The translations under genes were made by a program, and so were the position numbers. The notes under the pieces were generated by a model that saw nothing but the letters and a program-made list of their open reading frames with translations, ran no database searches and had not been told where the DNA came from. DNA of 43,957 nt from a virus: IMG/VR virus record IMGVR_UViG_3300022220_000008, positions 1 through 43,957 of that record; one strand, given 5' to 3'. Shown piece by piece: positions 1-43,957 of the stretch; the stretch's first letter is position 1; every line of letters starts with the position of its first letter.

Positions 1-152
1 ACCGCCGCCACTACCACCAGGATCGCTAGACCCGCCATTGTCAGACTCCCCAGGACCAGAACCACCAGGATCGCTATTGCCGCCCGAACCGGCTGCGGCT
101 TGTCCTGCGCCGTTCCTATCATTGCCTCCAAACGAGCCAAAAGGCGTTGATG
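1..152. repeat. Terminal repeat, left copy
   Basis: These 152 bases match 43806-43957 with two differences (C14 against T43819, and A141 against C43946). The reading frame of a glycine-rich secreted protein passes through the repeat and stays open after the two ends are joined. This fits an assembly overlap of a circular or circularly permuted molecule. A true short direct terminal repeat is the alternative. Both differences change amino acids in the glycine-rich frame. Confidence 0.9.
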
Positions 153-333
153 GGCCGTCGCAGGCTCGGATCGGGCCCCATTTGTAGCAGGTGGCGCCGT
201 TTCGGATGAAGGTCCGGTATGCGGCGTTGGCCGATCCGTTTTCGAGCTCGGTAGCGGGCATACGTTGGTCATAGTCGGCGGCATCCACAATGGCAGGGGC
301 GAGGATCACGAGGATTAGTGCAAGATATCGCAT
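1..333 (-). CDS. Secreted glycine-rich protein, N-terminal part (gene crosses the contig join)
   Basis: The start is ATG at 333, preceded by GGAGAGCG. The protein begins with a clear signal peptide (MRYLALILVILAPAIVDAA) ending near residue 19, so it should be exported. A short globular part follows with two cysteines (motif CYKWGPIRAC) and then a low-complexity tail of G, S, N, D and P with repeated SDPGG units. The frame is open to base 1 (111 codons) and, after joining the ends, continues at 43805 for 24 more codons to TGA at 43731-43733, giving 135 residues. It belongs to the leftward operon; the next gene starts with an ATGA overlap. The function is unknown. The flexible tail could be a linker or surface-exposed segment. 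The same DNA is hydrophobic in another frame (see 43706-43927). Confidence 0.7.
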   Translation of the reverse strand, partial: MRYLALILVILAPAIVDAADYDQRMPATELENGSANAAYRTFIRNGATCYKWGPIRACDGPSTPFGSFGGNDRNGAGQAAAGSGGNSDPGGSGPGESDNGGSSDPGGSGGG

Positions 334-370
334 GTTGCGCTCTCCAAGGGTTGTGTTTGATCTGTAGGCG

Positions 371-420
371 CACGAGGGGCCGATCCGGCCACCACCGGCC
401 GTCACCGAGCCGGCCCCTCG
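371..420 (-). promoter_or_regulatory. Strong stem-loop in the leader of the secreted glycine-rich gene
   Basis: The arms 373-382 (CGAGGGGCCG) and 411-420 are a perfect 10-base inverted repeat. A smaller GC-rich inner repeat (CCGGCC and GGCCG) lies between them. It sits 38 bases upstream of the ATG at 333 and has no T-run, so it is not a standard terminator. An attenuator, RNA processing site or stability element is possible. Similar stem-loops precede other genes of this operon. Confidence 0.55.
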
Positions 421-482
421 CTCCAACGCCAATCGGAAAGTCTCAAGCCCTTTCATGCTTTAGACAAAGTGGCCGGTGATGT

Positions 483-620
483 TCAGAACGCCTCATCGAT
501 CATCCGTTGCAATTCCGCCTCTGCGATCTGCTCCTCGGTTGGCACGGCGAATTTATGGATACCGGCGGCGCCCATGATCAGGGCGGCTAGGGTTAGGGCG
601 GCGAAGATGGCGCGGGTCAT
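483..620 (-). CDS. Small membrane or exported protein, 45 aa
   Basis: I chose ATG 620-618, which overlaps the previous gene's stop as ATGA; an upstream in-frame ATG at 674 would add 18 residues. Residues 2-22 (starting TRAIFAALTLAALIMGAAG) form one hydrophobic helix, either a membrane anchor or an uncleaved signal. A short charged tail follows (EEQIAEAELQRMIDEAF) with amphipathic, coiled-coil-like spacing. The family is not recognised. The coupled position in the leftward operon suggests expression with its neighbours. Confidence 0.55.
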   Translation of the reverse strand: MTRAIFAALTLAALIMGAAGIHKFAVPTEEQIAEAELQRMIDEAF

Positions 621-838
621 TTCGAGAAAATCCGATTGGCTTGCTGTGTCGTTACACTCCATAGGTGCAGGCACTCTTTCAGCTCATCGTTTGTCAATGC
701 GCGTGTCGCGCCGTTTGCCACTATGAAGCGGATCAACCCCGCAAGGGTGATTGTGAGTATAGCAAGCGCATCGGATGGACCTTGCTCTTTGCAGATTTTT
801 GTAATCTCCACTGAGAGTGTATCGATGATCTCGCTCAT
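617..838 (-). CDS. Hypothetical protein, 73 aa, one hydrophobic segment
   Basis: The ATG at 838-836 overlaps the stop of the upstream gene (ATGA), which supports both frames. Residues about 24-42 (ALAILTITLAGLIRFIVA) are hydrophobic enough for one membrane helix, though a buried helix is also possible. The C-terminal part (LTNDELKECLHLW) looks helical and soluble. I recognise no family. It is a middle gene in the chain of overlapping leftward genes. Confidence 0.6.
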   Translation of the reverse strand: MSEIIDTLSVEITKICKEQGPSDALAILTITLAGLIRFIVANGATRALTNDELKECLHLWSVTTQQANRIFSK

Positions 839-1119
839 GCCGCCGCCTCCTCGGCCAAATTCTGAATGTCCTCTGGCTCCAGCATGAAGTCCCGATTGAC
901 CGCATCGCCGATCTTGGACACAGCCTCGAACATGTCGTGCGCCTCGGCGCTCTCTTTGACGTACCGCATGGTGTAGAGCTTTTCCTCTAGCTTCAGCAAT
1001 GCGTCCTCGGCTTCGCTCGCCGCCTGGCGGATTTCGACCAGGAGCGAGGCATCGGTGATCCGCTCGACTTGCTCAGCGGTCGGGTGCTTGGCGAAGGGGT
1101 GGTCGGCTGGGTAGCACAT
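835..1119 (-). CDS. Hypothetical helical protein, 94 aa
   Basis: The start ATG at 1119-1117 is preceded by AAGGAGCGAGAC, the strong extended ribosome-binding motif used by several early genes here. The protein is acidic and predicted helical (heptad-like EAEDALLKLEEKL and EDIQNLAEEAAA), has no membrane segment and no recognised motif, and is probably cytoplasmic. It is followed with an ATGA overlap by the 73-residue gene. Confidence 0.7.
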   Translation of the reverse strand: MCYPADHPFAKHPTAEQVERITDASLLVEIRQAASEAEDALLKLEEKLYTMRYVKESAEAHDMFEAVSKIGDAVNRDFMLEPEDIQNLAEEAAA

Positions 1120-1134
1120 GTCTCGCTCCTTTGA

Positions 1135-1185
1135 CCTGACTGCTCAGAGATGCCGGCCTCAACCGGCATGTGCTGGGGAGTCAGG
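1135..1185 (-). promoter_or_regulatory. Nested stem-loop upstream of the 94-aa gene
   Basis: The inner arms 1150-1156 (ATGCCGG) and 1163-1169 (CCGGCAT) enclose a six-base loop. The outer arms 1135-1140 (CCTGAC) and 1180-1185 (GTCAGG) also pair. The structure fills the gap between the 225-aa gene and the AAGGAGCGAG ribosome site of the 94-aa gene. It lacks a T-run, so an intercistronic processing or stability element is more likely than a terminator. Confidence 0.5.
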
Positions 1186-1187
1186 AT

Positions 1188-1865
1188 TCAGGTCTTATCG
1201 GAAGTCGCTGGCGGCTCGTCCCAGTAGGCAAATGGATCATCCCAATCGGGATGGTTCTGGGCTAGCCATTCTCGACACTCTTTCGAAGCCTCATCATTGA
1301 GGCCCATCAGGCGTTGCCGCTCATCCCGATCTTCAACCGAATCCCAGCACATCACTGGGGCAACCTGATGCACGGTCTCGCCATTCGCATTCTCGACGTA
1401 ATAGTGATCTTCTCCAGTCGATCGGTCGAAGTCATCGGACTTATAGCGTTCGCGTCCTTGACCATCGATGGTTCGGGTTTGGACGTTAAAAAAACGGCTC
1501 CAGTGCATATGAGCCGAACGGTCATATAATGCCGCCTTGTAGAAAATGCTTGCGCGCTCGCGGCCATGTTGATCGAGTAGCTCCGACCACATGCTGTGAT
1601 CCGTGGCCTTCTTGGTCCATCCTGCCGGCAACTGCACCTCAATGAACAGATCGTTTATCTTCTCACCGAACACGATACCTGTGCGATCGGAGATCTCCTC
1701 AAGTGTCGGGCCACGATTCTGATCGATCGGCAGGTCCGAACTATTGACCAGATCTTGTTGGCCACGAGCTTCGCTCTCTTCAATCAGCCCGTCTGAACTT
1801 CCGCGCACCATTGCATCTAACAGATACAACATGCCTTCCTGTTGTCTGTCTCCATATCTCGGCAT
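1188..1865 (-). CDS. Conserved-looking phage protein of unknown function, 225 aa
   Basis: The ATG at 1865-1863 is favoured because GGAGCGAG lies just upstream. An open upstream extension to 2042 is basic, low in complexity and lies over leader DNA, so I leave it out. The protein is acidic and soluble. Its central block contains PAGWTKKATDHSMWSELL and GRERASIFYKAALYDRSAHM, then FNVQTRTIDGQGRERYKSDD, which resembles uncharacterised proteins seen in environmental phages (from memory, no search done). The C-terminus is rich in W, D and E. It is the first gene of the leftward operon, so probably expressed early. No catalytic motif is visible. Confidence 0.7.
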   Translation of the reverse strand: MPRYGDRQQEGMLYLLDAMVRGSSDGLIEESEARGQQDLVNSSDLPIDQNRGPTLEEISDRTGIVFGEKINDLFIEVQLPAGWTKKATDHSMWSELLDQHGRERASIFYKAALYDRSAHMHWSRFFNVQTRTIDGQGRERYKSDDFDRSTGEDHYYVENANGETVHQVAPVMCWDSVEDRDERQRLMGLNDEASKECREWLAQNHPDWDDPFAYWDEPPATSDKT

Positions 1866-1890
1866 CTGCTCGCTCCGTTCTCTGATGTGC

Positions 1891-1926
1891 CCGCGGCGGC
1901 TCGGGTCAGGGTTTGGGCCGCCGCGG
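1891..1926 (-). promoter_or_regulatory. GC-rich stem-loop in the leader of the leftward operon
   Basis: The arms 1891-1900 (CCGCGGCGGC) and 1917-1926 (GCCGCCGCGG) are a perfect 10-base inverted repeat with a 16-base loop. It lies between the operon promoter at about 2100 and the ribosome site of the gene at 1865. The leader of roughly 230 bases otherwise has no supported gene. Confidence 0.5.
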
Positions 1927-2084
1927 GCTCTGGTTTGGTCTCTGTCATTCGAGGGAAGCTTTTGGGCTTCCGGGTTACATGCCCGCCTCCTTTGGTTGGA
2001 GGTACGTTCCATTCCTTCGATCTTCGACTTCCAAAAAGACATATCGGGTTTCGGTTAAGCCTTCATGAAGGTCTCCATTCGCTA

Positions 2085-2125
2085 TTGACAGCTACCATAT
2101 ATACCGGCTATATCGGTGGTGTCAA
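2085..2125. promoter_or_regulatory. Overlapping face-to-face promoters with palindromic core
   Basis: Rightward: TTGACA at 2085-2090, 18 bases, TATATC at 2109-2114, driving the RHH gene at 2141 and the replication operon. Leftward: TTGACA read on the minus strand at 2125-2120, 16 bases, TATATA at 2103-2098, driving the operon that starts at 1865. The core between them has ATATA and TATAT arms around CCGG, a likely operator covering both -10 boxes. The RHH protein encoded just downstream is the obvious candidate to bind it. Only one promoter could be occupied at a time. Confidence 0.6.
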
Positions 2126-2140
2126 CAACGGAAATGGGCG

Positions 2141-2305
2141 ATGCAGCAAAAACACATCAGAATCCCGGATGATCTGGCCAAGGCGCTCGACAAAGAGCGC
2201 TCGTATGAGAATGACTTTCCCTCTGAATCCGAGCTTATACGGCGGCTTCTTTGGGTAGCTATCAATTTTCGGCTGAACTACCGAAGCCCCGAGAGAGAGA
2301 AATGA
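2141..2305 (+). CDS. Ribbon-helix-helix DNA-binding protein, 54 aa
   Basis: The pattern is that of an Arc/CopG-type regulator: a short strand (KHIRIPDDL), helix A (AKALDKERS), a turn, then helix B (SESELIRRLLWVAINF). The usual family size is 40-60 residues. Such proteins bind operator palindromes as dimers through the paired strands. It is the first gene of the rightward operon, 15 bases after the promoter/operator at 2085-2125. Its stop overlaps the helicase start as ATGA. Autoregulation of the divergent promoters is inferred. The ribosome site is weak (GGAAATGGGCG upstream). Confidence 0.7.
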   Translation: MQQKHIRIPDDLAKALDKERSYENDFPSESELIRRLLWVAINFRLNYRSPEREK

Positions 2306-3879
2306 TCACCATCACCACACACGGCACACTGTTCGCCATCCGCTCGCCATTCGAGGCCAAGGATGCGGTCAAGGCGCTGCCCGGCGCCAAGTGGAACGCA
2401 GGCAAGCGCGTGTGGACTATGCCGGCGACCAGGACCGCCGCGACCAATCTTCAGGCTGCTTTCAACGGCTCGCTGGAGGCCGATCAAGGGTTCTGGGCGA
2501 AGCTGTCGCCGATCGAGAGCGCGCCAACCTTCGCCGACCTTACCACCAAGCCATGGGGCCATCAGGTTGAGGCGATCAAGCACGGCATGGCCCACGAGGG
2601 CGCGATGTTGGCCTGCCACATGGGGACAGGTAAATCGCTCATGGCCGTGGCCATCGCCTGCGAGACCGCTCGCCGCGTGCTCATCCTCTGCCCACTCAGT
2701 GTGGTGGCGGTGTGGCCAAGCGAGTTCCGCAAGCACAGCGGGCAAGCTTTCAATGTGCTCGCGCTCGACAAAGGCACATCAGCCAAGCGGGCCGACGCTG
2801 CCGAGAACTTCGCATCGATCCGCGAAGCCTATGGCGACCGGTGGGCGGTCGTCGTCAACTATGAGAGTGCGGTATCGGGCCAGTTCGCCAAATGGGCGCT
2901 CAAACAGGATTGGGACTTGCTCATCCTTGATGAGTCCCATCGGCTCAAGGCGCCTGGCGGCAAGAGGTCGATCTTCGCGAAGAATTTGGCCAAGCGGGCC
3001 AAGCGCAAGCTTGCGCTCACCGGAACACCTTTCCCGCATAGCCCCCTAGACATCTATGCCCAATATCGCTTTTTGGACCAAGGCGTTTTCGGGACCAGCT
3101 TCGTTCGGTTTCGGGCTCGCTATGCGGTTCTAGGCGGATACGGGAACTACCAAGTTTTGAGCTACCAAAACCAAGAAGAGTTTGCCGATAAATTCCGCAG
3201 CATTGCCTATGAAGCATCGGCGGATGTGCTTGACCTACCCGAGGCAATGCACATAGAGCGAACGTGCGAATTGAACGCGAAAGCCCGAAAGGCATACGAC
3301 GGGCTGGAGGAGGATTTCTACACCGAGGTCGAGGCTGGCGAGCTGACCGTTGCCAACGCGCTCGCCAAGCTTCTACGCCTTCAACAGATCAGCGGCGGCA
3401 GCATGCCGCTCGATGAAGGCGATCCGATCGAGATCGACGACAGCAAGGAGAAGCTGCTCGCCGACACGTTGGAGGATATCGACGAGCCTGTTGTGGTGGC
3501 TTGTCGGTTTCGTGCAGATCTCGACCGATGCCGACGCGTCACGGAGAAACTCGGCAGAACCTATGCCGAGATCTCCGGGCGCATCAAAGACGGCTTAGAT
3601 GGTCACAAGATGGCCGCTGTCGATGTGGTCGGTTGCCAGATCGCCAGCGGCTCTGTCGGCATCGATCTCACGCGCGCGCGCTACCTCGTGCTTTTCAGTA
3701 CGGGTTTCTCCCTAGGCGAGTATGAGCAGCTTCTCGCACGAGTCCATAGGCCGGGGCAGACGCGCCCTGTCGTCAACATCCATCTGCTTTGCACGAACAC
3801 GGTAGACCAGAAGGTTCATCGAGCATTGCGAGACCGTAAAGCCGTGATCGAGGAGGTGATGAATGCCCGCTCTAATTGA
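2302..3879 (+). CDS. SNF2-family (SF2) DNA helicase/translocase, 525 aa
   Basis: A small N-terminal domain (residues 1-45, ending [13 protein letters not shown]) resembles the strand-rich module found before SNF2 cores. The motor follows: the PWGHQVEAI motif near 84-92, Walker A MGTGKS at 107-112, the DESH box (LLILDESH), motif III LTGTPF, and in the second RecA-like half [11 protein letters not shown] and the arginine-finger motif [12 protein letters not shown]. It is an ATP-driven double-stranded DNA translocase, likely used in phage replication or recombination. The ATG at 2302 overlaps the RHH gene; an in-frame start at 2251 is less likely. Its last codons carry a perfect AGGAGGTGA ribosome site for the HNH gene inside its 3' end. 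Confidence 0.9.
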
Positions 3880-4366
3880 TCTTACAGACCAGCGATTTGG
3901 TAGATTGACTGTGCTCTCTAAGGGTGAACTTCGTAGAGAGCGGCCATCTTGGATATGCGCTTGTGACTGCGGGCAGGTTATCGTTGTTGCTGGCAAGGAG
4001 CTTCGTCGCGGCGATACACAAAGCTGCGGATGTCTCCGTAAACAAATGCTTGCACAGAAGAACTCCACCCATCAAAAATCTCACACAAATGAATATAAAA
4101 TATGGAGAGCTATGAAAACACGTTGTCTCAACGAGAATTTAGGAGGGTACAAATATTACGGTGCGCGCGGCATTACTATCTGTGAGAGATGGCTTAAAAG
4201 CTTCCCGGATTTTTATGAGGATATGGGCGATCGTCCGTCGCCTGATCACTCTATCGATCGAATTGACAATGATGGGCCATATGCGCCTTGGAATTGTCGA
4301 TGGGCAACGAGGCTTGAGCAGATGCGTAATACGAGACGCAGCAAAAAAGGAGCGAGAAGTGGCTAA
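3863..4366 (+). CDS. HNH-type homing endonuclease, copy 1 (167 aa)
   Basis: The N-terminal motif [14 protein letters not shown] is followed by a cysteine cluster (CACDCG at 32-37, SCGC at 54-57) that is probably zinc-binding. A middle segment ([12 protein letters not shown]) and the core [20 protein letters not shown] (129-148) complete the fold shared with free-standing phage endonucleases. It lacks the C-terminal helix-turn-helix-like tail of copy 2. It is AT-rich (19 of 60 G+C in 4081-4140), unlike its neighbours, as expected for a mobile gene. It starts inside the helicase 3' end with a perfect ribosome site, and the next gene starts inside its own 3' end. Confidence 0.85.
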
Positions 4367-4751
4367 GACCCTAATAGGCCGGCTGGCCGAGATCGACACT
4401 CAGATTGCAGAGCACACTGCGGCGATCACGAAGCTCAAGGCCAAGCGCGGGCCGCTGGCTGAGCAGGTACTCAACTATATGTCGGCGCACGATATCCAAC
4501 GCCAAGCCGTCAACGGCCGGACGGTTTACGTTGCTCACGAGTTGTGGGCATCCAAGGCCGAGGACATCCCCATGCCTGAGTTCGTCGCACTGGTGCAGGC
4601 CAACGGGATGCCGGAGCTGGCAACCTACTCTCCGCAACGCCTCACGGCATGGGCGCGCGAGCTGGAAGGCGAGGGCGAGGAACTGCCCGCGTGGCTCGCT
4701 CCGCATGTCCGAATTTCGGAAATTGACAAAATCAAATCGAGGAAATCGTGA
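4359..4751 (+). CDS. Hypothetical protein with N-terminal coiled coil, 130 aa
   Basis: GTG at 4359 is chosen because AAGGAGCGAGAA lies directly upstream; the frame is open further upstream but overlaps HNH copy 1. Residues about 5-40 ([20 protein letters not shown]) form a heptad-like coiled coil. A compact region follows with [20 protein letters not shown] and [19 protein letters not shown]. There is no membrane segment and no recognised family. It lies in the replication block, bracketed on both sides by HNH copies. Confidence 0.75.
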
Positions 4752-5353
4752 TGAAATTGATAGATCTGAAAGGCGAAAAATTCGGTCGTCTGGTTGTTAT
4801 AGATCGATCTCAAAATAGAGGAGCTCAACCGTCTTGGACGTGCAAGTGTGAGTGCGGTAAGGTTACTACCGTTTTAGGGTTTCATTTGAGGGCAAAGACA
4901 ACACAAAGTTGCGGCTGTTTGAGATCTGAAAAAGTGATCACCCATGGAAAATCAAAATCAGCTGAATATAGAGTATGGTCAGGAATGATTTCTCGCTGTT
5001 ATAATCCAAAAGAACAGTCGTACGAGTTTTATGGCGCAAGAGGGATTAGAGTGTGCAAACGTTGGAGGGAGAACTTTGTCTCATTTTACGAAGATATGGG
5101 AGAAAGACCATCATCTAGTCACTCAATTGACCGTATCGACAACAATGGCCTCTATGCGCCAAGCAATTGTCGATGGGCAACAAGGAAGGAGCAGAGTAGG
5201 AACAAAAGAAACAACAGAATGATTAGGTTAAACCATCGTGAGCTATCTCTAGCCGAATGGTCTGAAATGCTTGGGATTCCTAGCACAACGATACATAGGC
5301 GGATTGATGCTTTGGGATGGTCAATGCGCAAGGCTTTAACAACCCCCGTGTAA
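4751..5353 (+). CDS. HNH-type homing endonuclease, copy 2 (200 aa, full length)
   Basis: It has the same order as copy 1: IDLKGEKFGRLVVI, cysteine cluster (CKCECG, SCGC), YGARGIRVCKRW, then [20 protein letters not shown]. It also carries a C-terminal DNA-binding tail (LSLAEWSEMLGIPSTTIHRR followed by GWSMRKAL) of the helix-turn-helix type often fused to homing nucleases. The ATG overlaps the upstream stop and follows GAGGAAA. The DNA is clearly AT-rich. It is the most complete of the three relatives and may be the only one with a full targeting module. Confidence 0.87.
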   Translation: MKLIDLKGEKFGRLVVIDRSQNRGAQPSWTCKCECGKVTTVLGFHLRAKTTQSCGCLRSEKVITHGKSKSAEYRVWSGMISRCYNPKEQSYEFYGARGIRVCKRWRENFVSFYEDMGERPSSSHSIDRIDNNGLYAPSNCRWATRKEQSRNKRNNRMIRLNHRELSLAEWSEMLGIPSTTIHRRIDALGWSMRKALTTPV

Positions 5354-5369
5354 CCCAAGGAGCGAGACA

Positions 5370-6113
5370 ATGGCTAAAGGCGAAACTTTACCAGCTGTTC
5401 TGGGGTCGTACCAGATCATGCAGCACAACCCCGCCGAGGTTGGTGAGATCATCAGCGAAATCTTCGGCAAGTCCGGGCCCGACCGGTTCGACCTTGAGAA
5501 CGTCAAGGTTCCGTCCGGCCAAGGCCCGGCTATGTGGGCGGTCCCGACGCTTGAGGGCGAGGACGAGGCGGTCAAGACGATCGACGGGGTTATTATTTTT
5601 TCGCAGGACATCCGCGTCCGCTACGAGAAGTCCTTCGATGACTCGGGCGGCGGTGACTTGCCCGACTGCTCCAGCGTCGACGGTGTGACGGGCGTGGGCA
5701 ATCCTGGCGGCGACTGCTCGACGTGCCCGTTTGCACAATGGGGTAGTGCCAAGCGGAAGGCGGACGGCACGCCGCGCAAGGGCCAAGCGTGCCAGGCCAA
5801 GCGGCTACTGTGGATGGTGCGGCCCGAGCAGATGCTGCCGACCGTCGTTGTGGTCCCGGCATCGTCGCTCAAGGTGATCCGGTCCTACCAGATCAAGCTA
5901 GCCGGCCGCGGGCTGCGGTCATGGCAGGTGGCCACATCGCTAGGCCTGGAGAAGGCGCAGAGCGGCGACGGCGTGGTCTACTACTGCATTGCGCCGAAGA
6001 TGCTCGGCAAGCTCAGCGCCGACGAGATCGCGCGCATCAAGCCTCTGGTCGAGATGGCTTCGCCGGTGCTCGACGTGTCGGACTATGGGAGTGATGCCGA
6101 TGCCCCGTTCTGA
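5370..6113 (+). CDS. Cysteine-cluster protein of the replication operon, 247 aa
   Basis: The start has AAGGAGCGAG six bases upstream. Residues about 97-145 carry spaced cysteines (PDCSS, GGDCSTCPFAQWGS, GQACQAKR) that look like a four-cysteine metal site. The flanking parts are strand-rich. Similar proteins occur beside phage primases and helicases and are usually uncharacterised (from memory). A single-stranded DNA-binding role is plausible but not shown. The acidic end (DVSDYGSDADAPF) resembles the partner-binding acidic tails of phage and bacterial SSBs. It sits between the HNH copies and the primase. Confidence 0.75.
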   Translation: MAKGETLPAVLGSYQIMQHNPAEVGEIISEIFGKSGPDRFDLENVKVPSGQGPAMWAVPTLEGEDEAVKTIDGVIIFSQDIRVRYEKSFDDSGGGDLPDCSSVDGVTGVGNPGGDCSTCPFAQWGSAKRKADGTPRKGQACQAKRLLWMVRPEQMLPTVVVVPASSLKVIRSYQIKLAGRGLRSWQVATSLGLEKAQSGDGVVYYCIAPKMLGKLSADEIARIKPLVEMASPVLDVSDYGSDADAPF

Positions 6114-6393
6114 TCGTGTCGTTGGGCGACCAACTTTGACCAAGACGGATGACAAGGTCCGATGGTGTGGCGCAGGGATCATTGGCAAGCGTCTGCCGTG
6201 GCTCAAGGACATTCTGACTCGATCAAAGGAAGAGCTCGGCATCGTCGATCAACGTTCCAAGGAGTTCTGTAGGGATCTTGAAAGTCGGGTTGAGCAATAT
6301 GGGGATCGGACGTTTGTCTCGGTGGCTCAGATCAACTGGCTGAATCGGATCGACCAAGATCTGACAAATGAAGGCATTCCGCCGTCCACCTAG
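6100..6393 (+). CDS. Hypothetical protein, 97 aa
   Basis: Two ATGs (6094 and 6100) are possible; GGGAG at the better spacing favours 6100. The start overlaps the acidic C-terminus of the previous gene. The protein is small, soluble and helix-rich (LKDILTRSKEELGIVDQRSK and ESRVEQYGDRTFVSVAQINW). The second half resembles short helical phage replication proteins, but I recognise no family. A long perfect stem-loop follows at once. Confidence 0.6.
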   Translation: MPRSDRVVGRPTLTKTDDKVRWCGAGIIGKRLPWLKDILTRSKEELGIVDQRSKEFCRDLESRVEQYGDRTFVSVAQINWLNRIDQDLTNEGIPPST

Positions 6394-6400
6394 AAACGAC

Positions 6401-6438
6401 AACGCCCCGGCTGGGGAGCGAGAACCAGCCGGGGCGTT
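6401..6438. terminator. Perfect 14-bp stem-loop, probable terminator or processing site
   Basis: The arms 6401-6414 (AACGCCCCGGCTGG) and 6425-6438 pair perfectly. The 10-base loop reads GGAGCGAGAA, the same motif used here as a ribosome-binding site. Only a short T-poor stretch follows (GCTTAGTTTGCG), so termination may be partial. The 145-base gap before the primase holds this element and no supported gene. Confidence 0.6.
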
Positions 6439-6538
6439 GCTTAGTTTGCGATCCGAAGGCTATAGTCCGTAGTCACCCTGTGAAAAGCGGCTACAGACTC
6501 AAAGTGATGCAGGCCGCATCAAAGAGGATCACCGAGAT

Positions 6539-8107
6539 ATGCCTAATGTAGTTCCCGCGCCGTCATTTGTCCACAACCCCTACATGCTTGAGGTTCCGGC
6601 TGTCCAAGAGCTCGCTAAGCTCAGGCAATGGGTTTGCTGGAAGATGGAGCTTAGCCCAAAGGGCAAGCCGACAAAGGTTCCGTACCACCCAACAAGACGC
6701 AAGGCAGACGGGACACCGAGCAAGGCACAATCAACCAATCCCAAGACTTGGAGCGATCATGAGGATGTGCTCAAGGCGGCGTACATCGACGGTTTGTTCG
6801 ATGGGATCGGGTTCGTGTTCAGCGCCGATGATCCGTACGTGGGTGTGGATCTGGACAAGTGCCGGACGTTAGACGGCGGTCTAACGTCGTTTGCTTTAGA
6901 GTCTAACGAAGCGCTCGCCAGCTACACAGAGATCAGCCCCTCCGGCACCGGCCTGCACATCATCTGCCGCGGCAGTCTCCCGGCGGCGATGAAGACCGAC
7001 CGTATCGAGATGTACGACCGCGGGCGGTTTTTTTGTTTCACCGGGCAGCAACTGGAAGGTGGACCAGACACGATCGAGCCAGCGGGCGAGGCGCTGCGCG
7101 CGCTCTACGAGGCGCACAAATCGCACAAGGGCAACGGGCACGCTGAGATAGTTGAGATAGCCGAGCTCGACGGGTCACTTGACCAGCTCGCCTCAGCGTT
7201 CACCGTGGATATGTACGAAGCCCTAATCGATGATGATCAGTTCCGCCTTCGATGGAGGGCAAAGGAAACAGGAGATCCGAGCCGAGACATATTCCGCATT
7301 CTGTGTGCTTGCGCGAGAACGGGCGACTGGTCCGATGATGCTCTAGCTGGCTTGTATATCAAGTTCTACCGCAGGCATAACCCCGACAAGCTCAACAGAA
7401 ACAATGTGTTGGAGTTCATTGCTGGGCAGATAGCTCAAGCTAGATCCTATGCACATCATGATGATGCAGAGCGTGGCGAGCTGGAATTTCGGACTCAGGA
7501 GATCGGGCCATTGGCTACGGCGTCCGAGCTCATGAAGCTTCAGATTGATAAGGTGATGCAGCACGGGGAAATCAAATCCGATTGGTATTTCGAGGCATAC
7601 GGCCACACGATCCGGATTGGGAAGACCAGGGATTTCTTAAGCCCGATGCACGTAGCAAATGTGATGTTCGAAATTACCGGGAAGGTGATGCATGGCATGA
7701 AGCGCCATGAGTGGGGGCGTATAGCCGAGCTCCTGAAACAAGCTGCCGTGATCGAGAAAAACGAAGAGACAGAGGACAGCGGGGCGCTATGGCACGCCCT
7801 TGGCGAATATCTACAGAGGTCGGTGCCTAAAGAGGCTACCTACAGCGCATTGGATAACCGGCAACCCGTTTTGCACAAGGGAAAGGTATATATTCACAAG
7901 ATGTCGTTTCAGGCCGTCATCGAGAACTACAAGGTACGAACTCAAATGTCGGTTTCCGAGTGGCTCAAATGTGCCGGCTTCCAGGCCAAACAATTGAACC
8001 GCAGAGACGACCGAGGGCAGCAGTGCACCATCTGGTATCACGGTATCGATCAGGGAGAGATCGATACGCGTCTGAATTGGGAGGCCGATGTATACGCGCG
8101 AGAATAA
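6539..8107 (+). CDS. Primase-polymerase (PrimPol)-like protein, 522 aa
   Basis: The N-terminal half matches the archaeo-eukaryotic primase-like (NrS-1-type) pattern: LRQWVCWKMELSPKGKPTKV, then DGIGFVFSADDPYVGVDLDK with catalytic-type DLD at 104-106, then TEISPSGTGLHIICRG and RFFCFTG at 163-169. The middle (SRDIFRILCACARTGDWSDD) resembles the helical linker after such primases. No Walker motif is present, so the helicase domain seen in many phage primases is absent. The C-terminal 200 residues are unrecognised. It likely primes and perhaps extends DNA at the adjacent repeat array. No other DNA polymerase is visible in the genome. Confidence 0.82.
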   Translation: MPNVVPAPSFVHNPYMLEVPAVQELAKLRQWVCWKMELSPKGKPTKVPYHPTRRKADGTPSKAQSTNPKTWSDHEDVLKAAYIDGLFDGIGFVFSADDPYVGVDLDKCRTLDGGLTSFALESNEALASYTEISPSGTGLHIICRGSLPAAMKTDRIEMYDRGRFFCFTGQQLEGGPDTIEPAGEALRALYEAHKSHKGNGHAEIVEIAELDGSLDQLASAFTVDMYEALIDDDQFRLRWRAKETGDPSRDIFRILCACARTGDWSDDALAGLYIKFYRRHNPDKLNRNNVLEFIAGQIAQARSYAHHDDAERGELEFRTQEIGPLATASELMKLQIDKVMQHGEIKSDWYFEAYGHTIRIGKTRDFLSPMHVANVMFEITGKVMHGMKRHEWGRIAELLKQAAVIEKNEETEDSGALWHALGEYLQRSVPKEATYSALDNRQPVLHKGKVYIHKMSFQAVIENYKVRTQMSVSEWLKCAGFQAKQLNRRDDRGQQCTIWYHGIDQGEIDTRLNWEADVYARE

Positions 8108-8190
8108 AAATTCTGAAAAACCAAAAATTCGAGGGGTAAAAAACGCTAGATTGCTAGAACCCTTAGTGAGCAACGGTTTCCTGAGTTTTT
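8108..8190. other. A-rich stretch next to the iterons (possible unwinding region)
   Basis: The segment directly after the primase stop is A-rich (AAAAATTCTGAAAAACCAAA followed by more A-runs), in contrast to the GC-rich genes around it. Together with the adjacent repeats it has the usual make-up of a replication origin. I see no gene here. Confidence 0.4.
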
Positions 8191-8236
8191 TTACCGCTAT
8201 CGTTACCGCTAGCATACCGCTAGCATACCGCTAGCA
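8191..8236. repeat. Tandem iterons, candidate replication origin
   Basis: Four units follow head to tail: TTACCGCTATCG (8191-8202), TTACCGCTAGCA (8203-8214), TACCGCTAGCA (8215-8225) and TACCGCTAGCA (8226-8236). The last three contain the palindrome GCTAGC. They lie between the primase-like and UvrD-like genes and abut an A-rich region, as iteron origins often do. The last unit touches the AAGGAGCGAG ribosome site of the helicase gene, so a regulatory role in that leader is an alternative. Confidence 0.6.
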
Positions 8237-8246
8237 AGGAGCGAGT

Positions 8247-9866
8247 ATGACCCAGTTTCACGCAACATACGGCCCCCCAGGGTGTGGAAAGACCACAAAT
8301 CTGGCAAAGCATGCCCGAAATGCTGCCTCGGAAAGCAGGCCCGAAAACGTCGTTATAGCATCGTTCACGAACGCCGCCGCGAGTGCGATTGCTGCTCGTG
8401 ATACCGGCGTGCCGAGTGACAATGTTGGGACCCTCCACGCGCTCGCCAGGCGGCAAGGCGGACGAGAGGAAATCGCCGAAACCAACCCAGATGATTGGAA
8501 TGAAAATTTTCCTAACTGGAGCATCACGAAACAGAACCGTGGCAAGGCCGATGTGCCAAGGTCGCGCTTCGGCGTCTCCGTGTGGGATGTGACAGGTGAT
8601 GACCTGTTGAACGAGTGCAGCCGCCTACGCGGGCTCATGGTTCCCTATGACGATTGGTCCACTGCATCACCGCTAGGCGATGTCGTGCCGGATTTTTACC
8701 GGCAATGGACCGATTGGAAGAATGACCTCGGGTTCATTGATTTCACCGACATGATCGAGACGGCGGTTGATTCTCACACCATGCCGCCGTCGTTCGCGCG
8801 TGTGTTGCTGTTCGACGAAGCCCAGGACTACACACGGCTAGAATTCAAGCTGTGTTGCCAGTGGGGCGAGCACGCGGACCATGTACGGTTCGTCGGTGAT
8901 CCTGATCAGACCCTGTATCAGTTCCGCGGCGCCGACCCATTGCTGTTCGAAGATAGCCGCTTCGATAGCAGGAAGACCACGCTTCAACAGTCGTACAGGG
9001 TACCTAAGGCCGTGCGTGACTATGCAACGCGATGGATCGAGCGTTTGGAGGATCGTGCGCGCGTCACATATCTGCCGACCGATACCGCGGGCGAGGTCAA
9101 TCACATCGACACATGGTACGCGCATCCCAACGGTAACCTATTCGAGCTGATCGACAAGTGCGAGGCCAATGACGAAAGCCTGATGATGCTTAGTTCGTTT
9201 GGCCACATGCTGACGCCTTTGGTGTCGGAATTCAGGCGCAGGGGGATCGCCTATCACAATCCATACGTCGATCGTTGGTCGCCATTGTCGCCAGGCTCGC
9301 CGAAGAACCGCACTGCGCTCTATCGGTTGACGAAGTTCATGTCCGTTTCGATCGAGACGGACCCGGCATCGATCTTCGATTGGGTCGAGCTTCTTGACAG
9401 CAAGATCCTTTCGCGGGGTGCCAAGACTCGCGCAAAGAACATGGAGGTGGGGCTCGAGCTCGGGGCATTGCGTGATCTGTTCCTCAATGAGGCGGATTTT
9501 CACAAGGCCATGGACGCTGACCTCGATTGGCTGTTCGACAACATGCTCGACAGCTGGCGTACACGCATGTCGTACCCCGTGGCTGTCATGAAGCGTTACG
9601 GCGGCAATGTGAGCGGCCATCGCGCGCGCAAGGTTCGCGAGTCGGTTCCGAAGGTGATCATCGGAACACATCATTCCGTTAAGGGGGGCGAGGCTGACAA
9701 TGTGCTGATCTACCCGGACATATCCAAGGCCGCTCAGATCGAGCGCTTGGAAGATCCGGGGCCTCTGACAAGACAGTTCTACGTTGCCATGACTCGGGCA
9801 CGTAACAGGCTGTTCCTGGCTAAGCCATACCGAGGTCGGGGCGGCTATTCCGTCAACTGGATGTAA
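8247..9866 (+). CDS. UvrD/PcrA-like SF1 DNA helicase, 539 aa
   Basis: All main SF1A motifs are visible: Walker A GPPGCGKTT at 9-17, VIASFTNAAASAIAAR (Ia), VGTLHALA, the DEAQD box (LLFDEAQDYT), VGDPDQTLYQFRGA (III), QSYRVPKAV (IV), GTHHSVKGGEADNVLI (V) and QFYVAMTRARNRLFL (VI). It should unwind DNA 3' to 5' with ATP. The length is shorter than cellular UvrD because the inserted domains are reduced, as in other phage members. AAGGAGCGAG lies just upstream of the ATG. It is likely the replicative or repair helicase partnering the primase-like protein. Confidence 0.92.
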   Translation: MTQFHATYGPPGCGKTTNLAKHARNAASESRPENVVIASFTNAAASAIAARDTGVPSDNVGTLHALARRQGGREEIAETNPDDWNENFPNWSITKQNRGKADVPRSRFGVSVWDVTGDDLLNECSRLRGLMVPYDDWSTASPLGDVVPDFYRQWTDWKNDLGFIDFTDMIETAVDSHTMPPSFARVLLFDEAQDYTRLEFKLCCQWGEHADHVRFVGDPDQTLYQFRGADPLLFEDSRFDSRKTTLQQSYRVPKAVRDYATRWIERLEDRARVTYLPTDTAGEVNHIDTWYAHPNGNLFELIDKCEANDESLMMLSSFGHMLTPLVSEFRRRGIAYHNPYVDRWSPLSPGSPKNRTALYRLTKFMSVSIETDPASIFDWVELLDSKILSRGAKTRAKNMEVGLELGALRDLFLNEADFHKAMDADLDWLFDNMLDSWRTRMSYPVAVMKRYGGNVSGHRARKVRESVPKVIIGTHHSVKGGEADNVLIYPDISKAAQIERLEDPGPLTRQFYVAMTRARNRLFLAKPYRGRGGYSVNWM

Positions 9867-9890
9867 ATTTCAATGGGTTCGGTAAACTGA

Positions 9891-9916
9891 GGCCTCGGTG
9901 CTGGAACACCGAGGCC
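9891..9916. promoter_or_regulatory. Perfect 10-bp stem-loop after the helicase gene
   Basis: The arms 9891-9900 (GGCCTCGGTG) and 9907-9916 (CACCGAGGCC) enclose the loop CTGGAA. No T-run follows, so it is either a weak terminator or an RNA processing/stability element. It lies 29 bases before the HNH remnant. Confidence 0.55.
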
Positions 9917-9945
9917 AAGCACAACGATCTGGAAAGGAGATCGCG

Positions 9946-10209
9946 ATGCCACCCCTTATTGATATCACAGGGCCGTCAATGGATCATAGCATCGACCGAA
10001 TAGACAACAATGGCCCATACGCTCCATGGAACTGTCGCTGGGCTACAAGAACGGAACAGATGAATAATATACGAAGGAATACTTTAATTGAGTTGAACGG
10101 GGCCACGAAAACATTGACAATGTGGTGTAAGTTTTATTCGATTGGCAGAAATAAGGTTTTAGCTAGACTTAGACGAGGCTGGTCAATGGTGGAGGCATTC
10201 CAAAAATGA
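9946..10209 (+). CDS. Internally deleted HNH relative (copy 3), 87 aa
   Basis: The first residues MPPLIDITG match the N-terminus of copies 1 and 2. The sequence then jumps directly to [20 protein letters not shown] and the C-terminal DNA-binding tail (GATKTLTMWCKFYSIGRNKV, then RRGWSMVEAF). The cysteine cluster and the YGARGI segment are missing, a deletion of about 115 residues relative to copy 2. The frame stays open and a good ribosome site (GGAAAGGAGATCGCG) is kept, so it may be translated as a small DNA-binding protein or be a decaying gene. The DNA is AT-rich. Confidence 0.75.
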   Translation: MPPLIDITGPSMDHSIDRIDNNGPYAPWNCRWATRTEQMNNIRRNTLIELNGATKTLTMWCKFYSIGRNKVLARLRRGWSMVEAFQK

Positions 10210-10502
10210 AGGAGAGCAGTCTGTCTCGAAAAATCCGCCAGCACGCCAACGACTTGCCGCGGACAAAATGCCTGAAAATCCACGGCAACGGTTTGATGGA
10301 GGTCGGGACGCCTGATCTGCTCGTGGTGCAGGACGGGCGCACGATCTGGTTCGAGACGAAGGTGGGTAGGAACAAACCGTCTAAGATTCAGGACAAGCGC
10401 CTGGAGCAGTGGCGGGAAGCAGGAGCAATCGCTGTGGCTGTGTACACGCTAGATGATGCCCTGGACGTGCTCCTAGGGCGCGGAGATTGGAGTCGGGCAT
10501 GA
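10206..10502 (+). CDS. VRR_NUC-type PD-(D/E)xK nuclease, 98 aa
   Basis: The compact fold is visible as HGNGLMEVGTPDLLVVQDGR then IWFETKVGR, giving the catalytic D, E and K of a PD-(D/E)xK site, followed by a conserved-looking IQDKRLEQWREAGA helix. Family members of this size are phage nucleases of the VRR_NUC group, which can act on branched DNA. It starts inside the 3' end of the HNH remnant with GGAGGCATTCC upstream and ends in an ATGA overlap. It probably serves recombination or replication clean-up. Confidence 0.82.
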   Translation: MKESSLSRKIRQHANDLPRTKCLKIHGNGLMEVGTPDLLVVQDGRTIWFETKVGRNKPSKIQDKRLEQWREAGAIAVAVYTLDDALDVLLGRGDWSRA

Positions 10503-10834
10503 TCGACCAGCGGGCGTTGGAAGCGGCGGCAAATGCCTATATCGAGAGCATTCTAGGCGTTCCAGTCGCTGGGATAGGCCCCCATCGAAGCGAGGTTATC
10601 GTCAAAGCCATGCGATCCGCCATCGAAGCCTACGAGGCCGTCAAGCCACGGTCCCATGACCAGGCCGGGCTGAATGCAATGGGGAAGGTGCTTGATCCTG
10701 TCGCGTTCATGGATGGCGTGCATCCTGACGCATCGGCAAGCCGTCAAGCACAGGCAAGACTACTGGCCTCGAAAGCCCTGAAGGCATATCAGGAGGCCGC
10801 AAGCACACCGCAAGCAGCCGAGGATGACAAATGA
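10499..10834 (+). CDS. Hypothetical helical protein, 111 aa
   Basis: The ATG at 10499 overlaps the nuclease stop. The sequence is alanine-rich and helical (RALEAAANAYIESIL, SEVIVKAMRSAIEAYEAV, ARLLASKALKAYQEA), without membrane segments or motifs I can name. The first helix resembles short alanine-rich helical proteins common in phage accessory regions. It ends with an ATGA overlap into the next gene. Confidence 0.7.
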   Translation: MIDQRALEAAANAYIESILGVPVAGIGPHRSEVIVKAMRSAIEAYEAVKPRSHDQAGLNAMGKVLDPVAFMDGVHPDASASRQAQARLLASKALKAYQEAASTPQAAEDDK

Positions 10835-11148
10835 CTAGTCGTAAGCCATGGGGCGCCTACCTGTCGCTGACGGCGATCCTAGGCGCTTTAAATGCCTATC
10901 CAGTTTTGGGGCAGGAGGCCGGCATCGACGACGGCAAGGCCCGATGTCATCCCTGGCCCCAATACCTGCGCGAGCATCCAACCGAGCTGGTGAAGTTCAC
11001 CGGAAAAGATCAGTTCGGGCAGAAGGTGAAGCTGTTGGCGGACAAGCGCGGCGGCTATTGGCGGTTGGCGCTCATGGCCGGCGCCGAGGACAGCATGTTC
11101 GGGTGTTTCATCCTTGAGGGAACCTCATGGATTGGGCCGGATGACTGA
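10831..11148 (+). CDS. Secreted protein with signal peptide, 105 aa
   Basis: The N-terminus (MTSRKPWGAYLSLTAILGAL, cleavage likely after the GQ near residue 28) is a signal peptide, so the product should be periplasmic. The mature part is small and strand-rich (TELVKFTGKDQFGQKVKLLA and GGYWRLALMAGAEDSMFG) with two cysteines. The family is unknown. Genes on both sides are cytoplasmic DNA proteins, so an exported product here is unexpected; envelope modification or superinfection exclusion is possible but not shown. Confidence 0.7.
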   Translation: MTSRKPWGAYLSLTAILGALNAYPVLGQEAGIDDGKARCHPWPQYLREHPTELVKFTGKDQFGQKVKLLADKRGGYWRLALMAGAEDSMFGCFILEGTSWIGPDD

Positions 11149-11827
11149 GATGCGTGTCCTTGATCTATTCAGCGGTATAGGCGGCTTCAGTCTCGGGCTA
11201 GAGCGCGCCGGCATGAAGACCGTTGCGTTCTGCGAGATTGACCCGTTCTGCCGCCGCGTGCTCGCCAAGCACTGGCCAGACGTGCCATGCCATGAGGACA
11301 TAACCAAATTGCGAGGTTCCGATGTCGGACCAGTTGACGTTGTTTGCGGAGGACCGCCGTGCCAGCCGATTAGCACTGCAAGCCGAGGAAGACGAAAAGG
11401 TATCACTGATGATCGCTGGCTCTGGCCAGAGATGGGCAGGCTTGTTGCCGAGCTCTTGCCGTCTTGGGTCATTCTCGAGAATTCTTCTGTCCTTGACGGT
11501 ATGGGGCTCGATCAGATCGCGGATGATTTGGAAGCCAACACTTACCAAGTGCAACCGTTTGAAATACCGGCTGGCGCGCTCGGGTATGACCACATACGGC
11601 CGCGCTGTTGGTTGGTCGGCCACACCGACAGAGACGGCAAATCAAGATTGCCCGTCCATGCAGAAATGGCCGGGTTGTCGAGGCATCGAAGTTACCCCGA
11701 AAGCTTGGGAGCGTCGGATTGGGTTCCCGGACGGCTGGACCGACATCGAATCCGAGCCCTAGGCAACTCGATTATCCCGCAAATTCCAGAACTCATGGGC
11801 CGTGCGATCATGGATGTTGAAGCATGA
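11141..11827 (+). CDS. C5 cytosine DNA methyltransferase, 228 aa
   Basis: Motif I DLFSGIGGFSLGLERAG binds S-adenosylmethionine, FCEIDPFC follows as motif II, and GGPPCQPIS is motif IV with the catalytic cysteine. Motif VI reads ENSS instead of the usual ENV, RPRCWLVG stands for motif VIII, and ALGNSIIPQIPELMGRAI is motif X. At about 230 residues the target recognition part is very short. It methylates cytosine in DNA; no cognate restriction enzyme is seen, so protection of phage DNA from host restriction is the likely role. A downstream ATG at 11150 is an alternative start. Confidence 0.87.
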   Translation: MTEMRVLDLFSGIGGFSLGLERAGMKTVAFCEIDPFCRRVLAKHWPDVPCHEDITKLRGSDVGPVDVVCGGPPCQPISTASRGRRKGITDDRWLWPEMGRLVAELLPSWVILENSSVLDGMGLDQIADDLEANTYQVQPFEIPAGALGYDHIRPRCWLVGHTDRDGKSRLPVHAEMAGLSRHRSYPESLGASDWVPGRLDRHRIRALGNSIIPQIPELMGRAIMDVEA

Positions 11828-12063
11828 AGATCTGTCGCAATCACGATCTCACCAAACGAGAGGCCGAGATCCTGCACCATCTCAATGATGGGGAATGGCA
11901 CCGAGAGGATACGCTCAAAACCAGATGGGACTTTCTGCGGGATATGTCGCTTCAGGGATACGTGGACGGGGCGATGTACACCACGGGTAACACACCAGAT
12001 GATCGCATATGGAGAATAGCACATAAGGGACGCATGGCATTGTTTGATAAGGTGAATTCATGA
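11824..12063 (+). CDS. Small winged-helix-like protein, 79 aa
   Basis: The sequence LTKREAEILHHLNDGEWHRE followed by LRDMSLQGYVDG and DDRIWRIAHKGRMALFDKV has the helix-helix-wing rhythm of short winged-helix DNA-binding proteins (AEILHHL, then a strand pair, then the A.KGR end typical of such domains). It overlaps the methyltransferase stop by ATGA. The regulatory target is unknown. The assignment rests on pattern only. Confidence 0.6.
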   Translation: MKICRNHDLTKREAEILHHLNDGEWHREDTLKTRWDFLRDMSLQGYVDGAMYTTGNTPDDRIWRIAHKGRMALFDKVNS

Positions 12064-12374
12064 CCAGCCGCCCGAACCCCAAGGCGCTCAGCGACGACGA
12101 ACGCATAGCCTCGGTCTCGGAAAAGCTGCGACGCCAGCTCATCCGTGAGAACCGCAACGGCAAAGGAGTGGGCATGAAGATGCTAGCCAAGCGCTATCGT
12201 ATCCCGGAGCGGACTGTGCGGGTGATCGTACGTAGCCCTGTGAACCCCACGCCAAGCCTACGCCCGGCCCACACCAAAACCGCGAATGGTGCCGATCTGT
12301 GGACCCGGCCCGAACTATGGCCTCGATACGGCATCAAAGGCCCTTGCACACCTCGGATGGTTCCGGCTAACTGA
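12060..12374 (+). CDS. Helix-turn-helix-like protein, 104 aa
   Basis: Residues about 30-60 (NGKGVGMKMLAKRYRIPERT followed by VRVIVRS) match a helix-turn-helix of the type used by resolvases and sigma-like regulators. The remainder is basic and proline-rich. It overlaps the previous gene by ATGA and is the last gene before a strong terminator, so it ends the early operon. Confidence 0.6.
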   Translation: MTSRPNPKALSDDERIASVSEKLRRQLIRENRNGKGVGMKMLAKRYRIPERTVRVIVRSPVNPTPSLRPAHTKTANGADLWTRPELWPRYGIKGPCTPRMVPAN

Positions 12375-12420
12375 TCATGCACGACCCCCCTCTAAGCACG
12401 GCGCTCGCTGGAGGGGGAAT

Positions 12421-12461
12421 ATTAGGCCCCGGTCCATCCCACATGGCCGGGGCTAATTTTT
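12421..12461 (+). terminator. Intrinsic terminator of the early operon
   Basis: The stem arms ATTAGGCCCCGG (12421-12432) and CCGGGGCTAAT (12447-12457) pair with one bulge and are followed by TTTTT. A second GC-rich hairpin (CCCCTC paired with GAGGGG) lies just upstream at about 12386-12417. It is placed 47 bases after the last early gene. Confidence 0.8.
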
Positions 12462-12529
12462 GGTTGACGTTGTGGCCAGGGATGTTAGCTTTGAAGGCGA
12501 GGCGACGGGTTAGCCTTCCTCCCTAAATT

Positions 12530-12552
12530 GCCCGGTTCGCGCCGGGCTTTTT
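12530..12552. terminator. Intrinsic terminator between convergent units
   Basis: GCCCGG at 12530-12535 and CCGGGC at 12542-12547 form a six-base stem with a TTCGCG loop, followed by TTTTT on the plus strand. Read leftward, AATTT follows the stem, so it may also stop transcription of the minus-strand RHH gene that ends at 12552. Confidence 0.7.
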
Positions 12553-12746
12553 CATTTCTCAAGCAACGCTTTGATGTCCGGCCGAGTCATGAAGGCCGAT
12601 AGGGCCTCGCGCCCGATGTCCGCGTAAGTCCCGCCCCTGATCTTCTTCAGTCGGTCGACCTGTTTCGCCATCTCATCCGAGATGTGGAGATAGAACACAG
12701 GGTATTCGTAGCATTTGCCATCACGGCGGATTCTTACCTTACGCAT
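12552..12746 (-). CDS. Ribbon-helix-helix-like regulator, 64 aa
   Basis: A strand-like start (RKVRIRRDGKCYEYPVFYLH) precedes DEMAKQVDRLKKIRGGTYAD and IGREALSAFM, which fits the strand, helix A, turn, helix B order of RHH proteins. It is transcribed leftward, opposite to the gene at 12819, with an inverted repeat in the 72-base divergent gap. Autoregulation of this gap is inferred. It is the second of three small RHH-like proteins in the genome. Confidence 0.65.
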   Translation of the reverse strand: MRKVRIRRDGKCYEYPVFYLHISDEMAKQVDRLKKIRGGTYADIGREALSAFMTRPDIKALLEK

Positions 12747-12753
12747 AAAAAAC

Positions 12754-12811
12754 CCTTGCCATCATCGTGAGCATGGCGTTAGTTAGCCTGTAACGATGAC
12801 CAAAGGCAAGG
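12754..12811. promoter_or_regulatory. Divergent control region with inverted repeat
   Basis: CCTTGCC (12754-12760) and GGCAAGG (12805-12811) are perfect inverted arms. Inside them, TCATCG (12762-12767) and CGATGA (12794-12799) pair again. The region lies between the leftward RHH-like gene and the rightward gene at 12819. It is a likely operator; clear -35 and -10 boxes are not visible. Confidence 0.5.
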
Positions 12812-12818
12812 ATTGGTG

Positions 12819-13244
12819 ATGGCAAAGCACGACGCTTCAGCTGAGAAATTCAAGCAGGACGTGAGGAGAGCGGGGTTTAGGGTCTCGACAAGTGAGACTG
12901 ACTGCCGGCCTATTGCCGATGCTCTCAATTGCTCGTCCAGTCACGTCAAGAATATTATCTGCGGGCACAACCGGCCAGGCGAAGCGCTCCTGGAGCGCCT
13001 TGATTCGCTTATCCATTCCGTGGCGCTGGGAGAACACCCAGCGCCGCTCTCACCGTTGAATCAGGCCGAGCCAGACCCGGTGGTCGCGCCCGTCATTGAG
13101 CGCGCTGAAGCTCAAAACTCGCACCCAAACTACTGGGTTGAAAGGGTTGGTGACCAGTACCGGGTTTTGCAATTGGCTGCGCTATGTCCATCACACGCCC
13201 TCGCCCGTGCGATCTGCGAACTCCTCAACAAGGAGACCGGGTGA
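12819..13244 (+). CDS. Helix-turn-helix-like DNA-binding protein, 141 aa
   Basis: The ATG at 12819 is favoured by GGCAAGG eight bases upstream. The N-terminal part includes DCRPIADALNCSSSHVKNII, which fits a helix-turn-helix (ADALNCSSSHVKNI), followed by LLERLDSLIHS. The C-terminal half (YWVERVGDQYRVLQLAALCP then HALARAICELLN) looks like a small strand-helix domain. It is the first gene of the accessory operon and faces an RHH-like gene, so regulation of this unit is plausible. Confidence 0.62.
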   Translation: MAKHDASAEKFKQDVRRAGFRVSTSETDCRPIADALNCSSSHVKNIICGHNRPGEALLERLDSLIHSVALGEHPAPLSPLNQAEPDPVVAPVIERAEAQNSHPNYWVERVGDQYRVLQLAALCPSHALARAICELLNKETG

Positions 13245-13466
13245 ATGGCCAACCTCAAGGAACGCCGCGAGCAGGAAGATGCCTGGCAGGCATTCGCCGA
13301 TCGCATTGGCTGTGACCTCGACGACGTGAAGGTCCAGACCAACGCAGCCCTGGTCACCGACAAGCGCAACAAGCAGCTCAAGGCTGCTTTGCCCTTCTGG
13401 CTGCGTGATCGGATCACCGCTACCTGGCGCGAGCAGGACAAGCCCAAGTTGGATATAGCCGGGTGA
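13245..13466 (+). CDS. Hypothetical protein, 73 aa
   Basis: It starts directly after the previous stop and ends in a TGATG overlap with the next gene. The sequence is charged and helical (LKERREQEDAWQAFADRIGC, TDKRNKQLKAALPFWLRDRI), soluble and of no recognised family. The tryptophan-containing C-terminal half (FWLRDRITATWREQDKP) suggests an amphipathic helix. Confidence 0.6.
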   Translation: MANLKERREQEDAWQAFADRIGCDLDDVKVQTNAALVTDKRNKQLKAALPFWLRDRITATWREQDKPKLDIAG

Positions 13467-13588
13467 TGCCTGACCCAACCACCCTCCTCGCCTATTGGGC
13501 ATGGTCCGGCGCGCTCATCCTCATGGGCTTCTGTGCCGGTGTGTCCGTTGGACGTGATCACCCTAGAAGGGGCATGGGGCGTGGATGA
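13466..13588 (+). CDS. Short single-pass membrane protein, 40 aa
   Basis: The ATG at 13466 overlaps the previous stop (TGATG). The product has one membrane helix (residues about 6-28, LLAYWAWSGALILMGFCAGV) followed by a basic tail (GRDHPRRGMGRG), giving an N-out, C-in topology by the positive-inside rule. Such small membrane proteins are common in phage accessory operons. The function is unknown. Confidence 0.5.
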   Translation: MPDPTTLLAYWAWSGALILMGFCAGVSVGRDHPRRGMGRG

Positions 13589-13808
13589 TCGTGAACACAC
13601 CGTAATCGAGCGGATGGTGACGAAATACGTCAACACCTTGAACCATCAGCCAGAGGATTGTCGGGACGCGCGCTTGGCCATGCTCGCCGCGGTGCGGGAG
13701 TTGTACGACGCAGCTCTAAGCACAGAGGTTTGTACATCCTATGGCTACCTCCGATCGGTACTCGCCGAGCACGAGCGCCGTTCCGAGGTAAAGCGCGGGG
13801 ATTCCTGA
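13581..13808 (+). CDS. Hypothetical helical protein, 75 aa
   Basis: GTG at 13581 is preferred because GGGGCATGGGG lies upstream and it limits overlap with the membrane protein to 8 bases; GTG at 13533 would give 91 residues. The sequence (EHTVIERMVTKYVNTL, CRDARLAMLAAVRELYDAAL, LRSVLAEHERRSEVKRG) is helical and soluble with no recognised family. Confidence 0.55.
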   Translation: MDDREHTVIERMVTKYVNTLNHQPEDCRDARLAMLAAVRELYDAALSTEVCTSYGYLRSVLAEHERRSEVKRGDS

Positions 13809-13810
13809 TG

Positions 13811-13825
13811 TGTCAAATTTTGACA
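13811..13825. promoter_or_regulatory. Perfect 15-base palindrome TGTCAAATTTTGACA
   Basis: The site directly follows a stop codon and precedes the gene at 13860. It contains TTGACA on both strands, pointing outward. No good -10 box lies at the right distance downstream, so it is more likely an operator than a promoter. The same hexamer pair marks the two promoter hubs at 2085 and 18033. Confidence 0.5.
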
Positions 13826-13859
13826 GTTTGCCCCTCACACCCACACCCCGAAAAACAGC

Positions 13860-14507
13860 ATGACCGATACGCCTGAACCTCTCCCCCCGATCGACGATCC
13901 CGACCTCGACGAGGACGAGTTCGAGGAGACGTACGAGCTCATGCCGCACTACGTGGCGGGCGAGGACGTAGCGATCGCGTGGACGGCGCGGGGAATGGAC
14001 CACTGGGCGTGGTTGTGGCGGTGGCTAGACGACACGCGGGTTGGCGTGAAGGTGCTCGTTGCCGGCAAGCATGACTGGCATGTGTCGAAGTTCTCGACGG
14101 TGAACGGATCGCGTGCGGTACCGCGGAAGTTGCTGCCGATCTCGTCGAGCCCGGTGGATCATTTCGATGAGACGGATGAGCCCTGTTTGCTGACGAAGGC
14201 GTTGCCGATCAAGCCGGTATGGCGCCGGAAGATGTGGCTGACGAGCGGGTTGATCGTGTCGAACGTGCTGCTGTTCGTCCTGATTATGCCTGGATTGATC
14301 GAGGTTTGGGGGCATGAGCTCGTCGCGTTGGCCGGCGCCTATCACGGCCTGCTGCTGAGCCTGTGGCTATGCACGTTCTTTGGCTGGCGCATCCGCGGGC
14401 CGGTGAGCTACGCGAAGTTCGTGCTGCAAATGCGAGCGCCTTGGGTGTGGGCACCGGGGCAGCTGTATCGCGAGATCGAGCGTCGCAACAAAGAGAATGG
14501 GTGGTGA
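13860..14507 (+). CDS. Membrane protein with acidic N-terminus, 215 aa
   Basis: The first 28 residues are strongly acidic (DDPDLDEDEFEETYE). Two hydrophobic helices lie at about 127-146 (MWLTSGLIVSNVLLFVLIMP) and 154-173 (LVALAGAYHGLLLSLWLCTF), with a basic loop before and a basic C-terminus, so both ends should be cytoplasmic. There is no clear ribosome site upstream. The family is not recognised; a role in superinfection exclusion or membrane remodelling is only a guess. Confidence 0.65.
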   Translation: MTDTPEPLPPIDDPDLDEDEFEETYELMPHYVAGEDVAIAWTARGMDHWAWLWRWLDDTRVGVKVLVAGKHDWHVSKFSTVNGSRAVPRKLLPISSSPVDHFDETDEPCLLTKALPIKPVWRRKMWLTSGLIVSNVLLFVLIMPGLIEVWGHELVALAGAYHGLLLSLWLCTFFGWRIRGPVSYAKFVLQMRAPWVWAPGQLYREIERRNKENGW

Positions 14508-14508
14508 G

Positions 14509-14709
14509 ATGGAATGCTTAATCATCGCCGGGATTCTGTTCGTTCAGACGCCAGATCAGCTCATCACCGTGGATGACATTATCGAGGTCCATGAAAGCGA
14601 TACGTTGATTGAATTGAGCTTAGGCCAGGATGGTGGATGGTTGCAGATCAAAGGCGAGACCATCCAGTCCTTGGTGGACTGTCTGACAGCGGCGGCAAAG
14701 GCTGAATAG
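14509..14709 (+). CDS. Hypothetical protein, 66 aa
   Basis: The ATG at 14509 is preceded by GGTGGTGAG. The sequence is strand-rich (ECLIIAGILFVQTPDQLITV, DDIIEVHESDTLIELSLG, WLQIKGETIQSLVDCL) and probably forms a small beta fold. The first segment is too polar for a firm signal peptide call. No family is recognised. Confidence 0.55.
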   Translation: MECLIIAGILFVQTPDQLITVDDIIEVHESDTLIELSLGQDGGWLQIKGETIQSLVDCLTAAAKAE

Positions 14710-14712
14710 CCC

Positions 14713-14961
14713 ATGGCCACCCCCCGCAAAGGCTCCGCACGCTGGACCGAGGAGAAGCTGCGCACCATGGCAGAGGCTGTCGAGCGTGGCAGCATGGGAG
14801 CGGTAAATGCCAAGGTCGCGGCGGATCTGTATCGGGCAGCGTACCATCAGCGGATCTCGCGGGCGCAGCAGAAGCGGGCCGGGACGATGGTCGAGGACTT
14901 CCTTGACGATGACGAGATGGTTCCAGGTTTGAAGCTGATCGAAGGCGAGAAGGTTGGGTGA
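14713..14961 (+). CDS. Small basic helical protein before TerL1, 82 aa
   Basis: The N-terminus is basic (ATPRKGSARWTEEKLRTMAE), followed by a helical stretch (AKVAADLYRAAYHQRISRAQ) and an acidic tail (EDFLDDDEMVPGLKLIEG). It overlaps the TerL1 start by four bases (GTGA). Position and size would fit a small terminase partner or packaging accessory factor for TerL1, but no TerS signature is visible, so this is inference only. Confidence 0.55.
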   Translation: MATPRKGSARWTEEKLRTMAEAVERGSMGAVNAKVAADLYRAAYHQRISRAQQKRAGTMVEDFLDDDEMVPGLKLIEGEKVG

Positions 14962-16364
14962 CAGGCTCGATCCTAACCGCCACCCGTGAGTTCCTGCACG
15001 GCGCTCAGCCGAAGATCATCCTACCCGACAACATCCGTGAGTTAACGGGCTTCCAACCGAACGCGTTGCAGGCGGAATTGCTCGCGATCAAGGCGCGGTT
15101 CCAGGTCCATTTCGTCCACCGCCGCGGCGGCAAGAGCTATGGCTATCTGCACCACATGGCCGAGCGCTTGATCGAATGCCCGTTCAAGAAGCCGCGCGGC
15201 ATGTTCACGGCCCAGGCGCTGGACCAGGCTATCGATATCGCGTGGGAGTACCTGCTGGAGATCGCCGAGGCGATACCTGGGGCGTACCCGTACAAGCGCG
15301 ATTACTCGATCTTTCTGCCGACCAGGATCGGATCAGAGGCCAAGATCAAGCTGAAGGGCACTGAGAAGCTGGGCGATCACGCCCGCGGCAAGTACCTCGA
15401 TTTCGTGGTGCAGGACGAGGGCGCGTTCGACCCGCCGGGCTATTGGCGCTCCAACATTCGGCCGATGCTGGCGGACCAGACGCGCCGCGGATTCGACCGG
15501 CACGGCTACCCTAACCAGACATCGGTTCGGATCTCGACGATCAACGGTCGGACCCACATGTGGCGGGCGCACCGCGAGGCTGTGGCGTGGATGGAAGGCC
15601 GCTCGGTGATCAAGCGGGACGCCAAGACCGGGCGCGAGCGCGAGATCACCCGCAAGGGATGGGCCGGCATTTTACGCACGGTCCACGACACCGGATTGAT
15701 CGATGAGGAAGAGATCGAGGAGCTTCAGGCAGATCTGACGCCGAGCGAGTTTCAGCGCGAGTTTCTGCTTGATCCTGACGCCATGGTCGAGGGCGCAATC
15801 TACGCCGACGAGCTCGCCCGGCTGCGCAAGCACGGCATGATCACAACGGTGGCCTACAACCCGGACTATCCGGTCAATAGCTGTTGGGATATCGGCTGGA
15901 ATGACAAGGCAGGTTGGTTCTTCCAGCTGATCGGGCCGACCGTGAACTGGTTGCGCTACAGCCACTGGCGCAAGAAGCGCTGGCACCGGGTACTGAGCGA
16001 CATGCACCAATGGAATTGGAAGTGGGGCAAGCACATCTTCCCGCCCGACGCCAAGCATCACAGCAACGACGGCCAGCAATGCCAAGCGACCTTGCGCGGG
16101 CTCGGGATGTCGATGACGGAGGCGCCCAGGATCTCCAAGCAAGATGCGTGCGAGACGATCGTGCCTAAGATCATCCTGCGCTCGAAATACGACGAGGGTC
16201 ATTGCGCAGACGGGATCGACGCCTTGGCGCTCTATCAGGTGACCTATGACGAGGAAACGGACCTGTGGAGCGATGACACGTCTAAGTCGTGGACCAAACA
16301 CCCATGCGACGCAAAACGCTACGGCTGTTGCTGGATTGACCGCACGTTGAACGGCCATGCCTGA
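14958..16364 (+). CDS. Terminase large subunit-like ATPase-nuclease (TerL1), 468 aa
   Basis: The ATPase half shows Walker A VHRRGGKS at 53-60 and Walker B plus catalytic carboxylate FVVQDE at 149-154, followed by NIRPMLADQTRRG. The nuclease half is RNase H-like with the three expected acidic positions: D311 (SCWDIGWND), D364 (FPPDAKHH) and D451 (HPCDAKRYG, the HxxDA end motif). All key residues are present and the length is normal, so it looks active. The start is GTG at 14958, overlapping the upstream gene. It is distinct from the second large terminase at 27940 and is not next to the portal gene. Confidence 0.88.
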   Translation: MTGSILTATREFLHGAQPKIILPDNIRELTGFQPNALQAELLAIKARFQVHFVHRRGGKSYGYLHHMAERLIECPFKKPRGMFTAQALDQAIDIAWEYLLEIAEAIPGAYPYKRDYSIFLPTRIGSEAKIKLKGTEKLGDHARGKYLDFVVQDEGAFDPPGYWRSNIRPMLADQTRRGFDRHGYPNQTSVRISTINGRTHMWRAHREAVAWMEGRSVIKRDAKTGREREITRKGWAGILRTVHDTGLIDEEEIEELQADLTPSEFQREFLLDPDAMVEGAIYADELARLRKHGMITTVAYNPDYPVNSCWDIGWNDKAGWFFQLIGPTVNWLRYSHWRKKRWHRVLSDMHQWNWKWGKHIFPPDAKHHSNDGQQCQATLRGLGMSMTEAPRISKQDACETIVPKIILRSKYDEGHCADGIDALALYQVTYDEETDLWSDDTSKSWTKHPCDAKRYGCCWIDRTLNGHA

Positions 16365-16780
16365 TGTTCGGCTGGCTGTTCGGTGGCGGAAAGCGCAAGC
16401 GCCGCGCGAAAGATCCGGGCTGGAACCACACCAACGCCTTCAACTTCGCAAAGCCGTCGAGGGCGCCTCGACGGGGCACCGGTCTCGACAAGTGCCGGGC
16501 GAAGGTCAAGCGCTTGGAAGCGATCATCAAGCAGAAGAACAACGAGATCATGCAGCTCAAGCGGATCAACAAGGCTCAGCAGCCGATGAAGGATGATGTC
16601 GTAAATGAGGGCACCTATGCCTACTACCAGGCGGGCCTCAAGCGCATCATGGCGCTGCTCAACTCGCGCGGAGACTGGGCTGATGTGATGGTCCCTGGCA
16701 TCCGACGCGAGGTTAACGGGATGCTCGGAACCAACATCGAGTGGGATGCCAAGCGACGGCGTGGTGTGAGGCGGCGATGA
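16364..16780 (+). CDS. Basic coiled-coil protein, 138 aa
   Basis: A very basic start (GGGKRKRRAKDPGW) leads into a coiled coil (LDKCRAKVKRLEAIIKQKNN then EIMQLKRINKAQ), and the end is again basic (WDAKRRRGVRRR). These ends suggest nucleic acid binding. It starts at the TerL1 stop and ends in an ATGA overlap, so it is coupled to TerL1. No family is recognised; a packaging or DNA-binding accessory is plausible. Confidence 0.65.
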   Translation: MFGWLFGGGKRKRRAKDPGWNHTNAFNFAKPSRAPRRGTGLDKCRAKVKRLEAIIKQKNNEIMQLKRINKAQQPMKDDVVNEGTYAYYQAGLKRIMALLNSRGDWADVMVPGIRREVNGMLGTNIEWDAKRRRGVRRR

Positions 16781-16977
16781 GCAAGGAGGAAGCATTCAAA
16801 GAGCTAACAGCGATCACGGTCCTGCTGTGGGAGCTGGTCGATAGACAGGCCAAGGATGAAGGCATTTGGTTCTTAGCCGAGACCGTGACCGAGGCGTACC
16901 TACAGCAGGAGCTTCGCAAGCTTCATGATGTCGTCGAGCGGCAAGCTGTCGCCTTTGGCAAGGCCATGGATAAATGA
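16777..16977 (+). CDS. Hypothetical helical protein, 66 aa
   Basis: The ATG at 16777 overlaps the previous stop (ATGA). The sequence is a continuous set of amphipathic helices (EEAFKELTAITVLLWELVDR, AYLQQELRKLHDVVERQAVA). It is soluble, unrecognised, and coupled through ATGA to the HNH gene. Confidence 0.6.
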   Translation: MSKEEAFKELTAITVLLWELVDRQAKDEGIWFLAETVTEAYLQQELRKLHDVVERQAVAFGKAMDK

Positions 16978-17357
16978 GCCTGGAGAGCGCCGCATTCCTC
17001 GCCTCGGTCGTGCTCTTGGCGCTCTGGCACGTGGGAGCCATAGGATGGCTCTGGAGGCGCTTCGTTCTTCGTCCGGTCACATCGGTATGGAAACGCCCCA
17101 CATCGTCGCCTGAGCGGCCTGCTGTGCCGAATGGGCTGCGCTTCTCGATCTTCCAGAGGGACAAATTCAGGTGTGTCTATTGTGGGCGCCGAGTCCGCGA
17201 TGGTGCGGAGCTCGACGCCAAGCGTCTCGATCACTTCGTGCCCTGGCGGATCACCAAGAAGCACGAGGCGAAAAACTTCGTAACCGCTTGTAGACAATGC
17301 AATTCTGGTAAGGGCGGTCGAGTTCTGGATCAGCCGATCGAGGATTTCGTGCGCTAG
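16974..17357 (+). CDS. HNH endonuclease with N-terminal membrane segment, 127 aa
   Basis: Residues about 6-24 (AAFLASVVLLALWHVGAIGW) are hydrophobic, followed by a basic linker. The HNH domain follows: FRCVYCGRRV (first CxxC), LDHFVPWRI (the H and nearby acid), NFVTACRQCNSGKGG (N, second CxxC). It is a compact zinc-supported nuclease. HNH genes next to terminases are known to help cos-type DNA cleavage in some phages (HK97 gp74 family); here it closes a TerL1-led set of genes. The membrane-like N-terminus is unusual for that family. Confidence 0.8.
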   Translation: MSLESAAFLASVVLLALWHVGAIGWLWRRFVLRPVTSVWKRPTSSPERPAVPNGLRFSIFQRDKFRCVYCGRRVRDGAELDAKRLDHFVPWRITKKHEAKNFVTACRQCNSGKGGRVLDQPIEDFVR

Positions 17358-17512
17358 GTCAGAGACGAGATCCACGCCTTCAGATCGTCCATGGCGAAGA
17401 TCAGCAAGGCAATGACGACGACCGGAGCGAAGAGCGCATCGATCGTGCGCACGGTTAGAGGCGCCCAGGTGTGATGCCTGCGCAGCCAAGGGCTAAAGCG
17501 GTGAATCTTCAT
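17354..17512 (-). CDS. Short membrane protein, 52 aa
   Basis: ATG 17512-17510 overlaps the upstream stop as ATGA. The sequence is basic first (MKIHRFSPWLRRHHTWAPL) and then has one membrane helix (IDALFAPVVVIALLIFAM), so the N-terminus should lie inside. It converges with the HNH gene, the two stops overlapping by three bases. It is the last gene of a leftward three-gene cassette headed by an RHH protein. Confidence 0.5.
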   Translation of the reverse strand: MKIHRFSPWLRRHHTWAPLTVRTIDALFAPVVVIALLIFAMDDLKAWISSLT

Positions 17513-17646
17513 TGGTTGGCTTCCTCTGGTGTAGGGCTAAGTGATGTCACGGCGTTTATGGCGTTCTTGGCCTTGATCATGGCGATATGCCATTTTTCGG
17601 ATTTCATCTCTCGCATGTACGTCCAAGTGCCCTTCCCTACCGTCAA
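17509..17646 (-). CDS. Small hypothetical protein, 35-45 aa
   Basis: This frame (motif KSEKWHIAMIKAKNAINAVT) ends in an ATGA overlap with the next gene, which argues for it. The start is uncertain: TTG at 17646 gives 45 residues and ATG at 17616 gives 35. A competing frame in the same DNA, starting at an ATG that overlaps the RHH stop, would encode an arginine-rich 45-residue product. Confidence 0.35.
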   Translation of the reverse strand: MTVGKGTWTYMREMKSEKWHIAMIKAKNAINAVTSLSPTPEEANQ

Positions 17647-17674
17647 GCCGATCTAGACTTGACCTCAATCTCAT

Positions 17675-18016
17675 TCAGCTTTTCAGGATCATTTGAGTGC
17701 GGTGGTAACCAAGCTCACGAGCCAGCACATCAGCCACCGCCTCGACGCGACTAGTCGCTACACCATCGGCCTGCTCCTTCAGCCAAGCGTCGTTGGCCTC
17801 GATCACATCCTCAGCCAGATCTCTCAGATCCTCCGATCTCGGCACCATCTCGCCATTCGCCCACATCTCCAGGACATGGACGAGCAGCGCGTTGCGCGTC
17901 GGCTTAGGGCTCATGCGCGATTGGATATCGTTGATCTTCACAGCCAAAGCATCGGGCACGTAGACGTGCCAATCCTTGTGGCCTGGTGTGACCGTCCATT
18001 TCGGTTGCTTCAACAT
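17675..18016 (-). CDS. Ribbon-helix-helix-like regulator, 113 aa
   Basis: DWHVYVPDALAVKINDIQSR followed by TRNALLVHVLEMWANGE gives the strand, helix A, helix B pattern of an RHH DNA-binding domain at residues about 14-55. An acidic helical extension follows (EDLRDLAEDVIEANDAWLKE). I chose ATG 18016-18014; an upstream frame to 18061 runs through the operator. It heads the leftward cassette and lies next to a palindromic hub, so it probably represses its own and the opposing promoter. Confidence 0.68.
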   Translation of the reverse strand: MLKQPKWTVTPGHKDWHVYVPDALAVKINDIQSRMSPKPTRNALLVHVLEMWANGEMVPRSEDLRDLAEDVIEANDAWLKEQADGVATSRVEAVADVLARELGYHRTQMILKS

Positions 18017-18032
18017 CACGTGTCCTTTTTGG

Positions 18033-18075
18033 GTTGACAAAGGACATCCTATATAGGACACTCGTGTTTGTCAAC
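18033..18075. promoter_or_regulatory. Second face-to-face promoter hub with nested palindromes
   Basis: GTTGACAAA (18033-18041) and TTTGTCAAC (18067-18075) are perfect inverted arms, each with a -35-like TTGACA pointing inward. The centre contains the perfect palindrome TCCTATATAGGA (18047-18058) and the direct repeat AGGACA. Leftward, TTGACA is followed after 17 bases by TAGGAT (18051-18046), a good promoter for the RHH cassette. Rightward, the -10 (GACACT at 18057-18062) is poor. The design matches the hub at 2085-2125. Confidence 0.6.
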
Positions 18076-18090
18076 ACCAGGAGATACCCA

Positions 18091-18186
18091 ATGCAGCCCG
18101 ACGAGCAGATAGGTCTGGATCAAGCGGTGCCGTGGGCGGTCAATTGCGAGCATGACGGCGCCGAGATGCGCCCGGTGGAGAGGTGA
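18091..18186 (+). CDS. Very small protein, 31 aa
   Basis: The ATG has a strong ribosome site (CAGGAGATACCCA). The product is acidic with a few hydrophobics (QPDEQIGLDQAVPWAVNC). It is the first gene after the 18033 hub and is followed after one base by the next start. It could be a leader peptide or a small inhibitor; no family is recognised. Confidence 0.4.
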   Translation: MQPDEQIGLDQAVPWAVNCEHDGAEMRPVER

Positions 18187-18187
18187 G

Positions 18188-18586
18188 ATGGATCACATGA
18201 GATATACCGAGATCATCGAGGAACTGTCTGATTACGACCCGTCAGTCAAAGCTGCGCGTGTTGGATCGACCGTCACCATCGGTGAGATCGTCGAGATGGC
18301 CAAGGCCGCCGACACGATCGAACGGATTCAGAGCGAATGCACCTTTTGGCATGAAAAGTGGCGGCGCGATTGGCGAGCGCTTAACGAGGCCCGCGCCGAG
18401 GTCGAGCGGTTGAAGGCTGAAGCGCCACCAGATCATCGTTTCCAACTGCAATGCCCTATCTGCAAAACAGTCACCTATCATGAGGATTTAGGGCCATGGG
18501 TCTTCATCTTCGGCGTCATCGTCGGCACACTAGCCAAGACCGCCGGGCAGGGCTCGCAGGATGTCGGCGAGTTCGTTGCGGAGTAG
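18188..18586 (+). CDS. Hypothetical protein with coiled coil and Cys pair, 132 aa
   Basis: The ATG at 18188 follows GGAGAGGTGAG. The middle forms a coiled coil (WRALNEARAEVERLKAEA), then QCPICKTVTYHEDLG looks like half a zinc site, and a weakly hydrophobic end follows (WVFIFGVIVGTLAKTAG). It may associate with the membrane. No family is recognised. Confidence 0.6.
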   Translation: MDHMRYTEIIEELSDYDPSVKAARVGSTVTIGEIVEMAKAADTIERIQSECTFWHEKWRRDWRALNEARAEVERLKAEAPPDHRFQLQCPICKTVTYHEDLGPWVFIFGVIVGTLAKTAGQGSQDVGEFVAE

Positions 18587-18591
18587 GGATC

Positions 18592-18864
18592 ATGATCGTT
18601 TCAGGTTTTCTGTTCGTATTGGGCGTGGTGCTGTGCATCTGGTGCCTGGTCAATCTCGACGTGGTGATCGGCCTGATCTGGCTGGCATTCCTCGGGATCA
18701 TCATTCTGGCGATCGGTGCCGCGCTTTGGCTCGGTGCTAGCTGGGTAGTCCTGCAACTCGACCCGTCGCTGGCCGGCGAGGAGATAGCAAGTTACGGCTT
18801 CTTAGGCGCGGCTGCGCTCGTGTGGCTTGGGCTTCATTGGATCGGCAAGGGAGATGAGTCATGA
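18592..18864 (+). CDS. Polytopic small membrane protein, 90 aa
   Basis: The ATG at 18592 gives a protein that is almost entirely hydrophobic, with three likely membrane helices (IVSGFLFVLGVVLCIWCLVN, VVIGLIWLAFLGIIILAIGA, and YGFLGAAALVWLGLHWIG). Size and topology would suit a holin-like or exclusion protein, but it is far from the right-end membrane cluster. The upstream in-frame extension is arginine-rich and unlikely. It overlaps the next gene by ATGA. Confidence 0.6.
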   Translation: MIVSGFLFVLGVVLCIWCLVNLDVVIGLIWLAFLGIIILAIGAALWLGASWVVLQLDPSLAGEEIASYGFLGAAALVWLGLHWIGKGDES

Positions 18865-19115
18865 CCGACAAGCCCAAGACACCCGCAAAATATGGCGAAC
18901 CGCTCAAGGTGTTGAGTGACCAGGAAGCGATGAGGGCTTGCACACCAGAGGAGCTAGCCGAGAACGCACGCCGGCAGTACGAGCATCATCAAGCCTACAT
19001 GGCTGACCCTGCGCGGGAAGAGCGGCTGCTTGCTCACATGCTGAGGCGTGAGGCCGAGGTCGATGCCATTCTCTACCCGCCTCGGCGTGGGCTCATGAAG
19101 TGGCTGTTCGGATGA
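18861..19115 (+). CDS. Hypothetical protein, 84 aa
   Basis: It overlaps its neighbours by ATGA at both ends. The sequence is charged and helical (CTPEELAENARRQYEHHQAY, EERLLAHMLRREAEVDAILY) and ends with a short hydrophobic-basic tail (PRRGLMKWLFG) that could touch the membrane. No family is recognised. Confidence 0.6.
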   Translation: MTDKPKTPAKYGEPLKVLSDQEAMRACTPEELAENARRQYEHHQAYMADPAREERLLAHMLRREAEVDAILYPPRRGLMKWLFG

Positions 19116-19312
19116 CCGAGATCCCGGACACCCCAAAATCATGGCGCGTGGTTGCATGGGAGCTTGAGGATAAACTGTCCGAGTTCAAACGCTTCCGCGC
19201 CGATCCTAACTTAGGAATGCAACACGAGTTGCCCATGTTGGCTGACCTCGCGGAGAAGACGGCCGAGGTTGTTCAAAGGATTGTTGTGGCATTGATGGAG
19301 TTGGATCGATGA
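19112..19312 (+). CDS. Hypothetical helical protein, 66 aa
   Basis: The ATG at 19112 overlaps the previous stop. The sequence contains WRVVAWELEDKLSEFKRFRA and LADLAEKTAEVVQRIVVALM, two amphipathic helices typical of a small coiled-coil dimer. It is soluble and unrecognised. Confidence 0.6.
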   Translation: MTEIPDTPKSWRVVAWELEDKLSEFKRFRADPNLGMQHELPMLADLAEKTAEVVQRIVVALMELDR

Positions 19313-19557
19313 CCGAGAGCAAAGGCGAGGCGATTAGGCTTCCCCCGGCCCTAGGCGAGCCAGAACCTTTCCCATCGATGGGCGACGCCGGCTTGATGAT
19401 CAGCGTGCGAGAGATAGAAAACCGATACCTGGCAAGAGAGCGCCACAAGCGTCTGCTGAGGGTGCCACAGTCCTATGTCAGGCGGAATGTTCCATGGACG
19501 CTTTGGGAAAAGCTTGTGGGGTTGTGGAAAGGGACTTACGACCCCTATTTGCCCTAG
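19309..19557 (+). CDS. Hypothetical protein, 82 aa
   Basis: It is the last gene of the small-gene run, starting in an ATGA overlap. It is proline-rich at first (RLPPALGEPEPFPSMGDAGL), then basic and helical (IENRYLARERHKRLLRVPQS). No family is recognised. The gap after it holds the inverted repeat upstream of terS. Confidence 0.6.
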   Translation: MTESKGEAIRLPPALGEPEPFPSMGDAGLMISVREIENRYLARERHKRLLRVPQSYVRRNVPWTLWEKLVGLWKGTYDPYLP

Positions 19558-19559
19558 CA

Positions 19560-19605
19560 TCAACAACCAGTTAACATGGCCGCGGTGTACAAAAGGGGTT
19601 GTTGA
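19560..19605 (+). promoter_or_regulatory. Inverted repeat over the terS ribosome site
   Basis: TCAACAACC (19560-19568) and GGTTGTTGA (19597-19605) are perfect nine-base arms. The right arm overlaps AAAAGGGG, the likely ribosome site of the gene at 19610, so RNA pairing could hide it. As DNA it could be a binding site for the small terminase or a repressor. No convincing promoter boxes are visible here. Confidence 0.45.
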
Positions 19606-19609
19606 AACA

Positions 19610-20005
19610 ATGGCTGGAGCCCCAAAGGGCAACAAGAACGCTGAGAAGCACGGCTTCTATGCCGATGTGCTGACGCCTGAAGAGACACAGCTCTATGACG
19701 CCGCGCAATATGCCACGCTAGGCGATGAGGTTGCGGTCGGCAGAATCAAACTCAACCGGCTGCTCAAATACATGGCCGAAGGCAACGAGGTGGCAGAGGG
19801 CACGATCGGCCAAATGGATAGGATGCTCGGCCGGATCGGCGACCTCGAAGTCAAGCGCTCCATCATAGAGAGAAACCGCGCCGAGACAGGCCAGGGCGAC
19901 GATGGCGACTTCGAACGCCTCAAGGATCTAGCCGAGCGTACCAGCGTGCATAAAGTGACCTTCAAGCCGAATGGGCGGACCAATGGTAAATCCAACGGTA
20001 GCTGA
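19610..20005 (+). CDS. Terminase small subunit (TerS), 131 aa
   Basis: The N-terminus AGAPKGNKNAEKHGFYADVL followed by TPEETQLYDAA is the well-known start of one phage small-terminase family that recognises packaging sites in DNA. The middle (LGDEVAVGRIKLNRLLKYMA) and RIGDLEVKRSIIERNRAE fit its helical oligomerisation region. The ATG at 19610 is preferred over the longer open frame because the family signature begins there. It opens the late block. Which of the two large terminases it partners is not evident from position: TerL1 ends 3.2 kb upstream, TerL2 starts 7.9 kb downstream. Confidence 0.75.
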   Translation: MAGAPKGNKNAEKHGFYADVLTPEETQLYDAAQYATLGDEVAVGRIKLNRLLKYMAEGNEVAEGTIGQMDRMLGRIGDLEVKRSIIERNRAETGQGDDGDFERLKDLAERTSVHKVTFKPNGRTNGKSNGS

Positions 20006-20192
20006 GGGCGAACGAGCTTGGCGCCTTGTCCATGCGGTTAAAGATGAGTTGATGGATCGAGGCCTGAATCTTTCGACCGCCACAAAAGCGCAGCGCGATG
20101 CTGCTCTGGCTAAGGTGGGAGATAAGTTCATCACCGAGTTCGAGATGGCGGGGGATCTGGACAACGGGAAAGCCAAGAATGGCTCCGGTTAA
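19983..20192 (+). CDS. Hypothetical helical protein, 69 aa
   Basis: It overlaps the end of terS and the start of the tail-hub gene. ATG 19983 or 19971 is possible. The sequence (EGERAWRLVHAVKDELMDRG then TATKAQRDAALAKVGDKFIT) is helical and soluble. The coupled position suggests a late role, but no family is recognised. Confidence 0.5.
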   Translation: MVNPTVAEGERAWRLVHAVKDELMDRGLNLSTATKAQRDAALAKVGDKFITEFEMAGDLDNGKAKNGSG

Positions 20193-21690
20193 TCTAACCC
20201 TTCCCCTGACCGCCTGGCGCCCGGACGGCAGTGGCTTTCGTTCTGGCCATCTCAAGGTTGCCCGTGGATGCATAAGGGCCGGGGGCATTCCACCTTTCAT
20301 CCCAGCCCGCAAGCTGGTCAGCGTCACCGATTCGGTGCTGCCGGGCTTCGAGGGCGTCGACGCGCTGTTAGTTGGTGACGACACCAGCGCCGATCAGTCA
20401 TACCGCACCTATGCCGGCACCAAGAGTGCGATCTACGAGGCGACAGGCACGCCTCTGATATGGGCCGACGTGTCCAAGGCTGGTGGCTACACCGTGCCGG
20501 CTGAGGGGCGCTGGCGCACCACCCAGTTCGGCGGCGATCTGTTCGCAACCAACTTCAACGACCCGATCCAGTTCGTGAATGTGGCCGCTGGTGGCCTATG
20601 GGCCGACACAGGCGCGGCGAACATCCCCAAGGCGCGCTATATGGACGTGGTGCGCTCTGATTTCGTCTTCCTTGGCAACATCGACGATCCGGTCGACGGC
20701 ATCGTGTCGAACCGCATCCAGTGGGGGCCGTTTAGAGACCCGTTCGGCGATTGGAGCGACATCGCCACGCAAGCCGACAGGACCGACATACCGGACCTCG
20801 GCGAATGCACCGGCGTGACCGGTGGCGAGTGGGGCACGGCTCTGTTTCGCAATGGGATCGTGCGCTTCACTTACACACCAGGCGGCGCGGAGTTCTTTCA
20901 GGCGGACACCATCAGCCGCCAGATTGGTTGCGACTTCCCAGCGAGCGTGATCCGGGTCGGCAACATCACCTATTTCCGCTCTAGGGCTGGATGGCATCTG
21001 TTCGACGGCTCACAGGTCCAGGACATTGGCAGCGAGTGGACCGACCAGTGGACACAGGATGAGCTGCGTAGCGGGCAGGAGTTCCGCATTCAGCCGGGCT
21101 GGGATCGCGACGAAGAGGTGATCCGCTGGTTGTTCGTCGGCGAGGGCAGCCAGGGCGATGTGCCAAACCGGTGTTTGATCCTCAAGCCCGACCTCGGCAA
21201 GCAAGGCTGGTCATATCAGGATGTTGACGCCTACGTGCTAGGGCAGTTCGTTGCGCCCGGCACCAACCTGGATCTTGACCCATACCCGACGTTGGATGCC
21301 GACCTCCCACCGCTTGATGATCCGTTCTGGCAGAGCGGCAACCCGACCGCAGGCGCGATCAACACCCTCGGCGAGGCCGCGACGTTCAAGGGCACGCCGG
21401 ATGATGCCGAATGGACCTGGCCAGAGGGCATGGTGTCGGATGCAGCCCAGCGGGTGCAGTTGCTCGCAGGACTACCGATCACCGAGGGCGGATCGCCCGT
21501 GCTCAACATCGCAACCCGCAACGTGCTGAATGAGCCGCTGGTTGCCGGCACTGACGTATCACCGCAAGACAACGGTGACGTGGCGCTTAGGACCAATGCG
21601 CGCTATCAAACGATCACACTCAAGCAGTCCGGCGACTGGGAGTCAGCGACCGGGTTGCAGCTGAGTGGTGTGACGACGGGGGCTAGGTGA
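20179..21690 (+). CDS. P22 gp10-like packaged-DNA stabilisation/tail hub protein, 503 aa
   Basis: The start at ATG 20179 gives MAPVNLTLPLTAW. Repeated blade-like units are visible: RYMDVVRSDFVFLGN, then IQWGPFRDPFGDW (the IQW-DP-DW pattern typical of gp10-type proteins), ITYFRSRAGWHLFDGSQVQD, and FRIQPGWDRDEEVIRWLFVG. The family forms the hexameric, propeller-like hub that plugs the portal after packaging. The C-terminal part has an aspartate/proline-rich strand region. It is placed after terS and before the ejection genes. Confidence 0.78.
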   Translation: MAPVNLTLPLTAWRPDGSGFRSGHLKVARGCIRAGGIPPFIPARKLVSVTDSVLPGFEGVDALLVGDDTSADQSYRTYAGTKSAIYEATGTPLIWADVSKAGGYTVPAEGRWRTTQFGGDLFATNFNDPIQFVNVAAGGLWADTGAANIPKARYMDVVRSDFVFLGNIDDPVDGIVSNRIQWGPFRDPFGDWSDIATQADRTDIPDLGECTGVTGGEWGTALFRNGIVRFTYTPGGAEFFQADTISRQIGCDFPASVIRVGNITYFRSRAGWHLFDGSQVQDIGSEWTDQWTQDELRSGQEFRIQPGWDRDEEVIRWLFVGEGSQGDVPNRCLILKPDLGKQGWSYQDVDAYVLGQFVAPGTNLDLDPYPTLDADLPPLDDPFWQSGNPTAGAINTLGEAATFKGTPDDAEWTWPEGMVSDAAQRVQLLAGLPITEGGSPVLNIATRNVLNEPLVAGTDVSPQDNGDVALRTNARYQTITLKQSGDWESATGLQLSGVTTGAR

Positions 21691-22043
21691 TGCTGATCGA
21701 CGGGATGGAGTATGCAGAAGCTGGCTCGGGCATAAAGCCAGTCATCCGTTGCCCGAAGTGCGAGCAGCCGTATTTTGTGACCGGAGAGGAAGGTCGCAGG
21801 GAAAAGGCGGAATGCCCTGAGCATGGCATCTTTGAAAAGATGGTTGGGGGCCAGGTAGATCCGCAGTCATTCGTTGATGAGGAAGGGGTCACTCACAAGC
21901 TGAGCCCGCTGCGGTTTGAGCCTGGCGATGTTAGGGTCCGTCAGGAAAGCCCAACGTCTGGCATTGGACGGCTTGAGGTTCGCATTGACCGCCTCGAAGC
22001 GCTGGTCAAGCGCATTGCGACGCATTTGGGGATTGATGAATGA
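21690..22043 (+). CDS. Zinc-ribbon-like protein with coiled-coil end, 117 aa
   Basis: The ATG at 21690 overlaps the hub gene stop. RCPKCEQPYFV then AECPEHGIFEK gives a CxxC plus C-x2-H metal site near residues 20-45. The C-terminus is a coiled coil (GRLEVRIDRLEALVKRIATH). It may be a virion-associated or assembly protein given its place between hub and needle-like genes. No named family. Confidence 0.6.
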   Translation: MLIDGMEYAEAGSGIKPVIRCPKCEQPYFVTGEEGRREKAECPEHGIFEKMVGGQVDPQSFVDEEGVTHKLSPLRFEPGDVRVRQESPTSGIGRLEVRIDRLEALVKRIATHLGIDE

Positions 22044-22240
22044 AAACAGCGATCAAGGAAGGCGTCAAAGAGGGCGTCGATGCAGCGCGCATGTCGACGA
22101 TGATGCGTGAGCTCGTGGACAAGATTGGCGCGGACCCTGGAGCGCTGTTGGCTCGGGTCGAGGCGTTGGAGGCGGCGCGAATTGAGCATGAAGCCCGAAT
22201 AGCCTCCCTGGAAACGTGGCACCCGAATCCGCGACCATAA
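22040..22240 (+). CDS. Small coiled-coil protein, 66 aa
   Basis: It overlaps the preceding gene by ATGA. After a helical start (KEGVKEGVDAARMSTMMREL) it forms a heptad-rich coil (LLARVEALEAARIEHEARIA). It resembles the coil at the end of the preceding protein. The function is unknown; a structural or chaperone role fits the location. Confidence 0.6.
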   Translation: MKTAIKEGVKEGVDAARMSTMMRELVDKIGADPGALLARVEALEAARIEHEARIASLETWHPNPRP

Positions 22241-22879
22241 ATGCCCGGCTTCGAGTTCCTCCGCTTCGCCGCCACCGGCCCGCGTGACGCCCGCGAGACC
22301 GCCCAGAAGTGCAACAACATGGGCGAGGCTGCGGCGAGGGCCATGGCGGCACTTGCGGCGCGGGTCGATGTTCTAGAGGCACTGATGCCGCAGGCGCAGG
22401 TAAGCGCTCAGGGCGCCATGACCAAGACGATCAGCTCGGCGCCTGATCCCGATATCGATGGGATTTTCAGGCCGATCACGTTCTACGACACGATCAACAT
22501 GGCGGTGCGCGGATGTACGTTGAACACGACCAACGGCCGGTTCACCTTCGAGGTCGAGGGCAAGTGGCTGGCCCTGTTTTCGTTCAACACCCTGGTCACT
22601 GGGACTGGCGCATCGCGCTCCACCAGCCTGCGAGTGTTCAATGTCACGGATCTAGCCGCTGGCCCGACAAATGGTATCGCGGTTCCAGGGCAATCGGACG
22701 CCATCACAGCCACGAAATTCCTGCCCATCACGGTTACTGCCGCAGACGTCGGGCCTCCAGCCAAAGAGTTTGTGATGGAGATTGGCGGCGGTGACACATT
22801 CACGGGCGTTGAATGGGAAACGCTCAACCTCGGCCTGTTCTACCAAGACCGGTTCGGATCGCTGGTTGATCCGTTCTAG
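22241..22879 (+). CDS. Virion protein with coiled coil and jelly-roll-like C-terminus, 212 aa
   Basis: Residues about 25-50 form a short coil (AAARAMAALAARVDVLEALM). The rest is all-beta with the rhythm of a C1q/TNF-like trimeric jelly roll: NGRFTFEVEGKWLALFSFN, then SRSTSLRVFNVTD, PITVTAADVGPPAKEFVMEI, TFTGVEWETLNLGLFY. A trimeric knob after a coiled coil, directly behind a gp10-like hub, suggests a tail-needle tip or head decoration (Sf6 needle knobs have such a fold). This is inference from pattern and position. Confidence 0.55.
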   Translation: MPGFEFLRFAATGPRDARETAQKCNNMGEAAARAMAALAARVDVLEALMPQAQVSAQGAMTKTISSAPDPDIDGIFRPITFYDTINMAVRGCTLNTTNGRFTFEVEGKWLALFSFNTLVTGTGASRSTSLRVFNVTDLAAGPTNGIAVPGQSDAITATKFLPITVTAADVGPPAKEFVMEIGGGDTFTGVEWETLNLGLFYQDRFGSLVDPF

Positions 22880-22887
22880 CGGCTAAT

Positions 22888-22935
22888 TTGCCAACAGCAT
22901 AAGATCCCCTTATAACACTGTGTAGATTAGGGGAT
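22888..22935 (+). promoter_or_regulatory. Late promoter for the ejection genes, with operator-like repeat
   Basis: TTGCCA (22888-22893), 17 bases, TATAAC (22911-22916) is a good sigma70-type promoter. Inverted arms ATCCCCT (22904-22910) and AGGGGAT (22929-22935) flank the -10 box and the expected start, so a regulator could block it. The gene at 22944 has part of the right arm (AGGGGAT) as its ribosome site. Confidence 0.7.
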
Positions 22936-22943
22936 TTCGGCTT

Positions 22944-24026
22944 ATGGCTCTCTTCGGCGGCGTCAACGTCGACCGCTCACCCGGCACACAGCTTGGCCGC
23001 AACGTCCTCTCCGATGCACAGCGAGCGACGAGGCGAACGGCGCCGATCCCGGTAGCGGGTTTTTCGCCATTCCAACAGCAGGCTTTCGACATCATCGGCC
23101 AGCAGGGCGTCAATCCTGCTGTATCAGCTGCGCAGGGGTTTCTTCCAGGATTGGCCGGCGGCGAGTTCATCGGCGCGGGGCCTGGTCAATCCACCCTGCA
23201 ACAGGCGGCCAGCGGTGGGTTCCAGAACCTCGCTCTGCCAGAAGCCCAGTCGGCGCTGGACTTCAGTCGAGGTTTCGGAATCCCCGCCGGCTTGCAGGCG
23301 ACAGCCGCTGGTGAGAATTTATCCGCGCCGTTCCTGAGTGGCGAGTTCGCTCGGCTAGTCGAGCCTGGTGTCCAGCAATTCCGCAACATCCAGTTCCCCG
23401 GACTACAGGGCCAGTTTGGCGCGAGCGGGCTTCGTGGCACCAACCGCCAGGAGTTCCTAGAGGGGCAACTCCAGGACCAAGCCGACCGGTTCTTGCAAGG
23501 CACCGCTGCCGATCTCATCGGGCGCGAGCGCGGCTTTCAGCAGCAAGCGCAATTGGCAATTCCGGGTCTGCAACAGCAACAGCTAGGGGGCCAGCTCAGT
23601 GCGATCGGACAACTTGGCGGTCTATCGTCAGACGACCTCGCCAGACGCTTGGGTGCGGCTGGTGCGCTACAAAGCGATTTTGGACGGGATGTTGCCCAAG
23701 CCGGTCAAGCAGGTTTTGGCGCACCCGGATTTGCAACGGGAGCCTTGGGAAGCCAGGTCAACCCCTTGCTCGCCGCAGGAGGACAACAGCAAGCCTTAGA
23801 GCAGGCGAGGAATGCCGCTCGGGACGAGGCGATACAGCGCGAGGTGCAACGCGCGGGCATATTGTCCGGCGTGCCACAGTTTGCCGGAACTGGAGGCGAT
23901 AGTGGAGGCGGCACGGGGCAGATCTTGGGCACTCTTGCTGGCACTGGTCTAGGTGCGTTTTTCGGCGGTCCGCTCGGGGCAGGGTTTGGCGCGCAGATCG
24001 GCGGCGGCTTGGGGAGCTTGTTCTAA
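22944..24026 (+). CDS. Ejection/internal virion protein candidate 1, 360 aa
   Basis: The protein is rich in G, A and Q with long helices (GLRGTNRQEFLEGQLQDQAD, GFQQQAQLAIPGLQQQQ). It ends in a glycine-rich hydrophobic stretch (LAGTGLGAFFGGPLGAGFGA) able to insert in or cross a membrane. It is one of three successive genes of this style, as in the gp7-gp20-gp16 ejection set of P22-like phages. The role, forming the DNA transit channel after adsorption, is inferred from order and composition. Confidence 0.7.
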   Translation: MALFGGVNVDRSPGTQLGRNVLSDAQRATRRTAPIPVAGFSPFQQQAFDIIGQQGVNPAVSAAQGFLPGLAGGEFIGAGPGQSTLQQAASGGFQNLALPEAQSALDFSRGFGIPAGLQATAAGENLSAPFLSGEFARLVEPGVQQFRNIQFPGLQGQFGASGLRGTNRQEFLEGQLQDQADRFLQGTAADLIGRERGFQQQAQLAIPGLQQQQLGGQLSAIGQLGGLSSDDLARRLGAAGALQSDFGRDVAQAGQAGFGAPGFATGALGSQVNPLLAAGGQQQALEQARNAARDEAIQREVQRAGILSGVPQFAGTGGDSGGGTGQILGTLAGTGLGAFFGGPLGAGFGAQIGGGLGSLF

Positions 24027-25174
24027 TGGCCAATGGCCCAACGCAGTTAACCCCGTTTTTCGGCGGTGGTGCCCAACGTGCGCCATTCCGCATTCCGACC
24101 AATGTTTTAGGCTTGCCTGGGCTGGATGACCCACGATCGGCTGGGGCGTTGCAAGGGTTCTCCCAAGGGTTCTTGCGTGGCGATCAGACATTCGCAGATG
24201 CTCTGACCCGTGGCATCGCTGGCGGCTTTGGCGGCTTTGCGGCTGGCGAGCAATTCCGGCAACAGCAAGCTCAAGAGCAAGCGGCGGCTCAGGCCGCGGC
24301 GCAACAGCAGGAGATCGAGAACCGGCGGGCACAAGCCGAAGCCCAGCGCAAGGCGGCGGCTGATGCCGAGAGGGTGCGGCAGTTTGGTGTGACAGAGGGC
24401 AGATTGCTGACCAAGGACCAGCGCGAGGCGCAGGATCTGGCGTTCAAGCAGAACAACGCATTGCAAAAGCTGCAACTCGATCGAGCGAAGCTGGCCATTG
24501 ATCAAGCCAACAGCGTGCCGGACAAGCTTCGTGTCTTGCAGGCGATGGGGCTAGATCCGTCCTCCGGCGAGGGACGGCAGCTTCTTTCGGATTCACTCAC
24601 CAAATCGGCGATCACGATCAATCAGCCGAAGCTATCGCCGGGGCAAATCCCGATCGATCCGAACGATTTGAGCAAGGGCACTGTGGCGGCAAAGGATATC
24701 GGGCAAGCGCGCGTTATAGCGGACAACATTAGGTCGCAACTTGGTCGCTATAGGGAGGCTTTGACCCAGTTTGGTGCTGAAACTTTGCCAGGGCCTGCCA
24801 AGGATAGGTTGAGGGGCACGCGCACACAGCTTTTGCTGGAACTCAAGACGCTAAACGAGCTAGGCGCGCTCACTGGCCCGGACTTGGATTTGATGGATGA
24901 TCTTTTGATTGATCCGACATCAGTTCCTTCTCGGGTGGGCAATGCGTTTAGCGCTCTTGCCGGCAACTCACTAGGTGAGCGTGCGCTACAGAGCATCGAT
25001 TTAGTCGAGCAAACCGTAAATGACCGGTTGAATGCGATCACTGGGCAGGTTGGAGCGCCTGCTGTGCCTCAGGCTGCGCCAGTTGCACCGCAAGCAGTCT
25101 CGCCCGCTGATCTAGGCTCGCTTAGCATTGAACAGCTTCAGGCCTTGGAGGCGCAGCTTGGCAGTAACCCTTGA
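24026..25174 (+). CDS. Ejection/internal virion protein candidate 2, 382 aa
   Basis: After a glycine-rich start (ALTRGIAGGFGGFAAGEQFR) comes an extreme glutamine/alanine coiled coil (QQQAQEQAAAQAAAQQQEIE) and a helical body (LKTLNELGALTGPDLDLMDD). The C-terminal tail (APAVPQAAPVAPQAVSPADL) is proline/alanine-rich. It overlaps its neighbours on both sides. It fits the middle member of a P22-like ejection trio; length and low complexity agree with that group. Confidence 0.7.
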   Translation: MANGPTQLTPFFGGGAQRAPFRIPTNVLGLPGLDDPRSAGALQGFSQGFLRGDQTFADALTRGIAGGFGGFAAGEQFRQQQAQEQAAAQAAAQQQEIENRRAQAEAQRKAAADAERVRQFGVTEGRLLTKDQREAQDLAFKQNNALQKLQLDRAKLAIDQANSVPDKLRVLQAMGLDPSSGEGRQLLSDSLTKSAITINQPKLSPGQIPIDPNDLSKGTVAAKDIGQARVIADNIRSQLGRYREALTQFGAETLPGPAKDRLRGTRTQLLLELKTLNELGALTGPDLDLMDDLLIDPTSVPSRVGNAFSALAGNSLGERALQSIDLVEQTVNDRLNAITGQVGAPAVPQAAPVAPQAVSPADLGSLSIEQLQALEAQLGSNP

Positions 25175-27038
25175 GGATGTGAGAGCGGAACTAGGACGCC
25201 GGCAGCAGCCCCCCTCTGGTCAAGGCGTGACGCTTGAAGCCGTTCAATCCGAATTGGCGCGAAGGCAAGCGAGCGATGTTGTTGATCGAGCTGAGGAAAG
25301 GCGCTCACCTACGCTTGCGTCATTCGTGCCAGGTCTTCGGTTGGTTCAAGACATCCAAGACATAGCCGAGCAAGGCTTCGAGCGGACCGAGCAGTTTCCC
25401 TTTTTCAGGCTGCCAAGCTCTGTAGGCGAACGGGCCGAGCGTGAGCAGCGGGCACAACAGGCGATCGCTGGCTTTGCGGCGCCTGCTGCTGGTGCTTTGG
25501 CTGGAGTTGCGCGCGCCGCTGCTGGTGGTGCTGGTATTCTTGGCCGTGCTGGCGCTTCTGCGCTTGGTACGGGCGCTGGAGATATAGCTGCGCAGTTCGC
25601 GACAAAGGGCGAAGTTGACCCGGTTCAAGCTGGCATTTCCACGGGTCTTGGTGCGGTAGGCCAGCCGGTGGGAGAGGCGCTTGCGGCTGGTGTGAGCGGT
25701 GTCCGCGCGCTTGGCTCCGAGCTTCTAGCCAGCCGGATTCCGTCCTTTGCCAGGAACCGGGCGCAACAGGCCGTGACGCAGGCTTTAGCGCGTGGTGGAC
25801 AGACGCCGAGAGAGGCAGGGCAGGCCATCCGAGGGCTTCAGCAAACGGGCGCCCCGGCGAGGCTGGCGGATGTTGGCGGTGAACCGGTGCAGGCGCTGAC
25901 CGAGCGTGTGGCCAAATCGCCATCAAGAGGCGCTGATCTGTTGAGGGATGCTTTCGACAACCGCCAGAAACTGCAATTGCGCAGGCTATCGGCTCAGCTC
26001 AGGCTACGAAGCGGCACGAAGGTACGCGATATCGAGGATGCAGTGCTGGAATCCCAGGCATCGCGGGCCGCAGCCTCGGCGCCCTTGTATGATGAGGCAT
26101 TCTCGGCACCGGTCCCCCAGTCATTGGGCGATGATTTCGCCGATCTGACCAAGACAGGATTTGGCAAGCAAGCGGCGCAGCGCGCACGCAAGACGCTACA
26201 GACCGAATTCAACGTTGATGATGTGTCTGAAGTCCCGGTGTTGAACCGCATTGACGCCACCAAGCGCGAGTTAGACGACATGATCGGGGCGGCTCGCCGA
26301 GCTGGCGAGAATAACCGGGCTCGATTGCTCACAGACGTGAAGAACAAGATGGTTCGGGCTGCTGATGATGCTGTGCCTGCCTATGCTGCTGCGCGCAATG
26401 CATGGGCGGGCCCCGCAGCATGGCAAGATGCGGTCGAGAATGGACTTAGCATCACAAAGGCCGAGATGACGCCCGCCAAACTACGTCAGTTGTGGGCTGG
26501 CTTCACGGAATCGGAGAAGCAAGGCTATCGGATTGGTGCGGTGCAGCGTCTTGTCGATCAGATGGGCGAGCAGGCGGCGGATTTGCCCAATCTGACCAAG
26601 CTTTTGGGCAAGCAGAACCTGCTCGATAAGTTCAAGATCATCATGCCTGGCGGCAAGGGTGAGATTTTCGAGCAGGCTATCAAGGCAGAGCGTCAATTGG
26701 CCGAAACTGGCATCCGGGCTCGTGGTGGCTCGCGCACTGCCGGCTTGCAAGCGACCGATGAGGCATTATCGCGTGAGGATACGGTCATTGACGCCATGGC
26801 GGACTTATTTCAGGGCGATTTCCGAGGCGCTTTATCCCGGACGCTGCGTCTTCCAACTCGGCTCAAGGCGAAAATCCAGGAAAAGCGGAACGAAGAGATT
26901 GCGCGCATTCTGCTCTCGCAAGATCCGACTGCCGCACTCAAGCCACAAGCCGGAGCGCCGGTTGCGCAACCACTTGGCCCGACTGCCGGCGTCCCGACTA
27001 CAGCAGGCTTGCTCGGCATTCAGGATTTAGCCCAATGA
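25158..27038 (+). CDS. Ejection/internal virion protein candidate 3, 626 aa
   Basis: TTG at 25158 is preferred because GGAGG lies just upstream; TTG at 25128 is possible. The N-terminus holds a short tandem repeat (VTLEDVRAELGRRQ and VTLEAVQSELARRQ). A small-residue membrane-active region follows (AAPAAGALAGVARAAAGGAG, IGTA-like helices), then a long helical body (RKTLQTEFNVDDVSEVPVLN and onward). It is the largest of the trio, as gp16-like proteins often are. No lytic transglycosylase motif is visible. Confidence 0.7.
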   Translation: MAVTLEDVRAELGRRQQPPSGQGVTLEAVQSELARRQASDVVDRAEERRSPTLASFVPGLRLVQDIQDIAEQGFERTEQFPFFRLPSSVGERAEREQRAQQAIAGFAAPAAGALAGVARAAAGGAGILGRAGASALGTGAGDIAAQFATKGEVDPVQAGISTGLGAVGQPVGEALAAGVSGVRALGSELLASRIPSFARNRAQQAVTQALARGGQTPREAGQAIRGLQQTGAPARLADVGGEPVQALTERVAKSPSRGADLLRDAFDNRQKLQLRRLSAQLRLRSGTKVRDIEDAVLESQASRAAASAPLYDEAFSAPVPQSLGDDFADLTKTGFGKQAAQRARKTLQTEFNVDDVSEVPVLNRIDATKRELDDMIGAARRAGENNRARLLTDVKNKMVRAADDAVPAYAAARNAWAGPAAWQDAVENGLSITKAEMTPAKLRQLWAGFTESEKQGYRIGAVQRLVDQMGEQAADLPNLTKLLGKQNLLDKFKIIMPGGKGEIFEQAIKAERQLAETGIRARGGSRTAGLQATDEALSREDTVIDAMADLFQGDFRGALSRTLRLPTRLKAKIQEKRNEEIARILLSQDPTAALKPQAGAPVAQPLGPTAGVPTTAGLLGIQDLAQ

Positions 27039-27796
27039 CCATCGTCCTTCCCTACCCAACGCCCCAAGGCAATAACCTTGCCGACAATGACGGGGGCAAC
27101 GGCGTCAACTCGCCGCCTCAAGGCGCCCCAGAGGGGAACGCGACATCGACCGTCAATGATATCCAACGGTACGATAAAACCTGCATCAAGCAGAACGTGG
27201 AGAACATCGACGCCATCAACCAGGCGCTGGGCACGATGGCGGAACAGGATGCCAGCGCGGTTGCGATCACGGGTGGATCGATCTCAGTCCAAGTGGACTC
27301 GGCTGTCAATTCTGACCAGCTCGGCGGCCTGACGCTGCAACAGCTGTACGATCTTACCTATCCGGTGAACGAGGCCATTGTCATCCGAAACATCGAGACG
27401 CCGCCGCCGACGTGGCCCGGCACGGCCTCGACATGGACGTTGACTGCGCAGGGGCTGTTTCTCAAGCCGATCATCACGGGCCAGCCGGTTGGCGAGACCT
27501 TTGCCGGCGTGACAGAGACGGACGAGACTATTCTGACTGAAGCTCAAATCCCGCCGCATGAGCATGTGATGTTCACGGCTGAAACTGTTTCTTCTGGAGT
27601 TGCCCCAGGCCCGACCGATCGCGTAGCCACGGGGCTAAATGTTGGCGGCGATTCTGAGTATTTCATGGCACGCGGAAACCTGCCAACCCCAGCCAGAGGC
27701 GCGACTAGCAGCATCGGCGGCGGCACGGGTCACACCCACACGTTCGACGACTCCCCGCCATTCCAGCGGGTCGCGGCCTATCTGAGGACGGCATGA
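27035..27796 (+). CDS. Tail fibre/collar-like protein, 253 aa
   Basis: The N-terminal half is a repetitive, partly coiled region (NVENIDAINQALGTMAEQDA). The C-terminal half has the histidine signatures of phage collar and short-fibre tips: QIPPHEHVMF and GGTGHTHTFDDSPPFQRVAA, where paired histidines bind metal in trimers. It likely forms a receptor-binding or collar trimer at the tail. It starts in an ATGA overlap with the ejection gene. Confidence 0.7.
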   Translation: MTIVLPYPTPQGNNLADNDGGNGVNSPPQGAPEGNATSTVNDIQRYDKTCIKQNVENIDAINQALGTMAEQDASAVAITGGSISVQVDSAVNSDQLGGLTLQQLYDLTYPVNEAIVIRNIETPPPTWPGTASTWTLTAQGLFLKPIITGQPVGETFAGVTETDETILTEAQIPPHEHVMFTAETVSSGVAPGPTDRVATGLNVGGDSEYFMARGNLPTPARGATSSIGGGTGHTHTFDDSPPFQRVAAYLRTA

Positions 27797-27828
27797 CCTA
27801 CCAGCGCAAGGAGGAGATGGCGCTGTGA
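27793..27828 (+). CDS. 11-residue leader-like reading frame
   Basis: MTYQRKEEMAL overlaps both neighbours (ATGA and GTGA). Its codons contain AAGGAGGAG, the ribosome site for the gene at 27825. It may exist only to couple translation, or not be expressed as a peptide. Confidence 0.3.
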   Translation: MTYQRKEEMAL

Positions 27829-27947
27829 GGCTGGCCAAGTACATCACCAAATCGGAGGTGGAGGCCTACGAGGCCAAGGGCTGGAACGTGGTGCGGCTGG
27901 ACGCCCATCATTACCGCTACTATCTGGCGTGGCGCGAAGATGACTGA
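27825..27947 (+). CDS. Small protein before TerL2, 40 aa
   Basis: GTG at 27825 has AAGGAGGAG at ideal spacing. The product (RLAKYITKSEVEAYEAKGWN then VVRLDAHHYRYYLAWRE) has a strand-helix pattern common in tiny phage proteins encoded next to terminases. It overlaps the TerL2 start by eight bases. The function is unknown. Confidence 0.6.
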   Translation: MRLAKYITKSEVEAYEAKGWNVVRLDAHHYRYYLAWREDD

Positions 27948-29295
27948 ATACCTCTGGAACAAGCGCGCCTATTTGCTGGACTATCACCCGGTTCAAGACC
28001 AGCTGATGAACACGCCAGCGCGCTTTGTGACGGTCCCGGCCGGGCGGCGCAGCGGCAAGACCGAGTGCGCCAAGCGCTATCTGGGCGGCAAGGCGATGGA
28101 AGGGACCGACTTCAATCCGAGCCGGTTCTTCTTCGGCGCCCCGACCCGCCAACAGGCAAAGGATATTTTCTGGGCGGACATGCTCGCCTATCTGCCGAAG
28201 CAGCTCATCATCGACGCGAACATTTCCGAGCTCAGGATCAGGATCAAGAACTTCCAGCGCGGTGAAAGCCACATCTACGTGCACGGGCTCGACAAGCCGG
28301 AGCGGATAGAGGGCAGCCCTTGGGATGGTTGCGTGATCGATGAGATTGCCAATTGCCACGCGCGGGCGTGGCCGCTCCACATCCGGCCATCACTGAGCAC
28401 GCCAGGGCGCTTTGGCTGGGCGTGGCTGATCGGCGTACCGGAGGGGCGTAATCACTACTACGACATGCACCAGGCGGCGCTCAGGGACACCACGGGCGAA
28501 TGGGCGGGCTATTGGTGGCCATCTGAGGACATCCTACCGGAGTCCGAGATCGAGGCGGCCAAGCGCGACCTGGACGAGCAGAGCTATGAACAGGAGTATC
28601 GCGGCTCGTTCGTCACGTTCGCTGGCCAGTGCTATTACAACTACCGGGCGGAACGGCATGAAGCAGAGCTCGATTACGATGCTGAGCGACCCCTCATCCT
28701 GGCCTTTGACTTCAACGTCGAACCTGGCGTTGCTTGTGTGGGTCAAGAGATGGCCCTACCAAACGGCGAGTTTGGGACTGGATGGCTTGGTGAAGTCTAC
28801 ATCCCCCGAAACAGCAACACGCCCGCCGTCTGCCGTAAGATCGTCCAGGACTGGGGCGAGCACAAAGGAGACGTGAGATGCTATGGCGATGCTACGGGTG
28901 GAGCCAGGCGGACGAGCGGCGAGTTTGGCAACGACTGGCAGCTGGTTGAACGGGAGCTGCGCTCGACATTCGGCACCCGCCTTACGTTTCACGTGAAATC
29001 GTACAACCCGAGCGAGCGATCACGGGTGAACGCGGTCAATTCTCGGCTGTTTACGGCAGACGAGACGGTTCACATGATGGTGGACCCGGCTAAATGCCCG
29101 CATTTGATCAGGGATTTCGAGGGCGTGCTGCTCCTGGAGGGCGGCTCAGGCGAGATCGACAAGCGATCGAACAAGGAACTGACTCACATCAGCGATGCGG
29201 CTGGCTACTACGTCGCAGAGTGTTTCCCGGTATCGAGGCGGATCACCGGACACATCCCATCGGCGGACATCGAGGCGGCGATCCATGCTGCGTAG
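27940..29295 (+). CDS. Terminase large subunit (TerL2), 451 aa
   Basis: The ATPase half has Walker A PAGRRSGKT at 33-41, HGLDKPERIEGSPWDG before Walker B CVIDE at 131-135, then HIRPSLSTPGRFGWAWLIG and VPEGRNHYY (coupling motif). The nuclease half shows D257 (LAFDFNVEPG), D317 (YGDATGGARR) and D419 (HISDAAGYY). All expected residues are intact. It drives DNA into the capsid through the portal and cuts the concatemer. Its location two genes before the portal is canonical, so I take this as the cognate packaging motor. It shares only the general TerL motifs with TerL1. Confidence 0.93.
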   Translation: MTEYLWNKRAYLLDYHPVQDQLMNTPARFVTVPAGRRSGKTECAKRYLGGKAMEGTDFNPSRFFFGAPTRQQAKDIFWADMLAYLPKQLIIDANISELRIRIKNFQRGESHIYVHGLDKPERIEGSPWDGCVIDEIANCHARAWPLHIRPSLSTPGRFGWAWLIGVPEGRNHYYDMHQAALRDTTGEWAGYWWPSEDILPESEIEAAKRDLDEQSYEQEYRGSFVTFAGQCYYNYRAERHEAELDYDAERPLILAFDFNVEPGVACVGQEMALPNGEFGTGWLGEVYIPRNSNTPAVCRKIVQDWGEHKGDVRCYGDATGGARRTSGEFGNDWQLVERELRSTFGTRLTFHVKSYNPSERSRVNAVNSRLFTADETVHMMVDPAKCPHLIRDFEGVLLLEGGSGEIDKRSNKELTHISDAAGYYVAECFPVSRRITGHIPSADIEAAIHAA

Positions 29296-30004
29296 CCGCC
29301 GCTCCTATGCCTACTTGATCAGCTGCCGCCTGGGCGATGCGATGGCGGCTCACATCGTCATGACCTGGGCGATGGCTTATGCAGGCCGGGACGGCGGCGG
29401 GCGGAAGCTCGCGCAGACCCGCCTGGTGCAGGCTGATGCCCATAGCTGCAATGTCCATGACCTCGCCGACAAGCTCAAGGCACACCATGACGCGATCGAG
29501 GACGGCTTGGGCACGAAGTGGGATCACTACAGCCGCGAAAAACCGGAGATGTACGGCCTGACCTGCGTAGTCGATCAATCCAGGAACAGCGCATTCCGCA
29601 AGGTGCTGCGCGACCACCGCTTCGACCCGGAGCTCACGCAGACGCTCAACAACGACCGCCTCGACGACTGGTCGCCCCATCTGCTCGATACGCTGGTCGG
29701 CCGAGCCTACCTGATCAACGATCTCACGAGCGAGCTAGCGGCCCGTAGGGTGCGCCTGGAGCCCAAGGGCAACATTCCAGTGTCAGACATAGCCGAGGCG
29801 CTCGAAGGCGCTCAGCGGCGCGCTACGGGCCGTGAGATGGACACCACGGTAGTGGTCGAGACCGACTATCGCGACGATCTGGCGCTATGCACGGCGCTAG
29901 GGGTGTTCTGGTCGCACTATCGGCCGCCGGCGAGCCCGAACTGGCTCACGTTCGAGGCCGAGGCCGGGGGTGATTTGGTGCCTTATTGCGGGGCTGTGGT
30001 CTAA
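29285..30004 (+). CDS. Conserved-position protein between TerL2 and portal, 239 aa
   Basis: The ATG at 29285 overlaps the TerL2 end; upstream in-frame codons lie over TerL2 and are excluded. The sequence (SRRSYAYLISCRLGDAMAAH, ADAHSCNVHDLADKLKAHHD, TLNNDRLDDWSPHLLDTLVG, DTTVVVETDYRDDLALCTAL) is soluble and mixed alpha/beta. I recognise no family. The stop overlaps the portal start by one base, so it is tightly coupled to packaging genes and may be an assembly or head-completion factor. Confidence 0.6.
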   Translation: MLRSRRSYAYLISCRLGDAMAAHIVMTWAMAYAGRDGGGRKLAQTRLVQADAHSCNVHDLADKLKAHHDAIEDGLGTKWDHYSREKPEMYGLTCVVDQSRNSAFRKVLRDHRFDPELTQTLNNDRLDDWSPHLLDTLVGRAYLINDLTSELAARRVRLEPKGNIPVSDIAEALEGAQRRATGREMDTTVVVETDYRDDLALCTALGVFWSHYRPPASPNWLTFEAEAGGDLVPYCGAVV

Positions 30005-32232
30005 TGCCAATCGATACGGGCGATGTTCGCCGGTCCGTCACGGGGCCTATGTCGGACGAGGAGTATCAAGGCATCATCACCGGCATGGTGGACGATGCCG
30101 TTGATTTCCATGATGACGAACTCAGCTCTAGCCGAGAGGAGGCGCTGAATTATCTGCGCGGCGAGACCGATGTTCCGCAGCCGGAGCCGGGTTTCTCGTC
30201 CGTGGTGTCCCGTGTGAGCGAAGACGAGCTCGACGGCTACATGACGCAGCTCATGAAGCTGTTCACGGGCGCGGGCACGCCGGTTGCGTTCCTGCCAAGC
30301 AGCGACAACGACCAGGAGCTAGCCAAGCAGCAGACCGATTACGCCAGCTATATCTATTCGATCAAGAATCCGGGGTATCGCAACACGTATGATACGTGCC
30401 GATCGGCCATCGGCTCGGCGGCGGTCGCCGGCATGAAGGTGGTTTGGTCAGAGGAAACAGAGGTTTGGCAGGAGAACTACACCAACCTTGGTCCTGAAGA
30501 GGTCGAGGAATTCGAGAGTGACCCGGCAGCCGAGATCGTCGAACGCGAGGATGTGACGGAAGAAGAGCAAATCCCGGTGCAACTGGAAGACGGCACCGAG
30601 ATCCGCGAGACGGTCACCCGAAGCTATACCAACCTAACCGTGAAGTGGAAGAAGCCCAAGAATGGCATCGTGATCGAGAATATCCCCGGCGAGGAGCTAC
30701 GGTTCGACCGCCGGGCCATCGACAGCGACAGCGCCCGCATCATCTTCCAGGACACCAGGCGCACCCGGTCCGATCTGATCGCGCTCGGCATGGACGACGA
30801 CTTTATCGATACGCACGGCGGCAGCGGCAGCGGTTCGGGTGAGGCAACTTCGCAGCAGGATCAGGAGAAGCGCGCTCGCACCGGCTTTGACCAGGACGCG
30901 GACAACGACCGAGATGGTGGCCGGGCGATGGACACCTATCGGTTGCTCGATATCTGGGCGCGTGTGGACAAGGACGGCGATGGGATTGCCGAGTGGCGGC
31001 ATTGCCTGGCGATTGGCGACCATGCGACGGTTTGGGAGCCATCGGACGAGATGGCGCATGATGTGCAGATCGCGTTGTTCATACCTTTCCTGGTCGAGAA
31101 CACCGCGGTAGGGCGCTCGCTCCACACCAAGACCAAGGATGTCGCGGACACGGAAACCTGCCTGATCCGCGGCATGGTCGACAATCTGAGCCAGTCGAAT
31201 TTTCCGAAACAAGTTGCTGTGGGTAGCCAGATCGAGAACTGGCCAGCGGCGATCACCAACCGGCGCTCCGTGGTCAACGCCAAGCGGCCGGGCGTGGTCG
31301 AGTACCTGAGCGTCCCCTATCTGGTCGATGGCGTGCTGAAGGGCCTGGAGTTCTTCAAGCAGATGACGGCTGGGCGCCTCGGGGTTTCCGACGCCGCACG
31401 CGGGCTCGACCCCGAGCATCTACAGTCGTCGAGTGACTTCGGCGTACGTGAGACGTTCTCGCTCGGTGCGTCCGGTCATGAGATGGTGGCGCGCAACCTG
31501 GCCGAGACCGGGTTCACCAAGGTTTTCCGCCTGATCATCAAGCTCAGCGCCCGCCACCAGACCGACATGGAAATCATTCGGCTACGCGGCAAGCTGGTGC
31601 CGATCAATCCCCGCCAATTCGACGCTGGGATGGACATGGAAGCCAAGGTCGGCATTGGCACGGGTCAGAAAGAGGCCCGGATGACCTCGCTGCTTATGAT
31701 CAAGTCGGTGCAGGAACAGGCGATCGCCAGCGATGGTGAGGATAATGCGATCTGCGATACCCAGATGTACGTCAACACCCTCGACGACATCCTGGAATTG
31801 CAGGACATCAAGGACGAAGGCCGGTACTTCAAGAGCCCGCCAGAGCAGCCTGAGCCGACGCCGGACCCGGCACAGGCGCAGATCGAGGCGGCGCAGGCCG
31901 AGGCTCAGACCAAGGCTCAAGCCGATCTGGCTAAGGCTCAGCTACAAGCGCAGGTTGATCTACGCAAAGCCCAGATCTCCGCACAATCTGATGAGCGTAA
32001 GGCGATCATCGACGCGCAGGCCAAGCTGGTGATCGCTCAGGCGCAGCTCGGACAAACGGCGGCAATTGATCAGGCTAAGCTTGAGCTTCAGGCGCGCAAG
32101 GATGCGATTGACGGCGCTTTACGGCAGCAGGAGCTTGATCGCGAGACGGCGCTTGAGCTCAGGGCGCAAAATATCGAGGCGACGTTGGATGGTGAGAAGA
32201 TCCGCCAGGCCCAACTGAGGAGGCCGAACTGA
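30004..32232 (+). CDS. P22-type portal protein, 742 aa
   Basis: The ATG at 30004 overlaps the previous stop. Size and sequence fit the large portal family of P22-like podoviruses: an N-terminal helical part (SSSREEALNYLRGETDVPQP), a clip/stem region (RNTYDTCRSAIGSAAVAGMK), WARVDKDGDGIAEWRH, then LFIPFLVENTAVGRSLHTKT. The long C-terminal barrel is a coil rich in A, Q and K (residues about 610-735), like the P22 portal barrel that reaches into the head. Twelve copies form the DNA entry ring. Confidence 0.87.
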   Translation: MPIDTGDVRRSVTGPMSDEEYQGIITGMVDDAVDFHDDELSSSREEALNYLRGETDVPQPEPGFSSVVSRVSEDELDGYMTQLMKLFTGAGTPVAFLPSSDNDQELAKQQTDYASYIYSIKNPGYRNTYDTCRSAIGSAAVAGMKVVWSEETEVWQENYTNLGPEEVEEFESDPAAEIVEREDVTEEEQIPVQLEDGTEIRETVTRSYTNLTVKWKKPKNGIVIENIPGEELRFDRRAIDSDSARIIFQDTRRTRSDLIALGMDDDFIDTHGGSGSGSGEATSQQDQEKRARTGFDQDADNDRDGGRAMDTYRLLDIWARVDKDGDGIAEWRHCLAIGDHATVWEPSDEMAHDVQIALFIPFLVENTAVGRSLHTKTKDVADTETCLIRGMVDNLSQSNFPKQVAVGSQIENWPAAITNRRSVVNAKRPGVVEYLSVPYLVDGVLKGLEFFKQMTAGRLGVSDAARGLDPEHLQSSSDFGVRETFSLGASGHEMVARNLAETGFTKVFRLIIKLSARHQTDMEIIRLRGKLVPINPRQFDAGMDMEAKVGIGTGQKEARMTSLLMIKSVQEQAIASDGEDNAICDTQMYVNTLDDILELQDIKDEGRYFKSPPEQPEPTPDPAQAQIEAAQAEAQTKAQADLAKAQLQAQVDLRKAQISAQSDERKAIIDAQAKLVIAQAQLGQTAAIDQAKLELQARKDAIDGALRQQELDRETALELRAQNIEATLDGEKIRQAQLRRPN

Positions 32233-32387
32233 TGCCTGTACCCAAAGGCCGCGGCAGGGTGCTCCGCACCCGGACTAAGAAGCTACCGGGCGATAAATTC
32301 GTTCGGATTGACGTGATGAGCAAGCCAGGACCACAAGGCGGGCGAACCGTTGCGGGGCCTGTTAGAAAAAAGAAGAGCGCCAAATGA
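32232..32387 (+). CDS. Small basic protein, 51 aa
   Basis: It overlaps the portal stop (TGATG) and the next start (ATGA). It is strongly basic (KGRGRVLRTRTKKLPGDKF then GPVRKKKSAK), so binding to DNA or acidic scaffold is plausible. No family is recognised. Confidence 0.65.
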   Translation: MPVPKGRGRVLRTRTKKLPGDKFVRIDVMSKPGPQGGRTVAGPVRKKKSAK

Positions 32388-32605
32388 GGGATTCAGAGCT
32401 CAACCGGGACCGGCTGCGGCAAATCGTTGAAGATCCGCACTTTCTGGAGGCCATCGCGCGCGTGAAGGCCGATTGCGTGAACAACTGGCGGACAACCACC
32501 GATGACCAGGCAGAGCTGCGTGAGAGCTACTATTATCTTGACCAAGCGGCCGACGAACTGGTGTCGAAGCTGACGAACTTGGCGCACGATCCAACGTCCC
32601 TGTGA
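32384..32605 (+). CDS. Hypothetical helical protein, 73 aa
   Basis: The start overlaps the basic protein's stop by ATGA. The sequence (DRLRQIVEDPHFLEAIARVK then ESYYYLDQAADELVSKLTNL) forms two or three soluble helices. Similar short proteins are frequent between portal and scaffold genes. The function is unknown. A promoter for the capsid genes follows. Confidence 0.65.
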   Translation: MRDSELNRDRLRQIVEDPHFLEAIARVKADCVNNWRTTTDDQAELRESYYYLDQAADELVSKLTNLAHDPTSL

Positions 32606-32612
32606 GCCATGT

Positions 32613-32641
32613 TTGACAACACACTGTATTAACAGTAATTT
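32613..32641 (+). promoter_or_regulatory. Capsid-gene promoter
   Basis: TTGACA at 32613-32618, 17 bases, TAATTT at 32636-32641 makes a near-consensus sigma70-type promoter. A start about seven bases downstream would fall near 32648, only two bases before the scaffold ATG, so the transcript would be almost leaderless. An alternative -10 (TATTAA at 32627-32632) has poor spacing. Confidence 0.65.
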
Positions 32642-32649
32642 CTCTGGTT

Positions 32650-33756
32650 ATGGCTCGATCGAGGAAAAGCACAGCGCAAACCGCGCCAGCCCCTCATCCC
32701 ATGGCGATACCGCCGCGGGACGGGCCAGCCTTTGCAGGTGAGGGAGCTCTCACCGACAGTCAGGCAGAAGACCAGCTCATGGCATTGCTGCCCGGTGACG
32801 AGCCGGACAACAGCGAGGCCGAGGGCGAACCAGCCGTCGAGACCGAGACCCTTGAGCCAGAAGATGACCAGGCCGAGGACAATCTAGGAACCGAGGCAAC
32901 TGCTTCCGACGACGATCTAATCATCGAAGATGACGGCGAGGACACCGAGCCCGTTGGCCCGGCTGTGTACGAAGTCCCGTGGGATGACGGCTCAGTTAGG
33001 CAGATGACGGCCGAGGAGATCCGGGCCGGCACCTTGATGCGTGCGGATTACGATCGGAAGCAAGCTGAGCGCGCGCGTGCTGAAGAGGCCGCCGCGCAAG
33101 CCAAGCAGTCTTTCGAGGCCAAAGGCACGGCGTTGGACGGCATGCTGGCTGAGTTGTCACGGTTGAAGGAAACCGGACTTCCGACGCCTCCAGCTCCTGA
33201 GCTCGCTCGGGATGATCCTGCCGAGTACATCGCGCGCAAGGCGGACTATGACGCCAAGATCGCGGTGGTGCAGCAGGCACAGCGGGAGGCTGACGCAGAA
33301 CGGGCACGCCAGCTAGACGATGCCAAGCGGGCAAATGCGGAGAAGCTGCTAGCGTCCATCCCTGAGTGGCAGGACGTGCAACGGCAGCAACAAGATCTCG
33401 CCGCGATCAACGCGATGGGTTCGAAGGCCGGGTATTGGACGCAAGAGGCGTTTAATCAAGGCATCTCCACGACGCCGCACTGGCAAATCGAGCTATGGCG
33501 CGATGCCATGCGCTACCGTGAGGCCGTCGCTCGCCAGAAGGGCAAGCAGAACGGCACCACGAAGCGTGTGGTCAAGGTCCAGCCCACCGTGAGATCTCAG
33601 GCCAGCCAGCCACAATCCGCACGCCCGCGCAAAGCCGAAGAAGCCGCTTGGAAACGGTTCCGGGACAATCCAGGCGGTGCTGGCCATGAAAATCTCGCAG
33701 TCGAGGCCTTGCTGGCTTCGGCCGAGAGGAAAGTGGGGTCACGCCGCCGCGGCTAG
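32650..33756 (+). CDS. Scaffold-type protein, 368 aa
   Basis: The N-terminal third is very acidic (DDQAEDNLGTEATASDDDLI). A DDGSVRQMTAEEIRAGTLMR segment follows, then a long charged coiled coil (KQAERARAEEAAAQAKQSFE and onward) and a basic C-terminus (KVGSRRRG). This acidic-coil-basic order, and its position between portal and capsid genes, fit an internal scaffold that directs head assembly and binds coat protein through its basic tail. No clear ribosome site precedes the ATG; an inner ATG at 32701 is possible. Confidence 0.8.
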   Translation: MARSRKSTAQTAPAPHPMAIPPRDGPAFAGEGALTDSQAEDQLMALLPGDEPDNSEAEGEPAVETETLEPEDDQAEDNLGTEATASDDDLIIEDDGEDTEPVGPAVYEVPWDDGSVRQMTAEEIRAGTLMRADYDRKQAERARAEEAAAQAKQSFEAKGTALDGMLAELSRLKETGLPTPPAPELARDDPAEYIARKADYDAKIAVVQQAQREADAERARQLDDAKRANAEKLLASIPEWQDVQRQQQDLAAINAMGSKAGYWTQEAFNQGISTTPHWQIELWRDAMRYREAVARQKGKQNGTTKRVVKVQPTVRSQASQPQSARPRKAEEAAWKRFRDNPGGAGHENLAVEALLASAERKVGSRRRG

Positions 33757-33770
33757 AAAGGGCTGCGGCA

Positions 33771-34766
33771 ATGGCTGCTATTACGAATACGTTGATCACC
33801 GATGTCATGACGGCGATCTTCGAAGACCTCGACGGCGTTATCCGAGACATCTCTCCGACCCAAACACCGATCTACTCCAATGGCCAGAAGGGCACGGCGA
33901 CCAATGCCGCGGCTCATGAGTGGCTGACGGACACCCTGCGCGCGCCGCGAAACGTGCCGCAGGCTGAAGGTAATGATACGGACTTCGAGGCGCTGACCCA
34001 GCCCACTCGCTTGGTCAATGTCTGTCAGATCGCAGATGACGAGGGCATTGTCTCGGGCACGGCTAATTCGGTCGACGCGGCACCGAGCTCTCAGCGCGAG
34101 ATCGTTCGGCAGACGATCAAGAAGGGCAAAGAGGTCAAGCGCGACGTAGAGACAATCATCGCGTGCAACTCGATCCGTTCGAACACCGACCCTCGCAATC
34201 TTAGCGGGCTCGTCACCTTCATGACCAACATCAGCATTGGAGCCACCGGTACGGCGCCAACGGGCGATGGGTCCGACGCCTTGGTCGAGGGCACTGCTCG
34301 CGCGTTCACGATCGAGCTGGTCGATACGGCCATGCAGCAGGCATACGTGGCAGGCGGCGAGCCATCGATGCTGGTGATGGACCCGCAAGCCAAGACCAAG
34401 TTCAGCAAGCTGAATTTTGCCGGGGGTGGCACTGACGTTGCTGCTTTGGAGGCTACCCGGACGGCGGTTGCGCCTGTGGGCTCGGTCGGCGCTGTATCGC
34501 GCTACATCAGCGACTTTGGCGATCTCGACGTTGTGCCCGACCGCTTCATCACCCCGGCGGACTTGACCGGCCTCTCCAACCAGATCGTGTTTATCCTCGA
34601 TAGTTCGATGTACGGGATCGATGCGTTGCCTGGCCGCTCGTTCATGTCCGAGCCTCTGGCCAAGACGGGTGATGCGAGCAAGTTCCTGACGCTGTGGGAA
34701 GGCACCCTGAAGGTCCACAATCAGGGCGCCCACGCCTGCATCGCCGACCTCGACACCACGCTCTAA
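33771..34766 (+). CDS. Major capsid protein, SU10-type (DUF5309-like), 331 aa
   Basis: The start motif ITNTLITDVMTAIFEDLDGV then IRDISPTQTPIYSNGQKGTA is typical of the SU10-type HK97-fold capsid family. Later blocks HEWLTDTLRAPRNVPQAEGN, VSGTANSVDAAPSSQREIVR, LVMDPQAKTKFSKLN and VPDRFITPADLTGLSNQIVF follow the same family. GGGCTGCGGCA precedes the ATG. It forms the icosahedral shell. Confidence 0.9.
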   Translation: MAAITNTLITDVMTAIFEDLDGVIRDISPTQTPIYSNGQKGTATNAAAHEWLTDTLRAPRNVPQAEGNDTDFEALTQPTRLVNVCQIADDEGIVSGTANSVDAAPSSQREIVRQTIKKGKEVKRDVETIIACNSIRSNTDPRNLSGLVTFMTNISIGATGTAPTGDGSDALVEGTARAFTIELVDTAMQQAYVAGGEPSMLVMDPQAKTKFSKLNFAGGGTDVAALEATRTAVAPVGSVGAVSRYISDFGDLDVVPDRFITPADLTGLSNQIVFILDSSMYGIDALPGRSFMSEPLAKTGDASKFLTLWEGTLKVHNQGAHACIADLDTTL

Positions 34767-34789
34767 TCAGCGGCTGGTGGGCCACTGAG

Positions 34790-35137
34790 ATGAGCTTGAT
34801 GTTTCTGGAGAGACTCCCGGATGGCCGGGAGCTCTATCTTTCCGTGGACGAGGCGGCGAACAAATTCGCCATCCTTGAAAAGGTGCCGGAGCGTCTACAG
34901 CAGGCGCTCAGGTCCGAAGCTGCGGAAGAGCGGCGCGCATACCGGCCGGGTTCCATGATCGGCAACACCCAGCGCCACATCATGCCGGCTGCCCAAATCC
35001 CGACATTCCTCATGGAGCAATGGGACCGGGAGATTGGGATGGACCGTTACGACAAGAAGGCGCGTGCCAAGTACCACCGGGCAAAGCTGAACTCGAATGA
35101 GTTCCGCGACATCCGAACCGGAGGCGGGCGCTTGTGA
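34790..35137 (+). CDS. Hypothetical head-completion-region protein, 115 aa
   Basis: The ATG at 34790 is preferred (GGTGGG upstream); ATG 34799 is possible. The sequence (MFLERLPDGRELYLSVDEAA, AILEKVPERLQQALRSEAAE, IPTFLMEQWDREIG) is mixed and soluble, with a basic C-terminus (KKARAKYHRAKLNSNEF). Between capsid and adaptor genes it may be a decoration or head-completion protein. It ends in an ATGA-like overlap. Confidence 0.65.
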   Translation: MSLMFLERLPDGRELYLSVDEAANKFAILEKVPERLQQALRSEAAEERRAYRPGSMIGNTQRHIMPAAQIPTFLMEQWDREIGMDRYDKKARAKYHRAKLNSNEFRDIRTGGGRL

Positions 35138-35769
35138 CCCTGGCGACCAAGGCAGAGCTGCGCGCCGATGTAGGCAACTGGTTGAACCGGGCGACTGACC
35201 CCGACTTCCTCGCCCGGTTCGACAGCTTCTTGACGCTCGCCGAGGCTGATTTCGGCACCAAGCTCAAATCCAAGGTGAACGAGAGGCGGCTCACGGCGCC
35301 GCTTAACGAGCGCTGGGAGAGCAACCCTGCTGGTGGGCAGGCGATCAAGTCTGTGTCGATCATCAGCGGTGATGCCTACCAGAGTGGCGGTCCTCTGGAC
35401 TTCCTGAGCTACCAGGATGCCATCGAGATCTATGGTGCTCAATCATCCGGCCAGGTGGCGGCCTACACCAAGGTTGGAACGCAGATCGGGTTCTTTCCGT
35501 TTGCATCGTCCGACCCGAGTTCGACGACGACGTTTGAGATCATCGCCTATGTGCGCCCTGATCCGCTCGTAGCGGAGGACAGCGACAACGAGATCCTGCT
35601 GACATATCCCGGCGTCTACCTCTGGGGCACGCTGCTCCAGACGGCGGACTATTACGGGCGCTCCGAGGACAAGACCAAGTGGGCAGAGAGCTACATAGCG
35701 GCGATCGCAGACGCCAATGGCGAGCAAGCCAGCTCGTTTAGCGATGTGATGCTGGTGAGGGCCGGCTGA
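35134..35769 (+). CDS. Tail adaptor (P22 gp4-like) protein, 211 aa
   Basis: GTG at 35134 starts in an overlap. The pattern of phage adaptor proteins is visible: an N-terminal helix with ELRADVGNWLNRATDPDFLA and FLTLAEADFGTKLKSK, a central strand part with INNER-like residues VGTQIGFFPFASSDPSSTTT and EIIAYVRPDPL, then the characteristic TYPGVYLWGTLLQTADYYG helix and a final helix. It would form the ring between portal and tail hub. Confidence 0.75.
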   Translation: MTLATKAELRADVGNWLNRATDPDFLARFDSFLTLAEADFGTKLKSKVNERRLTAPLNERWESNPAGGQAIKSVSIISGDAYQSGGPLDFLSYQDAIEIYGAQSSGQVAAYTKVGTQIGFFPFASSDPSSTTTFEIIAYVRPDPLVAEDSDNEILLTYPGVYLWGTLLQTADYYGRSEDKTKWAESYIAAIADANGEQASSFSDVMLVRAG

Positions 35770-36521
35770 TGCCTGGTGGGCGCTATCCTTGGGCTGTGCG
35801 GGCTGGCGGGCCGTTGCTGGGTGGCGGTTTAGTAGCCAAGGAACCCGACGAGTTACCAAATCTCGAATTTTGGTACGATGCCCAAGATCCAAACACGTTC
35901 GTCCTGGACGCAGGGCAGACTGTAACGACATGGCAGGACAAGTCCGGCAATGGGCGAGATTTAGGGCAAGCAACTCTTGCAAATAAGCCGGTACGTGGTT
36001 TGGATAGCGGTTTCAACAGTGTTTTGTTTGACGGCATTGATGATGTTGTGTTCAATCAGCCTTTGGCTGTGACAATATCTACAACGGCAGGAACAAGTTT
36101 CATTGTAGAAAGGGTTGTTGGGAATAGTGGTGAGATTTTCAGACTGCGAACATCTGGATTTCAAGAGGTAGCACAATCTTTATGTCGTACAGGACAAGTT
36201 AATGTTAGCTCTACCGCGAGCGTTGGAGACAATGCTTTAACATCGTTCTCGCGAGATACAACTGTTTTCCATTTCTATGATAGAGTTATTTCAAATGACG
36301 TTGATGCTGTTATTGAGGATGATCTAGGAAATACGAATACAGATGCTGATGTTGGGACAATTGTTAGTCCTATAAATCAAATTTATCTTGGCGGCGCCAA
36401 CACAACACCATTGCTGCCAAGTAATGTCCATGTTTTCGAATGGTTTGGATATTCAGACAGAAAGACACGAGCAGAGCTAGATCAACTTCGCCTGTACCTC
36501 CAAACAAAGTACGGACTTTAA
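35769..36521 (+). CDS. LamG/concanavalin-like virion protein, 250 aa
   Basis: LEFWYDAQDPNTFVLDAGQT, TTWQDKSGNGRDLGQA and NSVLFDGIDDVVFNQPL are the hallmark strings of LamG-like lectin domains found on phage tails and bacterial surface proteins. The last helix (TRAELDQLRLYLQTKYGL) is also common in this group. Carbohydrate binding on the host surface is likely. From about 35990 the DNA is AT-rich (25 of 60 G+C at 36061-36120, 23 of 60 at 36301-36360), suggesting transfer from another source. Confidence 0.75.
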   Translation: MPGGRYPWAVRAGGPLLGGGLVAKEPDELPNLEFWYDAQDPNTFVLDAGQTVTTWQDKSGNGRDLGQATLANKPVRGLDSGFNSVLFDGIDDVVFNQPLAVTISTTAGTSFIVERVVGNSGEIFRLRTSGFQEVAQSLCRTGQVNVSSTASVGDNALTSFSRDTTVFHFYDRVISNDVDAVIEDDLGNTNTDADVGTIVSPINQIYLGGANTTPLLPSNVHVFEWFGYSDRKTRAELDQLRLYLQTKYGL

Positions 36522-36528
36522 CAACGCG

Positions 36529-38019
36529 ATGGCTGAAAACCCCACACCGGTTGATTGCGGCGCTGTTGGTGACGGCACGCTTCACACTGTCGATGAATGG
36601 TTGGTTGGCGGTGATCTAGACCGAGGCTATAACGATCTAGCTGCAATTCAGGTCGACTATCCGTTCGTTACTGCTCTAACGGATTCCGTGGACTATGCAG
36701 GGATTCAGCAGTGCATTGATCTAGGTCAGCCGCAGATCTCGTTAGGGGATTTGACTTACCACGTCGGCACCAACACGATCATCTTTAGCGGGTTTTTTCG
36801 CAGTCTGACCGGCGGTGGGGCTCAACTCAGAACGCAAACAGATACGCTCATACTAGACGCCGACAATCTCGGAACGTCGGTAATCACGGGAATTCAGTTC
36901 GTCCATTTGCCGATTGTCCCGCCGGACGGCAACACCGCCACAGGCGTTAGGTTGTGCCGGAATGGCGGCGACAGCAACTCCATCGTTCGTTGTCAGTTCC
37001 TATCACTCGGGACCGCAACGGAGGTTTGGACGCACACTAACATCGTCGATCGATGCACGGTCCAGGATTGCGGGATCGGTGTCTATTTCCTCTGTGATCC
37101 AGCACTTGCTAATATCACGCCGAACAACTGCAATGTGGTCAATTCAAATATTCGTTTCTGCACTTACGGCATTAGGGTTAAACCAGACCAAAAAATCTTC
37201 TCGTTGTTTGTGACCAATAGCGACATTGAAGCTTGCACTGTAAATGAAATCTATGTCGAGCCAGGGAACGCATTCCTTTCGCATTTCATTCTTCAGGGAG
37301 TTTACCTAGAAACTTCGGTTGATCCGCACTCTCATATGCAGATTGAGGGCGCGTGTGACTTCCTGTCTGTCAACGAGTGTGAGATGTTGGCCAATGTTCC
37401 TATTGGATCACAGACGAACATTAGAGCCATCGATATTTTGGCTCCGTCAAATTGCATTCTGAACACGATGTCGACTACGTTTGACACCATACAACAAGCC
37501 ATTGTTCAAGCTTCGCCAAGAGATGTTCATCTGTTCTCTAATAGATACGCCGTCGTGACGACACCTATAAGCTTGCTTGATAGCTCTGCTCGGGTTTTTG
37601 CCATTTCCGATCCATCAAGTTTGGTTGACAACGCCTTGGTCGTCCTTCCATTGAAGGTCGAGAATGATGCGACTGACGCGGTAACGATCGAAGGTACATC
37701 GGCAGTTGGCGGCGGCGAACCTCAGAAGCAATTCGGCTTAGTCTATCGCGGGCAATTCAGCTCCACGCCTGGCCAGCGCACCGAATACGCCTCGATCCTT
37801 GCCGAAAAAGAGGACCAAACGGCGTTCGGTGGCCGGGCGGGCCTGGTATTCAAGACATCGATAGGCACGACCGGAGACCGTGAGGTTGCACGGATAACGC
37901 CAGATGGCGAAATCGAGATGTTGCTTGATGGCGCTGGTTTCATTCTGCGCTCGCCAGATGGAACACGCTATCGCACGACGGTTGATAATGCGGGTGTCCT
38001 TCAGACGGCGGCAGTGTAA
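36529..38019 (+). CDS. Beta-helix tail spike A, 496 aa
   Basis: DCGAVGDGTLHTVDEWL near the start is the usual entry to a pectate-lyase-like right-handed beta helix. Rungs follow with repeated short strands and asparagine turns (NCNVVNSNIRFCTYGIRV, LFVTNSDIEACTVNEIYVEP, FLSVNECEMLA). The C-terminal part (EVARITPDGEIEMLLDGAGF) may be the trimer-forming end. Such spikes bind and often cleave surface polysaccharide. It is mildly AT-enriched in the helix. The next gene starts on its stop (TAATGG). Confidence 0.8.
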   Translation: MAENPTPVDCGAVGDGTLHTVDEWLVGGDLDRGYNDLAAIQVDYPFVTALTDSVDYAGIQQCIDLGQPQISLGDLTYHVGTNTIIFSGFFRSLTGGGAQLRTQTDTLILDADNLGTSVITGIQFVHLPIVPPDGNTATGVRLCRNGGDSNSIVRCQFLSLGTATEVWTHTNIVDRCTVQDCGIGVYFLCDPALANITPNNCNVVNSNIRFCTYGIRVKPDQKIFSLFVTNSDIEACTVNEIYVEPGNAFLSHFILQGVYLETSVDPHSHMQIEGACDFLSVNECEMLANVPIGSQTNIRAIDILAPSNCILNTMSTTFDTIQQAIVQASPRDVHLFSNRYAVVTTPISLLDSSARVFAISDPSSLVDNALVVLPLKVENDATDAVTIEGTSAVGGGEPQKQFGLVYRGQFSSTPGQRTEYASILAEKEDQTAFGGRAGLVFKTSIGTTGDREVARITPDGEIEMLLDGAGFILRSPDGTRYRTTVDNAGVLQTAAV

Positions 38020-39320
38020 TGGCTGAAACAATCTACACCGACAAACAGCGGGGCGTGATCGCATACGCTACATCGGCCAAAGTGTCAGTCTCGATCGGCG
38101 GCGTTCAACTCTCCGATGACGTGCTCGGGATCAATTTTACCGGTTCTGTTGCTGGCACATTCGACACCGAGACCGGCATCGCGGAGATCCCGATCGCGCC
38201 AGGGGCTCAGATCGTCAATCAGTACGACATCGCTGGACGCCTTACCGCTGGTGTGGGGGTTCTAGAGAACTTCCAGGTTCTGGACCTGGACAACGATCTA
38301 ACGCCAAGCGATGTAACCCTGTTAGGCCAGCGCACCGGCGGCGGCACAGAGCTCGTCCGCGTGGATGTCGGCAACCTGCCTACCGGCGGCGGCGGCGAGG
38401 CCAATCTAGGGACCAACGTAGGCGTCGGTTTCGGCGTCTTCGAAGCCAAAATAGGCGTCACGCTCCGGTTCCATTCGATCAATCCCCTCGGCATCCTAGA
38501 GGGGGCTCTGAATGCGCAATCGATTGATCTGGACTTCAAGGACACGGCCAGCGGCAACATCGTTGGCCGCGTGCTGGGGGGATCTGGCAAGCCAACGTTT
38601 CTGATCCCATCAGAGAGCCAGAGCATTATCCTAGGCGACAACAACGGGCGGGATCTCGCGCAGCAATACCCCGACGCGCCGGCTCAGTTCACGACCGACT
38701 TTACTTTCAGCGAAGCGACCAGCGGCCGGCGGCTGATTCAGATCAACCCGAGCGGCACCACCGTCAAGATGACGCTGCCGGATGCGGCGACGATCACGGG
38801 GCAGGATGGCTGGCTCTGTGATGTCCGTGTGGCGTCGGGGGCATTTGCGTCCAGCGTCGATGTCGCGGTCACCGGGCAGATGGAGGCACAGAACGGTTAT
38901 GGCTCGTTCGATCCGAACCAGGATGAGCAGTTCTTCGGATTGAGCCAGGCAACCGCTATCTCAAATATCTACAGCCTGTATGTCAGGGGTGGGAAATACA
39001 ACTGGCAGGCGGGCTTCTTCAGGAACAACGCAGCCGACGATCTGACCTTTGACGGGCCGCTCCAGGTGGTCACGATCGCCGGGGCAGCGCCGACACTGAA
39101 CAACACCGACCATGCCGGCCGAATGGTCGAGTTCACCAATGCGGGCGCTGTGGTGGTCGCTGTAGGCGGCCTGAGCGGTATCGGAGAGGGCGTGGAGATC
39201 CACAAGCCGACCGTGGCGGGCGATGTGACGTTCACCGGGGGTGTGAATGCCCCGACGCTCACTGCTGGCAATGGCGGCCTGATCAGGGTCCGCTCAGATG
39301 GGGTCTATGTCGGCGTATGA
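38019..39320 (+). CDS. Tail fibre/spike-associated protein, 433 aa
   Basis: It is an all-beta, low-charge protein: an N-terminal module (RGVIAYATSAKVSVSIGGVQ, DDVLGINFTGSV), a glycine-rich hinge (NLPTGGGGEANLGTNVGVG), and a C-terminal half with GRRLIQINPSGTTVKMTLPD and ITGQDGWLCDVRVASG, a repeat style common in structural fibres. No enzymatic motif is visible. Position between spikes A and B suggests a tail component. Confidence 0.65.
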   Translation: MAETIYTDKQRGVIAYATSAKVSVSIGGVQLSDDVLGINFTGSVAGTFDTETGIAEIPIAPGAQIVNQYDIAGRLTAGVGVLENFQVLDLDNDLTPSDVTLLGQRTGGGTELVRVDVGNLPTGGGGEANLGTNVGVGFGVFEAKIGVTLRFHSINPLGILEGALNAQSIDLDFKDTASGNIVGRVLGGSGKPTFLIPSESQSIILGDNNGRDLAQQYPDAPAQFTTDFTFSEATSGRRLIQINPSGTTVKMTLPDAATITGQDGWLCDVRVASGAFASSVDVAVTGQMEAQNGYGSFDPNQDEQFFGLSQATAISNIYSLYVRGGKYNWQAGFFRNNAADDLTFDGPLQVVTIAGAAPTLNNTDHAGRMVEFTNAGAVVVAVGGLSGIGEGVEIHKPTVAGDVTFTGGVNAPTLTAGNGGLIRVRSDGVYVGV

Positions 39321-40762
39321 GGATTTCCAGGCCAGCCGGCATTCTGTTGCGCGATACTGGGGCTGTGCTAGGCCTCCAGACCGGCGCAGATCCAACCGTG
39401 CTCACCGGCTCGTTCGACGTGCAAGCCTACGCTACGTCCAGGGGCTTCGGCACGATCCCGGCAGAGACTGGGCCAACGCAGGAACCGATCGCCGATCAAG
39501 GCGCGGTGGGGAACGGCACGGCCGATGATACCGCCGAGGTTCAGGCGGCAATGAATGCCCTCCCACCCACCGGTGGAGTGCTCGATCTGAGCCAGGGTAT
39601 TTTCGGGATCAACGCCGTAAACGACGTGCTGTCGATAGGCGATAAATCCAACATCACGATCAAGGGCGGGGGCTGGTCGAACGGCGTTGCTCAAAATATC
39701 GGGCTCAAAGTCTTGTCGGCGACGACGGCCGATCGAAACGACTCGGTGATCCGTTACCAGCCTGGCGGCAACAATCTAAATCTGGTGATCCGGGATTTGG
39801 AGATCGATGTCGGCAACAACGATATCGGCGGCATTGCTATACAAAATGATGAAAACACATGGATCATCAACACGTATGTCCATAATGTCGGCACCGGAAC
39901 CCAGGGGCCTAATGCTGCGATCAGAGGCAACAACGGGCACGACAAGCTTCGAGTGATTGGGTGTCTTGTCCACGATACAACGGCCGCTGCAACGTCGGCC
40001 GTGCGCGGGATCTGGATGGCTGAAGATGGATCGACGGACTCAGTGATTGGGCACTGCATCGTCTTCGATACCGGACATACCGGCATCCCATACCATCTGC
40101 CGCAAACAACGCCCGGAAGCTTTGTCGAATTTTGCACAACCGTACGCTGCGGGACCGCTGTTGGCGCCGCGGGAATCAAGGGCGAGCTGTCAAATCAAGT
40201 CAATCCAGCCACGTTCGACTTCGGGGATGGGTCTAGTCCTGCTGCAATGACGTTTCTTGGTACATTTCGACGCAATTACATGACAACGCAGAAGTCAATC
40301 ACTGGCCAGTTTGACTCGGCTATGCAGGTTGATACGATGAATTGTTTGATCGAAGAGAACATGATGGTAGATGCCCAAGACGGAATTTCCACATTCAATC
40401 GATTTAGAAAAATCGTGATACGCAACAATGTATTCCAACTCATCGATCAAGAAGGGCTTAATCTTGATGCAGACAATAGCGGAGATGACAAGACAGGCGT
40501 GTTCATTCAGAACAACGACATCTCAAGAGATGGCCGCTCCATGCAGTATGGCATATTTTATTTTGATTGGAACGGTGCGATCTTCGACTTCAACGACCCA
40601 ATCCAGCAAACCGACAATAAGATTGTTGACGCTACCACATCCCCAGTGCTTGTGACTAATGACGTGCTGAACTATGTGAACTTCAGCCAGAGCAATAATG
40701 GACCAGGCGGCAGTGGCGCCCAAAACGTGCTCTTGCCGCCATCATATATCGGGAGCCTCTGA
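39317..40762 (+). CDS. Beta-helix tail spike B, 481 aa
   Basis: The protein starts with a short anchor-like segment, then GAVGNGTADDTAEVQAAMNA and PTGGVLDLSQGIFGI (entry to the beta helix), SNITIKGGGWSNG, and many rungs (DLEIDVGNNDIGGIAIQNDE, GCLVHDTTAAATSAVRGIWM, CIVFDTGHTGIPYHLPQ). The end NNGPGGSGAQN is nearly the same as in spike C. It is likely a polysaccharide-binding or cleaving spike. It starts in an ATGA overlap. Confidence 0.82.
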   Translation: MRISRPAGILLRDTGAVLGLQTGADPTVLTGSFDVQAYATSRGFGTIPAETGPTQEPIADQGAVGNGTADDTAEVQAAMNALPPTGGVLDLSQGIFGINAVNDVLSIGDKSNITIKGGGWSNGVAQNIGLKVLSATTADRNDSVIRYQPGGNNLNLVIRDLEIDVGNNDIGGIAIQNDENTWIINTYVHNVGTGTQGPNAAIRGNNGHDKLRVIGCLVHDTTAAATSAVRGIWMAEDGSTDSVIGHCIVFDTGHTGIPYHLPQTTPGSFVEFCTTVRCGTAVGAAGIKGELSNQVNPATFDFGDGSSPAAMTFLGTFRRNYMTTQKSITGQFDSAMQVDTMNCLIEENMMVDAQDGISTFNRFRKIVIRNNVFQLIDQEGLNLDADNSGDDKTGVFIQNNDISRDGRSMQYGIFYFDWNGAIFDFNDPIQQTDNKIVDATTSPVLVTNDVLNYVNFSQSNNGPGGSGAQNVLLPPSYIGSL

Positions 40763-40763
40763 C

Positions 40764-40898
40764 ATGCTTACTTGGCTGATGAAAGCTTTCGGCAAGGGGT
40801 GGAACAACCCTGAGATCGAGGATGAGCTCACTTGGGAATGGTTGTTCAATGACGGCATAAAGAGGGGGGATAATCATGGTTGCGGTTGTCACGACTGA
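40764..40898 (+). CDS. Small protein between spikes, 44 aa
   Basis: The ATG at 40764 lies one base after the spike B stop. The product (TWLMKAFGKGWNNPEIEDEL then TWEWLFNDG) is rich in W and acidic residues, and ends with HGCGCHD. The gene overlaps the start of spike C by 23 bases, and its codons contain the GAGGGGGG ribosome site for spike C. It may be a real small protein or a coupling leader. Confidence 0.5.
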   Translation: MLTWLMKAFGKGWNNPEIEDELTWEWLFNDGIKRGDNHGCGCHD

Positions 40899-42261
40899 CT
40901 GGATGGCGGCGCACGCGCTTCCTGATGGCCGGCTGTTGGTCAAATTCAGTGAAGGCGAGCCGGTCGAGCCACCGACAGAGCCACCTCAGCCACCAGTGGA
41001 GCCACCGCCACCTAATGGCGATGTAGGGGCTGATCCAGCGGTTCGAGAGAACGGCCTGGACATCTCGGCTTTGCCGACGCCATCGCCGCGCGGTCCGATC
41101 GTCACCCTTGAACAGTTCGGCGGTGCTCCGGGGCGGGATAGCACAGACGCGCTGCGCCAGGCTATGAACGCCATTGCAGCGGGCGGAACCCTCGATCTAA
41201 AGGGAATGTACGGGCTCAAGGACGATACGCGCCTCAAGGGACTTGAGAACGTCACCATCAAGGGCGAGGGCTGGGAAACCGGCTTCTATGCCGTGGACAG
41301 CCAAGGCTTTCTGAGCAGATGGCGCTGCCTGTTGGAGTTCGAGCGTTCGCACAATCTGTGGTGCGATAATTTCAGGATGGATAGCCGAGGCAAGAAAATC
41401 GGCAACATCTGGCACTCTTTGGACAAGGGAACGTGGCTCACCCGGCTTCAGCTCGGAGACATCGGCGGCTCTCCCGATCAGGTGCCTCACGCCGCTATCC
41501 GTGGCAGCGAGGAGGCTTGGGACTTCCACGCTTACGGCGTCTGGATTCATGATGGCTGGGGCGATGCTGGCGGTAATTCCGGTGTTCGCGGTTTTTGGGC
41601 GCCGCACACGCGGGGCTATGACGGCGCCTTGATTGAACAGTGCATCGTCGAGCGAATGGGCCATAGCGGGATCATCCCCTATGCCGGCAAGGGCGCTCCG
41701 ACTCACGTGCGCTTCTGCACGTCATGGGACAATGCGGGGGCATCGCTCAAGACAGAGACGCCAGAGGACTACAGCGCGCACCTTCAAGGCGGTCAGCAGT
41801 CGGACGTTTGGTATCCCGACGATCACCGGTGCATCATCGACCATTGCGACCTCAGGCGCTCAGGCTTCCATGGCGTGCAGGCCGAGGGCGTCGGCACAAG
41901 TGTCAAAAATTGCTACATCGAGGGCCACACCAACGGCGTGGCGACCTTCAACCGCCTGCTTAGGCTCGAGGTGGTCAACTGCGTGCTCAAAAATGACCAG
42001 CGGGCCGGCATTTGGTGCTCCCTCGATCAGGGCCAGAACTTCGGCTCGCTCCGCTTCAATCACAACACGATCGAGGGTGGCAAAAGCGTCGCCGGCATCG
42101 GCTTCGATCCGAAGGCAACCAGGCCGCTCAATGCCATTGTCATCGCGGAGAACAAGACGCCACAAGGCGTAGTGCCGCTCTCGGTGACAGCGCAGATCAG
42201 CGACCACCCAGGATTTCAATCGGTCAACAACGGGCCGGGTGGTGCCGGGGCCAATAAGTGA
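40876..42261 (+). CDS. Beta-helix tail spike C, paralogue of spike B, 461 aa
   Basis: A 25-residue head is followed by a proline-rich hinge (PPTEPPQPPVEPPPP) and then the helix entry GGAPGRDSTDALRQAMNAIA with GGTLDLKGMYGLKDD and NVTIKGEGWETGF. Rungs match spike B in order (VWIHDGWGDAGGNSGVRGFW, CIVERMGHSGIIPYAGKG, CYIEGHTNGVATFNRLLRLE). The end NNGPGGAGANK matches spike B's end. A carbohydrate-active spike is likely. The hinge shows that the head and helix were joined as modules. Confidence 0.82.
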   Translation: MVAVVTTDWMAAHALPDGRLLVKFSEGEPVEPPTEPPQPPVEPPPPNGDVGADPAVRENGLDISALPTPSPRGPIVTLEQFGGAPGRDSTDALRQAMNAIAAGGTLDLKGMYGLKDDTRLKGLENVTIKGEGWETGFYAVDSQGFLSRWRCLLEFERSHNLWCDNFRMDSRGKKIGNIWHSLDKGTWLTRLQLGDIGGSPDQVPHAAIRGSEEAWDFHAYGVWIHDGWGDAGGNSGVRGFWAPHTRGYDGALIEQCIVERMGHSGIIPYAGKGAPTHVRFCTSWDNAGASLKTETPEDYSAHLQGGQQSDVWYPDDHRCIIDHCDLRRSGFHGVQAEGVGTSVKNCYIEGHTNGVATFNRLLRLEVVNCVLKNDQRAGIWCSLDQGQNFGSLRFNHNTIEGGKSVAGIGFDPKATRPLNAIVIAENKTPQGVVPLSVTAQISDHPGFQSVNNGPGGAGANK

Positions 42262-42309
42262 GCCAGATCACACCATAGGGCGCAAAATCGTGTTACGTGT
42301 AGAGGGCCG

Positions 42310-42443
42310 GCTGATCGTCCTGAGAATGCCGGTAAGCGGCTCCGTTGCGCGTGGCGGGGCCGCTTTTGCGTCTAGCCGCAACCTAAAGCTGAAATTTGCT
42401 ATTATCGCATAACTTCCTGTACATTCATTCCAGGACGATCAGC
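42310..42443. promoter_or_regulatory. Long-range inverted repeat enclosing a terminator
   Basis: GCTGATCGTCCTG (42310-42322) and CAGGACGATCAGC (42431-42443) are perfect 13-base inverted arms 108 bases apart. Between them AGCGGC (42335-42340) and GCCGCT (42359-42364) plus TTTT form a probable terminator for the spike operon, and an AT-rich segment follows. The right arm ends 16 bases before the membrane-protein cluster start. This 198-base gap holds no supported gene. Confidence 0.55.
42335..42367 (+). terminator. Intrinsic terminator after the spike genes
   Basis: The AGCGGC and GCCGCT arms pair, with extra TCC-GGG pairing possible inside. TTTT (42364-42367) follows. It would end transcription 74 bases after spike C. 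Confidence 0.6.
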
Positions 42444-42459
42444 TAAGGGCATGTGATGG

Positions 42460-42669
42460 ATGGAAATCCAGTCTCTAATCGACCTACTCACAGACGCCAG
42501 CGCGCCAACGGTGTTGGCCGTCCTCCTCGCATGGGCGTTGTGGTCACTTCAAAATTCGAACAGGGGCCGGGTCGAGGATTTGAGATCCATGACGGACGTG
42601 CTCAAAGCGAACGCGGTGCAGATGGAGAGGCTAACCGAATTGATCGAGCGCGGTCAGGGGGCGAAGTGA
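42460..42669 (+). CDS. Single-pass membrane protein, 69 aa (lysis-type candidate)
   Basis: One membrane helix (APTVLAVLLAWALWSLQ) follows a short N-terminus. The rest is a charged coil (EDLRSMTDVLKANAVQMERL then TELIERGQ). This anchor-plus-coil shape occurs in phage holin-like and inner spanin-like proteins, but it is shorter than typical spanins. GGATGGAA precedes the ATG. The next gene starts in a GTGA overlap. Confidence 0.55.
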   Translation: MEIQSLIDLLTDASAPTVLAVLLAWALWSLQNSNRGRVEDLRSMTDVLKANAVQMERLTELIERGQGAK

Positions 42670-42836
42670 GAGCATGGATCATGGAAAAGCTCAAGGCATG
42701 GACGGGCATTGGCACCGTCAAGGAGCTCAAGAAAGAGCAGGTCAAGCAGACCACACGCCTATCCGAGGCATTCGATCGGCTTGACGAGGCGTTGAGACCA
42801 CCGCCGCCCAAGAGGGAGCGCAATGGAACTGAGTGA
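42666..42836 (+). CDS. Small charged coiled-coil protein, 56 aa
   Basis: GTG at 42666 overlaps the previous stop. The product (IMEKLKAWTGIGTVKELKKE then TTRLSEAFDRLDEALRPPPP) is amphipathic and helical with a proline-rich end, and has no membrane segment. It overlaps the next gene by 14 bases. A partner of the membrane proteins beside it is plausible. No family is recognised. Confidence 0.5.
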   Translation: MRAWIMEKLKAWTGIGTVKELKKEQVKQTTRLSEAFDRLDEALRPPPPKRERNGTE

Positions 42837-43110
42837 CGCCTGGAGCATGGTGCCGTTAGCCATCTGGGGAATTTGCAGCGCGGTTGTGTTGTTCGTCCTA
42901 GCGAGCGCGGCCATTCAGCGGCGCACGATTGAGCTGATCCATAGTGGGATGTTTCTCAAGTTTCTAGCGACGTTCGTTTTCTTGTCGTTGGCGGTCTATC
43001 GCATCCACGCCGGGCTAAACCCGATCGAGGCGCAGCCTATGGTTCTAATGGCGGTATCCGTTTTGGGGGCAATCGGTTCGATCATGATCGTTCGGGGGCT
43101 ACTGAGGTAG
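42823..43110 (+). CDS. Three-helix membrane protein, holin candidate, 95 aa
   Basis: Three membrane helices are visible: MVPLAIWGICSAVVLFVLAS, FLKFLATFVFLSLAVYRI and MVLMAVSVLGAIGSIMIVRG, with short loops. GAGGGAGCGC precedes the ATG. Size and topology match class I holins, which time lysis by forming membrane holes. The right-end location after the tail genes supports this. No endolysin is recognised nearby, which leaves the role open. Confidence 0.55.
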   Translation: MELSDAWSMVPLAIWGICSAVVLFVLASAAIQRRTIELIHSGMFLKFLATFVFLSLAVYRIHAGLNPIEAQPMVLMAVSVLGAIGSIMIVRGLLR

Positions 43111-43296
43111 ATGTACGAGGCAGCAGAGCGAGCCTTGCGCTATGCTCAGCTCGCCCTGTGTCTTGGTGTGGTGGCGTTCGGCCTATGGGCCTTCGTGCTC
43201 AGCGTGGACGGTGTGCGAACCTACGTGATGACCAGACCAACCCTTGAGACGATCCAGCCTAAAACCAGCAACAGGGTCATGACGGCGCCGCTATAG
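43111..43296 (+). CDS. Single-pass membrane protein, 61 aa
   Basis: The ATG directly follows the previous stop (TAGATG). One membrane helix (LALCLGVVAFGLWAFVLSV) lies between a helical amphipathic N-terminus and a polar tail. It is the last rightward gene and converges with the leftward gene ending at 43298. No terminator is obvious between them. Confidence 0.5.
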   Translation: MYEAAERALRYAQLALCLGVVAFGLWAFVLSVDGVRTYVMTRPTLETIQPKTSNRVMTAPL

Positions 43297-43297
43297 A

Positions 43298-43558
43298 TCA
43301 GGTTCTTTGGATGCATACCGCCTTCAACCCGCTTCGATAGCCCCAGCGCACAGCCTGCCAGTATTGAACCATGACCTCGATCCTGGTGATCTCGCACTCG
43401 ATCGGCGACCGGAACAGCCTCTCTTGCCGGCTGTACTCGCGCCCATCCTGGTCGATGTGGGTCACGATCAGCTCAGCGTTGGCGCGCTCGGCGCCATAGC
43501 AGGGCGTAGCCAGGCCGACCATCGCGCCTAGGGCAATGCCGACCAAACGAGCAGTCAT
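43298..43558 (-). CDS. Secreted protein, 86 aa
   Basis: ATG 43558-43556 overlaps the previous stop (ATGA). A signal peptide is clear (MTARLVGIALGAMVGLATPC, cleavage around CYGA), so the product should reach the periplasm. Its cysteine is at the end of the signal region, but the lipobox is imperfect, so lipoprotein status is uncertain. The mature part (RANAELIVTHIDQDGREYSR, ECEITRIEVMVQYWQAVRWG) is strand-rich with two cysteines. It is the last gene of the leftward operon. The family is unknown. Confidence 0.6.
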   Translation of the reverse strand: MTARLVGIALGAMVGLATPCYGAERANAELIVTHIDQDGREYSRQERLFRSPIECEITRIEVMVQYWQAVRWGYRSGLKAVCIQRT

Positions 43559-43734
43559 GACGAAATGCTCGGGAAGAACCCCATTAGCCACAGGGCGTTA
43601 TAGCCTTCGGCCGGCGTGATGTCGCCGCGCCGCACCGCCGTGAAGAGCGAGATCACCCGCTCTTGCACGGTATCGTACTGCGACATGAGCCGCATGAGCT
43701 CGTCCTCACGTTCGGTTCTGGTCGTTAGGGTCAT
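43555..43734 (-). CDS. Small helical protein, 59 aa
   Basis: ATG 43734-43732 overlaps the glycine-rich gene's TGA as ATGA, which supports that upstream frame; GTG at 43743 is an alternative. The product (TEREDELMRLMSQYDTVQER then VISLFTAVRRGDITPAEGYN) is helical and soluble, with a short hydrophobic end (ALWLMGFFPSISS). No family is recognised. Confidence 0.6.
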   Translation of the reverse strand: MTLTTRTEREDELMRLMSQYDTVQERVISLFTAVRRGDITPAEGYNALWLMGFFPSISS

Positions 43735-43927
43735 GGCCTGCACTCCTGCCCGCGGCCTCCACCGCCGCCAGGACCGCCAGGATCAGAACCATTGCCACCG
43801 TTGCCACCGCCGCCACTATCACCAGGATCGCTAGACCCGCCATTGTCAGACTCCCCAGGACCAGAACCACCAGGATCGCTATTGCCGCCCGAACCGGCTG
43901 CGGCTTGTCCTGCGCCGTTCCTATCAT
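43706..43927 (-). CDS. Overlapping hydrophobic reading frame, 73 aa (uncertain)
   Basis: In another frame of the glycine-rich gene, ATG 43927-43925 (preceded by GGAGG at only two bases) opens a protein with a long hydrophobic core (AILVVLVLGSLTMAG, LAILVIVAAVATVAMVLILA) and polar ends (MIGTAQDKPQPVR and GHDPNDQNRT). Topology would suit one long or two short membrane helices, holin-like in size. A TTG at 43945 would add six residues. Shifting Gly codons by one base gives Val/Ala codons, so the hydrophobicity may be a by-product. It ends 28 bases inside the next gene. Confidence 0.35.
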   Translation of the reverse strand: MIGTAQDKPQPVRAAIAILVVLVLGSLTMAGLAILVIVAAVATVAMVLILAVLAAVEAAGRSAGHDPNDQNRT

Positions 43928-43957
43928 TGCCTCCAAACGAGCCAACAGGCGTTGATG
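43731..43957 (-). CDS. Secreted glycine-rich protein, C-terminal part (continues at 333-1)
   Basis: This is the other end of the gene that starts at 333. Bases 43806-43957 repeat 1-152; unique sequence runs from 43805 to TGA at 43731-43733 and encodes a G/S/N/D/P tail ending GRGQECRP. The two copies differ: codon 65 is TTT in the left copy and GTT here, and codon 107 is GGT on the left and GAT here. Both changes alter the protein, while the frame remains open. Confidence 0.65.
   Translation of the reverse strand, partial: STPVGSFGGNDRNGAGQAAAGSGGNSDPGGSGPGESDNGGSSDPGDSGGGGNGGNGSDPGGPGGGGGRGQECRP
43806..43957. repeat. Terminal repeat, right copy
   Basis: This is a copy of bases 1-152 with two substitutions. 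It contains tandem variants of ACCACCAGGATCGCTA, which encode the SDPGG repeats of the glycine-rich protein. See the left copy for interpretation. Confidence 0.9.

Follow-up and report, generated by a model that had tools for sequence, protein, structure and literature searches.

The window that we analysed is the whole of an IMG/VR virus record (IMGVR_UViG_3300022220_000008; 43,957 bases). Since a 152-nt repeat is present at both ends (positions 1-152 and 43806-43957; 150 of the 152 nucleotides are identical, with two mismatches), the phage genome is probably complete at ~43.8 kb, as compared to 44.0 kb for its relative phiM5 and 41.2 kb for both OH and L003. In the record we saw a single set of replication genes and a single head/tail set, with no duplicate of either; with its matching ends and these single sets, the record looks like one genome.

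The left side of the record carries helicase and primase-like genes, and its plus-strand genes end in a cluster that includes a gene for a terminase large subunit (TerL). The first conserved gene 5' of this cluster encodes a 215-residue membrane protein (13860-14507, plus strand) for which a family search gave no match, although a homolog with 47% identity occupies the same place on a separate contig, L002. The cluster itself, all on the plus strand, begins with a gene for an 82-residue protein (14713-14961; the L002 homolog, also before TerL1, is 51% identical), whose stop overlaps the start of TerL1 (14958-16364), a complete TerL of a family we designated T1 (Rhodoferax P26218/HTVC010P/Wolominvirus type). 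TerL1 in turn overlaps by 1 nt, as in L002, a gene for a 138-residue basic/coiled-coil protein (16364-16780), and this is followed by an HNH nuclease gene (16974-17357; PF01844, E-value 2.7e-9) whose product has a hydrophobic N-terminal segment. Two minus-strand genes (17354-17512 and 17675-18061) lie between the left-arm and the late genes, and minus-strand ORFs that we judged by eye to correspond to them are found in L002. So situated, TerL1 is among the last left-arm genes on the plus strand, ahead of the two minus-strand genes and 13 kb from the portal gene.

The late genes, also on the plus strand, include a small terminase subunit, TerS2 (19610-20005, in an ORF that opens at 19475), which matches the family of the second complete TerL of this genome, TerL2 (27940-29295; family T2, siphophage type). 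TerL2 is upstream of an SU10-type portal gene (29986-32232; PF23899, E-value 1.1e-135; phrog_1216), and beyond this are a gene for a 73-residue protein (32384-32605) with phmmer matches in the same slot, between portal and scaffold, at many related loci, and genes for the head scaffolding protein (32650-33756; phrog_3927, E-value 2.7e-22), the major capsid protein (33771-34766; phrog_1328, E-value 6.8e-66) and an SU10-type head-tail adaptor (35134-35769; PF24175, E-value 2.7e-14). This is a short-tailed phage whose portal/capsid set is of the SU10 type. Promoter and terminator scans of the sequence gave scores no better than those of shuffles.

Two complete large subunits of different families

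A preliminary description of this DNA had proposed that it encodes two complete, dissimilar TerLs, each with an intact Walker A, a Walker B with catalytic acid and three nuclease acids, and our alignments bore this out. Both ORFs are uninterrupted, with a GTG start for TerL1 and an ATG start for TerL2, and being full length they ruled out a single TerL that had been split or frameshifted. In TerL1 the ATPase has Walker A HRRGGKS (residues 54-60) and Walker B/catalytic acid D153-E154, with K59, D153 and E154 invariant in the family alignment, and the nuclease acids D311, D364 and D451, along with H448 and R454, are invariant or nearly so across the family. The corresponding TerL2 motifs are AGRRSGKT (34-41), D134-E135, D257, D317, and D407 or D419. 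An AlphaFold2 model of TerL1 (pLDDT 87.5, pTM 0.83) resembled full-length TerLs, namely those of D6E (E-value 4e-19), T4 (gp17), Sf6 and HK97, as well as isolated TerL nuclease domains, and its structure matches included the Avs3-TerL structure 8dgc; on this model TerL1 is predicted to have the full motor and nuclease fold, the lack of which the preliminary description had named as a reason to doubt it.

TerL1 had no Pfam match and only a weak match to an unnamed PHROG; however, a tblastn search with it found annotated TerLs of 240 phages, with 24-31% identity among the best-covered matches and E-values down to 1e-34. The family alignment and tree placed TerL1 in T1 (support 77/84), whose members include Rhodoferax P26218, Pelagibacter HTVC010P, Ochrobactrum OH and Methylophilales Venkman, and TerL2 in T2 (support 100/100); TerL1 scored 558 bits against the T1 profile versus 42 against T2, and TerL2 scored 128 versus 744. 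Searches against plasmids gave TerL1 weak ATPase-level matches, none covering 80%, and TerL1 had no match in the PADLOC defence library. PADLOC matches for the HNH, UvrD and SNF2 proteins were generic domain matches.

TerL2 matched Terminase_6N and phrog_2, and while T2 is a large family, its members closest to TerL2 are siphophage records. TerL2 keeps 118 of 128 family-invariant residues (92%). TerS2 matched the TerS profiles phrog_1889 (E-value 9e-10) and NF040601 (E-value 4.6e-7, below the cut-off of that model), and its homologs among the loci we fetched were all directly upstream of a T2-family TerL (10/10); in the present genome virion genes separate TerS2 from TerL2 over a distance of 8 kb.

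The phylogeny of phages and their packaging mode are both read from TerL as a marker gene, and a single packaging motor is generally assumed for every tailed phage. That one TerL is normal, as the preliminary description had it, was confirmed with a profile sensitive to both T1 and T2, which found exactly one in 32 of 32 control records. A second search covered 26 records, one of them common to both sets: this genome alone had two TerLs, 18 records had one, and none was found in 7, some of which bear a third TerL family. The assumption of one TerL used in classification is broken by this genome.

We scanned with the capsid protein for loci of the same head type, which gave 80, and added fetched phages to the counts. 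Directly upstream of this portal type we found T1 in 26 loci (some clipped by a contig end), a third family, the phiM5/LUZ24 type that is likewise paired with this portal, in ~8, and T2 in none; conversely, none of 42 T2 records had an SU10 portal. T1 is thus the usual partner family of this portal/capsid type. We dropped the stricter notion that T1 is ancestral in the lineage, as the third family pairs with this portal too and the portal tree places the phage insecurely. Since the loci counted with this portal type carry T1 or the third family and none carries T2, and the 42 T2 records lack SU10 portals, TerL2 is a foreign TerL in the portal slot, and the T2 terminase as a whole (TerS2 and TerL2) looks borrowed from a siphophage source to occupy the packaging slot. 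The earlier remark that TerL2 precedes the portal as usual stands for position; as to family, TerL2 comes from outside the set that accompanies this type of portal, whose usual partner is the family of TerL1.

The TerL1 cluster and its divergence

The cluster of the 82-residue protein, TerL1, the 138-residue protein and the HNH nuclease is present with the same flanks on L002, an independent 4-kb contig, and these two sequences, this genome and the L002 fragment, are those from which it is known. Synteny spans 13.5-18.0 kb of our record, L002 ending near 18.0 kb, and within this interval there was no sign of the chimeric join around TerL1 that the preliminary description had asked about. TerL1 is 76% identical to its L002 counterpart at about one synonymous change per site, with a dN/dS of 0.19 that is alike in both domains, indicating that TerL1 is in use. 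The 138-residue protein (77% identity over 127 residues, dN/dS 0.27) had no homolog that we could find beyond L002. The HNH protein (83% over 127 residues, dN/dS 0.16) has the same hydrophobic N-terminal segment in L002 and is probably membrane-anchored, judging from this segment; as regards a gp74-like packaging nuclease, its HNH domain is clear and it shares the cluster with TerL1, although one gene intervenes and the membrane segment is present. Searches of IMG/VR with the portal, TerL1, TerL2, HNH and 138-residue proteins identified as close kin only L002, for the TerL1 cluster, and L004, for the TerL2 family (56%), and scans of bacterial genomes gave no close kin. Codon use in TerL1 is similar to that of the portal and capsid genes, and TerL1 has therefore long been settled in the lineage.

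The 82-residue protein occupies the slot that TerS has in T1 loci, where the slot genes encode 67-157 residues. While its position and size fit a TerS, HHalign comparisons with T1-locus TerS proteins gave probabilities under 1%, and its AlphaFold2 model, which is helical, was of low confidence (pLDDT 62) and too poor to help; we did not retain it as a TerS.

TerL1 is unusually diverged. Measured against a common set of relatives, T1 TerLs from phages whose portals are equally distant (24-28% identity) were 39-44% identical and TerL1 25-28%. The capsid protein as yardstick agreed, and with portal or capsid identity held equal TerL1 fell below the minimum of the other T1 TerLs in 19 of 19 comparisons. 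TerL1 keeps 45 of 89 family-invariant residues, all catalytic ones among them; in four other outlying T1 members the count is 79 to 88 out of 93 to 95, and T1-like phages with other head types (RHph_I3_18 and ppBjS10J-1) keep 57 to 64 of 89. Because these last two have also lost many invariant residues, it is conceivable from the alignments that TerL1 belongs to a deep, unsampled lineage. ATPase motifs common to T1 and T2 are altered in TerL1, e.g., APT to TAQ at 84-86, IGTP to ISTI at 192-195 and QEF..SF to REFLLDP at 267-273; columns of the nuclease domain, where the alignment of T1 with T2 is unreliable, were excluded from this comparison. In the tree, TerL1 and its L002 counterpart were nested in T1 beside L003, OspOH and P26218 (86/93), a placement of moderate support on a long branch, their stem having 2.4 changes per site versus 0.5-0.9 for its sisters. 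A portal that had itself changed, with TerL1 adapting to it, could account for such fast change.

A proposed terminase replacement and the alternatives

We see an even chance that the packaging terminase of this phage was replaced by the T2 pair TerS2/TerL2 and that the T1 enzyme TerL1 survived as an ATP-driven nuclease with a different task. A foreign T2 terminase would have taken over packaging beside the SU10 portal, making TerS2/TerL2 the likely working motor, and the T1 TerL would have been displaced into the left arm and kept there with the 82-residue, 138-residue and HNH proteins. TerL1 would then no longer package but have a new function, with its catalytic sites and purifying selection maintained while about half of the family-invariant residues were lost. 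It may both pull and cut DNA, with the HNH protein as a nicking partner and perhaps at the membrane; its targets could be phage concatemers, which it would process, or host or rival DNA, which it would attack. Our more specific suggestion, offered tentatively, is that TerL1 left packaging to become a dedicated ATP-driven, DNA-translocating nuclease which acts with a membrane-anchored HNH protein and a basic partner against host, rival or incoming-phage DNA. The strongest points of this interpretation are the family assignments, the link to TerS2 and the divergence test, and the weakest is the function of TerL1. The preliminary description was right about two TerLs, but had overlooked TerS2 and the family identities, and the satellite-like module that it had suggested for TerL1 found no support among the ORFs read, where neither a second head set nor an integrase was seen; nor were boundary repeats found around the TerL1 cluster.

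TerL1 could still be packaging: this portal usually pairs with T1, and the 82-residue protein is in the TerS slot. A fuller form of this idea, in which TerL1 is the real packaging motor, the 82-residue protein its TerS and TerS2/TerL2 an acquired accessory, also draws on the small gene overlapping the TerL1 start, much like TerS genes in T1 loci, and on the strong purifying selection on TerL1. We nevertheless consider it unlikely: TerL1 is 13 kb from the portal and before two minus-strand genes, half of its family-invariant residues are gone, the 82-residue protein has no similarity to T1-locus TerS proteins, and it is TerL2 that is in the portal slot, with a matching TerS and 92% of invariant residues kept. 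That both TerLs package, whether as a switch between packaging modes or genome ends or as an escape from TerL-recognising defences, appears to us distinctly improbable, with a single portal, no known precedent, and a divergence of TerL1 that is out of step with the head proteins. Both enzymes are catalytically complete, Avs proteins do target TerL (PMC11348598; structure 8dgc), and an HNH gene is a neighbour of TerL1 in a manner reminiscent of the terminase-neighbour HNH proteins that act in packaging in other phages (PMC5304195). Packaging HNH proteins are, however, not known to have a membrane segment like that of the one here. Between reuse and a second packaging route, the way in which TerL1 has diverged speaks for reuse.

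Two further explanations carry little weight with us. Terminase types do get swapped in this head family, swapping is also documented for other core genes of phages (PMC11348598), and TerL1 might be a functionless leftover of the replacement, i.e., transitional redundancy; we give this small credence, as a dN/dS of 0.19 and the retention of catalytic residues and neighbourhood alike do not look like decay. An assembly chimera of two phages we regard as very improbable. The record is metagenome-derived, and the TerL1 region is backed by L002 alone, which ends near 18.0 kb; against this, the 152-nt ends match, the length of 43.8 kb agrees with that of relatives, there is a single head set with no duplicated replication set seen, GC and codon use are similar on both sides, and L002 reproduces the TerL1 neighbourhood.

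The two complete TerLs of different families indicate terminase replacement in an SU10-type phage, and they make TerL1 an obvious enzyme in which to look for a second function that a terminase may have gained.

Comparison with known systems

A terminase swap is plausible because such replacement is documented for phage DNA polymerases, in which the core enzyme was swapped for a distant relative and some genomes have divergent second copies (PMC11348598); the likeness is in the in-place replacement of a core gene and the divergent second copy, there of polymerases and here of terminases. Avs immunity of bacteria, which targets TerL (PMC11348598), is possibly one pressure for the swap. HNH nucleases adjoining terminases participate in packaging in other phages (PMC5304195, and Kala et al. 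2014 cited therein); e.g., GVE2 has an HNH gene 3' of its TerL gene (PMC5304195), as here, but unlike the GVE2 type the present locus has a second gene between TerL1 and the HNH gene, whose product has a conserved hydrophobic N-terminus.

TerL1 is homologous over near full length to the T1 TerLs of short-tailed phages (P26218, HTVC010P, OH and Venkman; E-values 1e-25 to 1e-34), with catalytic residues and fold in common. In those phages, however, the T1 enzyme is the sole TerL and lies beside the portal gene, whereas TerL1 is an additional TerL in another neighbourhood, 13 kb from the portal, and differs at half of the invariant positions. TerL2 and TerS2 are matched by the TerL/TerS pairs of T2 siphophages (MW202621, 54%; Nipunavirus PaMx25 and Klebsiella 37P2, ~35%), which have TerS, TerL and a different portal adjacent to one another, in contrast to the 8-kb separation of TerS2 from TerL2 and the SU10 portal seen here.

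In the literature searched, the published cases of two TerL genes were split genes or tandem homologs, and this genome is unlike them. Phages phiPDS1 (PMC10773633) and vB_EfS_SE (PMC11510935) and jumbo phages XaC1/XbC2 (PMC11273794) likewise have two TerL ORFs annotated per genome, but in these the TerL domains are split over ORFs, a homing endonuclease lies between the large-subunit genes, or the two are tandem homologs, whereas the phage described here has two complete enzymes, of different families and at separate loci.

Helicase, methylase and homing-endonuclease-like genes

The left part of the window encodes a SNF2-type helicase (2251-3879), whose N-terminus may carry a DUF5710 segment, and a C-5 cytosine DNA methylase (11114-11827; PF00145, E-value 1e-31) whose role is probably protection against restriction. 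Three genes (3863-4366, 4748-5353 and 9898-10209) are homing-endonuclease-like and have one stretch in common, SIDRID(N)NG.YAP.NCRWATR.EQ; the first two are connected by a 136-nt repeat (71%), and the third looks truncated at its 5' end.

Tail-spike-like proteins

Two tail-spike-like proteins (39317-40762 and 40876-42261) follow one another directly, alike in build and in their C-terminal ending (QS.NNGPGG.GA), and are apparently paralogues; 36529-38019 may encode a third.

Terminases and the shared portal type

A third TerL family, with the Walker A motif SGHGVGK, lies upstream of the same portal type in eight other phage loci (L106, L129, L130, L148, L156, L160, L165 and L006, which is phiM5), so members of this head family differ in the type of terminase they carry. 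Two further portal-adjacent TerLs (L140:738-1997 and L167:2494-3714) are strongly diverged from the family of TerL1 (stem of 3.0 changes per site). Between TerL2 and the portal in the window there is an ORF of up to 269 residues (29195-30004) for which Pfam and PHROG profile searches gave no family match. While TerS and TerL are adjacent in the relatives of TerS2 and TerL2, in the window virion genes fill an 8-kb gap between the two (19610-20005 and 27940-29295, respectively).
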